Positions 1 to 64,000 of a stretch of DNA of 64,000 nucleotides are shown piece after piece. The first letter of the stretch is position 1. The number at the start of each line of letters is the position of its first letter. Under the pieces are notes generated by a model. It was given only the letters and a program-made list of their open reading frames with translations, was not told the origin of the DNA and made no database searches. This DNA comes from Oscillospiraceae bacterium (GTDB lineage Bacteria > Bacillota > Clostridia > Oscillospirales > Ruminococcaceae): positions 1-64,000 of the forward strand of contig JAGBCL010000117.1 of the NCBI GenBank assembly GCA_018110825.1, read 5' to 3'. A program made the translations under genes and the position numbers.

Positions 1-26
1 GTATGGTTTACTACTGTACTTTCCTT

Positions 27-268
27 CCAAACGTTCCAGTGGAACGTTTGGGACGTACTTTATTTTTATCGCTATACGAAAGCAGCAACTTCGTTGCTGT
101 TAGGAAATTTCTCTCTTGCAGAAATTTCCTCTTTTGAAGCTATCGCTTCAAAATTCACCTTTTAGATGCGCTTGAAGCACGCCTGCGGGCGAAGTTGGCG
201 TTTCGCCCTCTGCGGAGGGCGACTTAGGGACTCCGTCCCTAAGAACCCTGCCACCTTTGAAAAGGTGG
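27..268. repeat. Array of seven short hairpins in a gene-free stretch
   Basis: The first 346 bases hold no convincing gene. They contain seven perfect or near-perfect inverted repeats in a row: arms at 27-37/41-51, 83-88/94-99, 102-110/122-130, 132-140/145-153, 205-210/215-220, 223-230/236-243 and 251-257/262-268. Loops are 3-11 nt. None is followed by a T-run, so they are not ordinary terminators. The arms differ in sequence from each other. It could be a composite of REP-like intergenic palindromes or a structured RNA; the sequence alone does not decide. Confidence 0.7.
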
Positions 269-346
269 ACGAAACTTTTAATGCCGCGTTGCTAACACTG
301 CAAAAAATCGTACGCTAAATTACAATTTACACGAAAAGGAGTTTTT

Positions 347-598
347 ATGGCAGACCTTAATCTTAACCCAAAACAGATGGAACAGCTTCTCGGTGTTGTC
401 AGTGCAAAGCTTGGTGTTGCCCCTGAAAGTCTGAAAAAAGACCTTGAACAAGGCAAGTTCGACACTGCACTGAAAAACATGAAGCCTGCTGAGGCGGCAA
501 CCTTCAACAAAATGGTCAGCAATCCCAAAATGCTTGAGCAATTCATGTCTACCCCTCAGGCACAGGCTCTGTACCAGAAATTAACGGGCGGAAAATAA
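347..598 (+). CDS. Small hypothetical protein (83 aa)
   Basis: I do not recognise a named family. The start is ATG after AAAAGGAG with good spacing. The protein is soluble and mostly helical, with Ala, Lys, Met and Gln common and no Cys or membrane segment. It contains a motif around PESLKKDLEQGKF and ends in a basic GGK tail. It is the first of four closely spaced small genes (347-1561) that probably form one transcript, as the gaps are 18 nt or less. Similar clusters of short genes ending in a DUF2508-like protein occur in Clostridia, but no function can be given. Confidence 0.75.
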   Translation: MADLNLNPKQMEQLLGVVSAKLGVAPESLKKDLEQGKFDTALKNMKPAEAATFNKMVSNPKMLEQFMSTPQAQALYQKLTGGK

Positions 599-616
599 AA
601 TTTCGATGAAACGGCG

Positions 617-967
617 GTGAACTCCTTGGACGATATTACTCAGAAAATTCAATCCCTCCTTAATGATGAGGAAAGTATGCGTCAGATTCAGGAGCTTGCC
701 GCCATGTTCTCTTCGGGAGATACTTCCGCATCTGCTCAGGAACAGACATCGGAAAGCATCGGGATTAATCCTGCATCAATAATGCAGTTGATAGGTGCAA
801 TGTCCGTGCAGGACAAGAACTGCGATTTGCTGCTTGCTCTGCGTAGTCATCTTTCTCCCGAGAAGCAGCAGAAAATTGACAAGGCGATAAAACTGATGAA
901 GCTGTACAATATTTTCATTGCAATGCGTGAAAACGGAATGCTTGACGATATGGAGAAGCTGTTATGA
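617..967 (+). CDS. Small hypothetical protein (116 aa)
   Basis: The start is GTG (617-619), 18 nt after the previous stop. The protein is acidic and helical in its N-terminal half (DDITQKIQSLLNDEESMRQI), has a Ser/Gln-rich linker near residues 33-50, and a helical C-terminal half. It ends with a hydrophobic, amphipathic stretch (LMKLYNIFIAMRENGMLDD). The last bases overlap the next ATG (ATGA), so the two are translationally coupled. Function unknown; no signal peptide or membrane segment is visible. Confidence 0.75.
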   Translation: MNSLDDITQKIQSLLNDEESMRQIQELAAMFSSGDTSASAQEQTSESIGINPASIMQLIGAMSVQDKNCDLLLALRSHLSPEKQQKIDKAIKLMKLYNIFIAMRENGMLDDMEKLL

Positions 968-1290
968 ATGACAACGGAATTTATCGTGCCGAGCAACGTG
1001 TTAAGGAGATGAACAGAATGGCTCAGCAGTATGTGCGGCAGGGCAACAGCTATATGAACAACGCTAACCGTCAGCAAATTCAGCCGCGGTTTGAACCTGT
1101 AGGACCAAACAAAAAACAGCCTGAACCTCCGAACAATCCTGCACCTTCACTTCCGCAAAGGCAGGAATTTCCCCGACCGCAGTTTCAGCTTGACAACGAA
1201 AAACTGCTGATAATTCTGATTATGTATCTGCTTATCAAGGAAAAGGCGGACATAAAGCTTATTGCCGCACTTGCATATCTGCTGTTGTAA
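964..1290 (+). CDS. Small hypothetical protein with hydrophobic C-terminus (108 aa)
   Basis: ATG overlaps the preceding stop codon (ATGA at 964-967). The N-terminal 35 residues are polar and helical, the middle (about 36-72) is rich in Pro, Gln and Asn and probably disordered, and the last 30 residues are strongly hydrophobic (KLLIILIMYLL, then IAALAYLLL), which suggests a membrane-associated tail. It is the third gene of the small-gene cluster. No family recognised. Confidence 0.75.
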   Translation: MNDNGIYRAEQRVKEMNRMAQQYVRQGNSYMNNANRQQIQPRFEPVGPNKKQPEPPNNPAPSLPQRQEFPRPQFQLDNEKLLIILIMYLLIKEKADIKLIAALAYLLL

Positions 1291-1306
1291 GGAGGAAAGA
1301 CCAGAA

Positions 1307-1561
1307 ATGAATTTGCCGATGACAAAATTTCCGCATAAGACCAACGTACCCGAAAACAATTTCCGCAAATCTCTTTTTGAAGATATTGCCTATGTGGAAC
1401 AGCGGCTTGAACGTATCCGTGAAAACTTTGATATGACCGATGAGCCTGAACTTATAGAGTCACTCATTTACGAGGAGCTTGCACTGAAATCAAGATATGC
1501 TTACCTGCTCCGCATTGCAAAGGAAAATAACATACGCTGTAAGATTTCGCTCAGCGAATAA
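1307..1561 (+). CDS. DUF2508/YaaL-like protein (84 aa)
   Basis: The ATG at 1307 is chosen because GGAGGAAAG (1291-1299) lies just upstream; an in-frame ATG at 1262 overlaps the previous gene and has no ribosome site. The C-terminal half matches the pattern of DUF2508/YaaL proteins: an acidic DEPELIESLIYEELALKS helix followed by RYAYLLRIAKENNI. In Bacillus the relative YaaL lies next to recR; no recR is seen here. Role unknown. Last gene of the small-gene cluster, followed at once by a terminator. Confidence 0.65.
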   Translation: MNLPMTKFPHKTNVPENNFRKSLFEDIAYVEQRLERIRENFDMTDEPELIESLIYEELALKSRYAYLLRIAKENNIRCKISLSE

Positions 1562-1569
1562 CCGTAAGA

Positions 1570-1592
1570 AGCCTGCGTCGTGCGGGCTTTTT
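1570..1592 (+). terminator. Rho-independent terminator of the small-gene cluster
   Basis: Seven-base stem AGCCTGC/GCGGGCT (one G-T pair) with a 5-nt loop, followed by a T-run, 8 bases after the stop codon. Confidence 0.8.
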
Positions 1593-1703
1593 GTTAAAAA
1601 GTCGGAAAAATTTTCTTTATACTCTTGTAAAATTATGCTGTGCGTGGTAAAATATATGTGTACAAATTTATGGAAGTTAACATCAATCCGGAGTTGATTT
1701 GAA

Positions 1704-3515
1704 ATGAAAAATAAATCTGTTAAATACGGCGCTATTGTTATTTCGTCGGTAATTGCCTTTCTCTGCGGATACTTCGGTATATTCGGAGTTGCAGACAAGT
1801 CCTTCGAGGATATTTTCTACCACAATCCTGACAATATCGACAACAAAATCAAGATTATAAAAATCGACGATAAGACAATGAACACCCTCGGCGACTTTTC
1901 TGACTGGGACAGGTCGGTTTACGCTGACCTTATGGAAATTCTCTGCGTTTCCGAGGACGTTCGTCCTGCGGTAATCGGCTTCGATATTCTGTTTGCGGCG
2001 GACAACGGCGACGAGTCGGACAAGCGTTTTGCTGAGCTTTGTACAGAAAACGGAAATGTAGTAACCGGCTTTAACTACGTTTTTAAAAAGGAACTTTATT
2101 CCGGCACTGACGGTAATCTTATCGAAAATGCTATGGCAATCGATGAAAAGGTTATGCCTTACCCTGCCCTTGCAGAAGCAACGGAGCAAGGCTTTGTAAA
2201 TGCACTTATGGACGAACGTAACGGTGTAATCCGAAGTACCTTCGTTTACATTGACGAAAACGGTACTCGAAACAACAGCTTTGTTTCTGCAATCTACGAA
2301 AAATATATGGCTTTCCTCGGAAAGGAAGCGGTCTACCCTACAGACAAGGGTGCTTTCCCTTTCCGTTACAGCAGCAGCGTTTCCGAGTATGAAAATATTT
2401 CCCTCATTGACGTTTTAAACGGAACAATTCCGCCGCAGGCTTTTGATAACTGTGTTGTGCTTGTGGGTGCTTATGCGGCGGGTATGATGGACGCTTATTA
2501 TGTTCCGATTGACAAGGGTCAGCAGATGTACGGCGTTGAAATCCACGCAAACGCTTTGCAGGCAATTATGGAAGGCAAGACCCTTACTGCTGTTCCCGAC
2601 TGGGTAAACGGTCTGATTGCGGCGATAGTTGCCGTAGTCCTTATGATTGTCTGCGAAAAGCTCAGCGTTGTAAAGGTTGTAATCGTATGTATCGTTGCAA
2701 TTGCCGCAAAGATTGTTGCAGGATATATTCTGTTCGGTGCAGGCTACTCCTGGGACAACCTTTCCGCCGTGCTTATGGCGGTTATTATCGGCATGTATTT
2801 CGTGGCACTTCACTATTACCGTGCAAGAGCCGCAAAGCAAAGCATTGAAAAGGCATTCAGCAAATACGTTGCCCCGCAGGTTGTAAAGGAAATTGCAAAG
2901 AACGGTACCTACGAACTGAAGCTGGGCGGTGAAAACAGGGATATCGCCTGCCTTTTTGTTGACATCAGAGGCTTTACACCCCTTTCGGAAAGCCTTGAAC
3001 CTGAACAGGTTGTTGACATCCTCAACAGCTATCTTGAACTTACTACGAACTGTATTTTCCGTCACGGAGGTACGCTGGACAAGTTTATCGGGGACGCAAC
3101 AATGGCGGTTTTCAATGCTCCGTTCGATACTGATGATTATGTATACAAGGCTGTACTTGCGGCATGGGACATCGTTCAGGGCGGCAACAAAATCGAGGAG
3201 CAGTTCGTTGAACGCTACGGCAAGCACGTTGGCTTCGGTGTTGGTGTGAACTGCGGACCTGCCGTTGTTGGTAATATCGGCTGTGACTTCCGTATGGATT
3301 ACACCGCAATCGGAGATACTGTCAATACTGCGGCACGTCTTGAAGCAAACGCACCGAGAAGCACGGTTTACATAAGCGGTGCTGTTTACGAACAGGTCAA
3401 GGACCGCATCACTGTGGAGGAAGTAGGCGAAATTCCTCTCAAAGGTAAATCAAAGGGTGTTTTCGTTTACTCAATTACGGGTATAAACGACTATAACCCC
3501 GATTCGGAGGTGTGA
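1704..3515 (+). CDS. CHASE2-domain class III adenylate/guanylate cyclase (603 aa)
   Basis: A membrane-bound receptor cyclase, predicted to make cyclic nucleotide in response to an outside signal. Residues 7-29 are a membrane anchor; about 30-300 form the extracytoplasmic CHASE2 sensor, ending in the typical VVLVGAYAAGMMDAYYVPID and GVEIHANALQAIM blocks. Three membrane segments follow (about 303-320, 324-343, 351-371), then the class III catalytic domain (about 405-590). Both metal-binding aspartates are present: D420 in FVDIRGFTPL and D464 in KFIGDATMAVF. The DYTAIGDTVNTAARLEA block is also intact, so the enzyme looks active. Whether the substrate is ATP or GTP is not settled by sequence. The next gene starts 1 nt after the stop, so the two are cotranscribed. 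The Crp/Fnr protein at 7981-8655 is a conceivable but unproven partner. Confidence 0.92.
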   Translation: MKNKSVKYGAIVISSVIAFLCGYFGIFGVADKSFEDIFYHNPDNIDNKIKIIKIDDKTMNTLGDFSDWDRSVYADLMEILCVSEDVRPAVIGFDILFAADNGDESDKRFAELCTENGNVVTGFNYVFKKELYSGTDGNLIENAMAIDEKVMPYPALAEATEQGFVNALMDERNGVIRSTFVYIDENGTRNNSFVSAIYEKYMAFLGKEAVYPTDKGAFPFRYSSSVSEYENISLIDVLNGTIPPQAFDNCVVLVGAYAAGMMDAYYVPIDKGQQMYGVEIHANALQAIMEGKTLTAVPDWVNGLIAAIVAVVLMIVCEKLSVVKVVIVCIVAIAAKIVAGYILFGAGYSWDNLSAVLMAVIIGMYFVALHYYRARAAKQSIEKAFSKYVAPQVVKEIAKNGTYELKLGGENRDIACLFVDIRGFTPLSESLEPEQVVDILNSYLELTTNCIFRHGGTLDKFIGDATMAVFNAPFDTDDYVYKAVLAAWDIVQGGNKIEEQFVERYGKHVGFGVGVNCGPAVVGNIGCDFRMDYTAIGDTVNTAARLEANAPRSTVYISGAVYEQVKDRITVEEVGEIPLKGKSKGVFVYSITGINDYNPDSEV

Positions 3516-3516
3516 T

Positions 3517-4296
3517 ATGAAACAACTGCTTATTATTCCTGACAGAAACAATCTTGAGAGCAGTCTTGAAATTGCTGAAAAATACAGTACAGGATTTGAA
3601 TATAACGATTTTTTTATTCCGAAAGTGCTTGACAGCAAAAAGAAGATTGACAAAATTGTCGAGGAATACAAAAGTGTACAGCTTCCCGAATACTGCACAT
3701 CTCACGGAGCTTTCTTTGATGTAATCCCATTCAGCCTTGATGAGAGGATAAAGGAAATTTCCGACCTGCGTATTCAGCAGAGTATTGATGCAGCTGAAAA
3801 AATCGGTGCAAAGGCTGTTGTTTTTCACACAAATTACAACCCGTTTCTCAACTCCGAAGCATACGTCAATTCATTTGTTGAAACAAATGCGGATTACTGG
3901 GGTCATGTGCTGAAGCAACACAGGAACATCTCAATTTACCTTGAGAATATGTTCGACACAACTCCCGACATTATGGTAAAAATTGCGGAAAGACTTTGTG
4001 CAAATGAAAATTTCGGTATCTGTCTTGACTATGCACACGCTTCTTTATCCGCTGTGCATCCTAAGCTTTGGGCAAAGGCTCTGGGCAAATATGTGAAGCA
4101 CGTTCACATCAACGACAACGATTGTGTCAGCGACCTGCATCTTGCATGGGGTGCGGGAAAGATTGACACAATGGAGTTTTACCGCTGCTATGAAAAATAC
4201 ATGAGCGGTGCAACTATTCTTGTGGAAACAAATGCCAAGGAAAATATCATCGCTTCCCTTGAAAAGCTTAAAGCGGACGGTTTCCTTTCAGTTTGA
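3517..4296 (+). CDS. Sugar phosphate isomerase/epimerase-like TIM barrel (259 aa)
   Basis: Belongs to the xylose-isomerase-like/AP endonuclease 2 TIM-barrel superfamily. Visible metal-site blocks are FHTNYNPF, YLENMFDTTP, GICLDYAHAS and KHVHINDND, with the usual His, Glu and Asp ligands, then LVETNAKE near the end. Length is normal. GGAGG sits just before the ATG, which follows the cyclase stop by one base, so expression is coupled to the cyclase. The substrate cannot be named. No transporter or sugar kinase is nearby. Confidence 0.8.
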   Translation: MKQLLIIPDRNNLESSLEIAEKYSTGFEYNDFFIPKVLDSKKKIDKIVEEYKSVQLPEYCTSHGAFFDVIPFSLDERIKEISDLRIQQSIDAAEKIGAKAVVFHTNYNPFLNSEAYVNSFVETNADYWGHVLKQHRNISIYLENMFDTTPDIMVKIAERLCANENFGICLDYAHASLSAVHPKLWAKALGKYVKHVHINDNDCVSDLHLAWGAGKIDTMEFYRCYEKYMSGATILVETNAKENIIASLEKLKADGFLSV

Positions 4297-4305
4297 TAAA
4301 ATTAC

Positions 4306-4334
4306 TTGCTTTTTTATTGATACGAGTGTATAAT
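4306..4334 (+). promoter_or_regulatory. Sigma-A type promoter for the FakA-like gene
   Basis: TTGCTT (4306-4311), 17-bp spacer, TATAAT (4329-4334), 33 bp before the ATG at 4367. Confidence 0.7.
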
Positions 4335-4366
4335 TATAGCAATAATAAACTTAACGAGGTGCAACC

Positions 4367-4618
4367 ATGATTGAATTCAGATATGACACACAGCTTCTCA
4401 TCGAGGGCGAAAATCTTGATGAGGATGCAATCAACGATTATTTTCTTGCAAATTTCAATGGTGACAGTCTGCTTGCTGTAGGCGATGAGGAACTCATCAA
4501 AATCCATTACCACACAAACGAACCATGGAAGGTGCTGGAATATTGTGCTTCTCTTGGCGAAATCTTCGACATTGTAGTTGAGGATATGGACAGACAGTCA
4601 AGGGGCTTAAAGGGTTAA
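4367..4618 (+). CDS. Stand-alone C-terminal domain of FakA/YloV type (83 aa)
   Basis: The protein matches only the last part of the fatty acid kinase subunit FakA (YloV, DAK-like): an FRYDTQLLIEG strand, a GDSLLAVGDEELIKIHYHTN block, and a final YCASLGEIFDIVVEDMDRQ, which corresponds to the family's VHxHTxxPGxVLEY...GxLxxIKIENMxxQ signature. The kinase (DhaL-like) domain is absent. It has its own promoter and terminator and a GAGGTG ribosome site, so it looks like a deliberate single-domain gene and not a fragment. It may bind or modulate a DegV/FakB-type lipid carrier, by analogy only. Confidence 0.7.
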   Translation: MIEFRYDTQLLIEGENLDEDAINDYFLANFNGDSLLAVGDEELIKIHYHTNEPWKVLEYCASLGEIFDIVVEDMDRQSRGLKG

Positions 4619-4631
4619 TTCCGACAAACAT

Positions 4632-4670
4632 ATACGGGTATCAGACTTTTACCTGATACCCGTATTTTTT
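4632..4670. terminator. Bidirectional terminator between convergent genes
   Basis: Perfect 13-bp stem (4632-4644/4653-4665) with 8-nt loop, T-run on the right and A-rich sequence on the left. It serves the FakA-like gene and the convergent lipoprotein gene, whose stop lies inside the T-run. Confidence 0.9.
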
Positions 4671-6432
4671 ATTGTATAAATGGTGTAAACTCTACATCAA
4701 CCGTGTCATAACCTTCGATAATCTCCAGTGCCTGTTCCTCGCTTATCGGAACAGCTTCTTCCTCACTCTGTCCGCCTGTCATATAGAAAAACGGCTCGTC
4801 GAATGACCTTTCCCCATCGTAGATAACCTTTTCAATAAGTTCAAGCTCGCCGTCCGAATACTTGCTGAACCTGTGGTAGGAATACCATGCCGCAGCTGAC
4901 CCCTGATTTTCTATAATACCGTTTCCACAGTACAGAAAAAAATTCCTTTCGCCGCCGTAATCAACACAGTGCACCTTTCCGTCACGGACGGTATAAATTC
5001 CGTAAATAATACCGTTCCACTCACCTTCACCGTCTTCACCGAAAAGCAGCTCCTCCATGCCGTCGCCGTCCATATCAAGATAGCAATATCCGAGAACATC
5101 GCTGTTTGCCTTGCCGTAGAAGAACACGGGAGAAATCATCTCAATTTCTTCAAACTGGTCAATGGATTCACTTTCGACACATTCCTTATACGCAACCCTT
5201 ACCGTTTCAACAAACTCATCAAGGATTGCTTTGTTGTCAGCAAATTCTGTCCACTTCAAATCTACAAGGATTGTCGCATCTTCTTGATTATAGCTGACGG
5301 CAAATGTACCTTCGTCAATGAGATATCCCTGATTATAGCACTCATACTTATCAGGAATTTCAATTACCGCTTCAACTTCTGCCGTATCAGGATTTATTCT
5401 GTAAAGGGCTGCGGAATAAACACCAATATCGTCTGAATAATACGCCTTATTCGCAACTATAAACTCGCCGCTTTCGGACATACTGTAATCAAGCATCTGA
5501 TTTATGCATAGTTCATACGGGAAATCCATAAAGAATTCCGATTCAAGGGTTTCAAGGTTGGTTACATAAAGCTCAGTACCCCAGCCGTCCCACGCACCCT
5601 TGACAGAGTAGATTTTTCCGTCATGACAGCCGATGGGAAGCAAATCCCTTGATTCAGGAACAGTTGTTGCCATGCCTGTACTGAAATCGTAAATGCCAAA
5701 TCCCGGTATGCTTTCGTAGCCGCCTATGCGGTACACAAAACGGTTTTCGTCAATATCAAAATCGTACGCATTCCACTGTGTATAAAAACCGTATTCGTCA
5801 CCATCTTGTGTATACCCTGGAACAATTACCTCGCCACTGTCCGTGTCAACAATATCAAGTCCCCACTCGGCAATATTATGTCCGCAGGCTTTAAAGGAAG
5901 CATCAGCAGGCTTACCGTCATAGATTGTTTCGTAAGTGTAATCGTCATTTACTATTAATACATCAGCGTGGTAGGCAGGCGGAGTTGTTGAATAATCGTA
6001 CTCACTGCAAATTGCCTTTGCAAGCACGTCACCGTCACCTTTTACAACCTTGCCAATCGGATGGATGAAATCATCGGGAGTTGAAATTGAACTTTCAATC
6101 TCACCCGTATCGGCATTGATAAAATTAAGGTGCTCAGCAGGTACACAGAAAATTTCGTCATCAAGTGCAAACATCCGCCAGCTGTTACCTGTATCAACCA
6201 CACGGAACTGCTCTTTTTCCTGCTCCGATTCGGTTACGACGGTCGTTTCCTTTTCAGTAACAGGCCCTGTTACAATAGTTGTTTCCGCTGCTTTTTCTTC
6301 AGCAGTTTCCGCTGTAGTAACAATACTGCTTTCAGTAACCGAATCTATAAGTGTTTCTTCTGCTTGCCTTTCCTCTGTGCATGCTGTCAGCATAACTGCA
6401 CAAAGCGCAAGCAATGCAATGATTTTCCTCAT
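4669..6432 (-). CDS. Lipoprotein with beta-propeller-like and DGDG repeat region (587 aa)
   Basis: Start set at 6432 because AAAGGGGAC lies just upstream and the product then opens with a lipoprotein signal peptide (MRKIIALLALCAVMLTAC, lipobox LTAC). A long upstream in-frame extension lacks these. A Thr/Glu-rich linker follows (about residues 20-75), then a beta-rich region of repeated units typical of propeller folds (for example VVDTGNSWRMFALDDEIF), and a C-terminal segment with a calcium-loop-like DMDGDGMEELLFGEDGEGE. Likely tethered outside the membrane. Function unknown. Confidence 0.8.
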   Translation of the reverse strand: MRKIIALLALCAVMLTACTEERQAEETLIDSVTESSIVTTAETAEEKAAETTIVTGPVTEKETTVVTESEQEKEQFRVVDTGNSWRMFALDDEIFCVPAEHLNFINADTGEIESSISTPDDFIHPIGKVVKGDGDVLAKAICSEYDYSTTPPAYHADVLIVNDDYTYETIYDGKPADASFKACGHNIAEWGLDIVDTDSGEVIVPGYTQDGDEYGFYTQWNAYDFDIDENRFVYRIGGYESIPGFGIYDFSTGMATTVPESRDLLPIGCHDGKIYSVKGAWDGWGTELYVTNLETLESEFFMDFPYELCINQMLDYSMSESGEFIVANKAYYSDDIGVYSAALYRINPDTAEVEAVIEIPDKYECYNQGYLIDEGTFAVSYNQEDATILVDLKWTEFADNKAILDEFVETVRVAYKECVESESIDQFEEIEMISPVFFYGKANSDVLGYCYLDMDGDGMEELLFGEDGEGEWNGIIYGIYTVRDGKVHCVDYGGERNFFLYCGNGIIENQGSAAAWYSYHRFSKYSDGELELIEKVIYDGERSFDEPFFYMTGGQSEEEAVPISEEQALEIIEGYDTVDVEFTPFIQ

Positions 6433-6602
6433 AAAACCGTCCCCTTTTCTTCTTGATAATTCAATTATAAGCAGACAGAATTCCAAAGTCAACACGGTTA
6501 CAGAAGATGAAATCGGATTGTAATTTTGCTGTAATAAATTTACTATGAATAAACCCGACGTCACCTGCATAGCCTATACTAATAAAACTATGGGGGTGCT
6601 TT

Positions 6603-7076
6603 ATGAAAAAGCGCAGTATCAGTGACATGCTGATTTTCATTATCTCCGCAGAAATCGTAGGTGCGGTTTCGGCATTGCTTTCGGGCAGATTTTCCGACTT
6701 CTTCGAAAAATACAAGGAACCGCCTCTGCTTCCGCCTGAGTGGCTTTTCCCCGTGGTATGGGGAATCCTTTATGCGGCAATGGGTTACTCAGCATATCTG
6801 ATTTACACCTCAGATGCAGAATCTTCACAGAAGAAAACCGCCCTTTCAATTTACTGGGCACAGCTTGCAATCAACTTCTTGTGGAGCATTGTTTTCTTCC
6901 GTTTTGAAGGACTGTGGGCAGCTTTTGCTGTAATTATGGCACTGTGGGTAATGATTATCGCAATGATTCTGAAATTCCGAAAAATCAGTCCCCTCGCAGC
7001 CTATATCAACATTCCATACCTGCTGTGGGTAACCTTTGCGGCATATCTCAATCTTGCCACAGCAATCATAAACTGA
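6603..7076 (+). CDS. tspO: TspO/MBR family tryptophan-rich membrane protein (157 aa)
   Basis: Five membrane segments and the family signature EPPLLPPEWLFPVVWGILY near residues 39-57, followed by a YSAYLIY helix. Bacterial TspO binds tetrapyrroles and has been linked to their transport, breakdown or stress sensing. Normal length. Monocistronic: its own short upstream region with GGGGTGCTTT before ATG, and a terminator straight after. Confidence 0.9.
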   Translation: MKKRSISDMLIFIISAEIVGAVSALLSGRFSDFFEKYKEPPLLPPEWLFPVVWGILYAAMGYSAYLIYTSDAESSQKKTALSIYWAQLAINFLWSIVFFRFEGLWAAFAVIMALWVMIIAMILKFRKISPLAAYINIPYLLWVTFAAYLNLATAIIN

Positions 7077-7111
7077 AAAAACTGCACTTTCGCAAGAGAG
7101 TGCAGTTTTTA
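7077..7111. terminator. Bidirectional terminator between tspO and yaiI-like gene
   Basis: Stem AAAAACTGCACT/AGTGCAGTTTTT around 7077-7110, with T-runs usable from both directions. The minus-strand gene ends inside it. Confidence 0.85.
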
Positions 7112-7540
7112 TTCCTTTAACAGCTGTTCAAGACATTTTTCAAAAGCTTCGTCCTGTTCACGTGTACGCTTCGGCATACCCTTCATACGTCCGCCGCTTC
7201 TGCGGATTTTCTTGTTTATCGCACGGAATTCCAGAAGCCCGGAAATGTTGTCCGCAGTGTATTGCTTACCGTCCTGATTTATGACAATTGCAGACTTGCC
7301 CAGACACATCGCCGCTAAACCATAGTCCTGCGTAACCGCAATATCGCCCCGCTGAACAAGGTTTACCAGCCTGAAATCCACACTGTCAGCACCCTTTTCC
7401 ACCACAATCGTCTGCACGCACTCACGTTCAATTCTGTGTGACGTGTCGCAAAGTATCACGCATTCAACCCCGTATTTCGCCGCCAGCCTTACCGTAATAT
7501 CCACCACGGGACATCCGTCAGCGTCTATATAAATTTTCAT
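7109..7540 (-). CDS. YaiI/YqxD family protein, DUF188 (143 aa)
   Basis: The N-terminal IYIDADGCPVVDITVRLAA block is the hallmark of the YaiI/UPF0178 family, a small PIN-like fold with acidic residues. Further matches: VSQDYGLA-type segment (VTQDYGLAAMCLGK) and the basic C-terminal GGRMKGMPKRTREQDEAFE. Members are conserved but their function is unproven; a nuclease-like role has been suggested by fold. Normal length. Confidence 0.9.
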   Translation of the reverse strand: MKIYIDADGCPVVDITVRLAAKYGVECVILCDTSHRIERECVQTIVVEKGADSVDFRLVNLVQRGDIAVTQDYGLAAMCLGKSAIVINQDGKQYTADNISGLLEFRAINKKIRRSGGRMKGMPKRTREQDEAFEKCLEQLLKE

Positions 7541-7562
7541 TTTGTTACCTCGTTTAAACCGA

Positions 7563-7805
7563 TTATTTTTTCAGCGCAAGGTCAAACCTTTTTCCGTTTG
7601 CGCAAAGCAGATAAACGTGCGGATAAGCATAGTCATCTATTGTTGCGCCGTATTTTATTCCGCAGAATGGGCAGGCAAACTCACCTATATGTCCGTCCTT
7701 CATTTCACTTAATGAAGTTCTGAGCAATATTTCCTTACTGCATTTTGTGCAGTTAAAACGATATCTGTAAAAGTCTTTTCCAAGAATAACAATATTCTTA
7801 TCCAT
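7563..7805 (-). CDS. Small zinc-ribbon protein (80 aa)
   Basis: Two Cys pairs (CTKCSKE near residue 20 and CPFCGIK near residue 46) make a probable zinc ribbon. The rest is short beta-rich sequence. The ribosome site AAGGAAG precedes the ATG. It lies between the YaiI-like gene and the Crp/Fnr gene on the same strand. No function recognised. Confidence 0.7.
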   Translation of the reverse strand: MDKNIVILGKDFYRYRFNCTKCSKEILLRTSLSEMKDGHIGEFACPFCGIKYGATIDDYAYPHVYLLCANGKRFDLALKK

Positions 7806-7831
7806 ATTACTTTACTTCCTTTCGGCAAATT

Positions 7832-7984
7832 TTACCCTAGCGTAAATCTCCACTTGCAGCAACATTCATTATCCGTAATATCAGGATAACAACTTACACA
7901 TTTGCAGGTGAATCTGCTGTCGATAACTTTTGCATCATTATACCATACCCTCTGCCGAAAAACAATATCCCGACTGTGACTCAC
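7832..7984 (-). CDS. Possible Cys-rich microprotein (50 aa)
   Basis: An open frame starts at a GTG that overlaps the Crp/Fnr stop codon (GTGA) and runs to TAA. The product has five Cys in 23 residues near its end (FTCKCVSCYP, then NECCCKW), suggesting metal binding. There is no clear ribosome site beyond possible coupling to the upstream gene. It could instead be chance. It is listed because it fills an otherwise unexplained 175-bp gap. Confidence 0.3.
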   Translation of the reverse strand: MSHSRDIVFRQRVWYNDAKVIDSRFTCKCVSCYPDITDNECCCKWRFTLG

Positions 7985-8655
7985 GCTGTCACAGCATCAT
8001 GCAGAACAAACCTGTTCTTCTCAAACTCAAGCATACCCTCATCACGCATTTTACAAAGCTCGTTTGACATTGCACTTCTGTCTACAGACAGATAGTCCGC
8101 AAGCTGCTGGCGATTAAAGGGAATGGAAAATTCACTGCTGTTGTTTCTCTTTGCCTCCTCGGAAAGATACGCAATAAGCTTTTCACGGGTAGTTCGCTTT
8201 GACATGAATGTAATCTTCTGCACAAGTCTCCTGTTCTTTTCGGAAATCGCAAAAAACAGGTTCTGCACCACCGCAGAGTGAAATCTGCACGCTGTGGGAC
8301 AAACTGTAATTATCCGCTTTACGTCAAAGAAAATAACCACGCTGTCCTCTACCGCAAGCACGTCATTCATCAGCGCACCGCTTTCAGGAGCAACGTAAGC
8401 CTCCCCGAACATTTCGCCTGCGCTGACCATATTGATTATGCTGCGGTTGCCCCAGTAATCGTCACGCTGAATATGAAGCTTGCCTTCAGCAATCACCATA
8501 AGCGTATCCGTATGCTCACCCTGACGGAGGACATACTCACCCTTTTTATATGTGCAAATCCGTGCCTGCAAGCAATTGAGCATTGCTCCGATTTCTTCCT
8601 CGCCAACTCCTGAAAAAAGCTGTGTTCTTTTTAATATCGGAATATATTTCTTCAT
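7981..8655 (-). CDS. Crp/Fnr family transcriptional regulator (224 aa)
   Basis: A cyclic-nucleotide-binding-type beta-roll (about residues 15-125, with GEYVLRQGEHTD and GEMFGEAYVAPESG) is followed by a dimer helix and a winged helix (RQQLADYLSVDRSAMSNEL, about 170-188). The GE...A...RxxSA phosphate cassette of true cAMP binders is not clearly present, so the ligand is open. No N-terminal Cys cluster for an Fe-S centre is seen. It is divergent from a ferredoxin-type gene, with palindromes in the shared region, so it probably controls that gene and itself. Confidence 0.9.
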   Translation of the reverse strand: MKKYIPILKRTQLFSGVGEEEIGAMLNCLQARICTYKKGEYVLRQGEHTDTLMVIAEGKLHIQRDDYWGNRSIINMVSAGEMFGEAYVAPESGALMNDVLAVEDSVVIFFDVKRIITVCPTACRFHSAVVQNLFFAISEKNRRLVQKITFMSKRTTREKLIAYLSEEAKRNNSSEFSIPFNRQQLADYLSVDRSAMSNELCKMRDEGMLEFEKNRFVLHDAVTA

Positions 8656-8670
8656 AAAAGCCTCATTTCC

Positions 8671-8714
8671 GTTGTAAAAACAACAGACTTGTTTTGATTA
8701 TTATAGTATAATCA
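8671..8714. promoter_or_regulatory. Palindromes in the Crp/Fnr-ferredoxin intergenic region
   Basis: GTTGT-N4-ACAAC (8671-8684) has the 5-4-5 geometry of Fnr-type sites. A second palindrome, TGATTAT-N6-ATAATCA (8695-8714), overlaps a TATAAT box (8707-8712) facing the ferredoxin gene. Both are likely binding sites of the adjacent Crp/Fnr regulator (inference). Confidence 0.55.
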
Positions 8715-8758
8715 TATCAGAAAGTCAAGAACTTTCAAGCAATGGAAGGAGAATTACA

Positions 8759-9451
8759 ATGTTAAGAAAAATCATAAAAATAGATGAAGAAAAATGCATC
8801 GGCTGCGGACTCTGCGCAAAGGCCTGCCACGAGGGTGCAATCGAAATGATTGACGGAAAAGCAAAGCTTACCCGTGAGGATTACTGCGACGGATTAGGCG
8901 ATTGTCTGCCTGCTTGCCCCACAAATGCAATCACCTTTGAAGAACGTGAAGCACCTGCATATAACGAGGCGGCTGTTCTTGCGGCAAAGCAAGCAAAATC
9001 AGGCGGTACTCTCCCCTGCGGCTGTCCCGGAACAAACGCAAAGGCTATCAAGCGTGAAGCGGCACCTACATATTCCGCACCTGTAACAAGCCAGCTTCAG
9101 CAATGGCCTGTACAGATTAAACTCGTGCCTGTCAACGCACCATATTTCGACAACGCAAACCTGCTTGTTGCCGCTGATTGTACCGCCTTTGCCTACGGTA
9201 ATTTCCACAACGAATTTATCCGCAACCACGTTACCCTTATCGGCTGTCCCAAGCTTGACGAGGGAGATTATGCTGAAAAACTGACACAGATTATTGCAAA
9301 TAACAACATAAAAAGCGTGACCATCGCAAGAATGGAAGTGCCCTGCTGCGGCGGAATTGAAAACGCTGTGAAGCGTGCATTGCAGGCAAGCGGAAAGTTT
9401 ATTCCTTGGCGCGTTGTAACGATTTCCACGGACGGAAGAATTATTGAATAA
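8759..9451 (+). CDS. Ferredoxin-type iron-sulfur protein (230 aa)
   Basis: Two 4Fe-4S clusters are predicted in the first 65 residues: CIGCGLCAKACHEG and a split second motif CDGLGDCLPACPTNAI. The 150-residue C-terminal part contains further Cys (CGCPG, CPKLDEGDY, EVPCCGGIE) and probably binds a partner. Proteins of this plan occur in Clostridia beside Crp/Fnr regulators, as here, and are thought to serve anaerobic redox stress or nitrogen-oxide responses. AAGGAG precedes the ATG. Confidence 0.85.
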   Translation: MLRKIIKIDEEKCIGCGLCAKACHEGAIEMIDGKAKLTREDYCDGLGDCLPACPTNAITFEEREAPAYNEAAVLAAKQAKSGGTLPCGCPGTNAKAIKREAAPTYSAPVTSQLQQWPVQIKLVPVNAPYFDNANLLVAADCTAFAYGNFHNEFIRNHVTLIGCPKLDEGDYAEKLTQIIANNNIKSVTIARMEVPCCGGIENAVKRALQASGKFIPWRVVTISTDGRIIE

Positions 9452-9457
9452 AAAAGC

Positions 9458-9487
9458 AATGCCTCCTCATCTGAATGGGGAGGCATT
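9458..9487. terminator. Terminator between ferredoxin and GNAT genes
   Basis: Stem AATGCCTCC/GGAGGCATT (9458-9466/9479-9487) flanked by A-run and a short T-run. Confidence 0.75.
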
Positions 9488-9497
9488 TGCTGGCTGC

Positions 9498-9974
9498 TTA
9501 CAACTCACAGACCATTATATATTCTTCATCATTCTCATCAACAATGCTGAAACCAACCTTCTTATACATTCTTACTGCATAGTTTGCCTTCTGAACAGCA
9601 AGCGAAGTTTTCTTGTAACCTCTGCTTTTAAGCTCCGAAAGCATTGTCGTCATCAGCTTCGTGCCGATTCCGAAATTGCGGTATTCCTTGTAGAGCGATA
9701 TTGCAAAGGACGGAACTCCGTCAGCGATATGCCCGTAATCCTGCATATCACGCACCCATACTGCACCCACAACATTTCCATCTGTTTCTGCAACAAAGCA
9801 GATATCGTCTTTTTCCGTACCGAAATTCCTGATATACACCTGCAAATCGGTCTGATATATAATCGACTTAGGCGGTGGCTCAACATCATCGGGAATAAAA
9901 ATTGCTTCATATATGAAATCATCTAAAAGCTTGTATTCGTCCTCACGGATTTTTCTTATACTATAATTCATCAT
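9498..9974 (-). CDS. GNAT family N-acetyltransferase (158 aa)
   Basis: GNAT fold with a central GAVWVRDM strand and the acetyl-CoA loop region EYRNFGIGTKLMTTMLSEL (about residues 95-115), then AVRMYKKVGFSIVDENDEEYIM at the end. Substrate unknown. Ribosome site GGAGG before ATG. Monocistronic and convergent with the ferredoxin gene. Confidence 0.9.
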   Translation of the reverse strand: MMNYSIRKIREDEYKLLDDFIYEAIFIPDDVEPPPKSIIYQTDLQVYIRNFGTEKDDICFVAETDGNVVGAVWVRDMQDYGHIADGVPSFAISLYKEYRNFGIGTKLMTTMLSELKSRGYKKTSLAVQKANYAVRMYKKVGFSIVDENDEEYIMVCEL

Positions 9975-10126
9975 TTACCTCCAATTAATTATTTTTAATT
10001 GGATAACAGTCCACACATAACGATGCCTCCTTTGAAAATTTCAATCATAATTATAGCATACAACAACTGAAAAAACAACCTTTATTGCTCTTGCAGAAAA
10101 AATATGATATAATTTTCAAAAACCTA

Positions 10127-10157
10127 TTGACTTTAACGTTACGTCATAGTATATAAT
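10127..10157 (+). promoter_or_regulatory. MerR-type promoter with 19-bp spacer
   Basis: TTGACT (10127-10132) and TATAAT (10152-10157) are 19 bp apart, the long spacing that MerR activators correct by twisting DNA. An imperfect dyad, TGAC...GTCA with AACGTT inside, lies at 10128-10146 within the spacer. It precedes the MerR-TipAS gene, so autoactivation is likely. Confidence 0.75.
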
Positions 10158-10179
10158 CTGAAATACGGGAGGCGATAAT

Positions 10180-10920
10180 GTGAAAATGCACATAAAAGAA
10201 TTTGCAGAACTTACAGGTGTAAGCGTGCGCACGCTTCACTATTATGATGAAATCGGACTGTTGAAATCATCCTCTGTTGACGAACAGAACGGTTACCGCT
10301 TCTATGATGAACGCTGTCTTGAGCGTATGCAGGAGATTTTGTTCTATCGGGAGCTGGATTTTCCTCTGAAGGATATTCAGGCAATTCTGTCCTCTCCCGA
10401 TTACGACAAGCAGAACGCACTCAAAGAGCAGAAACATTTGCTGACGCTGAAAAAAGAGCGTCTTGAACGGCTCATCACGGCTCTTGAAGGTGCAATGAAA
10501 GGAGAAAATTTTACTATGAACATATTTGATAACAGCGAATTTGAGACTCAGCGTGAACAATATGCTGAGGAAGCGAAGAAAAAGTGGGGTAACACTGACG
10601 CTTACAAGGAAAGTGCCGAGAAAACCAAGGGTTACTCCAAGGAAAAATGGGACGCTGTAAACGCAGGAATGTCCGCACTTATGGCTGAATTTGCAGATTG
10701 CAGAAACAACGGCTTTTCACCTGACAGCAAAGAAGCACAGATGCTTGTGAAGAAGTGGCAGGATTACATTTCCGCCAATTTCTACACCTGCACAAAGGAA
10801 ATCCTTGCGGGACTTGGCAAGATGTACACCGCTGATGAACGCTTCATGACCAACATTGACAACCACGGTGAAGGCACCGCTGAATTTATGTGTGAGGCAA
10901 TTGAACTGTACTGCAGATAA
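10180..10920 (+). CDS. MerR family regulator with TipAS drug-recognition domain (246 aa)
   Basis: Residues 1-70 are a MerR winged helix (VSVRTLHYYDEIGLL, NGYRFYDERCLERMQEI), followed by a coiled-coil dimer helix (about 75-115). The C-terminal half (about 130-246, with KWGNTDAYKESAEKTKGYS and YTADERFMTNIDNHGEG) is a TipAS domain, known to bind thiopeptide or albicidin-type antibiotics. Start is GTG at 10180, six bases after GGGAGG; the overlapping ATG at 10178 hits a stop at once. No target gene other than itself is evident. Confidence 0.92.
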   Translation: MKMHIKEFAELTGVSVRTLHYYDEIGLLKSSSVDEQNGYRFYDERCLERMQEILFYRELDFPLKDIQAILSSPDYDKQNALKEQKHLLTLKKERLERLITALEGAMKGENFTMNIFDNSEFETQREQYAEEAKKKWGNTDAYKESAEKTKGYSKEKWDAVNAGMSALMAEFADCRNNGFSPDSKEAQMLVKKWQDYISANFYTCTKEILAGLGKMYTADERFMTNIDNHGEGTAEFMCEAIELYCR

Positions 10921-10924
10921 TTAA

Positions 10925-12157
10925 TTATGCCTTTGCAAAAACCGCCGTAACATACATGAATCCATCCTTGATTTCCGCAAAGATATCACCGCTCATTTTA
11001 TGCATAAGCTGACGACAGATGTAGAGTCCAAGACCGCTGCCCTTTTGATTTTCAGCATTTGCACCTCTCCAGAAGCTGTCGAAAATGTGGAGCAAATCCG
11101 TATCGGCAAGCGTACAGCCACTGTTTCTGACAGTAATAAGCGTGCAGCCGTCCTCTTCGGAAAAGCTTATATCAATATTTTTTCCGTCGCCGTATTTTAT
11201 AGCGTTTTCCATTATATTCTGCACAACCTCAACGCTTCGGTCAATGTCACCGCTTATCAGGCAATCGGTATAGCTGTCAACCGTGAAATCCGTCTTTACA
11301 AGGGATAGCTTTTCGGTGTAATAAATACTGATTTTGCTCACAAGTTCCGACAGATAAAATTCTCCGTTGTTTACTTCAAGGCTTAGGAAATCCTCTCTTG
11401 AAGCAGTAATAATCTGCGTTACATAGCTTTCGATTTCATCTGCCTTTGAATTGATGCTTTCCGCAATTTCAAGCTGCTTTTCTTTGCTGTCATAAAGTCC
11501 CTTTGACAGCGCCTTTGAATAAAGCTTTATAGCGGAAAGCGGAGTTTTTATGTCATGGGACAAAGAAAGCAGCAGCATTTTCTTATCCCTCTGCAAACTC
11601 AGTTCACGCTCTTTCTGCTGCTCCATATTTTCACGGAGCATATCCACTCCCCATATAAAGCGACCGAAGAAACGGTTTTTCGTTTCCTTGACAGGTGCGG
11701 TAAGGTTGCCCTTTGACAGTTCATACGGAACATCTGTAAGCTGTTCAAATGGTTTGAGAATTTTCACCCGTATGTAAAGCATAACCGCTATAATTACAGC
11801 TGACATAATTCCTAAAACCACGTTCACGGTCAGGATTACTCCCGTATTTTCCTCACTTTTTGCCCTGTAATCAAACCTATACAGTTCCCCGTTTATTTCA
11901 CGGACAACATAATCGCTTTCGGCATTGTAAAAATTATCAGTATCCTCAAAACGCAGCACACCTGTCACATACTTACAGTTGGCAAGGTCGGTAATTTCTA
12001 AACTGTCCTTTTCAATTTCGCTGACAAGCCTTGATATTTCCACGCGGTAAGGTCTGCCGCTTTCACCGTTATCTGTCAGGAATATTACATTTGCAATTGC
12101 AAATACAGCAATTATCATCACAAGCACCGTGACAAAAATCTTATTAAATGCTTTCAT
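10925..12157 (-). CDS. Sensor histidine kinase (410 aa)
   Basis: Two membrane segments (about residues 5-25 and 105-128) enclose an outside sensor of about 75 residues. Then come a linker/HAMP-like region, the dimer domain with the phospho-acceptor His in LSLSHDIKTPLSAIKLY, and an ATPase domain with NAIKYGDG and GSGLGLYICRQ. ATG at 12157 is preferred; a GTG lies five codons upstream. It overlaps the response regulator gene by 14 nt and is the last gene of a five-gene operon with an ABC transporter. The sensor loop is longer than in BceS-type kinases, which sense through the transporter. Confidence 0.92.
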   Translation of the reverse strand: MKAFNKIFVTVLVMIIAVFAIANVIFLTDNGESGRPYRVEISRLVSEIEKDSLEITDLANCKYVTGVLRFEDTDNFYNAESDYVVREINGELYRFDYRAKSEENTGVILTVNVVLGIMSAVIIAVMLYIRVKILKPFEQLTDVPYELSKGNLTAPVKETKNRFFGRFIWGVDMLRENMEQQKERELSLQRDKKMLLLSLSHDIKTPLSAIKLYSKALSKGLYDSKEKQLEIAESINSKADEIESYVTQIITASREDFLSLEVNNGEFYLSELVSKISIYYTEKLSLVKTDFTVDSYTDCLISGDIDRSVEVVQNIMENAIKYGDGKNIDISFSEEDGCTLITVRNSGCTLADTDLLHIFDSFWRGANAENQKGSGLGLYICRQLMHKMSGDIFAEIKDGFMYVTAVFAKA

Positions 12158-12812
12158 ATTTGTATCCCACACCCCATACCGTCAGAATATGCTTTGGATT
12201 TTTTGCATCGCCCTCGATTTTCTGACGTAACCACTTTATATGCACGGTAAGGGTCTGCTGCTCGGAAAAGCTGTCGCTGCCCCATATCTGATTAAACAGG
12301 TATTCCTTTGTAAGAGCCTTGCCCTTATTTTCAATTAACAGCACAAGCAGGTCAAATTCTTTCGCGGTCATTTCAAGCTGCACACCATTTTTGTAAACCG
12401 TGCGGCTAACCTTATTGATACGTAAATCGCCGTCAACAATCTCGTCGAGTGCGTATCTCCGCTTGAAAATGCCGCCGATTTTCGCAAGCATTATGTCAAT
12501 GTCATATGGCTTTTCAATGTAATCATCAGCACCCAGCATAAGCCCGTTAAGCTTGTCCTCCTTGTCGGTTTTAGCACTGACGATGAGGATAGGTGTGTTG
12601 CTGTCCTCACGGATTTTCTTACACACCGCAAAGCCGTCAATCCCAGGCAGCATTATATCAAGCACAACAAGCCTTGCGCCGTATTTTTCATACAGCGACA
12701 AGGCTTTTTCACCTGTTTCAGCAACCGATACCGTGTAATTTTCCGCACGCAGAAAATCACACAGCAGGCCTGCAAGCTCTTTGTTATCTTCAACAATTAA
12801 AATATCAGTCAT
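12144..12812 (-). CDS. OmpR-family response regulator (222 aa)
   Basis: Receiver domain (residues 1-115) with acidic pocket EDN, phospho-acceptor Asp in RLVVLDIMLPGIDGF and Lys in the YIEKPYD block; C-terminal winged helix (about 125-222) with LTVHIKWLRQKIEGD and a final GVGYKYES wing. It starts 5 nt after the membrane protein gene and overlaps the kinase gene. It probably controls its own ABC-transporter operon. Confidence 0.95.
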   Translation of the reverse strand: MTDILIVEDNKELAGLLCDFLRAENYTVSVAETGEKALSLYEKYGARLVVLDIMLPGIDGFAVCKKIREDSNTPILIVSAKTDKEDKLNGLMLGADDYIEKPYDIDIMLAKIGGIFKRRYALDEIVDGDLRINKVSRTVYKNGVQLEMTAKEFDLLVLLIENKGKALTKEYLFNQIWGSDSFSEQQTLTVHIKWLRQKIEGDAKNPKHILTVWGVGYKYESI

Positions 12813-12817
12813 AAGTA

Positions 12818-13933
12818 TTACCTGCTTTTTTCAGTTTGTGGTATTGCCTGAAGGTAGATTTCGATAATGATTAACAGGAATGCATACAGCATCGGCTCAC
12901 AGCCTGAGCGTATTCCTATGGTGTAGGTTACATCGCCGTAAATTCCCGTAAAGCTTTCATTCAGCATATTCACTTCAACAAGTCCGAGAAGATTGAATAT
13001 CACAGAGGATACTGCCAGTGCAAGTGCCGCAAATTTAAGTTGGCGGCGGTTTCCGGTTGTGTTTATCTGCCCGTCAGCGGCAGAGTGCATAAGCTTTATC
13101 AAGGCAAGTACTGCAATTGCTGAAGCCGCAAACACAGGCAAATCCTTGACAAATCTTAACAAAAGTACCTTTGTGTAAGCACTGTCGGAAACACATTCCG
13201 ATTTCGGCAGGTCAAGCAATACGGAGTAAAACGGCAGACGTGCGTTACTCTCGCTGAAAAGCTCGTAACAGCGTATAATAAATCTCCAAAGCATAAAACC
13301 GAAAATGGAAATTGCAGTTAACCACGTGCATATTTTAAGTGCACGCCGTACGGGAATAACACTTTTGCCACGGGAAATCTGCTCATAATAAAGCAGAATA
13401 AGTCCGTAGGCAATAAGCAGAAGCGGTATTCCGTAAACAGCATAAAGCTGCGGGTAATAGCTTTGTGTAGCCATAATGCCCTTTAAACCGTCTGTCTGAG
13501 ACGTAAGCAGCTGTATTTCAACAACTGTATTTCCTGCCGCATACAATCCGCCCGAAAGAAACAGCAGCCAGGCAGTACGTTTGCTGTGCATTGTCTGCTT
13601 ATCGGCACGATGAAGAAAAATCAAAAGCGAAAGCACCATCACCACAGACGCAGTATTAAGCAGGATATCCTGTATAACGGGGTTGCTGTCTGGTTGAATT
13701 GCCTTAGTGTAACTTTCCTCGTCAATAAAGGAATTGTCACATGTTATATCAATAAAGAATGTTCCACAGTAGTTATGCCCGTAAAAGCCTGAACTGTCAG
13801 GCTGTACGGTATCATCATTGACTATATGGAGCGCAAACATCTGCACCGCACAGAATACCAGAAATCCGATTATCAGCATTCTGACGGTAAAATTTATGAG
13901 ATGAAATTTTTTCAGCAGATTGTCTGTGGCCAT
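12818..13933 (-). CDS. Multi-pass membrane protein in the ABC/two-component operon (371 aa)
   Basis: Seven or eight hydrophobic segments: one near residue 20, an outside loop of about 60 residues with DNSFIDEESYT, then helices spread over 90-370. No family recognised. It sits between the ABC ATPase (21 nt upstream) and the response regulator (5 nt downstream) on the same strand, so it is very likely part of the same system, perhaps as an accessory sensor or third transporter subunit (inference). Confidence 0.75.
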   Translation of the reverse strand: MATDNLLKKFHLINFTVRMLIIGFLVFCAVQMFALHIVNDDTVQPDSSGFYGHNYCGTFFIDITCDNSFIDEESYTKAIQPDSNPVIQDILLNTASVVMVLSLLIFLHRADKQTMHSKRTAWLLFLSGGLYAAGNTVVEIQLLTSQTDGLKGIMATQSYYPQLYAVYGIPLLLIAYGLILLYYEQISRGKSVIPVRRALKICTWLTAISIFGFMLWRFIIRCYELFSESNARLPFYSVLLDLPKSECVSDSAYTKVLLLRFVKDLPVFAASAIAVLALIKLMHSAADGQINTTGNRRQLKFAALALAVSSVIFNLLGLVEVNMLNESFTGIYGDVTYTIGIRSGCEPMLYAFLLIIIEIYLQAIPQTEKSR

Positions 13934-13954
13934 AACAATGCTCCTCAGAAAGTA

Positions 13955-14719
13955 TTACCAGCCCATTTCCATAAGCCAATTATTCAGTGCACGTTCACGC
14001 TCTCTCATCTGTGAAGCACTTTCGCACTTACCTAAATTATACTCTCCTTTTATGTTTCCGTCAACTATATAGAGCACTCTTGTACATTTTGCCGCAACCT
14101 TTACGTCGTGAGTAACAAGCATAATCGTTGTACCGTCATTGTTCAGCTTTGCAAGCTCCTCCATAACCTCGTCGGAGGAAGTGCGGTTGAGTGCACCTGT
14201 AGGCTCGTCGGCAAAAATCATTTTCGGGTTGTTTATCATACTGCGGCAGATGCAGGCACGCTGCAACTGACCGCCTGAAACCTCATTGATGTCATTGTCA
14301 GCAATGTCGATAATACCAAGCTTGCGCATAAGCTCCTGACCGCGCTGTACGGTTTCCTTGCGGCTTTCGGTGTTCTTGCTTGACTGGCAGGCGGGAAGAA
14401 TAATGTTGTCAAGTACAGTAAGATTTTTCAGCATATACATCTGCTGGAAGATAAAGCCCATCTCGTCAAGTCTGAGGTCGGCAAGCTCCTTTGCACCCAT
14501 CTTTGCAATGTTCTTTCCGCAGAATGAAACCTCGCCTGCGGTGATGCTGTCCATACCTGAAACAGCATAAAGCAGAGTGGATTTACCCGAACCTGACGGC
14601 CCCATAACTGCCACCATTTCACCCTCGCTTACGGTGAAATTTACATTCTTGAGCACGTTGTTCTGACGCTTGTTTACGATATATGTTTTGCAGAGGTCAT
14701 TTACTTCTAAAATATTCAT
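13955..14719 (-). CDS. ABC transporter ATP-binding protein, MacB/LolD/Bce type (254 aa)
   Basis: Walker A GPSGSGKSTLLYAVSG (about residues 39-54), Q-loop FIFQQMYMLKNLT, signature EVSGGQLQRACICRS, Walker B MIFADEPTGAL and switch His in LVTHDVKVAA. The QM-[YP]xLKNLTVLDN region is typical of ATPases paired with FtsX-type permeases. It follows the permease gene by 14 nt. Together they probably move or sense a lipid-active peptide or antibiotic. Confidence 0.95.
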   Translation of the reverse strand: MNILEVNDLCKTYIVNKRQNNVLKNVNFTVSEGEMVAVMGPSGSGKSTLLYAVSGMDSITAGEVSFCGKNIAKMGAKELADLRLDEMGFIFQQMYMLKNLTVLDNIILPACQSSKNTESRKETVQRGQELMRKLGIIDIADNDINEVSGGQLQRACICRSMINNPKMIFADEPTGALNRTSSDEVMEELAKLNNDGTTIMLVTHDVKVAAKCTRVLYIVDGNIKGEYNLGKCESASQMRERERALNNWLMEMGW

Positions 14720-14733
14720 AATAATACCCTTTC

Positions 14734-17100
14734 TTACTCAATGTTAGCGGTGTCGGAGGATTTGATTTTTCTTGTGTAAAGAGATGTGAGGAATGCGCTT
14801 GCTGTTGTTGTAACAAGAATTACAATCGGGAAGATGAGATACAGTTCAACAGGGTTTGTAACGTAATCAACCGCAAGCTCCATACCCATCATTTTGAAAA
14901 TAGGGTCAATGCAAAGATGTGTCAGCGGCATTGCGAAAATCTCACCGATTACTACCGCAATAATTCCCACAAATGCAAATCTAAGTGCGTGATAAGCGTA
15001 GATTTTGCTGTTGCGTGTGCCGATAGCCTTCATAAGTGCAATTTCGCCTGTTTCTTTTGCAATGAAGGAACGCTCCATAAGTACGGTGATAAGTGCCGCA
15101 AGAACGATTGTAAGGATTGCAACCATTGTCTTTACTGTATCAAGCACATCAGTAACGCCAAGCATATCTGCTATAAAATTCTCTGATATTTCTACATCTT
15201 CCGCTTCGGGATAAAGCTCCTTTATTTTTTCAATTCTGTTCAGAATTTCTTCCTTATCAGGGTTATCGGTAAAGATGATCTGTGCAGCTCCTGAACCGAT
15301 CGACTGGACGTAGTTGATTTCTTCGTCGCAGTGAAATAATATTCCTTCGCCTAAATTACTCATATTTTGGAAATACGCTGAAATGATATATTCCTTATCT
15401 CCGTCAATGGTGCTGACAATAACCGTATCGCCTATATTCGCACCAAGCATTTCAGCTGACATACGGGTTATAGCTATTTCATCTGTATTCTGAGGTGCAG
15501 TACCCGCAGTATATTGATACATATCCATTGTTATTCCCGTGCATTGCTTAATGGGGATGTTGCTTTTGTTTTCACCATAAATAACAGACGTGTTGAAAGC
15601 GACTTCCTGAACACATTTTGCAGGCATACCGTTTTCCGCAAGCTTTTCTTCCATAGCTTTAAGACTGTCTTTAAGTTTATCCTGTCCGTCCTCTGTTAAA
15701 AATTCCGTATCAAAGTTAGATATGAAAACGTCGCAGTCTACCATACCGAAAGCGTGGATCAGAGTACCGCTGTTCATTGTGTAAACTGTATTTGAAAGAA
15801 TAAGCAGGAGTGAAAGACAAAGTACAAAGGTGAGGGTGATTATACTGTATCTTTTAGGTGCGCTCACGATGTCATTAAGCGCAAGGAAAGCTGTTGCACC
15901 AAGCTTTGATTTTCCAAGACTCATAATGCTCTTTTTGCGGAAGCGTTCACCTGTCTGACCGTTTCTGATTGCATCAATAGGGGTAAGCTTCTTTACCTTG
16001 CCTGTACATCCGTAGCAGAACAGCAGGATTACCGCTACCACAGCCGCAGCACAAAGAATGTTGATGAAAATAGGGTTCTGATTATTGATAATGATTGTTT
16101 TTGATGTAAAACTCATAAGCATATTGCCGAATGGGAAGCTAAGTACAAGACCAATAATTGAGCCGATTACGGAAAGGCCCATATACTTTACAAGGTACAG
16201 ACCTCTGATTTTGAAATTGCCGATACCGATTGCCTTCATAACTCCGATTTCACGGAATTCTTCGGAAAGTGTGAATGTAATAGTGAAGCGGAGAACAACG
16301 AAAGCAATTGCGATAAGAATAATACTTACTACAAGAATAATACCCGTTACCATCATATCAAAAACGTAGGTGAATTTCAGCAAAGCTCTGTCGCCTGTAA
16401 AAGCAAAACTTTCAGAAGCGTCGGAAAGCTCCGATATTGTTTTATCAAGGTCATTGGTGTGGAGATAATAAAGATTGCCTGTATAATTACTAATTATTTC
16501 ATTGGAAGTAAAGTATTCAAAATCCTCACCGTTTATGATATATCTGACCATGGCGTTCATGCTTGAGCCTAAAGCGGCGTCCTTGATGGTACCTGCAAAG
16601 GTGAATTCACGGCTTATACCTTCGATTTCAATTTTGATTTTATCTCCTGTTTCAAGTCCGATCGGCCCCTTGCCATCAGTTATGTACATCTCACCCTTAT
16701 TTACGGTTTCGAGAATGCTGCCATCTGACAGAAAATAATTCATTGAAAGATCCTTGTCACTATGAAGCATATTTGTGCCATTTACAGCAGTTATGCTTTC
16801 ATCTTCAAAAGACATATGATCTGCTGTCAAAAATATAATTTTTTCAGAACCAAAGCGTTCAACTGACGGGGCTGAGCTTATTGCTTTATCAACATCCGCA
16901 GTTAATGATTTATCCATTGTCATAATCAAATAATCAGGTGCGTCTGCCATTTTAATGTAATCGTCCAGCGCAGATGTAACGCTGATGATATTGTTCACGC
17001 TTGATGATACGAACATTGTTGCAAGTATAATGAACACCAGCAGAATTACGTTCATCGCTTTTTTTCTTTTCAGGTCTTTTTTCAGTATATTGAGATACAT
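14734..17100 (-). CDS. ABC transporter permease with two FtsX domains (788 aa)
   Basis: The N-terminal membrane helix is followed by a large outside domain (about 45-250), a first FtsX block of three helices with EEFREIGVMKAIGIGNFKI (about 255-370), a fourth helix after a linker with LTPIDAIRNGQ, a second outside domain (about 445-640) and a second FtsX block with ETGEIALMKAIGTRNSKI (about 645-780). This is the mechanotransmission-type permease plan, not a channel-type importer. GGAAAGGGG precedes the ATG. First gene of the five-gene operon; a TATAAT-like box lies at 17130-17135 (minus strand) without a good -35, as expected for a regulator-dependent promoter. Confidence 0.92.
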   Translation of the reverse strand: MYLNILKKDLKRKKAMNVILLVFIILATMFVSSSVNNIISVTSALDDYIKMADAPDYLIMTMDKSLTADVDKAISSAPSVERFGSEKIIFLTADHMSFEDESITAVNGTNMLHSDKDLSMNYFLSDGSILETVNKGEMYITDGKGPIGLETGDKIKIEIEGISREFTFAGTIKDAALGSSMNAMVRYIINGEDFEYFTSNEIISNYTGNLYYLHTNDLDKTISELSDASESFAFTGDRALLKFTYVFDMMVTGIILVVSIILIAIAFVVLRFTITFTLSEEFREIGVMKAIGIGNFKIRGLYLVKYMGLSVIGSIIGLVLSFPFGNMLMSFTSKTIIINNQNPIFINILCAAAVVAVILLFCYGCTGKVKKLTPIDAIRNGQTGERFRKKSIMSLGKSKLGATAFLALNDIVSAPKRYSIITLTFVLCLSLLLILSNTVYTMNSGTLIHAFGMVDCDVFISNFDTEFLTEDGQDKLKDSLKAMEEKLAENGMPAKCVQEVAFNTSVIYGENKSNIPIKQCTGITMDMYQYTAGTAPQNTDEIAITRMSAEMLGANIGDTVIVSTIDGDKEYIISAYFQNMSNLGEGILFHCDEEINYVQSIGSGAAQIIFTDNPDKEEILNRIEKIKELYPEAEDVEISENFIADMLGVTDVLDTVKTMVAILTIVLAALITVLMERSFIAKETGEIALMKAIGTRNSKIYAYHALRFAFVGIIAVVIGEIFAMPLTHLCIDPIFKMMGMELAVDYVTNPVELYLIFPIVILVTTTASAFLTSLYTRKIKSSDTANIE

Positions 17101-17328
17101 TTCAGTTCCCCTTTCCTCGTTGTGATTTCATTATAGCAGGTCAATTATTAAATAATCCTTAAATCTGATTTTAAACCTGAATTTATTTATAATAAAACTT
17201 CCCAAACATATAATAAAAAGCAAGTACAAAAATCCATTTGTTCTCTGAAATTCAAAAACTTACAGCTTATGAATAACAAAATATTATTTGTCCGAAATGT
17301 AATATACACTATATCATTGTACTGAAAA

Positions 17329-17358
17329 ATAACCTGTGGAAACCAATCCACAGGTTAT
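17329..17358. terminator. Terminator of the hydrolase gene
   Basis: Perfect 12-bp stem (17329-17340/17347-17358), loop 6 nt, with an A-run on the left that reads as a T-run for the minus-strand gene. Confidence 0.85.
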
Positions 17359-17373
17359 CTTTATACTGACAAA

Positions 17374-18180
17374 TCAATCTTTCAGAAAATCATATACTCT
17401 CTGATAAAAGTCACTTGCTTCCTCGTAAGCCGCATGACCAAGACCATTGTAAATATGCAGTTTGCTGTTCGCTATGCGCTCATTCATTTCGTAGGAAGCC
17501 TGCACACCAACTGTCTTGTCATCATCTCCGCCGATGATGTATGTGGGACAAATAATTTTATCCAGTTCATCATAGGCATTAAACTTCAGAATTGCCCTTG
17601 CATTTATAAGAAATCTGTCGTAGCTGTGCGGCTTTCCTACCATACCGATAACAGGATAAATCTTTCTGTACGCCTTCAGATATTTTTCCGAATAACCTCT
17701 TTCCGCCGTGTCAATCATAAGGCTTTTGTGATCACCCTTCACAGCCATTTCAATCCACGAACTTACCCCATCGTGTATAATCTCATTCACTCTTGGTGCC
17801 GATACAGTTATAACCAGCTTTTCCACCAATTCTGGATAATCAATTGCAATGTACTGTGCAATCATTCCTCCCTGAGAAACACCCATAACGCTTGCTTTTG
17901 TTATACCCAGTTCTTTCAATGCCCTTGCCTGGTCAGCCGCCATATCCCTTATGGAATAACCCTCAGGCATTTCGTTCTTTCTGCTGAACATATACACGGT
18001 ATAATCCTTGAAAAAATCTGCAAAAGGCTTTGCCAGCAACAACGCTTTTCCTTTCACTGTAAGCAGCCCGTCAGACAAGCCTGGCAATACAATAAATGTC
18101 TTGCTGCCGTAGCCGAAAGAAGCGTAGATCATATCCGTGTCACCAATGTGTACGCACCCGTTTTTTGCATTCCAAAGCAT
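17374..18180 (-). CDS. Alpha/beta hydrolase (268 aa)
   Basis: Catalytic triad visible: nucleophile Ser in GVSQGGMIAQYIA (about residue 100), acid in the YIIGGDDDKTVG strand, and His in GLGHAAYEEA near the end. Cap region about 130-200. Substrate unknown. The gene lies 4 nt after the TetR gene on the same strand, so it is cotranscribed and is the likely regulatory target. Confidence 0.9.
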   Translation of the reverse strand: MLWNAKNGCVHIGDTDMIYASFGYGSKTFIVLPGLSDGLLTVKGKALLLAKPFADFFKDYTVYMFSRKNEMPEGYSIRDMAADQARALKELGITKASVMGVSQGGMIAQYIAIDYPELVEKLVITVSAPRVNEIIHDGVSSWIEMAVKGDHKSLMIDTAERGYSEKYLKAYRKIYPVIGMVGKPHSYDRFLINARAILKFNAYDELDKIICPTYIIGGDDDKTVGVQASYEMNERIANSKLHIYNGLGHAAYEEASDFYQRVYDFLKD

Positions 18181-18184
18181 ATTG

Positions 18185-18796
18185 TCACTCCTTTCTGAGA
18201 TAAATCTTCTTCCAGAAATCTATCATCTTCTTAAAATCATTTTCCGCTTCCTCAACATTCAGTATACCACGCTGGGTTTTCTCCCACAGATACCCCTCAG
18301 TAGCAAGGTAAATATCCGTATACATCATCTGCAAATCCAGTCCCTCCACAAACTTGTCAGGGTCAATCCTGAAAAATTCCGCATTTGCTTCAAACGAAGC
18401 CGTGCGCCCGATTATTTTCCGAATTTCATCACAGACCTCAGGGTCGGTTTCATAGTAACATTTAAGCGTAAAAACTGTTATGTCGGGGTGCTTTTTCATC
18501 ATCGCAACCTTTGCCTTTATACCTTTATAAATAATATCAAAAAAGCCGTCATCATCACTACTGCCGTACTCCTGCATATATCTGTATGTAGTTTCAACAG
18601 CGGTATCAAGCAGATAAAGATACAACTCACTCTTGTTTCTGAAATAGTAGAAAAGCAGGGACTTGCTTATGTCTGCCTCCGCAGCAATTTCACTCATAGG
18701 ACTTTTCCTGTAGCTGTTCTGTGAAAACACCCGATAGCCCGCATTGATGATTGCAAGCTGTTTTTCCTCGGACAGCGAAAAGAATTTCTCGTTCAT
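18185..18796 (-). CDS. TetR/AcrR family regulator (203 aa)
   Basis: HTH near residues 20-60 (GYRVFSQNSYRKSPMSEIAAEADISKSLLFYYF, shown here in two parts: helix 1 and the recognition helix SKSLLFYYFRNK). The ligand domain fills the rest. ATG at 18796 is chosen because GGAGGAG lies just upstream; an upstream extension would run through the promoter. A perfect inverted repeat covers its promoter, so it represses itself and the hydrolase gene. Confidence 0.88.
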   Translation of the reverse strand: MNEKFFSLSEEKQLAIINAGYRVFSQNSYRKSPMSEIAAEADISKSLLFYYFRNKSELYLYLLDTAVETTYRYMQEYGSSDDDGFFDIIYKGIKAKVAMMKKHPDITVFTLKCYYETDPEVCDEIRKIIGRTASFEANAEFFRIDPDKFVEGLDLQMMYTDIYLATEGYLWEKTQRGILNVEEAENDFKKMIDFWKKIYLRKE

Positions 18797-18814
18797 TTTA
18801 CTCCTCCTGACTGT

Positions 18815-18848
18815 ATCGGTCAATGATATTATAATACTATTGACCGAT
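18815..18848 (-). promoter_or_regulatory. TetR operator over the promoter
   Basis: Perfect 10-bp inverted repeat ATCGGTCAAT / ATTGACCGAT (18815-18824 and 18839-18848, 14 bp apart) flanks a minus-strand TATAAT (plus-strand 18828-18833). The position across the -10 box fits autorepression. Confidence 0.8.
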
Positions 18849-19024
18849 TTTGAGAAGACCATTTGTGAATTTTCTTAAAGAAAATTCACACCCAATATCT
18901 GAGCGCATTCAAGTCTATGCAAATACCCTGCAAAGATTGCTCTTCACAAGTTAGCTGCATACTTATTAATTGAAATTTGTCATTGAATCTATCATTATAA
19001 ATACAATGTCTGCACCACCAACAA

Positions 19025-19055
19025 AAATCGGCACCGCTTTAAACGATGCCGATTT
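19025..19055 (-). terminator. Terminator of the chemoreceptor gene
   Basis: Nine-bp stem AAATCGGCA/TGCCGATTT (19025-19033/19047-19055) just past the stop codon, with A-run on the plus strand (T-run on the transcript). Confidence 0.75.
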
Positions 19056-19080
19056 ATAATTCTATTGATATGCTGAAAAT

Positions 19081-20754
19081 TTACTGAACCTTGAAGTAAC
19101 CGATGAGGTCCTTGAGCATCTGTGCCTGACCCGAAAGCTCTTCGGATGCCGCCGCAGATTCTTCTGCTGTTGCAGAGTTTGTCTGAACAACTTCGGAAAT
19201 CTGTTCTACGCCGACAGTAAGCTGTGTAATGGATTCTGCAGACTCTCTGGAACCTGCCGAAATCTTGCTGTTGATAAGTGCAACCGCACCTGCCGCATTC
19301 GCAACACCTGTCATCTTTTCAGCAACCTCGTCAACAAGTGCGTTGCCTCTTTCAATAGCCGCAACCGTGCCCTCGATAAGAGACGTTGTATTGTTTACAG
19401 CCTCTGCAGATTTTCCTGCAAGGTTTCTTACCTCGTCAGCAACAACCGCAAAGCCCTTGCCTGCCGCACCTGCTCTTGCGGCTTCAACAGCGGCATTGAG
19501 TGCAAGAATATTTGTCTGGAATGCAATATCCTCGATAGTCTTGATAATCTTCTGAATTTCGTCAGAGGAAGTGCTGATTTCGTTCATTGCCTCTACAAGC
19601 TCGGAAATCTTTTCGGTAGCTTCCTGCATTTCAGCCCCTGCAAGGTTTGTCTTGCTGTTTGCTTCTTCAGCGTCCTCAGCGTTTTCCTTGATCTGATTAG
19701 CGATAACCTCAAATGTAGCCGCAAGCTCCTGAACAGAGGAAGCCTGTTCTGTTGCACCCTGAGAGAGGGACTGTGCACCTTCAGAAACCTGGTCAGCACC
19801 AACGGAAACCTGGTCTGAAGCAACATTGATCTGTGTAACAGTGTCATTGAGGTGGCTTGTAAATGCACGCAGCTGCTGAAGTATTCCTGTGAATGAACCG
19901 ACATACATAGCTTCATTTTCAGTATCAGTGCAAAGGTCACCCTCAGCAATGCTGTCAAGCATCTTATTGATATCCCAGATAACATTGTTTGTGTTTGAAG
20001 CCATAGTTCTCATAGAATCAGCAAGAGAACCGAGCTCATCCTTGGAGTAATATGTAATATCCACATCGAAGTTGCCTCTTGCCATTTCGTCAGCGGCATT
20101 CTCAACGTTCTTAAGTGCGGATACAATGCTCTTAGTGATAATAAGTGCAATGAGTACGCCGATTACAAGTGCCGCAATACCAATCACAGAAATGATAATG
20201 GCAGTCATACTTGCACGGTTTTCAGCTTCTTTGTACATTTCCTCAGCTTTGATTTTTTCATATTCACATATATTCTGTGCAGCAGCCTGAATTGCCTGAA
20301 GCTCAGGAAGCATCTCGCTCTTGTAAACCTTGAAGGCCGCCTCTGCATCGTGATTTTCGGCAGCAGTTCTGAAATGCTGGAGAGTTGTTCTGATAGGCTC
20401 AATATTCTTTTCAATCGTATCAACATCCGCCATATCGCCCGTGTAGTGCTTTTTCAGCTCTGCAAGCGAATTTTCCATATCAGCAATATTCGCTTCCGCC
20501 ATATCCAGACGCTCAGCTGTTTCAGCGTCATCCGGGGAGGAAGAAGCAAACAGCATATTCTTAGCCGCAAGATTTACGTCAAGCATAAATTCGTCAGCAA
20601 TCTGAACATCTGCAAACGGTTCTTCATAAAATTCGGTCAGAAGATTTCCCACTGTCTTGAATGCACTTGCAGCGAAATAGACAATCACTATCAGCAGCAA
20701 AAGCACTGAACCAAATCCGACCAACAGTTTCTTTGACATTTTTAAATTTCTCAT
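19081..20754 (-). CDS. Methyl-accepting chemotaxis protein (557 aa)
   Basis: Membrane segment at about 8-30, a four-helix-bundle sensor (about 31-180, with [18 protein letters not shown]), second membrane segment at about 183-207, HAMP (about 208-260), then a long coiled signalling domain whose conserved hairpin tip is [20 protein letters not shown] (about 415-434), the CheA/CheW contact. No pentapeptide tether at the end. No other chemotaxis gene is nearby, so the receptor joins a system encoded elsewhere. Confidence 0.95.
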
Positions 20755-20768
20755 AACATTCCCTTTCT

Positions 20769-20898
20769 CCGGAAAATGTTTTTCCGGTTAAGTAATAATA
20801 TGCACAAAATTTTGGCTTATATTGCCAAAATGCAGGATTTTGTCGGCAATCCTGCAAATGCTATACTTAAATTATATACTTTTTATCGTGTTTGTCAA
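20769..20898 (-). promoter_or_regulatory. Strong promoter and three-hairpin leader of the chemoreceptor
   Basis: On the minus strand, TTGACA (20893-20898), 16-bp spacer and TATAAT (20871-20876) predict a transcript start near 20864. The 110-nt leader then holds three perfect 8-bp hairpins in a row: 20848-20855/20832-20839, 20824-20831/20809-20816 (directly abutting) and 20780-20787/20769-20776. None has a terminator T-run. The c-di-GMP riboswitch motifs often found before such genes are not visible. Confidence 0.65.
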
Positions 20899-21127
20899 TG
20901 TTTTGGGACACATTTCGCTTAAAATTAGGCAAATATTCTATATTTTGGCAGTAAATATGGTAATTCGTAATATATCGTGCAAGTCACATATTGTCAACTC
21001 TCATAATTAAAAAAGTTGACTATTCTTTCAAGGAATATTTATCCACCTGCCCATAAGCACATCCACAGCAAACATTATTTTGAACTTGTAAAAATCACCG
21101 AACAGCCGAAAATCAGCAGTATAATTA

Positions 21128-21160
21128 CAGCATACCGATTTTTAGTCGGTATGCTGTTTG
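21128..21160. terminator. Terminator of the MATE gene, repeated type A
   Basis: Stem CAGCATACCGA/TCGGTATGCTG (21128-21138/21146-21156), T-rich loop, T-run after. The same hairpin occurs at 35850-35879, 36631-36661 and 37661-37690. Confidence 0.85.
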
Positions 21161-21168
21161 TTTTAACC

Positions 21169-22530
21169 TCAATATTTATCAGTGGTCTGTATCTGATTGC
21201 CACGAACACTCCTCTTAAAATGCACATAAGCCGCAAAGCACATAATAATCTGCAAAACCGTGGAACAAGGTGTCGCAAGTCCGATAAGGAACAGCGAACC
21301 ATTGCCGATATGCTGCATCACAAACGCAACGGGTATTCTTACAAGAAACGCACCCACTATGCCCTGCACCATAACAAATTTCGTTTTCTCCAGACCGTTG
21401 TAAAAACCTATGAAGCAGAAAAGGAAGCAAGTCAGCAGACAGTCAATTGCGTATGCCCTCAGGTAATCCCACGCAGCACTTACCGTATCGGGTCTGTTAG
21501 AGAATATTCCTGCCAGCAAGTCGCCATGGAAAAATGTTACCCAGAACATCACAACACCGAAGCACATTGATACCGCAATTCCGCTTTTGAGTGCCTTTAC
21601 AGCACGGTCGGTATGCCCTGCACCGTAATTCTGTGCGACAAAAGCTGACATTGACTGAATAAAAGCCGCAGGCACAAGCATTATGAACGCACAAACCTTT
21701 TCCGCTACACCAACACCTGCGGAAGCTGTTACACCGAGGCTGTTCACGATTGCAAGCATAACAAGGAAGGATATTCCCACAAGAAAATCCTGCAAAGCTA
21801 TCGGTGTACCGATGCGAAGGATTGTCCTTGCATACGCTCTCTCAATTTTAAGATGAGATTTTTTCAGGTTAAAAGGAAGCTCCTTTTTTCTGATTATAAA
21901 GAATGAAATCACAACACTGATAAGCTGTGCAATAACCGTTGCAATCGCCGCACCTGCCGCACCGAGATTTAACACAGCAACAAAGAACAGGTCGCCGATG
22001 ATGTTGAACACGCAGGCAATACCCACCGCAATCAACGGGGTTTTTGAGTCGCCAAGTCCTCTGAAAATACTTCCCAGCAGATTGTATGCCGTGATTGCAA
22101 TAAACCCTCCTCCGCATATTCTTATGTAGTCTGTTGTAAGGTCAAAGGCTTCCTCGGGGGCATGCATTATTGCCGCAAGTCCATCTGCACATACAACACT
22201 TATAACGGTAAAAACAGCTCCAGTTATTGCAAAAATTATAAGTCCCGTGCCTATTGTCTGTGCCGCTTCTTCTGGACGCTTCTGCCCGATACGCTGTGCA
22301 ACCGCAACGGTAATTCCCATCGCAAAGCTGACAATGAGATTTGTTATTGTCAGTACAATCTGCGAGCCTGTTGACACGGCGGACACGTCAGCGTCCGTGC
22401 CGAATTGTCCCACTACAAGAAGGTCAACCGCACCGTACATCGCCTGCAAAAACATTGCAAATAATACAGGCAGCATAAATTTCAGAAGCTTCGGCAGTAT
22501 CGCCCCTTCAGTAAAGCTGTTGTTTTTCAT
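21169..22530 (-). CDS. MepA-type MATE family efflux pump (453 aa)
   Basis: Twelve membrane segments in two six-helix halves. Family blocks include FAMFLQAMYGAVDLLVVGQFG near the start, GSIFRGLGDSKTPL and VAQNYGAGHTDRAVKALKSG. MATE pumps export cationic or guanidinium-like compounds using Na+ or H+. Start at 22530, 6 nt after GGAGGG; two upstream ATGs overlap or abut the ribosome site. The leader carries a riboswitch-like structure ending in a terminator, which points to ligand-controlled expression. Confidence 0.92.
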   Translation of the reverse strand: MKNNSFTEGAILPKLLKFMLPVLFAMFLQAMYGAVDLLVVGQFGTDADVSAVSTGSQIVLTITNLIVSFAMGITVAVAQRIGQKRPEEAAQTIGTGLIIFAITGAVFTVISVVCADGLAAIMHAPEEAFDLTTDYIRICGGGFIAITAYNLLGSIFRGLGDSKTPLIAVGIACVFNIIGDLFFVAVLNLGAAGAAIATVIAQLISVVISFFIIRKKELPFNLKKSHLKIERAYARTILRIGTPIALQDFLVGISFLVMLAIVNSLGVTASAGVGVAEKVCAFIMLVPAAFIQSMSAFVAQNYGAGHTDRAVKALKSGIAVSMCFGVVMFWVTFFHGDLLAGIFSNRPDTVSAAWDYLRAYAIDCLLTCFLFCFIGFYNGLEKTKFVMVQGIVGAFLVRIPVAFVMQHIGNGSLFLIGLATPCSTVLQIIMCFAAYVHFKRSVRGNQIQTTDKY

Positions 22531-22544
22531 TTCCATCCCTCCAT

Positions 22545-22640
22545 AAAAAAAGCCGGATAAAACAGCAGGCATCTCAGCCTGCGGTCTTATCCAGCATTAC
22601 ATTTCCGTTGAATGTTCTGCCCTCCGAACCAGCGTTATGT
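22545..22640 (-). ncRNA. Probable guanidine-IV (mepA) riboswitch with terminator
   Basis: The transcript starts near 22634. It carries a small hairpin around ACGGAAATGT (22600-22616) and then a terminator: outer stem 22587-22595/22552-22560, inner stem 22577-22582/22565-22570, followed by seven or more U (22545-22551). The terminator ends just before the ribosome site of the MATE gene. Position, size, terminator-type output and a MepA-like downstream gene all fit the guanidine-IV (mepA motif) class; the match is from memory of the class, not an alignment. The CTGAGAT in the loop resembles a TPP motif, but the rest of that riboswitch is missing. Confidence 0.5.
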
Positions 22641-22669
22641 ATTATAGCATACAGTGCGGAAAATGTCAA
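22641..22669 (-). promoter_or_regulatory. Promoter of the MATE leader RNA
   Basis: Minus-strand TTGACA (22664-22669), 17-bp spacer, TATAAT (22641-22646): a full consensus promoter. Confidence 0.9.
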
Positions 22670-22788
22670 CATTTTCAATATCTTCAAATCCCCTTGATGA
22701 CATAACAACTGTTATGTTATAATTACCAAAAGGCAGGTGCAGAACATCAGCAGAGAATTGTTTGCAACAGAATATAATCTGACATCAA

Positions 22789-22968
22789 GTGAAATATATT
22801 CGGATTTTTCAAAGCTTTATTAATAATGATGTAGTTAAGGAAACTGATGAATTTCTCCACGCAACCACAAGCCGCATTTACGTTCACGCAATTCAGAGTG
22901 CTGACGCTGCTGCAGCTGACACATTACATAACATTCTTCCTCTGCCTAAAAAGAATGATGAAAAATAG
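22789..22968 (+). pseudogene. Relic C-terminus of a tyrosine integrase
   Basis: Translation from 22789 gives 59 residues ending in a stop at 22966-22968. The tail (HATTSRIYVHAIQSADAAAA, then DTLHNILP) matches the end of phage/ICE tyrosine recombinases, in which a conserved (I)Y.HAI..AD..AA block contains the catalytic Tyr. Everything upstream, including the Arg-His-Arg residues, is missing, and there is no proper start or ribosome site. A scar of a lost mobile element between the MATE and ABC exporter genes. Confidence 0.65.
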
Positions 22969-22971
22969 CAA

Positions 22972-23012
22972 CACCGCTATGCTGTTTAATTGCAGCATAG
23001 CGGTGATTTTTA
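22972..23012. terminator. Terminator, repeated type B
   Basis: Perfect 13-bp stem (22972-22984/22993-23005), 8-nt loop. A near copy is at 28805-28842. It follows the integrase relic and lies before the convergent ABC exporter gene end. Confidence 0.8.
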
Positions 23013-23050
23013 CTTTGATGCAACTGAAAATCGGTTCTTAATACAGCAAT

Positions 23051-24766
23051 TTATATTTCCCTGAATTGCTGTTTGTAAAGCTGTGCATAAGTTCCGTCCA
23101 GCTCCAGAAGCTGTTCGTGAGTACCCTGTTCAGTAATTTCACCATTGTCCACAACAGCAATTTCATCTGCATTTTTTATGGTTGACAGACGATGTGCGAC
23201 AACGATTGTTGTACGTCCCTCGCTCAATTCATCAAGGGATTTCTGTATCTGAATTTCGGTAGCATTGTCAAGTGCGCTTGTAGCCTCATCAAGAATAAGA
23301 ATAGGCGGATTTTTAAGGAACACCCTCGCAATACAAAGCCTTTGCTTCTGACCGCCCGAAAGACGTACTCCACGCTCACCGATTACAGTATCATAGCCGT
23401 TTTCAAGTGACATTATGTAATCGTGAATGTTCGCTTTTTTAGCCGCTTCAATAACTTCTTCGTCTGTTGCGTCAAGCTTGCCGTAAAGAATATTTTCACG
23501 GATGCTTGCATTGAAAAGATAAATATCCTGCTGAACAATACCGATATTCTGCCTTAAAGATTCGACAGTGATATTTTTCAGCGACTTGCCGTCAATAAGA
23601 ATGTCACCGTCCGTTATTTTATAAAAATGCGGAATAAGGTGACACAGCGTTGTTTTTCCTCCGCCGCTTGGCCCGACAAGTGCAAAAGTCTTGCCCTTGC
23701 CGATAGAAAGGCAGACATTTTTCAATACTTCCTTCCCCTCGGCATAACTGCTGCTAACGTTATTGAACTCGATTTCACCGTCAAGACGTGCAACGGCAAC
23801 AGCTTTTTCTCCGTTTGTTTCAGGCTCTGTTTCCATAATCTCAACAAAACGCTCAAAGCCTGCGACACCGTTCTGGAACTGCTCCATAAAACGGATAAGG
23901 GTATTTACGGGGCCAAGAAAAAGGTTGATTGAAACGATAAATGCAGAGTAATCAGCAAAGTTTATTCTGCCGCTGTATAAAAACAGACCGCCTGCAATAA
24001 GCACAACAACATTGAACACATCGGTTATCATTGTTGTGGCAGAATGGAACTGTCCCATTGCCTTGTATGCGTCACGTCTTGCCTCCATAAACTGCGAGTT
24101 GCCTTCTTCAAATTTCTCCGTTTCCCTTTCCTCGTTGGTAAAGGCTTTTGTAACACGAATTCCTGCAATACTGCTCTGGAGAGAGCCGTTTATCTGTGCA
24201 ATTGCAGCTTGACTTTCACGGAAAGCTGCTCTCATTTTCTTACGGAGCGTAAGGGACACAAAAACAAGCACAGGTACGCAGGCAAAAACAATAAGCGTCA
24301 GCCATACATCAATGCTTGTCAGGTACAGAAACGATACAACAATAGTTATACCTGTAATAATAAAGTTTTCAGGTCCGTGATGTGCAAGCTCGGCAATTTC
24401 GTTGAGGTCGCTTGTCATTCGGGACATAATCTTTCCCGTTTCGTTGTTGTCATAAAAGCTGAAGGGCAGCTTTTCAAGATGACGGAACATTTCACTCCTC
24501 ATCTGCCCCTGCATTCTTACGCCCATCATATGCCCCTGATACTGAATAAAATAGTTCAGCAGCATACGGATAAAATACAGCACAAACAATGATACGCCTG
24601 CAATTATAATCATACGATACTCTCTATTCGGTATAAGGTCATTGAGCATTGTTCTTGTAACAATCGGATATAAAATTCCAAGCAGTGCGACGCTCAACGA
24701 AGCAAGCATATCAAGCACAAACAGTTTTTTATGCGGTTTATAGTAGCTTAAAAATCTCTTGAACAA
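23051..24766 (-). CDS. ABC exporter, fused permease and ATPase (571 aa)
   Basis: Six membrane helices in residues 1-310 (type IV exporter fold) followed by an ATPase with Walker A GPSGGGKTTLCHLI (about 361-374), signature RLSGGQKQRLCIAR, Walker B ILILDEATSALD and His loop VAHRLSTI. Normal half-transporter length; probably a homodimer exporting lipids or drugs (MsbA/BmrA-like). The start codon is TTG at 24766, 7 nt after GGAGG; there is no ATG in a suitable place. Confidence 0.93.
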   Translation of the reverse strand: MFKRFLSYYKPHKKLFVLDMLASLSVALLGILYPIVTRTMLNDLIPNREYRMIIIAGVSLFVLYFIRMLLNYFIQYQGHMMGVRMQGQMRSEMFRHLEKLPFSFYDNNETGKIMSRMTSDLNEIAELAHHGPENFIITGITIVVSFLYLTSIDVWLTLIVFACVPVLVFVSLTLRKKMRAAFRESQAAIAQINGSLQSSIAGIRVTKAFTNEERETEKFEEGNSQFMEARRDAYKAMGQFHSATTMITDVFNVVVLIAGGLFLYSGRINFADYSAFIVSINLFLGPVNTLIRFMEQFQNGVAGFERFVEIMETEPETNGEKAVAVARLDGEIEFNNVSSSYAEGKEVLKNVCLSIGKGKTFALVGPSGGGKTTLCHLIPHFYKITDGDILIDGKSLKNITVESLRQNIGIVQQDIYLFNASIRENILYGKLDATDEEVIEAAKKANIHDYIMSLENGYDTVIGERGVRLSGGQKQRLCIARVFLKNPPILILDEATSALDNATEIQIQKSLDELSEGRTTIVVAHRLSTIKNADEIAVVDNGEITEQGTHEQLLELDGTYAQLYKQQFREI

Positions 24767-25012
24767 TTTTTTTCCTCCTGTCTTTTTCCTTATTGTATCA
24801 TATCTTCACTTGATTTTCAATCATTTTATAACAGCTGTCAGAGCAAGTGCAGGCAGCAGGTCAAATGCTTTTTTCAGTTTTTACTCTCTTATAACTTACC
24901 AATGCTTTCTCCTCTCAATTTTTATATTAAAAATCTCTCGCAATGCTCAAACAGAAACAAAACTTTAACATTTCTGTGTTATCATAAAGAAAAAATCATT
25001 GGAGGTAAAGCG

Positions 25013-25684
25013 ATGTTCAAGATACTGGTAGTTGAGGACGACCGTGAAATGAACAAAACGGTCTGCACATTTCTTAATAACAGCGGATATGAAGCAATAG
25101 GCTGTCTTTCGGCAAATGAAGCCTATGACGCAATGTATGAAACGGTGTTCGACCTTATTGTTTCGGATATAATGATGCCCGAAATTGACGGCTTTGAGCT
25201 TGCAAAAACTGTGCGCTCACTCAATAATGAAATTCCTATTCTGTTTATGACAGCAAGAGACGATTTTGCCTCAAAACAGCGTGGCTATCGTGTGGGAATT
25301 GACGATTATATGGTAAAGCCTATCGACCTTGACGAATTGTTCCTGCGTATAGGTGCACTTCTCCGACGTGCAAAAATTGCATCAAGCAGAAAGCTTGAAA
25401 TCGGAAGCTTTATTATGGACGCTGACGAGCATACGGCATATCTTGCTGATGAAGAAATCCCCATGACAACAAGAGAATTTTCAATTCTTTACAAGCTTCT
25501 CTCCTACCCCAAAAAGACCTTTACCCGTACACAGCTTATGGACGAATTCTGGGACGCAGACACAGAAACAGCTCCCCGTGCCGTTGACGTATATATGACT
25601 AAACTCCGAAGCAAGCTTTCAGAATGTACTGACTTTGAAATTGTTACCGTTCACGGACTTGGCTACAAGGCGGTGATAAAGTGA
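25013..25684 (+). CDS. OmpR-family response regulator (223 aa)
   Basis: Receiver with EDD pocket, phospho-acceptor Asp in FDLIVSDIMMPEIDGFE, Lys in YMVKPID, and a winged helix with RAVDVYMTKLRSKL and HGLGYKAV. ATG at 25013 follows GGAGGTAAAG; an earlier in-frame ATG lacks a ribosome site. The stop overlaps the GTG of the kinase gene (GTGA). Confidence 0.95.
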   Translation: MFKILVVEDDREMNKTVCTFLNNSGYEAIGCLSANEAYDAMYETVFDLIVSDIMMPEIDGFELAKTVRSLNNEIPILFMTARDDFASKQRGYRVGIDDYMVKPIDLDELFLRIGALLRRAKIASSRKLEIGSFIMDADEHTAYLADEEIPMTTREFSILYKLLSYPKKTFTRTQLMDEFWDADTETAPRAVDVYMTKLRSKLSECTDFEIVTVHGLGYKAVIK

Positions 25685-26769
25685 ATTACAAAAAAATTCT
25701 CCACGGTCTGAACAACTGGTTCGTGTTTTTTCTCATTGCGGCATTTGTTGTAACCTGCTGTATGACGCTTTTTATAACGGTAATCGCAAACACTCTTGAC
25801 CTGACCTTTACCGAGGAAAACATATCCGCTGCTGCAAAGCTCACTTTCGGCAACGTGGTGCTTATAAGCCTGCTTTTTACCGTAATTGATGCTGTACGCC
25901 GCAGGCTTATGGTTGACCGTCCCACAAAGCGCATCGTCTCCGCAGGTGAAAAAATTACAAAGGGCGATTTTTCGGTACGCATCGAACCGCTGTACGATAA
26001 TTATGCTTATGAAAGCTTCAACAGCATCATCTCCTGCTTCAACAAAATGGCGGAGGAACTTGGAAGCGTTGAAACCCTCCGCACCGACTTTATCGCAAAC
26101 GTTTCCCACGAGCTGAAAACTCCCCTTTCGGTAATGCAGAATTACGGAACAATGCTTCAGACACCTGATTTGCCTGATGAAAAGCGTATCGAATACGCAA
26201 AGGGCATTACCGATAATTCACGCAGACTTGCAAGTCTTATCACAAATATTTTAAAGCTTAACAAGCTTGAAAATCAACAGATTTTCCCTGTACCAGAACA
26301 CTTTGATTTAAGCGAACAGCTTTGCGAAAGTCTTTTGCAGTTTGAGGAAATATGGGAACAAAAAAGCATTGACATTGAAACGGAAATCGATGACGGCGTT
26401 TATATCAATTCTGACTCTGAACTGCTTTCTCTTGTGTGGAATAACCTGCTCTCAAACGCATTTAAATTTACCGAAAACGGCGGTACTGTTTCCGTTTCAC
26501 TCTCCGCTGATGATGAATATGCAACAGTAAAAATCTCTGATACAGGCTGTGGAATTTCCGCAGAAACAGGCAAACACATCTTTGAAAAATTTTATCAGGG
26601 AGATACTTCTCACGCTATGCAGGGAAACGGTCTGGGACTTGCACTTGTGAAACGTGTGGTTGATATTATGCAGGGAGAAATTACTGTGGAAAGCGAAGTC
26701 GGTAAGGGCAGTACATTTACCGTAAAGCTTAAAAGGGGTGAAACCGTTGGAATGGAAAAAGCTGATTAA
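25681..26769 (+). CDS. Sensor histidine kinase (362 aa)
   Basis: Starts at GTG inside the upstream stop. Two membrane helices (about 11-35 and 55-75) with a very short outside loop, HAMP (about 78-130), dimer domain with FIANVSHELKTPLSVMQNYG, and ATPase with NLLSNAFKFTENGG and GNGLGLALVKR. The small sensor loop suggests membrane-stress sensing (inference). Partner of the preceding regulator; overlaps the following membrane protein gene. Confidence 0.93.
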   Translation: MNYKKILHGLNNWFVFFLIAAFVVTCCMTLFITVIANTLDLTFTEENISAAAKLTFGNVVLISLLFTVIDAVRRRLMVDRPTKRIVSAGEKITKGDFSVRIEPLYDNYAYESFNSIISCFNKMAEELGSVETLRTDFIANVSHELKTPLSVMQNYGTMLQTPDLPDEKRIEYAKGITDNSRRLASLITNILKLNKLENQQIFPVPEHFDLSEQLCESLLQFEEIWEQKSIDIETEIDDGVYINSDSELLSLVWNNLLSNAFKFTENGGTVSVSLSADDEYATVKISDTGCGISAETGKHIFEKFYQGDTSHAMQGNGLGLALVKRVVDIMQGEITVESEVGKGSTFTVKLKRGETVGMEKAD

Positions 26770-27646
26770 ATATCTCTACCCGCCTTTGTGGGTAATAATT
26801 CTGCTTGTACTGATTTGCACAGCGGCTCTTGTTTATACCTTTATTGGCGGCTACGAAGCACACCCTGCCGCTTATTTTACTTATGTGCTGTCATTTTACG
26901 CTCTGACTGTTATTGTAATGAAGTGTATAAAAATAATACCTAAGCATTACCGTTCCGCAAAGGAAAAAGTTTATGCAAATCCTGTAGGCGAAAGACTTAT
27001 GACAGATATGAAATTCCGTACACACGTTTCCCTTTACAGCTCACTTGGAGTAAATCTTTTGTATGTTGCACTGAATGCCGTATCAGGATTTTTATATCAT
27101 ACAGCGTGGTTTTTCGTGCTTGCCTTTTACTATACGATTTTAGCAGTAATGCGTTTTCTGCTGGTACGCTTTGTAAACCGTGTTGGTATCGGCAATAACC
27201 GTTTTAAGGAACTCCACCGTTCACGTCTTTGCGGATATATTCTGCTGACGGTAAATCTTGCTCTGTCAGGTGCGGTGCTTATGATATTGTATCAGAACAA
27301 GGGTTATGAATATCACGGCATACTTATCTACGTTATGGCGGCGTACACATTCTATATTACAACAGTCGCAATCGTAAATCTTGTGAAATACAGAAAGCTT
27401 GGCAGTCCCGTGATGTCCATGACAAAAATTATCGGCATGGCTGCGGCACTTGTTTCAATGCTTTCGCTGGAAACGGCAATGTTTTCCGAATTCGGTAAGG
27501 ATATGTCAACTGAAAACAAGCAGATTTTTATTATGCTGACTGGTGCAGGCGTAAGCATAATTATTGTCGCAATGTCGGTTTACAGCATTGTTAAAAATTC
27601 AAAGGAAATAAAACAGATTATGGAGAACGATACCTATGGAGAATAA
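26738..27646 (+). CDS. Multi-pass membrane protein of the two-component operon (302 aa)
   Basis: Eight or so hydrophobic segments, no family recognised. It overlaps the kinase gene by about 30 nt and the next gene by 11 nt, so all four are one operon. The GTG at 26738 opens the frame, but a TTG at 26747 lies at a better distance from AAAAGGGG (26731-26738) and may be the true start. Probably the regulated or sensing partner of the kinase. Confidence 0.75.
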   Translation: MKPLEWKKLIKYLYPPLWVIILLVLICTAALVYTFIGGYEAHPAAYFTYVLSFYALTVIVMKCIKIIPKHYRSAKEKVYANPVGERLMTDMKFRTHVSLYSSLGVNLLYVALNAVSGFLYHTAWFFVLAFYYTILAVMRFLLVRFVNRVGIGNNRFKELHRSRLCGYILLTVNLALSGAVLMILYQNKGYEYHGILIYVMAAYTFYITTVAIVNLVKYRKLGSPVMSMTKIIGMAAALVSMLSLETAMFSEFGKDMSTENKQIFIMLTGAGVSIIIVAMSVYSIVKNSKEIKQIMENDTYGE

Positions 27647-27977
27647 GGAAACCTTCAGCTATACCTACTCTGCCAAAGAGCAGGAGGAAATAAAGAAAAT
27701 CCGTGAAAAATACGTACCGAAAGAAGCTGACAAAATGGAGCAGCTTCGCCGTCTTGATGAAAGCGTAACAAGAAAGGGCACGGTAATTTCACTTGTTGTC
27801 GGAATTATCGGTGCACTTATTCTCGGAACGGGAATGTCTATGTGTATGGTATGGACAGAGCTGTTCGTGTTGGGAATAATCGTGGGTATTGTCGGAATTG
27901 TAATGGTATCTGCCGCATATCCCCTTTACAGCTATGTAACAAAAAGGAGCGTGAAAAAATCGCTCCGGAAATCATAA
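27636..27977 (+). CDS. Small two-helix membrane protein, C-terminus frameshifted (113 aa)
   Basis: A charged N-terminus (YTYSAKEQEEIKKIREKYVP) is followed by two membrane helices (about 50-70 and 75-97). It is clearly related to the convergent gene at 28288-28662, with matching order of all segments. At the A-run 27941-27945 the frame leaves the homology and ends early. In the -1 frame the reading continues KKEREKIAPEIIRLTDELIK to a stop at 28001-28003, which matches the paralogue's end. So one A has been lost, or ribosomes shift at A-AAA-AGG. Confidence 0.75.
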   Translation: MENKETFSYTYSAKEQEEIKKIREKYVPKEADKMEQLRRLDESVTRKGTVISLVVGIIGALILGTGMSMCMVWTELFVLGIIVGIVGIVMVSAAYPLYSYVTKRSVKKSLRKS

Positions 27978-28007
27978 GGCTCACAGATGAGCTGATAAAG
28001 TAAAATT

Positions 28008-28043
28008 AAGGCAGTCCCATTTTGAACAGGACTGCCTTGATTT
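28008..28043. terminator. Terminator between convergent operons
   Basis: Stem AAGGCAGTCC/GGACTGCCTT (28008-28017/28029-28038), 11-nt loop, T-rich on both sides. Confidence 0.85.
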
Positions 28044-28273
28044 TATTTTCCTGCGTTTTTAGCATTTTCAGCCATACGTTTCTTTGCCTCTTCAACCGTT
28101 TCTCCCTCACGGGTAAAAAGCTTTTCAACAAATTTGTCGGATACTTTTTCAAATCCTTCGACAGCGCCCTTTTCGATTTTCTTATACCCGTCAACAACGC
28201 CTTTCTCAATCTTTTTGTAGCCGCCGACAACTGCACCTTCAATTTTTTCATTCATTTCAACAAGCTTTGACAT
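28043..28273 (-). CDS. Small repeat protein, amphipathic helix (76 aa)
   Basis: The middle is three imperfect 11-residue repeats of the form GYKKIEKGVVD, the third being GFEKVSDKFVE. Such 11-mers form amphipathic helices that lie on membranes or bind each other. ATG at 28273 has better spacing from AAGGAGA than the ATG at 28279. The gene follows the small membrane protein gene by 14 nt. Function unknown. Confidence 0.75.
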   Translation of the reverse strand: MSKLVEMNEKIEGAVVGGYKKIEKGVVDGYKKIEKGAVEGFEKVSDKFVEKLFTREGETVEEAKKRMAENAKNAGK

Positions 28274-28287
28274 AATCATTTCTCCTT

Positions 28288-28662
28288 TTATTTATTATTT
28301 TCAATTTCTTGGGTAAGCTTCAAAATCAGAGGACCAACCTCTGCACGCCTTTTATTAATTTTATTTTTATATATCGGATATGCCGCACCGCACATCACAA
28401 TACCAAGAATTCCGACAAAAATTCCAAGCACAAATAAATTTGTCCATACAAGGCAACAGCACATACCAAGCCCAAGGATAAGCGACCCCGGTATTCCTAT
28501 TGCAAGAGCACAGGCAATACCTTTGCTCTCGACACTGCTATCCAGCTTTTTTATCTGCTCAAGCTTTGACTCGGCAGACGTCTGAGGAGCGTATTTCTTT
28601 CTGATTTTTTCAATTTCCGCATTTTGGAGTGCTGAGTAAGTGTATTCAAATTTGTTTTCCAT
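28288..28662 (-). CDS. Small two-helix membrane protein (124 aa)
   Basis: Paralogue of the gene at 27636: N-terminal YTYSALQNAEIEKIRKKYAP, two membrane helices (about 50-70 and 77-97) including the shared VWTNLFVLGIFVGILGIVM, and a basic C-terminal helix RRAEVGPLILKLTQEIENNK. First gene of a two-gene minus-strand operon facing the two-component operon. GGAAGATAAAT precedes the ATG. Function unknown. Confidence 0.8.
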   Translation of the reverse strand: MENKFEYTYSALQNAEIEKIRKKYAPQTSAESKLEQIKKLDSSVESKGIACALAIGIPGSLILGLGMCCCLVWTNLFVLGIFVGILGIVMCGAAYPIYKNKINKRRAEVGPLILKLTQEIENNK

Positions 28663-28804
28663 ATTTATCTTCCTTTCTGTATCTTAATGTCTGTATTATA
28701 TAGCAGGTTTGTTTGAGATGTTTTTGCGAAATGTTTGAGAAATGTTAAATTCGGAAATATGTTCAAAAAGTTACTATATCGCTTAAATGATGAGTAAGAA
28801 TAGC

Positions 28805-28848
28805 AGCACCGCTATGCTGTTTAATCGCAGCATAGCGGTGCTTTTTTA
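28805..28848. terminator. Terminator of the MerR gene, repeated type B
   Basis: Perfect 15-bp stem (28805-28819/28828-28842), 8-nt loop, then TTTTTT. Near copy of the hairpin at 22972-23005. Confidence 0.85.
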
Positions 28849-29886
28849 CTCTCTTATAAAAACATAATAATCCGTATCCATTCCGCCCCAGCGGTAATCG
28901 CCGCTTTTCCATTCCATAATAAGATAATCTCTGCCGTCTGAATTGCGGATTTCATATGCACAAGCGGTACTGTTCCACTTTTTCAGCATATAGCCTTTAG
29001 TCCAGCAAATCATATCATTGCCGCTGATAATTTCATCGCTGTATTTTACGGTGCAGCTGCCATTCTCAAAAAATTCAGCTTCTTTAAAATAAAGTTGCTT
29101 ATCATTATTGACAACAGGCGAAAATTCATCTTTGGTAAGGATATAGTCAACTGTCTTCCACTTGCCTATAACCCGTTCATCATTTCTGAATGGCAGGTCG
29201 ATATTGTCCTTTCGTGCAATGCCGTCTTTGGTGTAACGCTTGTTGTCAAGCTGTTTAAGCACAACAGGGGTAAGCTTGCCTGACTTCATATAATCGTAGG
29301 ATTTGAACCGCACTACCATATACAAGCCGTCGGTATGCTCTTCAATAGTGTAGTCGTTGGCAAAGGTGTTGTAGCCATCATCATACAAAAGCTTGCCCTT
29401 TGTCCAGCCGTAACACCAGTAACGCTCTCCATTCGGCAGAAAATACAGCTCACGCTTTTTATCTCCTGCCTGCACGGCTTCATCGCTGACTATCTCCCAC
29501 TTGCCCACTACCCTTTCGTCATTTTCAAATGGCATATCAATGTTTTCGGTAATCGGCTCAAAACTATTCTCATCAAATTTTACTGCTGACATATTTTTCT
29601 TAACCTTTTCAAGATTATGCAGGGTCTGCTCAAGCTGTAGCTTCTTATTCCTGAAAAGCTCATCAATGTCACCGCATCCGTTCAGCATTTCTCTTATCTC
29701 GGCAAGACTAAAGCCTGCGTCTTTCAGTTCAGCAATACGGTAATACCGCTCTGTCTGCGTTTCGTCATAGTACCTGTATCCCGTAAATTTATCGGTAAAT
29801 ACAGGACAAAGCAAGCCTTCCCTGTCATAATGACGAAGTACGGAAATCCGTGTTCCCACAGCCTTTGCAAACTCTCCTATTTTCAT
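28846..29886 (-). CDS. MerR family regulator with duplicated C-terminal domain (346 aa)
   Basis: MerR winged helix (residues 1-70, TRISVLRHYDREGLL and GYRYYDETQTERYYRI) and dimer helix (about 75-110). The rest is two copies of a beta-rich module of about 110 residues: copy 1 begins NIDMPFENDERVVGKWEIV, copy 2 NIDLPFRNDERVIGKWKTV; each has a W(T)KG...L turn and ends near (V/M)EWKSGDY or RFKSYDY. The module is seen in other Firmicutes regulators and secreted proteins and may bind a small ligand. The promoter has the MerR-type 19-bp spacer. Confidence 0.88.
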   Translation of the reverse strand: MKIGEFAKAVGTRISVLRHYDREGLLCPVFTDKFTGYRYYDETQTERYYRIAELKDAGFSLAEIREMLNGCGDIDELFRNKKLQLEQTLHNLEKVKKNMSAVKFDENSFEPITENIDMPFENDERVVGKWEIVSDEAVQAGDKKRELYFLPNGERYWCYGWTKGKLLYDDGYNTFANDYTIEEHTDGLYMVVRFKSYDYMKSGKLTPVVLKQLDNKRYTKDGIARKDNIDLPFRNDERVIGKWKTVDYILTKDEFSPVVNNDKQLYFKEAEFFENGSCTVKYSDEIISGNDMICWTKGYMLKKWNSTACAYEIRNSDGRDYLIMEWKSGDYRWGGMDTDYYVFIRE

Positions 29887-29918
29887 AATCCTTTTCCTTT
29901 CATCTGAATTTAAGGTAC

Positions 29919-29960
29919 CTTATGCATATATTATAAGGCTTATGCATAGGTGAGAGTCAA
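29919..29960 (-). promoter_or_regulatory. MerR-type promoter with 19-bp spacer and direct repeats
   Basis: Minus-strand TTGACT (29955-29960) and TATAAT (29930-29935) are 19 bp apart. CTTATGCATA occurs twice (29919-29928 and 29939-29948), 20 bp apart, i.e. about two helical turns. Likely site of the MerR protein encoded just downstream. Confidence 0.75.
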
Positions 29961-29979
29961 AAGGTATGGAAAATTTTTG

Positions 29980-30231
29980 GGTAACCAAACAGTAACCATC
30001 AGCACTCATATAATTATTGACTTTAAAGTAAATTACTTTTAATTCACTTTATAATTCTGTATGTAAGCTTTAAGTATATAGTTTTTTGAAAAAAATGTTC
30101 TTAGATAAATCAGTACAAAAATTAACAGTCATATTTCAGAATCTAAAAGGGATATGACATAAGTTACGGAAATGTGACAATCGGACAATATTTTTATTTA
30201 TGGTTACCGTAGTAACCAAATAGTAACCAAA
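29980..30231. repeat. Gene-free stretch with two arm-site-like doublets
   Basis: No gene is visible between 29887 and 30576. GTAACCAAACA-GTAACC lies at 29981-29997 and GTAACCAAATA-GTAACCAAAG at 30212-30231, each an 11-bp tandem doublet. The sequence between is AT-rich with no open frame of note. They look like integrase arm sites of an element that has been deleted. A related doublet is at 39413-39428. Confidence 0.45.
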
Positions 30232-30263
30232 GTGGTATTTCGACAAATTTCACACAAAAAGAA

Positions 30264-30298
30264 AAAGTCCGTAGATGACATATCTACGGACTTTGAGT
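30264..30298. terminator. Terminator beside the tRNA-Trp fragment
   Basis: Perfect 13-bp stem (30264-30276/30282-30294), 5-nt loop. On the minus strand it lies after the tRNA-Trp 3' end and ends in a T-run, as for a tRNA terminator. Confidence 0.75.
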
Positions 30299-30318
30299 TG
30301 ACGACTTGTCGTAAATTT

Positions 30319-30363
30319 TGGCAGGGGCAGTAAAATTCGAACTCACGACACGCGGTTTTGGAG
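30319..30363 (-). repeat. att site: 3' half of a tRNA-Trp gene, copy 1
   Basis: Read on the minus strand this is the end of a tRNA: anticodon loop CTCCAAA (anticodon CCA, Trp), half stem ACCGC, T-arm around TTCGAAT, acceptor TGCCCCT, discriminator G and CCA. The 5' half is absent, so it is an attachment-site scar and no working tRNA. One mismatch in 45 bp from the copy at 35319-35363. Confidence 0.85.
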
Positions 30364-30481
30364 GCATTAACCTCATTAAAAGTGATTTTTTGTCAACTCA
30401 AGCAAATGGCGATATTGCGTGGTTTGAGCCAATCTTACTTTTTGTGTTTTAAAGTCATTTTTAGCTGTTTTTTGTGTACTT

Positions 30482-30530
30482 GGTGCACAAATAGTACACA
30501 AATTCATCCATCTCACGACTCGCGATTTTC
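30482..30530. repeat. Arm-site-like doublet and degenerate att trace
   Basis: GGTGCACAAAT-AGTACACAAAT (30482-30503) is an 11-bp doublet 118 bp inside copy 1 of the tRNA repeat. Its unit matches the doublet at 35231-35252 near the other end. CTCACGACTCGCGATTTT (30512-30529) resembles the centre of the att repeat with two mismatches. Confidence 0.5.
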
Positions 30531-30576
30531 ATAGCATTAAATCATTCCTATAAAATTTTTTATATGTCATAATTCA

Positions 30577-30906
30577 TTATGAACATATTAATGTTAGAGG
30601 AATATCTGATGTATCACTTAAGTATCCTTCTGAACAACAAAGTATTCTATCCATTTCTGGAGTTATTTTTGTACTATCAACACCAGGTTGAACAATAAAT
30701 ATTTTAAATTTTGTAGGATAAAATCTCAGTTTGTTAATTATTCGCTTAATTATTAGTTTATCGCCAACTTCAAAACGTGATGATTTTGGATTTTTTCTAT
30801 TTCTTAGAACATCACGCTTTAATAATTGATTAAGCATATTAGTAACGTTTTTAGTCCATCTAATTGACTTTTCAGCCTGACCACATACCTCATATAAATC
30901 ATTCAC
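30577..30906 (-). CDS. Split-off C-terminal part of the DEAH helicase (109 aa)
   Basis: The frame opens at a GTG that overlaps the helicase stop (GTGA). The sequence (NDLYEVCGQAEKSIRWTKNV, then a FKIFIVQPG strand) reads as the direct continuation of the helicase C-terminus HCKYSHEKNLEAE, one base out of frame. Relatives known to me carry both parts in one chain. Either a single G was lost (GAGGTGAAT to GAGTGAAT) or the two pieces are made by coupled translation. Confidence 0.65.
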   Translation of the reverse strand: MNDLYEVCGQAEKSIRWTKNVTNMLNQLLKRDVLRNRKNPKSSRFEVGDKLIIKRIINKLRFYPTKFKIFIVQPGVDSTKITPEMDRILCCSEGYLSDTSDIPLTLICS

Positions 30907-33572
30907 TCTGCTTCCAGGTTTTTTTCGTGAGAATATTTACAATGGTATAATTCAAAAATAATTTCTTTGTTCTCGTCATCTTCTATGACAGCCACAACAT
31001 CAGCAACTTCTCCTGAACCATCATCATCAAAAATCACATTGTACTTTTGAGTCTTTTTTAACTCTGCGATTGTTCTGTATTGTATACTATTGGGATTTTT
31101 TTCTTCACGTTGCGATTCAACAGTAATATCAATATTTTCCCAATCCCATACTATTTTCTTTGATTCTGGAAAAGCTACTGAATAATCTTTTTTGCTTTTC
31201 ACCAATATATTACCCTCCATTGATGAACCATCAACAAACCAAATGGTAGGAGGATACTCTTGTAAAAACTCTTTAAGTGTTCCTAAATGTTTATTTCTAT
31301 AATAAACATTTAATTCTGAACCGCTTTTATGCTCAAAATTATAATTGCCTTTAGTTACTCTAAGAACAAGCTCTTCACCGATTTCATCATCTCCAACATA
31401 AAAACTTATATCATCATTTTCATTAGGGTTTGTTAATTTAATTTCCACACATAGTGAATTTATTTCGCTATGTGATGTTTTAAATAAAAACGAATCGTTC
31501 CAATCCATTTCAATTTCTTGAGGCAAATCAATACGATAAGGCATTACATTAGGTCTTTCATCAGCTTCTTCTGGAATAAGAACTCCATTTAGAATGTCTG
31601 CCGTATTTATACTTGGATCCAATATTTTTTCAGCTTGATTATCACACCAATTTTTCCAATAATTAATGGTTTCAACCCATCTTGCCCAAATAGTTCCTTT
31701 ATAAGAACAACCTATACTAACATTTTCCCCGTGTTCGTATCCAAGCCCAAATATATTTGATTTTGTGGAACTTTCTTTGTTTGCACCTGTTATACCTTCA
31801 GCTATATCAACACCTGCAAACATACGATATCTAATACGATGATTTGAAATCACAGTTTTTAATCCTACTGCAGATAACATTAATCTATTAATACCATAAA
31901 GACATTTAAATACCTTTTCACCAGAAATGCGTTTTGCATCTTCAAAAACAGCTGTTGCAAATCTATCAGCTGTTCCTTTCTCTGTAGTATTTATAAAAAA
32001 CACTTTCTTTTGTTCATTCCAATAAAGAATATGTAGATTCCAATTTTTATTGTATATATCACGGCAAGAAGTCCAATCAACATTATCAGTATTCATTTCA
32101 GTAACTATTAACATCTTTTCTTGCTCATTTATATAGTAATTGGAATTCTCCTCATTAAAAACCTTATTCCATCTTTTCCAATTCCATTCCTTTTTTTCAG
32201 TAGTATACATAAACATGCTTACTTTAGGCTTAATTTGGTTTAATGGAATTATCTCTGTTCCTGTAAATCCATCACAAAGTTTTTGTAATTCAACTTCACG
32301 ACCTATCTTTTCTTCCGAAGATGATTTGAGTATTTTATTCCAATCTGCATCTTGTGAATATAATTCACTTAACGATTCCTGAATATCTTCATCAACAACA
32401 TTTGCAACAACAGAAGCTTCACCCAAACCATCTTGTGCTCTTGCAAAACGCCCTATAAATTGCATAGTTATTGGCAAAGATTTATACTTATCATGAATAG
32501 CACATATTTTTAATTGTGGTATATCTATTCCCTCGCTAAACATATCTACACATACTATTATTTTAGATTTACCATTTTTTACATCATCGAGTTTCTTTTT
32601 GTTTTCTGTTGCTGAATTTCCACTTATTATAAGCACAGGACAATAATCAGAAAAATACTTATTATACACATTATCAAATAAATATCTGGCTCTCTTTTGT
32701 GTTGCTGATCTAACAAGCAGTAGATGGGGACAGTTTTCTGATATATCTTTTTTTAGGAGTTCAACTGCTTTTAACGCAACTGAATAATCCTTTTTCTCCT
32801 CATCAAATTCATAAATGGGGTAAAAATTAATTGGTTTAAAATATCCTTGACTTTGAGCAAGTGATAGTGGAAAGTTATAAATAATATTTCCATCAATTTT
32901 TTTACCATCATTTCTAAATGGAGTAGCAGTAAATTGTAAACATCTTACCGATTGAAATGATTTTTTCACCTTATCCCATGACTCTGCAGGAACATGATGT
33001 GCTTCATCAATTATTAATGTATCACATGAAGATGATAATAAATTAATATACTCATTAGTAAAATTTCTTGAGATAAGCAAAGACATTGTAGTTACTATTA
33101 CATTACTTTTATAAATTAAATCTTGGAGTTCCGCTGCACTTTTAGGTGATGAACTTAAACATCCTATAACAGGATTTTCATGTTTGTCACTTATTGAACC
33201 TATTTCACGCAGTTTCCCAAGGTTTGTAAATCTTTCAACAGTTTGTTTGCGCAATAGGCTACTCGGCACAATGATGCATGTTTTTTTACACTTTTCTGAT
33301 ACAACAGTTGCTATCATTACCTCTGTTTTACCTGTTCCGGTAGGCATAACAATTGTAACTGTAGAATTTAAAACTGTCCAGTGTGATTTAATTGCATAGA
33401 TTGCACCTAATTGTGCAGAACGAAATCCTTGCGATTCATTTGTAGCTTCAGGATAATTAAAAGAATGTTTTCTCCAGGAATTAAGAATATCATCGGTACT
33501 TTTTATTGTATCTCCATTAGTGGCAAATTGTATATAATTTTTTTCTCCTATTTTTTTCTTAATTGGTTTCAT
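30903..33572 (-). CDS. DEAD/DEAH-box helicase, putative defence enzyme (889 aa)
   Basis: Superfamily 2 motor: Walker A MPTGTGKT (about 76-83), DEAH (189-192), FTATPFR (motif III), GRFARAQ (motif VI). Residues 430-700 are an unassigned middle domain. Near the end, a D-rich FDDDGSGEVADVVAV strand followed by ELYHCKYS resembles the D...ExK core of PD-(D/E)XK nucleases, so a helicase-nuclease role against foreign DNA is plausible (inference). AT-rich compared with the chromosomal genes. ATG at 33572 has no close ribosome site; AAGGAGGG lies about 40 nt upstream, directly followed by ATG GTT TAG, a two-codon frame. Lies in the tRNA-Trp-bounded island with the AlbA_2 gene upstream. Confidence 0.75.
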   Translation of the reverse strand: MKPIKKKIGEKNYIQFATNGDTIKSTDDILNSWRKHSFNYPEATNESQGFRSAQLGAIYAIKSHWTVLNSTVTIVMPTGTGKTEVMIATVVSEKCKKTCIIVPSSLLRKQTVERFTNLGKLREIGSISDKHENPVIGCLSSSPKSAAELQDLIYKSNVIVTTMSLLISRNFTNEYINLLSSSCDTLIIDEAHHVPAESWDKVKKSFQSVRCLQFTATPFRNDGKKIDGNIIYNFPLSLAQSQGYFKPINFYPIYEFDEEKKDYSVALKAVELLKKDISENCPHLLLVRSATQKRARYLFDNVYNKYFSDYCPVLIISGNSATENKKKLDDVKNGKSKIIVCVDMFSEGIDIPQLKICAIHDKYKSLPITMQFIGRFARAQDGLGEASVVANVVDEDIQESLSELYSQDADWNKILKSSSEEKIGREVELQKLCDGFTGTEIIPLNQIKPKVSMFMYTTEKKEWNWKRWNKVFNEENSNYYINEQEKMLIVTEMNTDNVDWTSCRDIYNKNWNLHILYWNEQKKVFFINTTEKGTADRFATAVFEDAKRISGEKVFKCLYGINRLMLSAVGLKTVISNHRIRYRMFAGVDIAEGITGANKESSTKSNIFGLGYEHGENVSIGCSYKGTIWARWVETINYWKNWCDNQAEKILDPSINTADILNGVLIPEEADERPNVMPYRIDLPQEIEMDWNDSFLFKTSHSEINSLCVEIKLTNPNENDDISFYVGDDEIGEELVLRVTKGNYNFEHKSGSELNVYYRNKHLGTLKEFLQEYPPTIWFVDGSSMEGNILVKSKKDYSVAFPESKKIVWDWENIDITVESQREEKNPNSIQYRTIAELKKTQKYNVIFDDDGSGEVADVVAVIEDDENKEIIFELYHCKYSHEKNLEAE

Positions 33573-33707
33573 AATGTAAGCTTGTATGATATAGTAAACC
33601 TAAACCATACCCTCCTTTTCTGAATTAATAAATAATACTAGCTATGCAACACGAATACAATACTAAAAATAATGATATATTTCCAAAACAAGACACTTAT
33701 TATAGAA

Positions 33708-35006
33708 CTATCTGCCAAGTGTATACTGCGTTATTCCTCCGTTACCCACTTTAACAAGCAATCCCTTTTTCACCAACTCATTAAGCGTAGTAATTGCAGT
33801 TGTCTGCGAACATCCCGTCAATTTCTGAACAACAGGTCGGGTAATACTTTCATGGCTGTCCATATACTCCATTATCTGCTTTTCTCTTGCGGAAAGCGTT
33901 ATTGATTTTTTATTGTCAGCCTTATGAAAATTAAGATTTGGAAGCGTAATCTTAAACGCATTATCAGTTATTTCAATCGTAGGCTCAACACCCTTATCAG
34001 CATAACATTCCTTTATTTTAGGCATACCTGTGCCGTAAGCTTCAATCAGGTGCAGCCTGTAAAAAACATCTGCAAGATTGCGGTTTCTTAAAATAGACAG
34101 CCCAAGCATTATATCATTTTTAGTAATTTCCTTAACAAGTCCGCCTATTGTGATAATTTCAAGCCTGTCATCATATACGCTTATCAGCGTGCTTGCAGAA
34201 AAGCTGTATTCACGATGAACTATCGCATTAAGCAACGCTTCACGGATAGCTTCCATAGGGTAATCGTAACGGTCTATTCTCTCCAGTCCCACATAATCAG
34301 CCTGAACGTGATTAAACATCTGAATTGCACCATAAGCTTCGTCAAGCTGTTTGAACAAAGAGCCTTCAAATTCTTTTCTGTCCTTAAAAACTGTTCTGTT
34401 TGCACCTTCAAATGCTGCAAATTTTATGGTGTGTACGCACTGGTCTGATAAAAGCTGTCCAAGATTGGAAAAAGTTCCATCATCGGATATAATTCCTAAA
34501 GTACGCTTCTGCTCATCTGCAAACGCTACTTTTCTGTCCTTGAAATATTTTTCTGCATATTCAAATGTAAGCTGCTGATTCAATGAACGGGCAGTTTCAT
34601 AGTTATCCCCCGCAGCTTCCTTTATCATTTTAAGTATTTCTGCCTCTGAAGCAGGAACAGTGCTTGCACCTCTGCGTACAAATACTCCCTCAGGACGCAA
34701 ACCTTTTGAGCCGATGTAATACGGATACCCTGTTCCGTGCTGAACTTCAATTCTTACAATCTGCTTGTCATCTCTTGTTTCAACATTTACCGATGTGAAC
34801 ATAGAAACATCCGGTCTGATCGAATCACGGATTGAATTTACCACACGAAGCTGACAATCATCAATATCGTCAACACCGCATACTGTACCATCATCTTCTA
34901 TTCCGATATACAGACTTCCACCATCACAATTAGCAAATGCAATTATCGTTTTCTTGATATCATCAATATATTCACGCTTGAATTCTGTTGTATTATTCTC
35001 AATCAT
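33708..35006 (-). CDS. AlbA_2 (Schlafen-like) domain ATP-binding regulator (432 aa)
   Basis: N-terminal AlbA_2 domain (about 1-120) with TEFKREYIDDIKKTIIAFAN, GGSLYIGIEDDG and a PEGVFVRRGAST block. The middle (about 180-340) has the HATPase-like region of RecG-related regulators with ALLNAIVHREYS and GTGMPKI. A winged helix closes the protein (about 360-430, VQKLTGCSQTTAITTLNELVKKGLL). Many such proteins act as DNA-binding regulators. Its promoter is covered by a perfect 13-bp inverted repeat. It precedes the helicase on the same strand in the tRNA-Trp island. Confidence 0.85.
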   Translation of the reverse strand: MIENNTTEFKREYIDDIKKTIIAFANCDGGSLYIGIEDDGTVCGVDDIDDCQLRVVNSIRDSIRPDVSMFTSVNVETRDDKQIVRIEVQHGTGYPYYIGSKGLRPEGVFVRRGASTVPASEAEILKMIKEAAGDNYETARSLNQQLTFEYAEKYFKDRKVAFADEQKRTLGIISDDGTFSNLGQLLSDQCVHTIKFAAFEGANRTVFKDRKEFEGSLFKQLDEAYGAIQMFNHVQADYVGLERIDRYDYPMEAIREALLNAIVHREYSFSASTLISVYDDRLEIITIGGLVKEITKNDIMLGLSILRNRNLADVFYRLHLIEAYGTGMPKIKECYADKGVEPTIEITDNAFKITLPNLNFHKADNKKSITLSAREKQIMEYMDSHESITRPVVQKLTGCSQTTAITTLNELVKKGLLVKVGNGGITQYTLGR

Positions 35007-35033
35007 ATTAGTTCTCCTTACAATTATCTAACA

Positions 35034-35083
35034 ATCTAACAGTTATCTAACAATATTATAACTGTTAGATCGTCAGATGTCAA
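35034..35083 (-). promoter_or_regulatory. Promoter and operator of the AlbA_2 gene
   Basis: Minus-strand TTGACA (35078-35083), 17-bp spacer, TATAAT (35055-35060): full consensus. A perfect 13-bp inverted repeat (ATCTAACAGTTAT, 35034-35046, and its complement at 35058-35070) covers the -10 box and start; further TCTAACA units lie at 35027-35033 and 35046-35052. Tight autorepression by the winged-helix protein is likely. Confidence 0.8.
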
Positions 35084-35230
35084 GGCTTTTTGTTATTATT
35101 GACCGTGCTGTGAAAAATATATTGGATTTTTGAAATACAATATAATCTAATAAAGAAAAATTTATACTCATGAGATACAACTGGCGATTATATAAAATAA
35201 TTTGCTGGACAAAATATGTGAAAATAAAAA

Positions 35231-35252
35231 AGGTGCACAAAAGGTGCACAAG
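35231..35252. repeat. Arm-site-like doublet near the right island end
   Basis: AGGTGCACAAA-AGGTGCACAAG, an 11-bp tandem doublet 67 bp inside copy 2 of the tRNA repeat; shares its unit with the doublet at 30482-30503 at the other end. Confidence 0.6.
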
Positions 35253-35282
35253 AACAAAAAAATCTATTTTTCGGAAAAATTA

Positions 35283-35316
35283 AAAAGCTCGCAAACGACG
35301 TAGTTGCAAGCTTTTT
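35283..35316. terminator. Terminator beside tRNA-Trp copy 2
   Basis: Imperfect stem around AAAAAGCTCGCAA/TTGCAAGCTTTTT, directly next to the tRNA 3' end on the minus strand. Confidence 0.6.
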
Positions 35317-35318
35317 AA

Positions 35319-35363
35319 TGGCAGGGGCAGTAAGATTCGAACTCACGACACGCGGTTTTGGAG
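35319..35363 (-). repeat. att site: 3' half of a tRNA-Trp gene, copy 2
   Basis: Same 45 bp as 30319-30363 with one difference (TAAGATTC for TAAAATTC), giving a better T-stem. It is followed on the tRNA 5' side by unrelated sequence, so this copy is also a fragment. The two copies start exactly 5,000 bp apart and bound the helicase/AlbA_2 island. Confidence 0.85.
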
Positions 35364-35424
35364 AAGTTTCCCCACACCACCTGCAAATGGCTTGTTTGCG
35401 TTAGTTTTTCATTTGGAAATAGTA

Positions 35425-35446
35425 AAAATACGACGAAAATACGACA
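35425..35446. repeat. Arm-site-like doublet outside the island
   Basis: AAAATACGACG-AAAATACGACA, an 11-bp doublet 62 bp outside copy 2. Its unit differs from those inside the island, as expected for a neighbouring element with another integrase. Apart from these repeats and the AlbA_2 promoter, 35007-35529 holds no gene. Confidence 0.5.
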
Positions 35447-35529
35447 CTTTAAATAATAATCATTTGGCTTTATCTGAGCATCTTTGATAACCATAACGGT
35501 TATGCAAAAGTGTATTTTACTACACTACA

Positions 35530-35739
35530 CTACACTTCCCTCTCAAAAATAATCTGATAGCAACAAGGTATAAATACACCTATCTTTTCATCAAACGGCG
35601 TTACAATCTGCTTCAACCGCCAGCCCTTCTCCACTTCAGCGGTTATTACCCTCCGACATTCTTCAAAGGTATCTCCTGTACTGACTTTAAGACCTTTTTT
35701 TCTTGGAATTTCCACAAATTTGTATTCGTATTTCTTCAT
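35530..35739 (-). CDS. DUF4177 domain protein (69 aa)
   Basis: Starts with KKYEYKFVEI and contains EKGWRLKQIV, the plan of the short DUF4177 fold in which an EGW(E/R)L(V/K) strand is typical. GGAGG precedes the ATG. Function of the family unknown. Single gene in the patchwork region. Confidence 0.75.
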   Translation of the reverse strand: MKKYEYKFVEIPRKKGLKVSTGDTFEECRRVITAEVEKGWRLKQIVTPFDEKIGVFIPCCYQIIFEREV

Positions 35740-35849
35740 TTCAGTTCCTCCGCAAAATAATATATCAGCCTGCGCTGTCCGATATATTATATAATGCCGT
35801 AAAGGAGAAACGGCTCGGATTGTGGAACGAAATGGCGATATTACAACTA

Positions 35850-35884
35850 CAGCATATCGATTTTTTAGTCGGTATGCTGTTTGC
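35850..35884. terminator. Terminator, repeated type A (copy 2)
   Basis: CAGCATATCGA/TCGGTATGCTG (35850-35860/35869-35879) with T-rich loop and T-run; serves the minus-strand gene ending at 35885. Confidence 0.75.
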
Positions 35885-36091
35885 TTATGCCTTGTTAAAT
35901 ATAGTTATAATTTCCTTATGTTCCTCATCAGTCAATATTTTAACCCATAAGCCATAACGGACTTCATCAAAGCCTGCTTTAAGCATCGTTTCCTGATCAG
36001 GGCTGTCAATATAATACAAAGCAGGCTTATCTTCTCCCATGATACGATAAGTGCCTAATCTGCATAAAACACCTTTATAATACCCTTTCAT
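35885..36091 (-). CDS. Small hypothetical protein (68 aa)
   Basis: No family recognised. Beta-rich start (YYKGVLCRLGTYRIMGEDK), a DEVRYGLWVKILTDEE segment and a short helix at the end; soluble. Followed directly by a type A terminator. The ribosome site is weak (GAAGCGG). Confidence 0.55.
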   Translation of the reverse strand: MKGYYKGVLCRLGTYRIMGEDKPALYYIDSPDQETMLKAGFDEVRYGLWVKILTDEEHKEIITIFNKA

Positions 36092-36182
36092 AGATGTACC
36101 GCTTCCTCCGATGATTTCAGATTTTTTGTGCTCATTATACCATATTCATACAATAAAAACAACTCCAATTCCCAGTCTTCCC

Positions 36183-36210
36183 TTGACATCTGCAAAATCA
36201 GCGGTATAAT
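36183..36210 (+). promoter_or_regulatory. Promoter of a small membrane protein gene
   Basis: TTGACA (36183-36188), 16-bp spacer, TATAAT (36205-36210), 25 bp before the ATG at 36236. Confidence 0.85.
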
Positions 36211-36235
36211 TAAAACAAAGAAAGGTTGTGAGCAA

Positions 36236-36616
36236 ATGAAAACTACTAAAGACCAAGTCCAACCTAACTGCCGTTTTAATAAAATTAGAACCACAATTCT
36301 TATTGTTCTTCTTGGGTTAAGCTTGATTTGTGTTATATTATTCTGGCTGGAAGAATGGTTTAATCTGAACAACCCTGTAACGGATATGATTTGGCACATA
36401 TGCTGGCAGGTTTATCCTGTTTGGATTTGTGTTATTGTGGCATTTTTAAATGTTTTATTTGCGTGTGCCGACATACAGCACACATACAAGAAAAGAAAAA
36501 CAGAGAAAAAGCTGTTCGTAAACTCCGTTGTTTACGCAGGAATTTCATTATTGTCATTCGTCGGTTGTTGTATAACCTCCGACTATATTTTTGGAAGTGT
36601 CATTATGTCTGTATAG
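36236..36616 (+). CDS. Three-helix membrane protein (126 aa)
   Basis: Hydrophobic helices near residues 18-38, 55-75 and 95-118; the last carries a GCC pair. ATG at 36236 follows AAAGG and a consensus promoter; an upstream in-frame ATG precedes the promoter and is rejected. No family recognised. Followed by a type A terminator. Confidence 0.7.
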   Translation: MKTTKDQVQPNCRFNKIRTTILIVLLGLSLICVILFWLEEWFNLNNPVTDMIWHICWQVYPVWICVIVAFLNVLFACADIQHTYKKRKTEKKLFVNSVVYAGISLLSFVGCCITSDYIFGSVIMSV

Positions 36617-36630
36617 CTAAAAATCATAAA

Positions 36631-36666
36631 CAGCATACCGATTTTTTAAGTCGGTATGCTGTTTGT
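36631..36666. terminator. Terminator, repeated type A (copy 3)
   Basis: CAGCATACCGA/TCGGTATGCTG (36631-36641/36651-36661), T-rich loop, then GTTTGTTTTG. Confidence 0.8.
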
Positions 36667-36732
36667 TTTGTATGATGAAAAAAACCTGCAAAGATTGGTC
36701 TTTGCAGGTCAGCTTCTTATGTAATTTCGGTT

Positions 36733-37140
36733 TTATAAATCCTGAATCTGAGTTTTGTTAAGCTCATCAGCTTCGGTTTGTGCTTTCTTCTTACTTGACA
36801 GTATAATTGCATATTCAAGCACAAAAATTATTGTAGGAATGTTTGTATAAACAAAACAGCCCGCAGCTGCCGAAACCAGACTGCTTCCATCGGTTTCAAC
36901 ATCAACCGTTTCCGTGCTTATAACATTGCCGTAATCATCATACGCAACAACACCCGAAGACATCTTTACGCCTGAGTAAGCCACGACACCAACTGTACAA
37001 GCAACTGCCGCAACACAGCTTATAGCAGGCAATATCAGACCAAGCTTTTTACCATTTTCAGCATTACACAGCTTGAATTGCAGAAAAATAAACGCTCCTG
37101 CTACGATAAGAAATACTGCAATTACAGGTATATTCAACAT
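36733..37140 (-). CDS. Membrane protein paired with a DUF2089 regulator (135 aa)
   Basis: Three hydrophobic segments (about 3-22, 33-55 and 95-118) and a polar outside-type stretch with VAYDDYGNVISTETVDVETD. Starts at 37140 after GGGAGGAAAA, one base past the stop of the DUF2089 gene, so it is translationally coupled. The pair resembles DUF2089/membrane protein couples in other Firmicutes in which the HTH protein controls the operon. Role unknown. Confidence 0.75.
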   Translation of the reverse strand: MLNIPVIAVFLIVAGAFIFLQFKLCNAENGKKLGLILPAISCVAAVACTVGVVAYSGVKMSSGVVAYDDYGNVISTETVDVETDGSSLVSAAAGCFVYTNIPTIIFVLEYAIILSSKKKAQTEADELNKTQIQDL

Positions 37141-37141
37141 T

Positions 37142-37441
37142 TTATTTTCCTCCCTTTTGTTTACGATATTCGTTGATAAGAATTTTAGCGGTATCAAAGT
37201 CAATTTTATCATTGATTGCAAGACGCTTGATGGTAGCTACATAAGGGTCCTGCTCGGAAGATTCACTGAGCTGAAGTTTCTGAATAAGTCTGTCAAGCTT
37301 CAGACGGACAGTGGGATAAGTTACCTCGTACTGTCTGGCAACCTCCTTTAATGAGCCTGAGGCAAGCAGGAAACGCTTTATAAAAGCAACGTCTTCATCT
37401 TCAAGATTAACCATCCAATCAGGGACAATTTCAATCGCCAT
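37142..37441 (-). CDS. DUF2089 family HTH protein (99 aa)
   Basis: Matches DUF2089: PDWMVNLEDEDVAFIKRFLL followed by the helix-turn-helix SLKEVARQYEVTYPTVRLKLD, then a basic helical end. ATG at 37441 follows AAAGGAG; the upstream in-frame ATG overlaps the promoter. A perfect inverted repeat sits in its promoter spacer, so it is likely self-regulated. First gene of a two-gene operon. Confidence 0.85.
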   Translation of the reverse strand: MAIEIVPDWMVNLEDEDVAFIKRFLLASGSLKEVARQYEVTYPTVRLKLDRLIQKLQLSESSEQDPYVATIKRLAINDKIDFDTAKILINEYRKQKGGK

Positions 37442-37466
37442 TATTATCACTCCTTTAACATTATTT

Positions 37467-37495
37467 ATTATACGCTTTAACTTTGTTAAAGTCAA
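37467..37495 (-). promoter_or_regulatory. Promoter and operator of the DUF2089 operon
   Basis: Minus-strand TTGACT (37490-37495), 17-bp spacer, TATAAT (37467-37472). The spacer is a perfect inverted repeat CTTTAAC-N3-GTTAAAG (37475-37491), placed to block RNA polymerase. Confidence 0.8.
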
Positions 37496-37660
37496 TAGTA
37501 AATTTAATTTTTATAAAATTAAATATTTTGTTCCGAATAGTATTGTAGATTATTGTTATCTATTTACAAAAAACACAATTTGCTGTTGCTGAGTATATTT
37601 CGTAATCCCGACAGATAGTGTGAAAAAAATTTAAACACGTTGGACAAATGATAAAAATTA

Positions 37661-37695
37661 CAGCATACCGATTTTTAAGTCGGTATGCTGTTTGA
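37661..37695. terminator. Terminator, repeated type A (copy 4)
   Basis: CAGCATACCGA/TCGGTATGCTG (37661-37671/37680-37690); terminates the PARG operon on the minus strand. Confidence 0.8.
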
Positions 37696-37710
37696 TTTAA
37701 TATAAAAAAT

Positions 37711-38559
37711 CTATTCACCCAGCACCCTGCTGAACGTGTTAAAATTCCCCTTGTCATCAGGCGGACAGTAAACCGCAAAGGTCACATTCTCAAAACAGCC
37801 GTCAACCTCCACAAGAATTTCCTTGTACGCCCTTGCAACAATCATCGGATTGTTTTTGAACGCACCACAGCCGAATGCACCAAGCACAAGCACGTCCACA
37901 CCATTTTCAGCGGCAACGAAAAGAATTTTTCGTCCCCTGCTCTTGTGCAGCTCAAGCAGCTCCGCATCTGTAACCCTGACAGGCTTGCCCGTGCCAGGGT
38001 TCATACTGTTGTTGGGTCTTGGACGCAGATTAGGTGCCGCACAGGTTATGACATCAACGCTGTACCACTCCTTTTCGTCAAGCAATACAGGGAAATTCGT
38101 GTCGCTCTTGAACACTGTAACATCTGGCGTGTAAATGCAGGTGTCGGTGTATCTCACATCGGCACGCTTTCTGTGCATTGAGTAGAATTTCTCCCAAAGC
38201 TCATCGGTTTTTATGCAAGGGTACAAGGTTGAACAACGGCAGAGTGCTTCCTCCTGTGCAGAGCTACCCTTGGTAACGCCGCCGCCGGGATTTGTTGCAG
38301 AAGCAAAATTCAGCACGGCAATACGCTTGCCTTCATACTCACCACAAAGACGTTTTGCCGCCTGAAAAGTACGCTCATCTGTTACAGCAATTTCTGTGTT
38401 CCCATTTTCGATACGGGACACGGAAATTTTACTGTCAGCGGAATAGAACTTCGTACCCGAAATTGATTTTTTCACAGACTCCGCAAGTCGGGTATTGCCC
38501 TTGCAAAGTTTCATTGTGTCTTCAAAAATTTTTATTCTTTGTTCTTTTGGGTTAATCAT
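37711..38559 (-). CDS. Microbial-type PARG, TIGR02452 family (282 aa)
   Basis: Predicted poly/mono-ADP-ribose hydrolase. The signature GGGVTKGSSAQEEALCRCS (about residues 92-110) contains the GGG and the paired glutamates QEE of the PARG active site; LNFASATNPG precedes it and LGAFGCGAFKN (about 228-238) forms the second nucleotide loop. N-terminal microbial PARG domain about 5-130. AAGGAG precedes the ATG. It follows a histidine phosphatase gene by 18 nt on the same strand. A second macro-domain protein is encoded at 57891-58409. Confidence 0.9.
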   Translation of the reverse strand: MINPKEQRIKIFEDTMKLCKGNTRLAESVKKSISGTKFYSADSKISVSRIENGNTEIAVTDERTFQAAKRLCGEYEGKRIAVLNFASATNPGGGVTKGSSAQEEALCRCSTLYPCIKTDELWEKFYSMHRKRADVRYTDTCIYTPDVTVFKSDTNFPVLLDEKEWYSVDVITCAAPNLRPRPNNSMNPGTGKPVRVTDAELLELHKSRGRKILFVAAENGVDVLVLGAFGCGAFKNNPMIVARAYKEILVEVDGCFENVTFAVYCPPDDKGNFNTFSRVLGE

Positions 38560-38577
38560 ATTTGCTCCTTAATCTTC

Positions 38578-39219
38578 TTATTTATGCTCCTCTTTCACAT
38601 ATGACATATCATTCAATCGTTCAATAATATGGTTTCCGTCATTATCTTTTTTCAATACGGAAACTCCGCCTGTCTTCCCTGACAGATTACATTTGTTCAA
38701 CATCTCAATATCTATACCAAGCCACAATGCATAAAGTATACTCAATGTGCCATCGTGAGACACAAGTATAATATCATCAGTTTGAACCAATATCTCATTC
38801 AGAAATTTTGAGATCCTATTCCACACGTCTGCTTTAGATTCTGCACCAACAAAAGGCTTATCATATACGGATTTTGCCCAATCAATTGTGCCTTGCCATA
38901 CGGAACATTGCTGGTTGTTCCTTGCCCATTCCTTTGACTTTCCGTTTGCATTTCCTAAATCAAATTCCCTTAATGCAGCAGTAAAAACAGGAGTTGTATT
39001 AAAATAACCTGAAACAATTTCAGCAGTTTGTTTTGCTCTTGGCAAATCAGAGGAGTAGATAACAAATTTCTTATTTTTAAATTCATCAGCCAGATTTTTA
39101 CCTATGGAATGAGCTTGCTTTATTCCAAGCTCAGTTAAATTCCAGTTGCCTAACGAACCAATCATTTTGTTTATATGTTGTTCTGATTGCGTATGCTGTA
39201 TTGTGATTATGTTTATCAT
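38578..39219 (-). CDS. Histidine phosphatase family protein with altered RHG motif (213 aa)
   Basis: Phosphoglycerate-mutase-like fold: start motif IITIQHTQSEQHI, where the usual RHG is QHT, then WNLTELGIKQAHSIG, YSSDLPRAKQTAEIV and SHDGTLSIL with the second catalytic His. The catalytic His of the first motif is kept but the neighbouring Arg is Gln. Substrate unknown. Cotranscribed with the PARG gene; together they might process ADP-ribose products (inference). Confidence 0.8.
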   Translation of the reverse strand: MINIITIQHTQSEQHINKMIGSLGNWNLTELGIKQAHSIGKNLADEFKNKKFVIYSSDLPRAKQTAEIVSGYFNTTPVFTAALREFDLGNANGKSKEWARNNQQCSVWQGTIDWAKSVYDKPFVGAESKADVWNRISKFLNEILVQTDDIILVSHDGTLSILYALWLGIDIEMLNKCNLSGKTGGVSVLKKDNDGNHIIERLNDMSYVKEEHK

Positions 39220-39412
39220 TTTAATTCTCCATTGAATCTTTGGAATGTCTCAATTATACCACAGCTTTTAGGGTATATCAAGGTAAAGTTGCATAAAAGG
39301 ATTTTAAATCTATTGCAATATAGCTTATGTTTCCACACAATTCACCTGCCCTTAAAAAATAGTATACAGATTTATGGTACACCTAGTTGAAGAAAAGATG
39401 TTTACAAAGCAG

Positions 39413-39434
39413 GCAACCAAACAGTAACAAAAAA
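39413..39434. repeat. Arm-site-like doublet
   Basis: GCAACCAAACA-GTAACAAAAAA, an 11-bp doublet sharing AACCAAACAGTAAC with 29983-29996. It lies between the phosphatase and LysR genes; the rest of 39220-39468 shows no gene. Confidence 0.35.
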
Positions 39435-39468
39435 GTAAGAAGCGTCGACAGTAAATTCTGTCTGTTTT

Positions 39469-40341
39469 TCATTGCCTGGTATTCCTTTCCCTGTAATTCT
39501 CAAATAAGTTTACCGCATATTCCGAAAACGGTGTGTCAAGATAAACATAGTTGAATTCACGGAAAACGTTCCAACCCTTGATGCAAAATTCAGCGAGCGC
39601 ATCATTATTCTCGCCTACTGCACGATAGGCGAATGTAATACAGTTGTTGTTTTCCAACAGCTTTGTAATAAGCCCGAAATTGCTGATGGTTGTAATTCTG
39701 TCGAACTCCGCAAAAGAGTGATTATATTCTGTAAGAAGCTGACCGAGAATATCTCTTGTACCACTGCCTTCTTCACGAAGAATAAGATTTTCTCTCCATA
39801 TCTTATCAATCGGAATAGTTTTGTTTGCAAAAGGATGATTTTTTCCGCAGAGTCCCACAAACGGTTCTTTTCTGTAAAGTTTTGAGGAATATCTGCTTTT
39901 GTCGAAATAACCTTCTATAAGTGCAAAATCAAGCTTTCCTGCGGATAATTCCGATAACAATGTTTCGGTGTTTTCCACATTGACGGAAATGCTGTTTTTC
40001 GGCACTGAAAGAAAAGCAGAAATATGTTTGTCGATAACATACTCGCCGATAGTTTTTGTTGCACCGATTGAAAGGCTTACATTATCACTGTGTTCAAGTT
40101 CGACTTTCAGCTTTTTCTCCTGATACAGAACATTTTCGGCATACTTTTGCAGAAGTTCAGCCTCCTTTGTCATAGTCAGTGTTCTGCGGTCGTAATTGAA
40201 CAGCTTACAGCTGTACTGCTCCTCAAGAAAGTGGATATGCTGTGTAACAGCAGGCTGTGTCATATTTAAAAGCTCCGCAGTTTTACGGTAGTTCATAACC
40301 CTGCACAACGTTAAAAATGTTTCTATTCTTGTATCAATCAT
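39469..40341 (-). CDS. LysR family regulator (290 aa)
   Basis: N-terminal winged helix (residues 1-60: YRKTAELLNMTQPAVTQHI, LEEQYSCKLFNYD) and a periplasmic-binding-type ligand domain (about 88-290). Divergent from a YeiH-type transporter gene, the classical LysR arrangement, so it most likely controls that gene. GAGGGGAAG precedes the ATG. Confidence 0.93.
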   Translation of the reverse strand: MIDTRIETFLTLCRVMNYRKTAELLNMTQPAVTQHIHFLEEQYSCKLFNYDRRTLTMTKEAELLQKYAENVLYQEKKLKVELEHSDNVSLSIGATKTIGEYVIDKHISAFLSVPKNSISVNVENTETLLSELSAGKLDFALIEGYFDKSRYSSKLYRKEPFVGLCGKNHPFANKTIPIDKIWRENLILREEGSGTRDILGQLLTEYNHSFAEFDRITTISNFGLITKLLENNNCITFAYRAVGENNDALAEFCIKGWNVFREFNYVYLDTPFSEYAVNLFENYRERNTRQ

Positions 40342-40390
40342 AGACTTCCCCTCGATAAGTTTTTCTTATTGCCTGATATTAAACAATAAT

Positions 40391-40422
40391 TTGATTTTAT
40401 CATATTTCTATGGTAAAATCAA
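40391..40422 (+). promoter_or_regulatory. Promoter and LysR-type palindrome before the YeiH gene
   Basis: TTGATT (40391-40396), 17-bp spacer, TAAAAT (40414-40419). The boxes lie in a perfect 9-bp inverted repeat TTGATTTTA/TAAAATCAA (40391-40399/40414-40422). Confidence 0.7.
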
Positions 40423-40450
40423 TACACAAGGAAAATTTAAGGAGAATGTT

Positions 40451-41482
40451 ATGGAAAAGATAAAAAGCGTGGGGAAATTAGTTCCCGGATTTGCTCTTGC
40501 ACTTGCAATAGCGGCGGTGGCAAAGCTGATTGAAAGCTTGCTGCCTATTCATTTAATCGGTGCGTCAGTTATAGCACTTTTCATCGGTATGATAATCAAC
40601 CACTTCTGGAAACCGAACAAAATCTTTTCGGGCGGTCTGAAATTTACTTCGAAGAAGATACTGAAATTTGCAATTATTCTGCTTGGTGCAAGCCTTAACA
40701 TCAGCATTGTGCTTGAAGTCGGTAAAATGTCATTGTGTGTGATGGTGTTTACGCTTTTAACCTGCTTCGGTATCGGATATTTTGTTGGCAAGGCTCTGAA
40801 AATAAACTGGAAATTATCTAACCTCATTTCGGCAGGAACAGGTATCTGCGGCGGTTCGGCTATTGCGGCGATTGCACCTGTTATTGACGCAGACGACAGC
40901 GATATTGCCTATGCAATGTCTGCAACATTTCTTTTTGATATGGCAATGATTGTGCTGTTTCCTATTATGGGACAGGCAATGGGACTTTCCGATATGGCTT
41001 ACGGTTTATGGGCAGGCACAGCCGTAAACGATACATCAAGCGTTGTTGCGGCAGGATATGCCTTTTCAGAAGCGGCAGGCGATTTTGCCACAATGGTAAA
41101 GCTCACCCGTACACTTTCCATTATCCCCACAGTTATCACCTTTGCTCTTATCAGTGCACATCTTAAACGCAAGGAAGCTGGAGCAAACGGCGAAGCCGTC
41201 AAGGCAAAATTCAGCCTTACAAAAATTATCCCTTGGTTTATTCTCGGATTTTTAGCACTTACTGTTATAAACAGCTTCGGCGTAATACCTGCGGCTGTTT
41301 CTTCGGGAATGAAGGACGTAAGCAAGTTCCTTATGGTTTCAGCACTTGCGGCAATCGGACTGAACACAAGCTTCAAGGATATGAAGAAATCAGGCTTTGC
41401 ACCAATGCTTCACGGATTTATCATCTCCGCACTGGTAGTTGTGGTTGCTATTACTGTTGAGTATTTTATGGGAATAGTATAA
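40451..41482 (+). CDS. YeiH/UPF0324 family putative sulfate exporter (343 aa)
   Basis: About ten membrane segments. Family blocks: LIGMIINHFW-like region (FIGMIINHFWKP), LLGASLNISIVL, SAGTGICGGSAIAAIAPVI, GLWAGTAVNDTSSVVAAGYAF, and a final GLNTSFKDMKKSGFAPMLHG. Members are annotated as sulfate/sulfur-compound exporters, often under a LysR regulator (YeiE/CysB-like) as here; transport substrate is not proven. ATG at 40451 follows AAGGAG. Confidence 0.9.
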   Translation: MEKIKSVGKLVPGFALALAIAAVAKLIESLLPIHLIGASVIALFIGMIINHFWKPNKIFSGGLKFTSKKILKFAIILLGASLNISIVLEVGKMSLCVMVFTLLTCFGIGYFVGKALKINWKLSNLISAGTGICGGSAIAAIAPVIDADDSDIAYAMSATFLFDMAMIVLFPIMGQAMGLSDMAYGLWAGTAVNDTSSVVAAGYAFSEAAGDFATMVKLTRTLSIIPTVITFALISAHLKRKEAGANGEAVKAKFSLTKIIPWFILGFLALTVINSFGVIPAAVSSGMKDVSKFLMVSALAAIGLNTSFKDMKKSGFAPMLHGFIISALVVVVAITVEYFMGIV

Positions 41483-41503
41483 TCACAAATACAATATATA
41501 AAT

Positions 41504-41554
41504 AGCAACAGCCCCGTATCTGACGGTTTGAATGTCGGATACGGGGCTGTTGCT
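41504..41554. repeat. Perfect 17-bp inverted repeat after the YeiH gene
   Basis: Arms 41504-41520 and 41538-41554 pair over 17 bp with no mismatch; the 17-nt loop has a further GAC/GTC pair. No T-run follows, so it is an atypical terminator at best. 41483-41787 otherwise shows no gene. Confidence 0.7.
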
Positions 41555-41787
41555 TGCACAGAAACTTGCGGAAGGCAAGCAGATATTATAGAGTATGCAA
41601 AACTGCCTTGGAAAAATTGAATGTATAGGACCTGATCATTACGAATGAGATGCACTACTATACTTCACAAGCAGATAGTGTAAGTATATAAGGATGCTTT
41701 GCCCCTTGCTGCCCTCAAACTGCGTATTTGCGTCGTTTTTTATAACGAATTTATGACGTTTTTATTTTACACTACTTTTTATGGTTT

Positions 41788-43050
41788 TTACTCAATTTTG
41801 TTCTTTTCATATTCTTCTTTTAAGTATTCTCTGGCTTCTTTTGCCGAAAATAATTCTGTATTCAACCCAAAACGTTCATCTTTATTTTGTTTTACCATTT
41901 CATCTTCGGAGCGAAAATACATTACTGAAGAATACATAGGATTTTCAGGATCGTTATCATCTAATTCAAGAACATACCTATTTCCCGTCTTTTTGCATTT
42001 TTTTAACTTGCTATTAAAAACACTCATTACAAAAGGAAGTTCCATACTAACATTCAGTATTTTAATTTCTTCTTTTCCTTCAAAGCTTAAAAAAATAGGC
42101 TTATTAATTGAATCATTTAATTTGTGTATATCATCAAATTCCCATTTTCCATCTATGGAATTGGTCTTGCGATTCCGCCTAATTGGATTTTTATTTATTA
42201 GGCATTGAAATATTTCTTCTACTTCGCACATCATTTCAAAATCTATATCGTATTCGGGTGCCAAAAACGATACATCTAAAACTTCCTCAATAGCAGCGAG
42301 TTTTTTCCAAAAAATAATGCTATTCTCTTTATATTTTTTTTCATCATCTAAAACATTGGCATTATCGCATAATACACCATTAATTGACCATTCCCCAGTA
42401 ACACACGCATTATATAACAACACTGTATTTACAATTTCTTTGGCTGAGTTTGCTTTTTTTATGTTATATGTAATATTAAATGATATAATCCTTTTTTGTT
42501 TCATATCAACAGTATATTTGACCTTGAATGACTTATCATCACTTGATTCAAATACAGCAATATTAACACTCTCGTTTGGTATACGTGTTATATTTAGATG
42601 ATATTGTATTCCATTGCCACCAATAACAATCTCAAATGGATCTGGCAGATTAGGTGGCATTAAAATTAATTTACCGTTTTTGGTTTTAAACGGACAATTT
42701 GGATCATAGACTATTCTTTCTAGATTACACTCTTCTCCATTAATTAAAATAATTCCTTCTTTTATTGTTCTTAGTCTCAATGCTTGTTGTGAATTATATG
42801 AGTACATTAAAACATCATCTTGTGAATAGTTTTTCCCAAGTAATAATTGTTGTTTATCATTAAGCACAAAATCATACCCGCTTAATACCATTTCTTGATC
42901 ATTGGGTGTTAAATAACACAAACCATCGTCATCAGCAACATAGTGTAATCCTTTTGGTAAACCTTTATTCAAATATGATAAAAGAGAATCTGGAATTTTA
43001 ATCTTATTATCCTTTTTTTTATTAAATACTTTATCAAAATCTGTAAACAT
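41788..43050 (-). CDS. AbiGii-family toxin-like protein (420 aa)
   Basis: Resembles the abortive infection toxin AbiGii family: N-terminal KIPDSLLSYLNKGLPKGLHY, GLCYLTPND, then a beta-rich middle with NITRIPNESVNIAVFES and FNITYNIKKANSAKEIV. Start at 43050 follows GGGGAG and overlaps the AbiGi stop (TAATG); an in-frame upstream extension lies inside AbiGi. In the AbiG system of lactococcal plasmids the toxin gene also follows the antitoxin gene. Very AT-rich against the chromosomal background, so probably acquired. Confidence 0.7.
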   Translation of the reverse strand: MFTDFDKVFNKKKDNKIKIPDSLLSYLNKGLPKGLHYVADDDGLCYLTPNDQEMVLSGYDFVLNDKQQLLLGKNYSQDDVLMYSYNSQQALRLRTIKEGIILINGEECNLERIVYDPNCPFKTKNGKLILMPPNLPDPFEIVIGGNGIQYHLNITRIPNESVNIAVFESSDDKSFKVKYTVDMKQKRIISFNITYNIKKANSAKEIVNTVLLYNACVTGEWSINGVLCDNANVLDDEKKYKENSIIFWKKLAAIEEVLDVSFLAPEYDIDFEMMCEVEEIFQCLINKNPIRRNRKTNSIDGKWEFDDIHKLNDSINKPIFLSFEGKEEIKILNVSMELPFVMSVFNSKLKKCKKTGNRYVLELDDNDPENPMYSSVMYFRSEDEMVKQNKDERFGLNTELFSAKEAREYLKEEYEKNKIE

Positions 43051-43664
43051 TAAAAATCTCCCCTTGAATTTTCCCAAATTATTATTTTGGAAAGCAACAG
43101 ATTTTTGGTTATTTCATTTGTTTCCATTTCAGAAATAGCTTTGCATATTTTTTTGAATTCTTCATTTGATTTAATAATAATATACTTAATATCATCATAA
43201 GTAAAAACTAATGAAATTTCAGCTACTCCATTCATGGCATTACTAAATTCATATAAATTACTTGCATTTGAAATTTCTTCATTTATATATACCTGTTCAT
43301 AACCTGCCTTTGTAACATCCGGAACAAATCTCCATTCACATTCATCTGTAAAGCATTTGGTTTTTATTTTATCATCATTTCTGTTTTTTATTCTCCCTGA
43401 ATATGGTTTAAAATACATTAACTGATGAAGCAAATAGTTTTTCATACTCTTCTCTGCATTTGTTTGGCTTTCTGCATCGACACTCAACGCTTTTTGAAAC
43501 GCAGATGAGAAATCTTTGCACAGATAAGAATCTCTGTTAATATATTGGATAGGTTGTATCCTTTTTTTCATACCCCACTCTTTCGAAAAAGCTATACCAT
43601 AATAACCATACCACTCCAAATGTTCTCCTAATCTGTGTATATTAATATCACAAAAACACTTCAT
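43050..43664 (-). CDS. AbiGi-family putative antitoxin, N-terminally truncated (204 aa)
   Basis: CFCDINIHRLGEHLEWYGYYG and AFSKEWGMKKRIQPIQYIN match the AbiGi family (phage-resistance antitoxin), and WRFVPDV is a further shared block. Relatives have about 40-60 more residues in front. Here the reading continues upstream of the ATG as KQIAIP, which fits the family, but meets a TAA about 45 nt upstream. The gene therefore looks cut at its 5' end, close to where the conjugative element begins. Upstream ribosome site absent. Confidence 0.7.
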   Translation of the reverse strand: MKCFCDINIHRLGEHLEWYGYYGIAFSKEWGMKKRIQPIQYINRDSYLCKDFSSAFQKALSVDAESQTNAEKSMKNYLLHQLMYFKPYSGRIKNRNDDKIKTKCFTDECEWRFVPDVTKAGYEQVYINEEISNASNLYEFSNAMNGVAEISLVFTYDDIKYIIIKSNEEFKKICKAISEMETNEITKNLLLSKIIIWENSRGDF

Positions 43665-43771
43665 TGGTATTGCTATTTGTTTTATACCATTGTTTATACC
43701 TTCTTAGCAAAGTGCCAACATCAATAATAAACCAAAGGTCAGGCAAGCAAAAAATTGTATAACCATACAAA

Positions 43772-43836
43772 AGCAGTGAAGAAATTCGCTGCTTTTTGAT
43801 ATTTAAGGACTTTCATTTATGAAAAGTCCTTTTTTG
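43772..43836 (+). terminator. Two tandem attenuator-like hairpins before the conjugation operon
   Basis: First hairpin: 43772-43780/43785-43793 (9 bp, one G-T pair, GAAA loop) followed by TTTTT. Second: AAGGACTTT/AAAGTCCTT (43805-43813/43823-43831) followed by a T-run. Both lie between the presumed element end and the first gene and could end early transcripts unless relieved. Confidence 0.7.
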
Positions 43837-43861
43837 TTTGCCAAAAGCAAGGAGGAAAAAT

Positions 43862-44176
43862 ATGTCAATCGTAAACATTAACCGTAATAAAGTTCCCTGT
43901 GTGGAATTTGACAAAGACTATTTTTATATGCCAGCTTCAATAATGCCGAGAACAGATATTACTCAGGAAACAAAGCTTTGCTTTGCAATGATTCTTACCG
44001 AATATCTTCCGTCAGGCTATGACGTAGCACAGAAAGCACTTGCAGATGTAACTGTTGAAGATATTTTCAAAAAGTACAATCAGCCACTTCTTATGGCAGG
44101 AAAGATTAGAGAAGAAATTGTAAGGCTTGCCCCTGAACTTGAAAAAATTCTTGATGATTGCAAAGTAAGGAAGTGA
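43862..44176 (+). CDS. Conserved small protein of the conjugative element (104 aa)
   Basis: No named family known to me. N-terminal VNINRNKVPCVEFDKDYFYMPASIMPR in two short pieces of beta character, then a helical end (DVTVEDIFKKY, IVRLAPELEKILDDCK). Start at 43862 after AAGGAGG. It is the first gene of the element and ends 4 nt before repA; such a small gene usually precedes repA in this ICE family. Confidence 0.7.
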   Translation: MSIVNINRNKVPCVEFDKDYFYMPASIMPRTDITQETKLCFAMILTEYLPSGYDVAQKALADVTVEDIFKKYNQPLLMAGKIREEIVRLAPELEKILDDCKVRK

Positions 44177-44180
44177 TTAA

Positions 44181-45812
44181 ATGGCATTTGATTATTTTTA
44201 TAATCAAGAAATGGAGCAGCATATATTCTTTCAGATGCCGCACTTGCTGTTTGAAAACAACCTGAACACTTTATCTATAAATGCAAAATTCTTGTATTCG
44301 GTTCTGCTTGAAAGAGCAAAGCTTAGTTACAAGAATGGTTGGTTAGATGATAAAGGCAGAGTATATATCCAGTATGCTCAGGCTGATTTAATTAAGCTTC
44401 TGAACTGTGGCAGAACAAAGATGTCAGAATACTTCGGGGAGCTTGATGAAGCAAAGGGCGGTGTCGGTCTGATAGAACGTAAGCAGAAGAACGGTATCGG
44501 AAAAGGTGACATTATCTATGTCAAGAACTTTGCAAGCTCTCTCGATGAAGATATTGCAGAGGGTTCGCAATACGGATATTTTCACAATATGGATAATCTC
44601 CGTTTCAAGTATTTTCAAGTTCCGAAAATGCTTTTTGTTGATGAGAATATCAGAAATATTTCCAACATTGCAAAGATGATATATGTCTTTCTTCTCGACA
44701 GAAGTATGCTGTCTGCCAAGAATGGTTGGAAAGATAAAGACGGACGTATATATGTTCTGTTTCCTCAGAAAGAGCTACAGGAGCTTGTAGGCTGTAGTGA
44801 AAGAACTATACGAAAAGCTCTTAACGAATTGGATATAAAAAGTGGTGTTGGTTTGATTGACCGCACTCGTCAGGGAATGAACAGTCCTGATATGATATAT
44901 CTCCTTGATTATACCACAAATCTGAAATACAGTAACAGCGAGAGTTGTGTTGAAACTGTCGAAAATGTTGATACTGTTGATAATTCATCAGTTTTCAACA
45001 GCGTGAACATCGGAGCGGCAAAATCTGAACATCAGGAAGTGCAAAATCTGAACATCGGAGCGGCAAATCCTGAACATCGGAGCGGCAAAATCCGAACACC
45101 TGAGCGGCAAAATCTGAACATCGGAGCGGCAAAATCTGAACATATATATAATAGTAATACTAATTATAGTAATCCTTATTATAGTAAGACTAATTCAGTC
45201 AATCAGTCTAATGTTCAGCCTGCCGAACTTGTTGAGAAAGGACAGACGGACAGACAGACTAATTACATTCCATTTTCAGATGTGTTATCAATGCTCGGTT
45301 ACGACTATGCTCAGTATATGTCGTATGAGCCAAAGAGCGAAGCAGACCTTTCATTCTATGATGAAGAACAAAGGCACACACAGTTGTGTACAATTCCCTA
45401 TTCGCTGAAATCAAACAGAACGGCGATGATAGAAGCTCTCAAGTTTTTATTTGCTCACAGCTATTATTCTTCTGACAGCACGGAGGAAAGAAATCATCTG
45501 TTAGAAGCTGTTATCCTTTCCCTTGCAGAAATGGTTGAACAGGATGTGCAAGAGTATCAGAAAGAGCGTGTACACTACTACACAATAATCGACAGGATAA
45601 ATGACATTGTACATACAACAAGCCTTATGGACTGGTTTGTGAGCTTTGAGCAGGAATGGTCAAGGATATTATCTGAACAGAAAATCAAATACAAGAGAGC
45701 ATATATGAAATCTTGTATTTGGAACTGGCTGAAAGATTATCAGCTTGATGAAAGCTGTATGAAGTGTGTCACGGTGACACACTTCAACGAAAAGGAAAAG
45801 GAGTGGTTGTAA
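44181..45812 (+). CDS. repA: RepA-like replication initiator with duplicated RepA_N domain (543 aa)
   Basis: Residues about 8-115 and 130-245 are two copies of the RepA_N winged-helix unit: each has F.(M/V)P..L(L/F), a NA K(F/M) helix, KNGW.D..GR.Y and a (K)GG VGLI end. RepA_N proteins start replication of Gram-positive plasmids. The middle (about 270-345) is encoded by 22-bp tandem repeats that are out of register with codons, followed by AT-rich DNA, as expected for an origin inside the gene. The C-terminal 180 residues form the usual second domain. GGAAGTG before ATG; the stop overlaps the next ATG by one base. Confidence 0.88.
   Translation: MAFDYFYNQEMEQHIFFQMPHLLFENNLNTLSINAKFLYSVLLERAKLSYKNGWLDDKGRVYIQYAQADLIKLLNCGRTKMSEYFGELDEAKGGVGLIERKQKNGIGKGDIIYVKNFASSLDEDIAEGSQYGYFHNMDNLRFKYFQVPKMLFVDENIRNISNIAKMIYVFLLDRSMLSAKNGWKDKDGRIYVLFPQKELQELVGCSERTIRKALNELDIKSGVGLIDRTRQGMNSPDMIYLLDYTTNLKYSNSESCVETVENVDTVDNSSVFNSVNIGAAKSEHQEVQNLNIGAANPEHRSGKIRTPERQNLNIGAAKSEHIYNSNTNYSNPYYSKTNSVNQSNVQPAELVEKGQTDRQTNYIPFSDVLSMLGYDYAQYMSYEPKSEADLSFYDEEQRHTQLCTIPYSLKSNRTAMIEALKFLFAHSYYSSDSTEERNHLLEAVILSLAEMVEQDVQEYQKERVHYYTIIDRINDIVHTTSLMDWFVSFEQEWSRILSEQKIKYKRAYMKSCIWNWLKDYQLDESCMKCVTVTHFNEKEKEWL
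45005..45137. repeat. Six 22-bp iterons inside repA
   Basis: Unit GAACATCGGAGCGGCAAAAT plus CT. Copies start at 45005, 45027 (23 bp, diverged), 45050, 45072, 45094 and 45116; a partial unit starts at 45138. Because 22 is not a multiple of three, each copy is read in a different frame, so the DNA and not the protein is conserved. Likely RepA binding sites. Confidence 0.85.
45151..45195. repeat. Three AT-rich 15-bp repeats next to the iterons
   Basis: ATAGTAATACTAATT, ATAGTAATCCTTATT and ATAGTAAGACTAATT in direct tandem, right after the iterons. The stretch is almost pure A+T and is a good candidate for the strand-opening element of the replication origin. Confidence 0.75.
45764..45782. repeat. 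Element palindrome, copy 1
   Basis: GTGTGTCACGGTGACACAC, arms of 9 bp around a central G, inside the last codons of repA and 30 bp before the pcfB start. Identical copies at 55397, 60339 and 63675. Confidence 0.9.
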
Positions 45813-46321
45813 TGGCAGATTTAGAAAGCCGAAAAACTATAGGAGTAATAATTGAATGTGCAAAGCTTACTCCTGAAATATTCCAACAGGCTATAGACGA
45901 TATGCTAAAAAATATGACGGATAAAAAGTCAAAGGGTAAAACAACTCTTAAAAAGCTTATGCAAAATGGCAAGGTTGACAGCATTGAAGTTACCGATAAC
46001 AATATCGGCAGTTTTGCAACAACGGCAAGAAAATATAATCTTAATTATGCCGTGAAGCGTATTCAGGATGAAAACGGAAAAAAGCAATACCTTGTCTGCT
46101 TCAATGGCAAGGATATTGATACAATGCAGAAAGCTTTCAAGGAATACTCATATAAGCAGACACATAAGAAAGAGACTATGTTTAATAAAGCAAAGGTTGC
46201 AGCTATTGAAGTTCAAAGTCAGAAAGAAGAAATTATGGAAATGCTTCGTGAAGCAATGGGACAACGGGACAGACAGAAGTCTCACAAAAAAGAACGTAAG
46301 TCAAAAGAGCTTTCTTTGTAA
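45812..46321 (+). CDS. pcfB: PcfB family protein, DUF3801 (169 aa)
   Basis: Homologue of PcfB of pCF10-type conjugation systems. The core (about 45-120) has KTTLKKLMQNGKVDSIEV, a FATTARKYNLNYAVKR helix and YLVCFNGKDIDTMQKAFKEY; the end is basic and helical. PcfB is thought to help bring the relaxosome to the coupling protein, and the coupling protein gene follows after 13 nt. AAAAGGAGTGG precedes the ATG. Confidence 0.85.
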   Translation: MADLESRKTIGVIIECAKLTPEIFQQAIDDMLKNMTDKKSKGKTTLKKLMQNGKVDSIEVTDNNIGSFATTARKYNLNYAVKRIQDENGKKQYLVCFNGKDIDTMQKAFKEYSYKQTHKKETMFNKAKVAAIEVQSQKEEIMEMLREAMGQRDRQKSHKKERKSKELSL

Positions 46322-46334
46322 ATGAGGTGCTTTC

Positions 46335-48173
46335 GTGAGTAATAAGAAAAAAACGTCATTGTTCCGTGAGGGCAGTATTCCATATAAAATGCTTGCGGAT
46401 TTAAAAAGCTTCTTTAAAAGCAAAACAAAATTTGACAAAAAATCGCTTATAAAGCATTTACCCATTCTTCTCTTTGCTTGGGGCGGAAATAAAATATACT
46501 GTGCATATCGTGTCTATGGTTTATCAATGGAAATGATGTCAGGATTAAAGAAAATGTTTTCAAATCCTTTGCCGAGTTTTCATAAAGCTGATATTCTCGC
46601 AGGAGTGGTTACATTCGGACTTGTAGAACTTTATTTGTACTTCAAGCGAAAAAACAGAAAGAATTACCGTGACAAAGAAGAATATGGTTCAGCTCGTTGG
46701 GCAACATCTAAAGACATTGAGCCGTATATGGATATGGATAATCCTGAAAATAACATTATCCTCACTCAAACTGAGGGATTGACAATGAATAGCAGAGTTC
46801 CTATTCCGAAATACAACAGAAATAAAAATATTCTTGTTGTCGGCGGCTCAGGTTCGTACAAGACAAGGGGTTTTGTAAAACCGAACCTAATGCAATGTCA
46901 CAGCTCCTATGTTGTAACTGATCCGAAAGGCACAGTTGTACTGGAGTGCGGAAAAATGCTTCAAAATGCAGGATATAAGATTAAAATCATAAACACAGTC
47001 AATTTTGATAAGTCTATGCACTACAATCCATTTGCTTACCTACATAGTGAGGAGGACATTCTGAACCTTGCAAATACGATTATCACCAATACCAAAGGTG
47101 ACGGTGATAAAAGCGGTGAAGATTTTTGGGTTAAAGCTGAAAGACTGCTTTACTGTGCATTTATTGCAGTCATTTACTATGAATTTCCGCAGGAAGAAAA
47201 GAATTTCGGCACTTTACTTTGGCTCATCAACCAATGTGAAACACGAGAAGATGATGAAACATTCAAAAATCGTGTAGACATAATGTTTGAAACGCTTGAA
47301 GAAAAAAAGGGTGAAGACCATTTTGCTGTGAGACAGTATAAAAAATACAAACTTGCCGCAGGAAAGACAGCGAAATCAATTCTCATTTCCTGTGGTGCGA
47401 GACTTGCACCTTTTGATATTGACAAGGTAAGAAAGATGATGGCTTATGACGAAATGGAGCTTGATACATTGGGAGATGCTAATCAGAAAACAGCTCTCTT
47501 TGTAATTGTTTCTGACACGTCAACTACATATAACTTTATCATTGCAATGATGTACACACAGCTTTTTAATTTGCTCTGTACCGTTGCTGACGATAAATAC
47601 GGCGGTAGACTGCCTACGCACGTTCGCTGTCTACTCGATGAGTTTGCAAATATCGGTCAAATTCCGAACTTTGATAAGCTCATTGCTACAATCCGAAGCC
47701 GTGAAATATCGGCTTGTATAATTTTGCAGTCCAAATCGCAACTCAAAGCGATTTATAAAGATAATGCCGATACCATTATCGGCAACTGTGACACCGAACT
47801 GTTTCTCGGAGGAAAGGAAAAATCGACACTTAAAGAGTTATCCGAAATTTTGGGTAAACAGACAATTGACCTTTTCACGACTTCTGAGACAAGAGGACAG
47901 TCACAGTCATCAGGGACTAACTATAACCGAACAGGAAGGGAGCTGATGTCTCAGGACGAAATTGCGGTAATGGACGGTTTCAAATGTATTATGCAAATTC
48001 GAGGAACAAGAGCGTTTTTCTCGGATAAGTATGATATAACCAAACACGAACGTTACAAAGAATTATCGGATTTCGATCCCAAAAACACATTTGACATAAC
48101 GGGATATGTCAAATCAAATCTCAAACTTAAAACCAATGACAATATAGAAATCATATCCCGAATGGTTTACTAA
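46335..48173 (+). CDS. VirD4/TraG-type conjugative coupling ATPase (612 aa)
   Basis: Two membrane segments (about 45-62 and 80-100), then the motor: Walker A VVGGSGSYKTRGF (about 168-180), Walker B CLLDEFANIGQI, and a SKSQLKAIYKDNADTIIGNC block typical of TraG/VirD4. It docks the DNA-relaxase complex to the secretion channel. GTG start after GAGGTG. Normal length. Confidence 0.95.
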   Translation: MSNKKKTSLFREGSIPYKMLADLKSFFKSKTKFDKKSLIKHLPILLFAWGGNKIYCAYRVYGLSMEMMSGLKKMFSNPLPSFHKADILAGVVTFGLVELYLYFKRKNRKNYRDKEEYGSARWATSKDIEPYMDMDNPENNIILTQTEGLTMNSRVPIPKYNRNKNILVVGGSGSYKTRGFVKPNLMQCHSSYVVTDPKGTVVLECGKMLQNAGYKIKIINTVNFDKSMHYNPFAYLHSEEDILNLANTIITNTKGDGDKSGEDFWVKAERLLYCAFIAVIYYEFPQEEKNFGTLLWLINQCETREDDETFKNRVDIMFETLEEKKGEDHFAVRQYKKYKLAAGKTAKSILISCGARLAPFDIDKVRKMMAYDEMELDTLGDANQKTALFVIVSDTSTTYNFIIAMMYTQLFNLLCTVADDKYGGRLPTHVRCLLDEFANIGQIPNFDKLIATIRSREISACIILQSKSQLKAIYKDNADTIIGNCDTELFLGGKEKSTLKELSEILGKQTIDLFTTSETRGQSQSSGTNYNRTGRELMSQDEIAVMDGFKCIMQIRGTRAFFSDKYDITKHERYKELSDFDPKNTFDITGYVKSNLKLKTNDNIEIISRMVY

Positions 48174-48221
48174 TTGTCGCACAAAAAAAGAATTTTAAAT
48201 TTACGGAGGAAAATTATTATG

Positions 48222-48488
48222 GATTTTTTTAAGGACGCTATTGACACACTTCAGATTGTACTCATTCTCATCGGTGCAGGACTTGGTGGTTACGGTATTG
48301 TAAACCTCCTTGAAGCATACGGTAGTGATAATGCCGCAGGTAAGTCTCAGGGTACAAAACAGCTTATGGCTGGCATTGGTATTGCTGCACTTGCTTTCGT
48401 ACTTATTCCCGGACTTAAAGACCTTATCGACGAACACACAGCAGCAGCAACAACAGGTGCAATAATCAATACATTCCTTTTGAGATAA
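48222..48488 (+). CDS. Maff2 family mobile-element protein (88 aa)
   Basis: Two hydrophobic helices (LQIVLILIGAGLGGYGIV and GIGIAALAFVLIPGL) and a central soluble stretch AYGSDNAAGKSQGTKQLMAG, as in the Maff2 family found next to virD4 in Tn1549/CTn2-like elements. Probably a small pilin- or channel-like subunit, by size and position. ATG at 48222 follows ACGGAGG. Confidence 0.85.
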   Translation, partial: DFFKDAIDTLQIVLILIGAGLGGYGIVNLLEAYGSDNAAGKSQGTKQLMAGIGIAALAFVLIPGLKDLIDEHTAAATTGAIINTFLLR

Positions 48489-48509
48489 CTTTTGTTTTCT
48501 CAAAGCAGA

Positions 48510-48536
48510 TAGCCGCCGCTTTTGCGGTGGCTGTTT
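48510..48536 (+). terminator. Hairpin between Maff2 and TrbL-like genes
   Basis: Nine-bp GC-rich stem AGCCGCCGC/GCGGTGGCT (48510-48518/48523-48531) with TTTT loop and a weak T-rich tail. Could be a partial terminator or an mRNA stabiliser that raises Maff2 level over downstream genes. Confidence 0.5.
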
Positions 48537-48563
48537 GTGTAATATGAACTGGAGGTGATTTAA

Positions 48564-49451
48564 GTGGTAGATGGTATTTTTGAAACTCTTGAAGAATGGT
48601 TGAGAAATCTTTTAGTTGGAGCTGTTCAAAAATGTCTTGAAAATGCAAGTACTACTATGGGTGATATGGTAGATGTAATGAATGAGAACATAACAGATAC
48701 ACCTCAGACTTGGAATAGCACTTTATTCAATACATTAGAAACAATATCACAAACAGCTATAGTGCCTATAGCTGTAGCTTTAATGGCAATTATTTTATGC
48801 TATGACCTTATTACTGCCACAATCGACAAAAATAATATGAAAGATACCGATATATCTATCTTTTTTAGATTTGGAATAAAAGCTTGGATAGCAACTTACT
48901 TCATAAATAATGTATTTACTATTGTCGGAGCTATATTTGAGCTTGGAGCTGATATAGCAGACAAAGCCCTAACTTCGCTTTTTGGTGAAAATCAAAAATT
49001 CAATGATATTTTGGCATCACAAGAATTTGAGGAAATGTTATCAGAGTGCGAGCTAATTGATTTAGCTGGAACTTGGGTATTATCATTTTGTGCGTATATT
49101 ATTACGTTAATAGTTATGTTGATAATCCTTATAGTAACGGCAGGACGTATGATAGAAATACTTGTATACTTCTGTGGTGCTCCCATTCCGTTTGCAACAT
49201 TTGCAAATAAAGAATGGAATAATGTCGGCTTCTCTTTTATAAAAAATATGTTTGCATTGGCTTTGCAAGCATTTTTCATCGTAATTATCGTTGCGATATA
49301 CATAATCCTGTTCAATGCAAATGTTTTAGAGCCAACGGATTTAGCAGGATTAACAGGCTCATTGTTAGAATGGATTTGTTACAGCGTTATTTGTTGCTTT
49401 ATGCTCCTTAAAACTGGTAGCATAGCTAAATCAATTTGCAATGCTCATTAG
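48564..49451 (+). CDS. TrbL/VirB6-like membrane protein (295 aa)
   Basis: Six membrane helices (first near 60-80, others between 105 and 290), N-terminal amphipathic helix. The place in the operon (after Maff2, before PrgI) and topology match the inner-membrane channel protein of Tn1549/CTn2-type ICEs. GTG start after GGAGGTGAT. Cargo path role inferred from family. Confidence 0.85.
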   Translation: MVDGIFETLEEWLRNLLVGAVQKCLENASTTMGDMVDVMNENITDTPQTWNSTLFNTLETISQTAIVPIAVALMAIILCYDLITATIDKNNMKDTDISIFFRFGIKAWIATYFINNVFTIVGAIFELGADIADKALTSLFGENQKFNDILASQEFEEMLSECELIDLAGTWVLSFCAYIITLIVMLIILIVTAGRMIEILVYFCGAPIPFATFANKEWNNVGFSFIKNMFALALQAFFIVIIVAIYIILFNANVLEPTDLAGLTGSLLEWICYSVICCFMLLKTGSIAKSICNAH

Positions 49452-49466
49452 AAAGGAGAAAAAGCA

Positions 49467-49859
49467 ATGGCTTTGTATATGAAAATTCCAAAAGATATGA
49501 ACCAAATCAAAGATAAAGCAGTATGGAAGTTTACCAAAAGGCAAGCGATATACTGCGGAATTGGACTTGCCCTTGCGTTTGCTACATATTGGCTGACATA
49601 TAAGGAAGTTGGTTCTTCAACAGCAGCGGTGCTTTTATTTTGTGTAGGTTCTCCCTTTTTCATCATAGGCAACTATGAAAAAAACGGACTTACATTTGAA
49701 AAAATAATTTCAAATCGAATAAGATTTGCGATTATGCCTAAAGTACGTCTGTATCGTTCAGAGAATATATACAGACAGATAATTGAAACTATCGAATACA
49801 ATGAGGAGGTTGAAATGCTTGAAACAGGCAGAAAAAAAGTCAACAACAGCAAAAAGTAA
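49467..49859 (+). CDS. PrgI family protein (130 aa)
   Basis: Short protein with two adjacent membrane helices (about 30-47 and 52-70: YCGIGLALAFATYWLTY and AAVLLFCVGSPFFII) and a cytoplasmic tail. The KIPKDMNQIKDKAVWKFTKRQ start is typical of PrgI, a VirB3-like partner of VirB4. AAGGAG precedes the ATG. The end overlaps the VirB4 gene. Confidence 0.9.
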   Translation: MALYMKIPKDMNQIKDKAVWKFTKRQAIYCGIGLALAFATYWLTYKEVGSSTAAVLLFCVGSPFFIIGNYEKNGLTFEKIISNRIRFAIMPKVRLYRSENIYRQIIETIEYNEEVEMLETGRKKVNNSKK

Positions 49860-52302
49860 AACAGTTCCGCTTTCATCGGCAGAGTACAAGGCAGTAAAAA
49901 AAGATGTTTCTGCCAAAAACAAACAGCAGTCTCGTAAAATACCACAGACTGCACAGCAGTCAATTCCCTTTGACCATATGACAAAAGACGGCATTGCAGT
50001 AACCAAAGAGTCTGAGAAAGTTTCAGTATTAGGCTTTTTATTTGGAAAGCAAAAGCCTACAGAAGCACGATACAGTAAGACAGTACAGTTTTATCAGGCT
50101 GATTATGAGATTTCTGACGTTCCGAAGCAGCAGTCCCTTTTTGCTAAATACTGTAATGTCATAAATCTATTTGACAGTACAATTAAATTTCAGATTTCCA
50201 CAATAAGTCTGACCAGTGAAGATGATATTGAGGATATAATAAAAATTCCCGATACTGAGGACGAGTATACTGATATTCGTACTGAATATTGCGAATATCT
50301 TAGAGAACGTATTGCAGAGGGTAGCAAGGGATTGGTAAAAGTGAATTACATCACTTTTTCAGTTACAGCAGACAACATTAAGAAGGCTCGCAATAGACTT
50401 GTCAGCATTGAGAAAGATATTATAGAATCATTTGCAGAAATGGACGTAACAGCCGTTTCTCTTAATGGTGAAGAACGACTTTTTGTAATGTACAAGATGC
50501 TTCATCAGTATTCTGATGAGCCGTTCTTCTGCAATATGGACACAATGGCTAAGTCGGGTATAATGCCAAAAGATTATATTGCTCCGTCCTCCTTGAACTT
50601 CTCCGATGAAAACTGTTTCAAGTGTGGGAAGTTCTACGGTTCGACTTTCGCAATAAATTTGGTGGCTTCTGAAATTTCAGACAGATTTCTCACTTCTATT
50701 ATGGATTCGGAAAATCCTATGGCTTTCAATATGCACTTAACAGCAGTTGATACGATAGAAGCGAAGAAATTTGTAAAAAACAAACTGTCCAATTTGGAAA
50801 AAGGTAAAATTGATATGCAGAAGCAAGCTGTACAGAAAGGCTATGATATGGATATTCTTCCTCCCGATATGAAAACATTCATAACAGAGCTTAATACCGT
50901 TCTCGATGAGCTTGAAAACAAGAATGAGCGTATGTTTATAGTTACGCTCCTTGTAACCAATTTTGCCAAGAGCAGAAAAGCACTTGAAGCATATAACGAA
51001 AGTCTCAAAAGAAATATTGTACAAGCTAATTCAGCTCTTATTCCTCTTGACTATATGCAGGATTTAGCATTTACATCAATGCTGCCGCTTGCTGAGAACA
51101 GGATAATGATTGAACGTAGATTGACAACCAGTTCCGTTGCTATCTTTCTTCCCTTTACCGTGAAAGATATTTCAATGGACGGAGAAGCAATTTGCTATGG
51201 TATAAATCCAGTTTCAGGAAATCCCGTATATGCAAACAGAAAACAATTGGCTAATCCAAATGCTGTAATTCTTGGAACTCCCGGCGGTGGTAAGTCAATG
51301 GCTACAAAATGTGAGATTTCAAACAACTTCTTATTTACAAATGATGATATTTTCATTTGTGATCCCGAAGATGAATATCATCCGCTTGTAAAAGAGTTCA
51401 ACGGTCAGGTTATAGATATTAGTTCATCAAGTGACAATTATATCAATCCTATGGATATTGAAATTGATACCGATGACGATGATGTAATCGGTGTAAAATC
51501 GGAATTTATTCTTTCTCTTTGCGAATTGATAGTAGGAGGAAAGGGACTTGATAGTGAGGAAATATCAATTATCGACCGTTGTGTGCGTGAGCTTTATACA
51601 GATTATCTCACAGAAATGGCATACGCAACGGAAGAAGATTTTAAGGCGAATATGCCTATTCTTTCGGATTTACAACGTAAACTTTATGAAAGTGGTGCAG
51701 AATGTGCTAAACGTGTGGCAAATTCCCTTGAAATCTATACTACAGGTTCTTTGAATATCTTCAATCACAGAACAAATATAGATTTGAATAATAGATTAAT
51801 CTGCTTTAACATCAAAAAGCTTAAGGGAAATCTTCGTAAAATCGGAATGCTCGTTATTCAAGACCAAGTTTGGAACAGAGTTGCTAAGAACCGTGGCAGA
51901 AAGTACACTTGGTACTATATGGACGAGTTTCATCTTCTGCTTAAAGAGGAACAAACTGCAAAATATTCTGTGGAGATGTGGAAACGTTTTAGAAAATGGC
52001 ACGGTATTCCAACTGGCATTACTCAGAACGCAAACGACTTTCTTTCTTCTCCCGACGTTGAAACAATCTTTAAAAACTCTGACTGCATTATAATGCTTCG
52101 TCAGGCGGCAGGAGATATTGATATTCTTGCAGAAAGATTGAATATTTCGCCTACACAGCAAAAGTATATTGAAGGTGAAGGTAAACGAGGTTGTGGCTTA
52201 ATATACTTTGGTGGAAGAACAATTCCATTTGACAATACGTTGTCAACAGATATGAAGCTGTATAAGCTTATGACTACAAAGCCTGAAGAAGCTTTGATAT
52301 AA
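49819..52302 (+). CDS. VirB4-like conjugation ATPase (827 aa)
   Basis: Motor ATPase of the type IV channel. Walker A ILGTPGGGKSMATK (about 484-497), Walker B WYYMDEFHLLL, and a GITQNANDFL block; the N-terminal half is the VirB4 dimer/assembly domain. The start is most likely TTG at 49819, nine bases after GAGGAGG; the frame has an ATG at 49801 that overlaps the ribosome site. The gene overlaps prgI by about 40 nt. Confidence 0.93.
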   Translation: MKQAEKKSTTAKSKTVPLSSAEYKAVKKDVSAKNKQQSRKIPQTAQQSIPFDHMTKDGIAVTKESEKVSVLGFLFGKQKPTEARYSKTVQFYQADYEISDVPKQQSLFAKYCNVINLFDSTIKFQISTISLTSEDDIEDIIKIPDTEDEYTDIRTEYCEYLRERIAEGSKGLVKVNYITFSVTADNIKKARNRLVSIEKDIIESFAEMDVTAVSLNGEERLFVMYKMLHQYSDEPFFCNMDTMAKSGIMPKDYIAPSSLNFSDENCFKCGKFYGSTFAINLVASEISDRFLTSIMDSENPMAFNMHLTAVDTIEAKKFVKNKLSNLEKGKIDMQKQAVQKGYDMDILPPDMKTFITELNTVLDELENKNERMFIVTLLVTNFAKSRKALEAYNESLKRNIVQANSALIPLDYMQDLAFTSMLPLAENRIMIERRLTTSSVAIFLPFTVKDISMDGEAICYGINPVSGNPVYANRKQLANPNAVILGTPGGGKSMATKCEISNNFLFTNDDIFICDPEDEYHPLVKEFNGQVIDISSSSDNYINPMDIEIDTDDDDVIGVKSEFILSLCELIVGGKGLDSEEISIIDRCVRELYTDYLTEMAYATEEDFKANMPILSDLQRKLYESGAECAKRVANSLEIYTTGSLNIFNHRTNIDLNNRLICFNIKKLKGNLRKIGMLVIQDQVWNRVAKNRGRKYTWYYMDEFHLLLKEEQTAKYSVEMWKRFRKWHGIPTGITQNANDFLSSPDVETIFKNSDCIIMLRQAAGDIDILAERLNISPTQQKYIEGEGKRGCGLIYFGGRTIPFDNTLSTDMKLYKLMTTKPEEALI

Positions 52303-52315
52303 GGCGGTGAGTTCG

Positions 52316-55300
52316 ATGAGCGACCGTGATGAGCAGTATGAAGCTTTGAAAGCGGCGGTAAAAAGTGCTGAAAGTAAGCTTCAAAATGCACAGGCAAATG
52401 CGAAAAAAATAGCAGATGAGCTGAAAGCAAACGAAGATGAATTTAATCGTAAAGTTGATGAAAAGGCACAAGGCTACAAGGCTCAGACGGGAGCCGACTT
52501 CAATCGTATTGAAGAACCAAACGGAAAAATCAGATATGAATTTACCCGTGAAACAACTGATAAAGAGCGAAAAGCTCGCCGTCAATTCCATATACAACGT
52601 GATTTTGACAGCGATACAGGAAAAACAAAGCTAAGTGCAGGATTTGTTGACAGCGATAATCAGGACGTTAAAATTTATACAGCAAAGGACTTAAAAAAAC
52701 CGTCAACTCGTCAAAAATATGTAACCTACAGATTTGGCGGCATAAAACGTCCGCACATAGAGGTTAATAATCCTTTCCTTAAAGCTCTTGGAAAGCCTAT
52801 AGTTCTTCCAGTTCAGGCAACTGCAAAGCTTGTACAAAAAACATCAGCGATTACCAAAAATGCCGCCGAAAAGATTGCAGATACAAAATTCGGCAAAGGA
52901 ACGAAGATAGCTGCTAAGGTTGCTACAGCTCCTATCGTAATTCCTGCAAAGGTAGTCAAGGACATTGCAGAAAAAGGCGGTGTTATTCACGCTGTAGTTG
53001 ATTTAGGCGATAAAATCGTTATCGAGGGTGTAAATACTCCTAAACCAATAAAAGCTGTAGGAAATGTACTCAAAGGTGCAGCATTAGGAACAGAAAGTGC
53101 TGTAACTGGTACTGCAACTGGAATGGGTAAGTTTTCCATAGAAATTACTAAGGAAAAAATACAAGAGGAAATTCATCAAGGAATTTCTGAGAATGACGGT
53201 GCAAAAGCCTTTTACATTGTCGGTATGAAAACGGCAGAAGTCTATGGTATTCTTGCCGAACACACAAAGTTCAGACGTGCAGTTCGTAGTGACAGAGTTG
53301 CAAATGACATTAAAGATGTTCGGGTATCTCGTTATCTTGCTGATAAGGAAGAAACAAAATTTCATAAGTCACAACGCAAGTTGGGCAAAGATTCAACCAA
53401 ATTAGCAGATGAACTTGCTACAGCTCGTTCAGAATATGAAGCAGCATTATCACGGCTTGAAGATTATGAAATCAAAACAGGTCGCAGAGAGAGCAAAACA
53501 GAATTTTCTTCTCCCGACATAGAGCTTACGGATACAGAAAAGAAAATTGAGAAAACCAAAAAGAAGCTTACCAAAACTCAAAAAAAGATTGATAAACTTG
53601 ACCGTGAGCCTGTTGCAAATTTAAAAACAACAGTAAAACGGCTCGATAGACTTTCTGTTGATAGTGCTATGATGAGTATGAGAAGAAAGGCTATGCGTGA
53701 CGGTGGAGACAATGCGGCAGTTGAAGCGGCTAATGCTGCTATTACTATGTCTCAGACACTAAATAGCTATGCTCAAAAGCTTCACGAAAAGAACCTACAT
53801 ACCAAAGAGGAAAAATACAAGGAAAAACTGTATACCCTTGAAAATAAAAGTGATTTTGAAAGCAAGCTGAGTGAGAACAGCAGTACCAAAGCTGCTGAAT
53901 CGTCAGGAGCTTCAAAAAACAAGTCAAAAAAGGCAAATCAAAATAAGGAAATGCAGAAACGAGCAAACAAGAAGCGAAATCAAGTAAAGGGGCATAAACA
54001 ATATGTAGAAAAGGCAACTAAAGAAGCTGAAAAGCTTGCCGCAAAAGCTATTGAAGCAGTAACTTCCAAAGTAAAGCTTGGTGGGCTTGCAATCGTTCTT
54101 GTTGTTTTGCTTATATTCCTTTTGTGTTTTGGCTTTATATTACTGTTAGGCGGTGGCGGAACTACTTCGATTATAGCTCAAGTGGTAAGTCCGTGTACAC
54201 CATATACGCTAAGTCTCTGTGAAGAATATTATACAGAGCTTGGAAAAAACCTGATAGAGCAACATCAAAATGTCAAGGACTACTATGTAGATTATGACAA
54301 ATATGTATGTCTCACCGAAATTGATGAAATTACTCATTCTCGTGACAAATTGCTCCCCTTTCTTGGTACTAAGGCTGTTTTCGATAACGGCGGTGAGGAA
54401 TGGAGCTGTAGCGATGTAACTTCGTATATTGATGAGTTGTTCAATGCACAGTACGAATGGTATACAAATGAAATATACGAAGTTAGAAATAATGTTACTA
54501 CTTACACATATTCAAACGAAGATGTGTATTATTCAGAACTTGGAACAAGTGAATATAACCTTGATATTCCAGAGGGAGTAGAGAATTTTCCTGAACTGAA
54601 ATCGGAAATGTATGTTTCACATGCAACAGATTATACTCACGTTGAGGCAAGAATTTTAGAAGGTTACATTCAGAATACCGTTGAAAATGTAGGTTCATTT
54701 ACCGATAAAGACGGAAATACAATTGAGTATGATGAAGCACAGAATATTACATTCAACAACCATTGGGAAATCTACCTTGTTTTTGACTGGCAAGATGAAG
54801 GATACTATTATGAATACTGGCTCTACAGGGAGGAACGACAAGAAATATATGAGTATGATTATGCCACACTTGAATATGCCATTATCGAAAATGATATTCA
54901 GACCTACGATAGTTACTGGACAGACACAGACGAAACTTGGGAGGATAATAACTTTGATAAACTGATTTATAATCGTATCACAGAAGAATTTGACGATGAT
55001 ATGAAAACTCAGTTTGAGTTATACAAAGCATTTCTTATGGGACACCAATGCTTGACCGTTCCATTTGAAAATCCAGTTATTAAAAAGTATCCCGGTTACA
55101 ATAACAAGATTGACGGTGATATGTCTCTTGACTATTCCCTTGAGTTTCAAACCTACGCAGGACAGGAAATAATCTGCGGTATGGACGGTAAAATCACAAA
55201 AGAAAGCGATAATAGCTTTTGCATCTACAATGAAGATTACGGGTATTTATATTATGATTATGTAAGTGTTCCTGATATTGAAAAAGCTGTAAAAGGAGAA

Positions 55301-55393
55301 GTTATCGCAACATCTGAGGGTGATACTCTCAGAGTTACATTTATTGATAACAACGGAGACTATATAAATCCGATGTTTTTATTCAGTACATAA
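52316..55393 (+). CDS. CD1108-like large surface protein of the element (1025 aa)
   Basis: Residues about 1-45 are coiled coil; 145-270 are an Ala/Val/Lys-rich stretch; 330-590 are highly charged coiled coil; one membrane helix lies near 595-620 (GGLAIVLVVLLIFLLCFGFILL). The remaining 400 residues are outside and acidic. The last 90 resemble an M23 peptidase fold (GMDGKITKES, YGYLYYDYVS, GEVIATSEGD, YINPMFLF) but lack the catalytic His residues, so it probably binds cell wall without cutting it. Position after VirB4 fits the CD1108/VirB1-like slot of these ICEs. ATG at 52316 follows GGCGGTGAG. Confidence 0.8.
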   Translation: MSDRDEQYEALKAAVKSAESKLQNAQANAKKIADELKANEDEFNRKVDEKAQGYKAQTGADFNRIEEPNGKIRYEFTRETTDKERKARRQFHIQRDFDSDTGKTKLSAGFVDSDNQDVKIYTAKDLKKPSTRQKYVTYRFGGIKRPHIEVNNPFLKALGKPIVLPVQATAKLVQKTSAITKNAAEKIADTKFGKGTKIAAKVATAPIVIPAKVVKDIAEKGGVIHAVVDLGDKIVIEGVNTPKPIKAVGNVLKGAALGTESAVTGTATGMGKFSIEITKEKIQEEIHQGISENDGAKAFYIVGMKTAEVYGILAEHTKFRRAVRSDRVANDIKDVRVSRYLADKEETKFHKSQRKLGKDSTKLADELATARSEYEAALSRLEDYEIKTGRRESKTEFSSPDIELTDTEKKIEKTKKKLTKTQKKIDKLDREPVANLKTTVKRLDRLSVDSAMMSMRRKAMRDGGDNAAVEAANAAITMSQTLNSYAQKLHEKNLHTKEEKYKEKLYTLENKSDFESKLSENSSTKAAESSGASKNKSKKANQNKEMQKRANKKRNQVKGHKQYVEKATKEAEKLAAKAIEAVTSKVKLGGLAIVLVVLLIFLLCFGFILLLGGGGTTSIIAQVVSPCTPYTLSLCEEYYTELGKNLIEQHQNVKDYYVDYDKYVCLTEIDEITHSRDKLLPFLGTKAVFDNGGEEWSCSDVTSYIDELFNAQYEWYTNEIYEVRNNVTTYTYSNEDVYYSELGTSEYNLDIPEGVENFPELKSEMYVSHATDYTHVEARILEGYIQNTVENVGSFTDKDGNTIEYDEAQNITFNNHWEIYLVFDWQDEGYYYEYWLYREERQEIYEYDYATLEYAIIENDIQTYDSYWTDTDETWEDNNFDKLIYNRITEEFDDDMKTQFELYKAFLMGHQCLTVPFENPVIKKYPGYNNKIDGDMSLDYSLEFQTYAGQEIICGMDGKITKESDNSFCIYNEDYGYLYYDYVSVPDIEKAVKGEVIATSEGDTLRVTFIDNNGDYINPMFLFST

Positions 55394-55396
55394 AAG

Positions 55397-55415
55397 GTGT
55401 GTCACGGTGACACAC
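55397..55415. repeat. Element palindrome, copy 2
   Basis: GTGTGTCACGGTGACACAC, 3 bp after the stop of the surface protein gene and 15 bp before the DUF4315 start. Confidence 0.9.
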
Positions 55416-55429
55416 GGAAAGGAAATGAA

Positions 55430-55663
55430 ATGGTTAAGTCAAAAAACACAAAGAAAATCGAAAAGCTCAAATCTGATATTGTTCAGGTTGAAAATGAAAT
55501 TGCTGAAAAGCAGAAAAAACTCGAAGAAATGAAAAAGGAAATGACGGAGCTTGAAAACGTTGAGATCGTTTCTCTTGTCCGTGGTGCTTCATTGAGCGTT
55601 GACGAAATTGCAGAAATCGTTGAAGCATATGCTCCTGTTGTAAAGAAAGGAATTGATAACTAA
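55430..55663 (+). CDS. DUF4315 family protein (77 aa)
   Basis: A charged coiled coil (KIEKLKSDIVQVENEIAEKQ, onward to about residue 45) followed by a short C-terminal helical part VSLVRGASLSVDEIAEIVEA. DUF4315 is a standard member of this conjugation operon. AAAGGAAAT precedes the ATG at 55430; the stop overlaps the next ATG by one base. Role unknown. Confidence 0.88.
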   Translation: MVKSKNTKKIEKLKSDIVQVENEIAEKQKKLEEMKKEMTELENVEIVSLVRGASLSVDEIAEIVEAYAPVVKKGIDN

Positions 55664-56592
55664 TGAAAAAGAAAATTATTATTTTTCTCACAGCATTAAC
55701 AACAACATTTGGTTGTATGTCTTTCGCTCCTGTCTATGCAGAGGGTGAAGATATTCTGATTGACGAACCTCTTTATGAAGAATATACAACTACAGAAACA
55801 ACTACTACAGAAACAACTACCACAACTGAAAACAGCATAAGTGAGGAAGAATTTAATGCCAAGAGTGAAGAAATTCAGGCTCAGATAGAAGAAATCTATC
55901 GTTTGTTTGAGGAAAACGGTTATGCCATAGAGGGTGTAACAGGAAATGTTGAGGGACTGAACACAGAAGTTCAGGGAATACAGACTTCCCTTGATAATCT
56001 TTATTCTCTTATCCAAACGATGAAAACTTCAAAGACAAACAGTTCGTCATCGTCCTCATCTGTTTCCAAAACTCCAACAAAAAAGGAAACGGAAGAAACA
56101 ACAGAACCGCTTCACGCTGAACCTAACACAGAACCTAACGGCTATCTTGTAGAAAAGGTGGAAAAAGAGCCTGATAAGCGTGATTTCATCAGCGTAACAA
56201 CAAGAGACGGTCACGTTTTCTATATTGTCATTGACTATGAGGGAGAAAACAAGAATGTTCATTTTCTTAATACAGTAGATACTGCGGACTTACAGTATTT
56301 GCTGTCAGATGGTGAAAATGCTGTAGCAGTAACTGCGGCAGTAGAAAAGGCTGAACCTGAAACAACAACAGCAGTTGCAGATGTTAAGGCAAGTGATAAG
56401 GGAGAGCCTGAGAAGAAAAATAATAATCTTGTCTTATACATAATCGGAGGAGCTTTCGTTATCTTCTTTTTAGTTTATGCAAAGCTTAAGCTGTCAAAGA
56501 AAAAGAAGTTTGATGATACTGACGATGATTTTTATGAAGAACCTGAATCCTATATAAATGAAGATTCGGAGGAAAATAACGATGAATATTAA
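55663..56592 (+). CDS. DUF4366 family cell-surface protein (309 aa)
   Basis: Signal peptide (residues 1-25, ending PVYA), Thr/Glu repeats (TTTETTTT region, about 38-55), a coiled coil (about 60-120), a Ser-rich spacer, then the DUF4366 core (DFISVTTRDGHVFYIVIDYE, onward to TADLQYLL). One membrane helix near 262-280 and a short acidic cytoplasmic tail. An outside protein anchored by its C-terminus, normal for this ICE family; probably helps donor-recipient contact (inference). Confidence 0.88.
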   Translation: MKKKIIIFLTALTTTFGCMSFAPVYAEGEDILIDEPLYEEYTTTETTTTETTTTTENSISEEEFNAKSEEIQAQIEEIYRLFEENGYAIEGVTGNVEGLNTEVQGIQTSLDNLYSLIQTMKTSKTNSSSSSSSVSKTPTKKETEETTEPLHAEPNTEPNGYLVEKVEKEPDKRDFISVTTRDGHVFYIVIDYEGENKNVHFLNTVDTADLQYLLSDGENAVAVTAAVEKAEPETTTAVADVKASDKGEPEKKNNNLVLYIIGGAFVIFFLVYAKLKLSKKKKFDDTDDDFYEEPESYINEDSEENNDEY

Positions 56593-56881
56593 AATGAAAA
56601 CAATGCTTCCTGCTGTAATTGGAGTTACAGCAGGAGCAGTAGTCGGATTTGTTTCAAAGCGTAAGAGGAAAAGAAGTGCTGAAATAAAGGAGTTGCTGTA
56701 TTCGATAAAGTGTGTTCTTGATATGGATGAGGTTAAAAACTTTATCGACTATGCTCGATACCTTGAAGAATATTACGATATAACAGTAATGCGAATGTTA
56801 GAAACAGACGGTGAAAACGTATATCATTCTCCTAAATTCAGCAAACCGATCAGCAGCACTGAAATAATTAGAGCTATCTGA
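56582..56881 (+). CDS. Small membrane-anchored protein (99 aa)
   Basis: N-terminal helix MLPAVIGVTAGAVVGFV followed by basic KRKRKR, then a soluble acidic part (YARYLEEYYDITVMRML). ATG at 56582 lies 9 nt after GGAGG, inside the end of the DUF4366 gene. It shares its N-terminal plan with the next gene. No family recognised. Confidence 0.65.
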   Translation: MNIKMKTMLPAVIGVTAGAVVGFVSKRKRKRSAEIKELLYSIKCVLDMDEVKNFIDYARYLEEYYDITVMRMLETDGENVYHSPKFSKPISSTEIIRAI

Positions 56882-56893
56882 AAGGGGTTTGTT

Positions 56894-57394
56894 ATGCATC
56901 TCAAAACAAAAAAAGCTATTACAGCTATTGTTGGATTAACAACTGGTGCAGTAGTAGGTTTCGCTATTAAAAAGATACGTTCACATAGAAAAGAAAAATT
57001 AAAACTTGATGAATTTTCAAGTGTGGATAAATCAGAATTAAGAAATGTTATTTGCTATGTTAAATGCAATGATTACAGAATAATAGACCGTATTCCTAAG
57101 TGCCTTATTATGTATGATAATATGGTTATCATCAGGAACACAGACGGTACAAAGGCTATAGTAGAACGTGTTGTTCCTGATATAAATGGTAATCGTATTT
57201 TAACTGAAATTGATTGGGATTGCCTTGAAATAACTGATTCGCCAAGAGTAACAGAACGTGATGCGTATATTGTTGGTTCTCGTGCGGTTTCTGAGTTTAT
57301 TATGAGTAACTCAGAAAATACGCAGTATAACACAATCTATAGATTTTTTCTTAATAAAAAATCATTGCCACCTGAAATAGAGGAGAAAATATGA
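56894..57394 (+). CDS. Membrane-anchored hypothetical protein (166 aa)
   Basis: N-terminal helix AITAIVGLTTGAVVGFAI with a basic stop-transfer (KKIRSHRKEK), clearly related to the preceding protein in this part only. The rest is a soluble alpha/beta domain of about 130 residues, unrecognised. AAAGGGG precedes the ATG. The stop overlaps the nuclease lipoprotein ATG (ATGA). Confidence 0.65.
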   Translation: MHLKTKKAITAIVGLTTGAVVGFAIKKIRSHRKEKLKLDEFSSVDKSELRNVICYVKCNDYRIIDRIPKCLIMYDNMVIIRNTDGTKAIVERVVPDINGNRILTEIDWDCLEITDSPRVTERDAYIVGSRAVSEFIMSNSENTQYNTIYRFFLNKKSLPPEIEEKI

Positions 57395-57886
57395 AATTAT
57401 TGACCAAACTACTTTGGTTTCTTCTCCCGACTGCTCTTATAACAGCGTGTACGCCGTATACTGACATAGAAACTGTGACAATATTCAGATGTCTATGAGG
57501 AATCTGAACCGCAATTATACGGCTTATATGACGTTGTAAGAGTGGTTGACGGTGATACAATAGTTGTCAACATCGAGGGAGAAGAAACGAAGGTGCGTTT
57601 CATCGGAGTGGATACGGCTGAAAGCGTTCACCCCGATGATAGCAAAAACAACGAAAGCGGCAAAGAAGCTTCACAATGGACTTCTGATTTGCTGACAGGA
57701 CAGCAAGTATATTTGGAATATGACATTGACAAGACAGACGATTACGGCAGAACACTTGCTTATGTATATTTGTCTGACGGCAGAATGGTACAGGAAGAAC
57801 TGCTGAAAGCAGGAATGGCTGAATTAATGACAATTCAGCCAAATTCAAAATATGCAGATAGATTTTACGATATAAAACAGGAGTGA
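57391..57886 (+). pseudogene. Thermonuclease-like (SNase) lipoprotein, frameshifted
   Basis: ATG at 57391 (after GAGGAGAAAA) begins a lipoprotein signal MKLLTKLLWFLLPTALITAC, lipobox LITAC, but the frame stops at 57496-57498. The SNase domain lies one frame over, open from 57479 to 57886: VVRVVDGDTIVV, KVRFIGVDTAES, then TDDYGRTLAYVYLSDG with the catalytic Arg/Asp/Glu plan. One extra base near 57481 explains the break. The intact form would be a surface-anchored nuclease of about 164 residues. A GTG at 57542 could give a shorter cytoplasmic form. Nearby relatives in ICEs are full length. Confidence 0.8.
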
Positions 57887-57890
57887 AAAT

Positions 57891-58409
57891 ATGGCACATT
57901 TCATACATGACAGAGAAATAGCATTAGCAAAAACAGATGTTATCGTTAATGCGGCAAACGGTTGCGGCTATATGGGCGGAGAAACTTGCACATCCGAACT
58001 GCACAGAGGTGTTGCTGAACACCTTAATTTCTATACTCACGGAGCTATGGAAAAAGAAGCATTAAAGGTTGCAAGAAAATACAATAAAATACCTTCGTGG
58101 CTCATCGGTACAAAAGCAGGTAATTTCTTTGTTACCGATAGTTTCGGACTTGATTGTAAGGTTGTAATTCACGCTGTAACAATGCGTTATCCTGCAAGCT
58201 CCAGTAATATTAAACGAGTTGCTGAGGTTGTACATAAGATTTTTGAGTATTGTAATAGTTCAGGATACAAAAGCATATCAATTCCCTTGCTTGGCTGTGG
58301 AACAGGAGGTTTGTCTGCTGAAAAAGTTGCAGGTCTTATTCGTAATAAAGCTGCTAAGTATCCTGATATTGACGTTTACATTTATATCAATCGAGAAAAT
58401 AAATTATGA
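57891..58409 (+). CDS. Macro domain protein (172 aa)
   Basis: ADP-ribose-binding macro domain: DVIVNAANGCGYMGG (about residues 17-31) and PLLGCGTGGLSAEK (about 136-149) form the ligand loops; the Asn and Gly-rich loop of active de-ADP-ribosylases are present. GGAG precedes the ATG, 4 nt after the nuclease frame. Might protect against ADP-ribosylating defence or toxin systems (inference). Confidence 0.88.
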   Translation: MAHFIHDREIALAKTDVIVNAANGCGYMGGETCTSELHRGVAEHLNFYTHGAMEKEALKVARKYNKIPSWLIGTKAGNFFVTDSFGLDCKVVIHAVTMRYPASSSNIKRVAEVVHKIFEYCNSSGYKSISIPLLGCGTGGLSAEKVAGLIRNKAAKYPDIDVYIYINRENKL

Positions 58410-58432
58410 AATAAAAAATGACAGGTGATTAT

Positions 58433-58720
58433 ATGTTTTGGGAAAAATTTCAGTATTTAGCAGAATTAAAAGGAATGAAACCTCACGCTGTGTTAAAAGA
58501 ACTCAAAATATCATCGGGTTCTGCAAACAACTGGAAAAAAGGTACTATTCCCAACGGTGATGCATTATGTAAAGTAGCTGATTATTTTAATTGTTCAGTT
58601 GATTATTTATTGGGAAGAACAGATTTTCCTAATATGGACAAAAAAGAGGATATTTCAATTTCTAAAATCACTATTGAAATCACTATTAACGGAAAAAGAT
58701 ATGAATTATCAGAAAAGTGA
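58433..58720 (+). CDS. XRE family HTH regulator (95 aa)
   Basis: Helix-turn-helix at about 8-62 (LAELKGMKPHAVLKELKISS, WKKGTIPNGDALCKVADYF, VDYLLGR), then a short beta tail. ATG at 58433 follows AGGTGAT; the ATG at 58418 has no ribosome site. A candidate for the regulator of the element's palindromes, but GntR-type protein at 60014 is another. Confidence 0.88.
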   Translation: MFWEKFQYLAELKGMKPHAVLKELKISSGSANNWKKGTIPNGDALCKVADYFNCSVDYLLGRTDFPNMDKKEDISISKITIEITINGKRYELSEK

Positions 58721-58735
58721 GAAGCGAGGTAAGTG

Positions 58736-59263
58736 ATGTTTAAGAGATTCAAATACAAAAAGCTTTATGACAAAGCTGTGCATTATTTGGATAATGTAGA
58801 TTATTCAGAACTAATCAAATACAGCGAAAAAATACAGTCGTATCATGTTAATGAGAGTATGGATTTGCCACTGGGAGAAACGGCTATATTTCATCATTTA
58901 CCTTTAAAGAACAAGGACGGCGATTATCTTTCAGATGATAACTGGGACTTGTCGAAAGAAGAAAAAAATGAAATTCACGAACTTTTGAATAAATTAAACG
59001 AATATTATGATGCAATCTACATAGTTCGTTATTACACACCAAAAGGCAAATTTGTAAAAAAAGGAAATGAATTTAAGTATGAAGTACTTCCTCCTTGGAC
59101 TGTATTCCCACACTATTGGGCAATGTCATTGGGGTGGAGAATGGGCGATGGTGAAGAATATTTGGAAATATATCACAGTTACGTTGATACTCTCTCCGAT
59201 AAGCAGTATGAAGCTTATGCAAACAAATATCCAAAACCTGAATACTTGAATATATGGAGGTAA
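58736..59263 (+). CDS. Hypothetical protein of the element (175 aa)
   Basis: Soluble, rich in Tyr, Lys, Asp and Trp; a helical start (KKLYDKAVHYLDNV), a middle block LPLGETAIFHHLPLKNKDG and a C-terminal helix LSDKQYEAYANKYP. No family recognised. ATG at 58736 follows GCGAGGT. Cotranscribed with the next gene (2 nt gap). Confidence 0.65.
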   Translation: MFKRFKYKKLYDKAVHYLDNVDYSELIKYSEKIQSYHVNESMDLPLGETAIFHHLPLKNKDGDYLSDDNWDLSKEEKNEIHELLNKLNEYYDAIYIVRYYTPKGKFVKKGNEFKYEVLPPWTVFPHYWAMSLGWRMGDGEEYLEIYHSYVDTLSDKQYEAYANKYPKPEYLNIWR

Positions 59264-59265
59264 AT

Positions 59266-59997
59266 ATGATAGAAAATCTTATCAATGAATTAGCAAAAGC
59301 CAATACAAAAGACGAAATTCTTTCATACAAATCGCAAATATCAAAGCTGTACAATGAATTATATGAGAAGATATGTTCTCAGAACAGCTGTGTATGTATA
59401 CAAAATTATAGGGACATTAAAATGCTGCACGAATTGCGTATGCCTATGATGGCATATTCCGATTCTTTTTATGACAAATTTGCAATTCCTTTCCTCAAAG
59501 AGCATAATTCCGAAACAATAGATATTCTTGAATTTGTCGTATTATTCTATATTCTTCAAGTTATAAATCTTCTTGAAAATGGCTTCTTCAATAAAGCAAG
59601 CAAATGGATTTATAAGAATTCTAAATTTGACCATACAGAAAAAATAAATCTTACTGATAACACAAAAAATTTATTTTGTTTGCTATGGTGTTATTTTATG
59701 GAAGTTATTAACATCAAAGATGACACTCGTCAATTTACAATAGCGTATGATGAAGAATTTTATTTGAATGATGAAAAATATGAAGAAGTAATTGATGCAA
59801 TATATGAAAGTCTTAAGTGTGACAGCAGGTATTTTTTAGTAATGGGCAAAATCCTTGGACAGTATAGACTTCGATTTACTAAAATGAAGTATATCATAAA
59901 ATATCAGCCATTGTTTGTCAATGTTGGCTACGAATATTTTTGGACTCTTATACAGCAAAACCAAAACGTCCCCGAAGATACAGGTACGCTTAAATGA
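59266..59997 (+). CDS. Hypothetical protein of the element (243 aa)
   Basis: Helical, acidic, AT-rich gene; no family recognised. Visible pieces: LINELAKANTKDEILSYKSQ, an ETIDILEFVVLFYILQVIN helix, and C-terminal GKILGQYRLRFTKMKY. ATG at 59266 follows GGAGG inside the end of the preceding gene's spacer. Accessory cargo of the element. Confidence 0.65.
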   Translation: MIENLINELAKANTKDEILSYKSQISKLYNELYEKICSQNSCVCIQNYRDIKMLHELRMPMMAYSDSFYDKFAIPFLKEHNSETIDILEFVVLFYILQVINLLENGFFNKASKWIYKNSKFDHTEKINLTDNTKNLFCLLWCYFMEVINIKDDTRQFTIAYDEEFYLNDEKYEEVIDAIYESLKCDSRYFLVMGKILGQYRLRFTKMKYIIKYQPLFVNVGYEYFWTLIQQNQNVPEDTGTLK

Positions 59998-60013
59998 TAT
60001 ACGGAGGTGAATT

Positions 60014-60250
60014 ATGCTGAGAGGAATGAGAATTAAATGGCACTCTGATATTTCTTACTCAGAGCAAATTGAGCAAAAAATAAAGAAACAGATTTCTTTA
60101 GGATACTTGGAAAAAGGTGAACAGTTACCTCGTTGTAAGGTTCTTGGAGAAAAATTGAAAGTTTGCGGTATAACAGTATATAGAGCATATCGCAAACTGA
60201 TTGAAGCTGGACTTGTTGTTCGTAAGGATAACGATTTTTATGTAAACTAA
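60014..60250 (+). CDS. Minimal GntR family DNA-binding protein (78 aa)
   Basis: Only the GntR winged helix is present: SYSEQIEQKIKKQISLGYL, LPRCKVLGEKLKV, TVYRAYRKLIEAGLVV. There is no ligand domain, so it may act as a constitutive DNA binder. GGAGGTGAAT precedes the ATG. It lies 90 bp before palindrome copy 3. Confidence 0.85.
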   Translation: MLRGMRIKWHSDISYSEQIEQKIKKQISLGYLEKGEQLPRCKVLGEKLKVCGITVYRAYRKLIEAGLVVRKDNDFYVN

Positions 60251-60338
60251 AATGGTTGCGGATTATATGGGAAACACGGGATAATTATTAGGATTACAAA
60301 CGGAGATTTCAACGTTTTATAATAGATAAATTTCAAAG

Positions 60339-60357
60339 GTGTGTCACGGTGACACAC
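60339..60357. repeat. Element palindrome, copy 3
   Basis: GTGTGTCACGGTGACACAC, 27 bp before the start of the gene at 60384, which opens the topB block. Confidence 0.9.
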
Positions 60358-60383
60358 AGATAATCTGCAAAGGAAGATAAGGT

Positions 60384-60653
60384 ATGAGCAATAAAGAAGA
60401 AAGAAGAAAGCTAATTTCATTCACAGAGGACGGAGAGCCTTTTTTGAAAGAAATCAAAAAAATAGCAAAAGAAACAGGGCTGACCGAAAGCATAATACTT
60501 GAAAACAGTTATTGCTTAGGTTTAGTTCTGTTATATTCTCCTGAAAAAGTAACTGAACTGAAAGAAATGCTTAAAAAGAGGTTCAAGGCGATTTCAGGTG
60601 AAAAATCCGAAAGAATAATATCATTATTAACTGAAATGGAGGATAAGGAATGA
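60384..60653 (+). CDS. Small hypothetical protein before topB (89 aa)
   Basis: Highly charged and helical (LISFTEDGEPFLKEIKKIAK, then ILENSYCLGLVLLYSPEKVT). Could be a small ribbon-helix-helix-like regulator, but no motif is decisive. AAGGAAGAT precedes the ATG; the end overlaps topB (ATGA), so the two are coupled. Confidence 0.65.
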   Translation: MSNKEERRKLISFTEDGEPFLKEIKKIAKETGLTESIILENSYCLGLVLLYSPEKVTELKEMLKKRFKAISGEKSERIISLLTEMEDKE

Positions 60654-62962
60654 AGAAGTTAATAATTGCTGAAAAGCAAAGCGTAGGTAAAACGATTGCA
60701 AAAGCACTTGGAATATCAGGAGATAGCAATGATTACATTGAGGGCGGCGAATATATCATTTCGTGGGGTTCAGGACACCTTATAGGTCTTGTCACACCTG
60801 ACGAATACGGTGAAGCGTATCAGAATTTTTGGACATTTGATAATCTGCCGATTATTCCGTCAGAATGGAAGTTCGGAACAGATGTTTCAAAAATGAAACG
60901 TCTTAATGTACTGAAAAAGCTTATGTCAGATCCGTCCGTAGATGAAATTATATGTGCAACGGACGCAGGACGTGAGGGAGAATGTATTTTCCGATACATA
61001 TACAATTATCTGCATTGCAGAAAGCCTGTTAAACGTCTTTGGCTCTCATCAATGAAAGATACAGCTATTCGTGAGGGTATGGCAAATTTAAAGCCTGACA
61101 GTCACTATGACCATCTTTATTATGCAGGACTTTGCAGAAATAAGGCTGACTGGCTCGTGGGTATGAATGGCTCACGATTATTTTCAAACCGTTACAAGAG
61201 TGTACTGAATATCGGTCGTGTTCAGACACCAGTTCTTGCTATGATTGTGCAGCGAGACTATGATGTAGCTCATTTCGTTAAGCAGAAATTCTATACTGTT
61301 GAGCTTGATTGTGGTGATTTTACAGCTACTTCGTTAAGAATTGATGATGAAAGCTATGCAAAAGGGCTTGCTGAAATGTGTAACGGAAAGAGTGCTTGTG
61401 TTAGGGATATAAAAAAGGAAATCAAGACTGTAAATCCCCCTACCCTTTACGATTTGAATACGCTTCAGCGTGAAGCAAACAGGAAATACGGATATACAGC
61501 AAAGCAAACTCTTGAATATGCTCAGTCACTTTACGAAGCAGAAATCATATCATATCCCCGAACTGATAGTAATTATCTTACTGAGGATATGGGAGACACC
61601 GCAAGCGAAAAAATTCAGATTATTCAGCAGATGTTTTCTGAATTGAATTTTGGAATTACAAATCCTGACGTGAAACGTTGTCTTAACAACAAAAAAGTTG
61701 GTGAACATTACGCTTTATTCCCACTCGGAATTGAAAGTGCGGACTTAAATGCACTTCCGAGAGGTGAAAGAAATATCCTTTTCCTCATAGCAGCACGACT
61801 TATACTTGCAACGGCAGAACCGCACAAGTATGAAAAAGTTACAGTTGACATTTCAGCGGAAAACATAGATAGTGTTCCTTTTTATGCGGTCGGAAAGACA
61901 ATTCTTGAAAATGGCTTTAAGGAGCTTGAAAACCGCATAAACGGTAAGAAAGAAAAGGAAAACACAACTGCTCTGCCTGAGCTTGAAGTTGCACAGTTAT
62001 TCAATCCTGTTACTGCCAAATCAGCGGAACATTGGACTACACCGCCTAAACCATATACAGAAGATACATTGCTTAAAGCAATGGAAACAGCAGGAAACAT
62101 AGATTATGAGAGCGACTCCGATGTAGAAAAGAAAGGTCTTGGTACTCCTGCCACAAGAGCTGATATTATCGAAAATCTTGTCAAGCGTGGATATATTGAA
62201 CGTGATGAAAAGAAACTTATAGCAACAGAAAAGGGTGTCAATCTGATTAGCGTTGTTCCCGATGAGGTTAAGTCACCAAAGCTTACAGCTGATTGGGAGA
62301 CATATTTACAGCACATTGAAAAGGGACAGGCTGATCCTGATAGTTTTATGGAGAAAATTGAAGCATTTACAAGAAAGCTTGTTTCAGATTATTCAGAAGT
62401 CGATGAAGAAGTCGATTTTTCTGTAAATTCTGTAATCGGCACTTGTCCTCGTTGTAAGCAGAATATCCTTGAGGGAAAAATAAACTTTTATTGTGAAAGC
62501 GGTAAGGACGGATGCGGTTTTTCCGTATGGAAAGAAATGAAATATCCTAACACCAAAATTACAGCTAAAAAAATGAAAGAACTGCTCACTAATGGTAAGG
62601 CTGAGCTTAAAGCAAAATCAAAAGAGGGCAAGGATTATACAGCGATTTTTAACCTTGAAGATAACGGAAAGTATGTAAATCTTGTTTATTCTCCCGACAA
62701 TAATAAATCATCAGGCAAATGTCCGAAATGCCGTAGTGAGATTAAGAAAGGTCAGAACGGATATTATTGCACAGGAAAGTGCGGTATGAATGTAGGAAAG
62801 GTGTTCGGCAAGGAGCTGACGGAAAATCAGCTTGAAAGACTGCTTGACGGTAAAGAAATTTCTTATACAGCAAATAAGCGTAAAACCGTTGTACTGCCTG
62901 AAATCGAACAGAACAACTATAACGGTAAAACATATTATCAATGGAAAGTAAAGAAGGATTGA
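60650..62962 (+). CDS. topB: DNA topoisomerase III (770 aa)
   Basis: TOPRIM domain with IAEKQSVGKTIAKALG and ATDAGREGECIFRYIY (about 103-118); catalytic Tyr in IISYPRTDSNYL (about 301-312); LGTPATRADIIENLVKRGYI (about 494-513). Two Cys-rich ribbons at the end: CPRCKQNILEGKINFYC and CPKCRSEIKKGQNGYYC. Relaxes and separates strands during element replication and transfer; topB is a standard ICE gene. ATG overlaps the preceding stop. Confidence 0.95.
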   Translation: MKKLIIAEKQSVGKTIAKALGISGDSNDYIEGGEYIISWGSGHLIGLVTPDEYGEAYQNFWTFDNLPIIPSEWKFGTDVSKMKRLNVLKKLMSDPSVDEIICATDAGREGECIFRYIYNYLHCRKPVKRLWLSSMKDTAIREGMANLKPDSHYDHLYYAGLCRNKADWLVGMNGSRLFSNRYKSVLNIGRVQTPVLAMIVQRDYDVAHFVKQKFYTVELDCGDFTATSLRIDDESYAKGLAEMCNGKSACVRDIKKEIKTVNPPTLYDLNTLQREANRKYGYTAKQTLEYAQSLYEAEIISYPRTDSNYLTEDMGDTASEKIQIIQQMFSELNFGITNPDVKRCLNNKKVGEHYALFPLGIESADLNALPRGERNILFLIAARLILATAEPHKYEKVTVDISAENIDSVPFYAVGKTILENGFKELENRINGKKEKENTTALPELEVAQLFNPVTAKSAEHWTTPPKPYTEDTLLKAMETAGNIDYESDSDVEKKGLGTPATRADIIENLVKRGYIERDEKKLIATEKGVNLISVVPDEVKSPKLTADWETYLQHIEKGQADPDSFMEKIEAFTRKLVSDYSEVDEEVDFSVNSVIGTCPRCKQNILEGKINFYCESGKDGCGFSVWKEMKYPNTKITAKKMKELLTNGKAELKAKSKEGKDYTAIFNLEDNGKYVNLVYSPDNNKSSGKCPKCRSEIKKGQNGYYCTGKCGMNVGKVFGKELTENQLERLLDGKEISYTANKRKTVVLPEIEQNNYNGKTYYQWKVKKD

Positions 62963-63023
62963 GATAAAACTATGAATTTAACAAACAATAATATAAATAC
63001 TTATCTAAGTAGGAGTAATTTGA

Positions 63024-63665
63024 ATGTTTAGTAGTGAAGAAGAAAAATCAGCAGAGCTTTCAGAAGAAATTGCTAATGGTAAAGGCTGTCTTGTTCTTGA
63101 CCTTGCCTGTTTCTTTCCGTTTACAAATGAGCTGACATTTGATTTCTTTATAGGAGAGGATCTGAACGATAAGAAAATAAATCACAGATACCCTAATAAA
63201 AAATGGTATACAATCAGCAAAAAACAAGGTAGAAAAGTAAGTAAATTAGGTTATCCGTATTTCTTCGACTTGAAAGACGGTGAAGATGTGGCAATGTCAT
63301 TAAATATAAAAGTCGGTTTCAGAACGGAAGAAGATGAAACTGATACAGAGCCAAAGAATACCATACACTTTACTTTACCTCTCAGCGTTAATGTTACCAA
63401 GGATAATCCAGTTTGTGGACTGACTTTCAAATTCTTTATCGAAGATGAGGACTGCCATTTTGAGCTATATTCACATCAACCTGACGAAACGGTAGAAGGC
63501 TGTTGGACACCGCACATTTGGTATAGCAAAGTGACTGATACAGATTATGACAAATCATCTTGTACAATCCTTAGTAAACCTGAAAAGTTGGAAAACAAGG
63601 TGCTTTTATATAAAGATGTCATTGAACCTTTTGCTTGTAAAATTGATGAATTATTATTAGGTTAA
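63024..63665 (+). CDS. Hypothetical protein of the element (213 aa)
   Basis: Beta-rich soluble protein with acidic start (SSEEEKSAELSEEIANGKG) and blocks LACFFPFTNELTFDFFIGED and CGLTFKFFIEDEDCHFELYS. No family recognised. Start ATG 63024 after AGGAG. Lies between topB and the primase-like gene. Confidence 0.65.
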   Translation: MFSSEEEKSAELSEEIANGKGCLVLDLACFFPFTNELTFDFFIGEDLNDKKINHRYPNKKWYTISKKQGRKVSKLGYPYFFDLKDGEDVAMSLNIKVGFRTEEDETDTEPKNTIHFTLPLSVNVTKDNPVCGLTFKFFIEDEDCHFELYSHQPDETVEGCWTPHIWYSKVTDTDYDKSSCTILSKPEKLENKVLLYKDVIEPFACKIDELLLG

Positions 63666-63674
63666 AAAATAATG

Positions 63675-63693
63675 GTGTGTCACGGTGACACAC
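63675..63693. repeat. Element palindrome, copy 4
   Basis: GTGTGTCACGGTGACACAC, here with extra flanking GG/CC pairing, 9 bp after the previous stop and 62 bp before the next start. A small hairpin (63711-63730) follows. Confidence 0.9.
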
Positions 63694-63755
63694 CATTTCG
63701 TTTTAAGTATATATTCCCAAAAGGGGATATAAATAAATATAAAAGGAGAAAAAAT

Positions 63756-64000
63756 ATGCCGAAGTATTCAAACGAACAGATTGAACGAGCCAAAAATGTG
63801 GATGTACGTTCTTTCCTTGAACAAGTTGAGGGATTCACATTTCAGCAGAACGGTAAATATCTGAAATGTGCTAACCCCGGAAGAACAGGACAGCCTTCAT
63901 CGCTCTCAATCGACACAAAACTTAATCGTATTTTCTACAATGCACAGACAGGAAACAGACCGCTTTCAGCGATTGACTGGTGTACACAGGTCAAACAGAT
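63756..64000 (+). CDS. DUF3991/TOPRIM-like primase, 5' part only
   Basis: Cut by the window end after 81 codons. The start (SNEQIERAKNVDVRSFLEQV) and then YLKCANPGRTGQPSSLSID and RIFYNAQTGNRPLSAIDW match the N-terminus of the DUF3991/TOPRIM primase-like proteins that follow topB in Tn1549/CTn2-type elements. ATG after AAAAGGAG. Only the zinc-finger-like N-terminal part is in view. Confidence 0.75.
   Translation, partial: MPKYSNEQIERAKNVDVRSFLEQVEGFTFQQNGKYLKCANPGRTGQPSSLSIDTKLNRIFYNAQTGNRPLSAIDWCTQVKQ

Follow-up and report, generated by a model that had tools for sequence, protein, structure and literature searches.

Tn1549-like elements move genes among gut Firmicutes, and to our knowledge their control and partition are poorly understood. 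Four described systems come closest to the repeated palindrome analyzed here: KorB, ParABS, Noc, and the stoperators of mycobacteriophage L5. KorB of plasmid RK2 represses transcription with a KorA-type partner from operators lying 4 to 10 bp or 45 to >1,000 bp upstream of the target promoters. ParABS systems (Spo0J/parS) use the canonical parS TGTTTCAC. Mycobacteriophage L5 has stoperators, which are many short, asymmetric repressor sites at gene borders. RK2 reportedly has 12 KorB operator sites. KorB is tied to replication and transfer genes (PMC11790492), and the specificity of ParB and the related Noc, with its NBS sites, is attributed to a few residues (PMC7383237). In the open-licence literature, we found no description of our palindrome or of dispersed parS sites in Tn1549-like elements.

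Palindrome copies in the window and its genome

The window, the whole 64,000-nucleotide stretch analyzed, holds four exact copies of the 19-mer GTGTGTCACGGTGACACAC, starting at 45764, 55397, 60339, and 63675 with 0 mismatches (Table 1), just as the initial annotation had listed them; the expectation from 100 shuffles was 0. The window scan gave no further copy at up to 3 mismatches. The four 19-mers are real and exact, and their count is far above chance. A scan of the whole genome (3,116,958 bases, 124 contigs) showed a fifth exact copy at 81975 of the same contig, outside the window, and no sixth; one 3-mismatch match lies on a different contig, and a reversed-pattern control gave 0. In this 3.1-Mb scan, the exact 19-mer is confined to the element.

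Copy 1 lies inside the coding end of the RepA_N gene, as first described, and the short spacing to the following start also held, with 29, 14, 26, and 62 nt from site end to ATG for copies 1 to 4. After copy 5, the next long open reading frame (ORF) begins about 220 nt further on. The original statement that the copies stand directly before new gene blocks we amend to a position between same-strand genes, where a copy often follows the preceding stop codon at a short distance. No T-run follows any of the four window copies, again as reported. T-runs do follow some copies in other elements.

Table 1. Palindrome copies and neighboring genes in the window
Feature	Position (nt)	Strand	Remarks
Palindrome copy 1, parS-type candidate site	45764..45782	+	29 nt before ATG of DUF3801 (PcfB-type) gene, in repA 3' end
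Palindrome copy 2	55397..55415	+	3 nt past stop of 1028-aa gene, 14 nt before ATG
Palindrome copy 3	60339..60357	+	88 nt past GntR stop, 26 nt before 89-aa gene, which precedes topB
Palindrome copy 4	63675..63693	+	9 nt past stop of 213-aa gene, 62 nt before primase-like gene
RepA_N-type replication initiator	44181..45812	+	Pfam RepA_N 9.4e-44; copy 1 at end
DUF3801 (PcfB-type) gene	45812..46321	+	Pfam DUF3801 7.1e-24 on ORF 45764-46321; presumably PcfB
VirD4-type coupling protein (T4CP)	46335..48173	+	Pfam T4SS-DNA_transf 9.5e-60
VirB4/TraG-type ATPase	49783..52302	+	Pfam P-loop_TraG 1.8e-14
CD1107-like mobile-element protein	55663..56592	+	Pfam CD1107-like 1.3e-19; presumably DUF4366 type
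XRE-type HTH protein	58418..58720	+	Candidate regulator in initial annotation
Minimal GntR HTH protein	60014..60250	+	Candidate regulator in initial annotation
DNA topoisomerase, TopB type	60650..62962	+	Pfam Topoisom_bac 9.2e-111
DUF3991/Toprim primase-like gene, start	63756..64000, runs past window	+	Pfam on L006:2-2662

Spread of the site and co-occurrence with a ParB clade

Mobile elements of Ruminococcus and its relatives carry the same palindrome, dispersed and mostly intergenic. From sequence comparison, we read it as a parS-type binding site of a ParB-family protein of conjugative elements and a megaplasmid in these bacteria, with a probability of roughly 0.74. ParBs of one clade (E ≤ 1e-45) were found in 10 of 23 site-bearing records versus 2 of 394 genomes of the order, and in nine of the ten records with at least six sites, a cut that was set after the counts were seen. 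Nine of the site carriers supplied the sequences for the ParB model, so the independent parts of this evidence are the low background, record G020, and the covariation of helix and site. Among the 13 site-bearing records without a clade ParB, 12 have at most four sites. The ParB reading does not account for a phage fragment (G001) that carries 8 copies and lacks a ParB; the ParB profile search found no relative in viral contigs. The FD-1 record has two sites and a divergent ParB as its sole one, and no ParB was seen in the stretches analyzed from five further site-bearing genomes.

The initial annotation had proposed a shared operator of an element-wide regulator. The common site for a DNA-binding protein stands; XRE and GntR as the named candidates do not. 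Across 18 site-carrying element groups, in which G006 is almost identical to the window element, an integrative and conjugative element (ICE), and from which the site-bearing stretches L081 and L098 to L101 are left out, relatives of ParB occur in 10 and of ParA in 8, versus 4 for XRE, 4 for RepA, and 2 for GntR, the last being only the window element and the near-identical G006. As XRE, GntR, and RepA are not shared by the carriers, we rejected them as the common binder. An operator of one of these element-borne repressors, in the manner of the L5 stoperators, would suit several gene-border palindromes on one element, with copy 1 in repA and the GntR gene just before copy 3, but given the group counts we hold it to be very improbable. 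Stoperators are likewise many short gene-border sites, but they are asymmetric and belong to a different protein family, whereas here there is a ParB link. T4CP and a large helicase-like protein are likewise found in 10 groups. T4CP and the transfer genes were rejected as the site's partner: T4CP (E ≤ 1e-120) is present in 57 of 297 genomes of the family, and the 17-bp core in 2 of the 57.

Neither a clade ParB (best match, 28%) nor a close ParA (best, 36%) is present in the window's own assembly. Another parAB-like pair on its contig C33 has a different helix, and host Spo0J/Noc-like ParBs were rejected as the binder since their helices differ and the exact site is on the element only. Another replicon's ParB could serve the window element's sites. 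The palindromes would then be orphan parS mimics, with an element or class lacking its own ParB and relying on the partition machinery of a plasmid in the same cell, as is reported for SGI1 and IncC plasmids (PMC10954446). The absence of a clade ParB from the assembly and from 12 of the 13 records that carry one to four sites favors this, but nine of the ten site-rich records encode one, and so does the ~99%-identical element G006, whose parB contig overlaps the right part of the window element by 1.35 kb. We therefore consider orphan sites unlikely. A Mu-like prophage interrupts the window's contig in that right part, and next to this prophage the window element's ParB has probably been lost or has escaped assembly. 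On the 8.4-kb parB contig of G006, no ParA relative was found.

The ParB protein and its recognition helix

ParB_N domains were detected in all six scanned ParBs (3.1e-15 to 4.9e-7) and a helix-turn-helix family (E ≤ 1e-3) in five, the exception being the divergent FD-1 protein. GHxR and NIQR are invariant in nine aligned ParB rows. Against solved structures, the ParB profile matched Noc (2.8e-23), Spo0J (6.7e-21), and KorB (PDB 8qa8; 5.9e-9). Noc is thus the closest by profile, but half-site and recognition helix differ here, and the sites are on mobile elements.

Sequence comparison shows that recognition helix and palindrome change together. All 10 clade ParBs that go with TGTGTCAC-n-GTGACACA, a set that includes the near-duplicates G006/G020, G009/G012, and G004/G008, have S[KR]KT[MIL]YRY, down to 29% identity, and altered helices pair with the half-site TGTGCCAC or TTGTCC. 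Further ParBs were picked by homology alone and their own palindromes then read out. The ParB of megaplasmid pRUMAL01 (SRKTIYRY) goes with half-site TGTGTCAC at spacer 2 in 41 copies, that of G178 (STRSIYRY, 30%) with TGTGCCACGTGGCACA in six, and a second Ruminococcus bicirculans ParB (SPKTLYRC, 30%) with TTGTCCnnGGACAA in six, while any palindrome reached at most 2 copies when six sets were shuffled 40 times each. No palindrome in at least 3 copies was found for 19 more distant ParBs, in 10- to 20-kb regions selected from listed places, or for seven distant plasmid ParBs (L111 to L117), so ParBs in general do not share this layout. Taken with the co-occurrence, the covariation suggests that ParB very probably binds the palindrome. 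These ParBs and their sites, matched across spacers of 0, 1, and 2 bp, offer a naturally occurring test case for the evolution of ParB specificity and geometry.

The loci resemble ParABS systems. In pRUMAL01, parA is beside parB with two palindrome copies just upstream of parA, 18 of the 41 copies lie in a 6.3-kb stretch before the replication gene that has no ORF of 70 aa, and in a 100-kb stretch 33 of 33 sites are outside listed genes. At the parB stop, the palindrome is found in G004, G006, G008, G009, and G020; in R. bicirculans, it separates parA from parB. The half-site differs in one of eight bases from the canonical parS. Unlike canonical parS, it has a half-site spacer of 1 (or 0 or 2), and the sites are strewn through the transfer region rather than forming one cluster.

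Site placement and possible roles of ParB

On the parS reading, ParB dimers would recognize the half-sites TGTGTCAC, become loaded as CTP clamps, and form with the element's ParA a partition complex that segregates the replicating form; partition is a likely function of the system. The five ICE sites lie at the borders of repA and the transfer, topB, primase, and downstream genes, and because these are borders of replication and transfer blocks, ParB might also lower transcription of the blocks, as KorB does on RK2. We give such KorB-like regulation of the transfer genes somewhat less than an even chance. Such a ParB may serve both to maintain the element through cell divisions and to dampen expression of the element's genes.

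More tentatively still, the system could be a Gram-positive counterpart of RK2 KorB, in which one ParB-family clamp segregates and silences conjugative elements by way of up to dozens of gene-border sites, with a half-site and spacing (0, 1, or 2 bp) that diversified with the helix. Both systems have a ParB-family protein, several sites per conjugative replicon, and a link to replication and transfer genes, but ours has a different half-site, belongs to Gram-positive ICEs and a megaplasmid, and has sites hugging stop codons. If this is true, elements may disturb or take advantage of each other, since different elements share one site code. A code common to ICEs and a megaplasmid is also a testable handle on control and partition.

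The promoter scan found no clear promoters at the ICE sites, and a weak TTACAA-18-TATAAT lies upstream of copy 3. Against shuffles that preserved neighboring bases in blocks of two only, near-consensus promoters occur up to 110 bp downstream of 10 of 136 sites (control, 0.6) and of 0 of 5 ICE sites, and weaker ones near 34 of 136 (control, 20.6). These counts do not support a promoter-proximal operator at every site.

By crude gene calls, sites hug the upstream stop in 14 of 33 long gaps versus a uniform expectation of 1.2, and in 59 of 105 clearly oriented sites the stop is inside the site or at most 5 nt away. This placement, together with the many sites that abut the next Shine-Dalgarno sequence and the like arrangement in the ParB-less phage fragment, would also suit an intercistronic RNA hairpin acting after stops in mRNA processing, stability, attenuation, or translation control, part of which the initial annotation had offered as its second reading. 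Among 102 sites, G.U pairs outnumber A.C (26 versus 14), but the excess is not significant (P = 0.08). The center base is not tied to one strand (G 85, C 44, A 6, and T 5 in 140 sites), the pRUMAL01 array stands in ORF-free DNA, and the palindrome covaries with ParB helix and spacer length. The window copies, with no T-run and no Rfam family up to E = 1, look like neither an intrinsic terminator nor a known RNA motif. We keep the hairpin as a rival, weakened by the wobble count and the ORF-free array, and regard it as improbable. Elsewhere in the window, a lone weak Rfam match, to the S15 leader, begins 80 nt past copy 2.

Distribution of the palindrome

The initial annotation had reported four mismatch-free copies of the 19-bp palindrome in the window (45764, 55397, 60339, and 63675) and none elsewhere in it, and a pattern scan confirmed the former and, with up to three mismatches allowed, the latter. 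No copy occurred in 100 shuffles of the window. Across the whole genome, the only additions are an exact copy at position 81975 of the window's contig and a three-mismatch match elsewhere. In all five copies on the contig, the center base is G on the transcribed-direction strand. Right of the window, the contig carries primase-like, large helicase-like, and sigma-factor genes and then the fifth copy.

An exact scan with a free center base matched 2 viral and 51 genome stretches, mostly from Ruminococcus, other Oscillospiraceae, and uncultured Clostridia; the set also includes two MAGs labeled Alistipes and three Elusimicrobia stretches. Several matched contigs bear many copies each. Single copies in Granulicella, Chloroflexi, and Alicyclobacillus are close to chance level (about 4 expected in 257 billion bases by our own estimate). 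The site-bearing stretches derive from 27 genomes or records, of which 22 were scanned whole at up to two mismatches, giving 1 to 24 copies per record; the Granulicella, Chloroflexi, and Alicyclobacillus genomes were omitted, and so were Alistipes senegalensis and a second genome of Elusimicrobia. Together, 40 fetched stretches, the window, and three stretches of its own contig contain 144 copies at up to four mismatches, and a reversed-pattern control gave no match in the same set at that cutoff.

We rejected the site as a property of Tn1549-type transfer genes, because 57 of 297 evenly drawn family genomes have a related T4CP, only 3 have the 17-bp core of the palindrome, and only 2 of the 57 are among these 3.

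ParB and its predicted recognition site

When 18 site-bearing element groups were compared all against all, a ParB is common to 10, counting Ruminococcus flavefaciens FD-1 as a divergent member, and a ParA to 8; T4CP and a large helicase-like protein each also reach 10. Pfam ParB_N was found in the ParB, mostly plus an HTH match, and its profile matches structures of Noc, Spo0J, ParB, and KorB. With a model built from nine of these ParBs (E ≤ 1e-45), 10 of 23 site-bearing records were positive. When the records are split at six sites, a cut picked after the counts were seen, 9 of the 10 at or above it are positive, as against 1 of the 13 below it. Among 394 order genomes, the model found two positives, G178 and G246, the latter matching site-bearer G013 in its contig coordinates. 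The anatomy of genes and predicted sites would place the system among ParABS systems. Some parB frames are extended upstream in frame by unrelated N-terminal regions (Table).

The closest plasmid relative, found by protein alone, is the ParB of the R. albus 7 megaplasmid pRUMAL01 (51% identity). The 17-bp core is absent from the 50 kb around its parB at up to three mismatches; the same 50 kb holds five copies of TGTGTCAC-GC-GTGACACA, two directly upstream of parA. The megaplasmid totals 41 copies, each with a spacer of 2. All 33 sites at 170 to 270 kb lie outside the genes listed in the PLSDB table, which is incomplete. Eighteen sites fall within 241901-248195 (6.3 kb), ahead of the replication initiation gene, a segment with no ORF of 70 amino acids; their spacing partly follows a 132-bp period.

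A de novo palindrome search around further ParBs, yielding one top palindrome each, found six TGTGCCACGTGGCACA after parAB in G178. For the second ParB of R. bicirculans, six TTGTCCnnGGACAA lie inside 38 kb, and one of them is at the 3' end of the parB gene; the first R. bicirculans element holds one further TTGTCCnnGGACAA. The four TTGCTACttGTAGCAA of FD-1, of which one falls within the divergent parB, are treated as weak. No palindrome exceeded two copies in shuffle controls (six sets, 40 shuffles each). All 11 ParBs whose half-site is TGTGTCAC share S[KR]KT[MIL]YRY in the helix alignment, including G013 and the first R. bicirculans ParB at 29% overall identity; both ParBs with altered half-sites, at 30% identity, have altered helices. 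Of all the evidence in the analysis for the palindrome as a probable ParB site, this joint change of helix and site between proteins of equal overall divergence is the strongest; the sample contains only two clear half-site changes and two spacer changes.

The present sites are alike in layout to those of known systems: KorB of RK2, a CTP clamp of the ParB family whose operators, 4 to 10 bp or else 45 to more than 1000 bp ahead of the promoters, serve to silence genes for replication and transfer (PMC11790492); the SGI1 parS mimics, served by the ParB of a helper plasmid (PMC10954446); and ParB/Noc, where a few residues at the DNA interface set specificity (PMC7383237). No description of this palindromic site was found in the literature searched, which was covered mostly as titles and abstract openings.

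Placement relative to genes and promoters

The placement set comprised 140 copies at up to three mismatches, five of which (on L091-L093) are counterparts, in the near-identical element of genome G006, of the own element's five. Between same-strand genes sit 105 copies, with the upstream stop codon inside the site in 18, at most 5 nt away in 41, 6 to 20 nt in 15, 21 to 60 nt in 7, more than 60 nt in 20, and elsewhere in 4. In gaps of 100 to 700 bp, 14 of 33 sites hug the stop codon, where uniform placement expects 1.2 (gene calls being crude). Of 136 sites, 10 have a near-consensus promoter in the 110 bp downstream, against a control of 0.6, and 34 have a weaker one, against 20.6 in the control; the five sites of the conjugative element have only weak promoters (score 9 to 9.5), with none at copy 1. 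A wobble test on 102 distinct oriented sites counted 26 G.U, 14 A.C, and 12 other mismatches (P = 0.08).

Divergent carriers and the window's element

Some carriers do not fit. The IMG/VR record G001 (L077:4372-8044), a tailed-phage fragment with terminase- and portal-like genes by reading, has eight copies, several close to stop codons, and no clade ParB. Its sites have no Rfam match, with two subthreshold matches nearby. Behind at least two of these copies comes a second hairpin that is likewise repeated, GTGATCTG..CAGATCAC versus GCAGTCTG..CAGGCTGC, with paired changes read by eye. Elusimicrobia contigs have a few copies (L017:210, L033:2278, and L054:1138), with similar A/T-rich flanks; no ParB was found in the 8-kb stretches or, at E ≤ 1e-45, in Elusimicrobia genome G007. 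FD-1 has two orphan sites (L095:8583 and 8904) beside its divergent parB and no clade ParB at that threshold.

The own element is mostly 98.5 to 99.6% identical to G006 pieces, with short pieces at 94% and 78%. The alignment stops at 43680, likely the left end of the element. Positions 85480-86832 are common to G006 contig C136, which reaches clade parB within 1 kb, with a palindrome at the parB end; we infer that C136 is part of the near-identical element in G006. At 86833 the own contig enters a Mu-like prophage (junction read in sequence), followed by chromosome with an apparent truncated aminotransferase gene. Since a whole-genome search found only 75 bp of the G006 continuation, before the junction, and no clade ParB, the parB would have been lost, rearranged, or left unassembled. 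The prophage is flanked by the element on the left and the apparently truncated gene on the right; these flanks therefore do not belong together and would reflect a deletion, a rearrangement, or an assembly join. The own genome has another parAB-like pair with a different recognition helix, distinct from the C1 Spo0J-type pair and clade ParB (Table).

Table. Coordinates of elements, genes, and repeats
Feature	Location	Remarks
Mu-like prophage	own contig C109: 86833 to about 120.4-120.9 kb (L007, L008)	Mu-type transposase
FD-1 palindrome TTGCTACTTGTAGCAA	L095: 935, 1292, 6333, 9429	four copies, one inside divergent parB
Dense run of 23 parS-type sites	pRUMAL01 237478-247064 (L110:17478-27064)	285-bp and 132-bp periods
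Extended parB frames	L084:996-2933, L072:6608-8449, L094:3660-5201	N-terminal regions of ~190 to 310 residues
Another parAB-like pair	own genome contig C33: 6241-7345
Presumed staphylococcal-type nuclease gene	window 57542-57886	between transfer genes; presumed from motifs
Presumed macro-domain protein gene	window 57891-58409	between transfer genes; presumed from motifs
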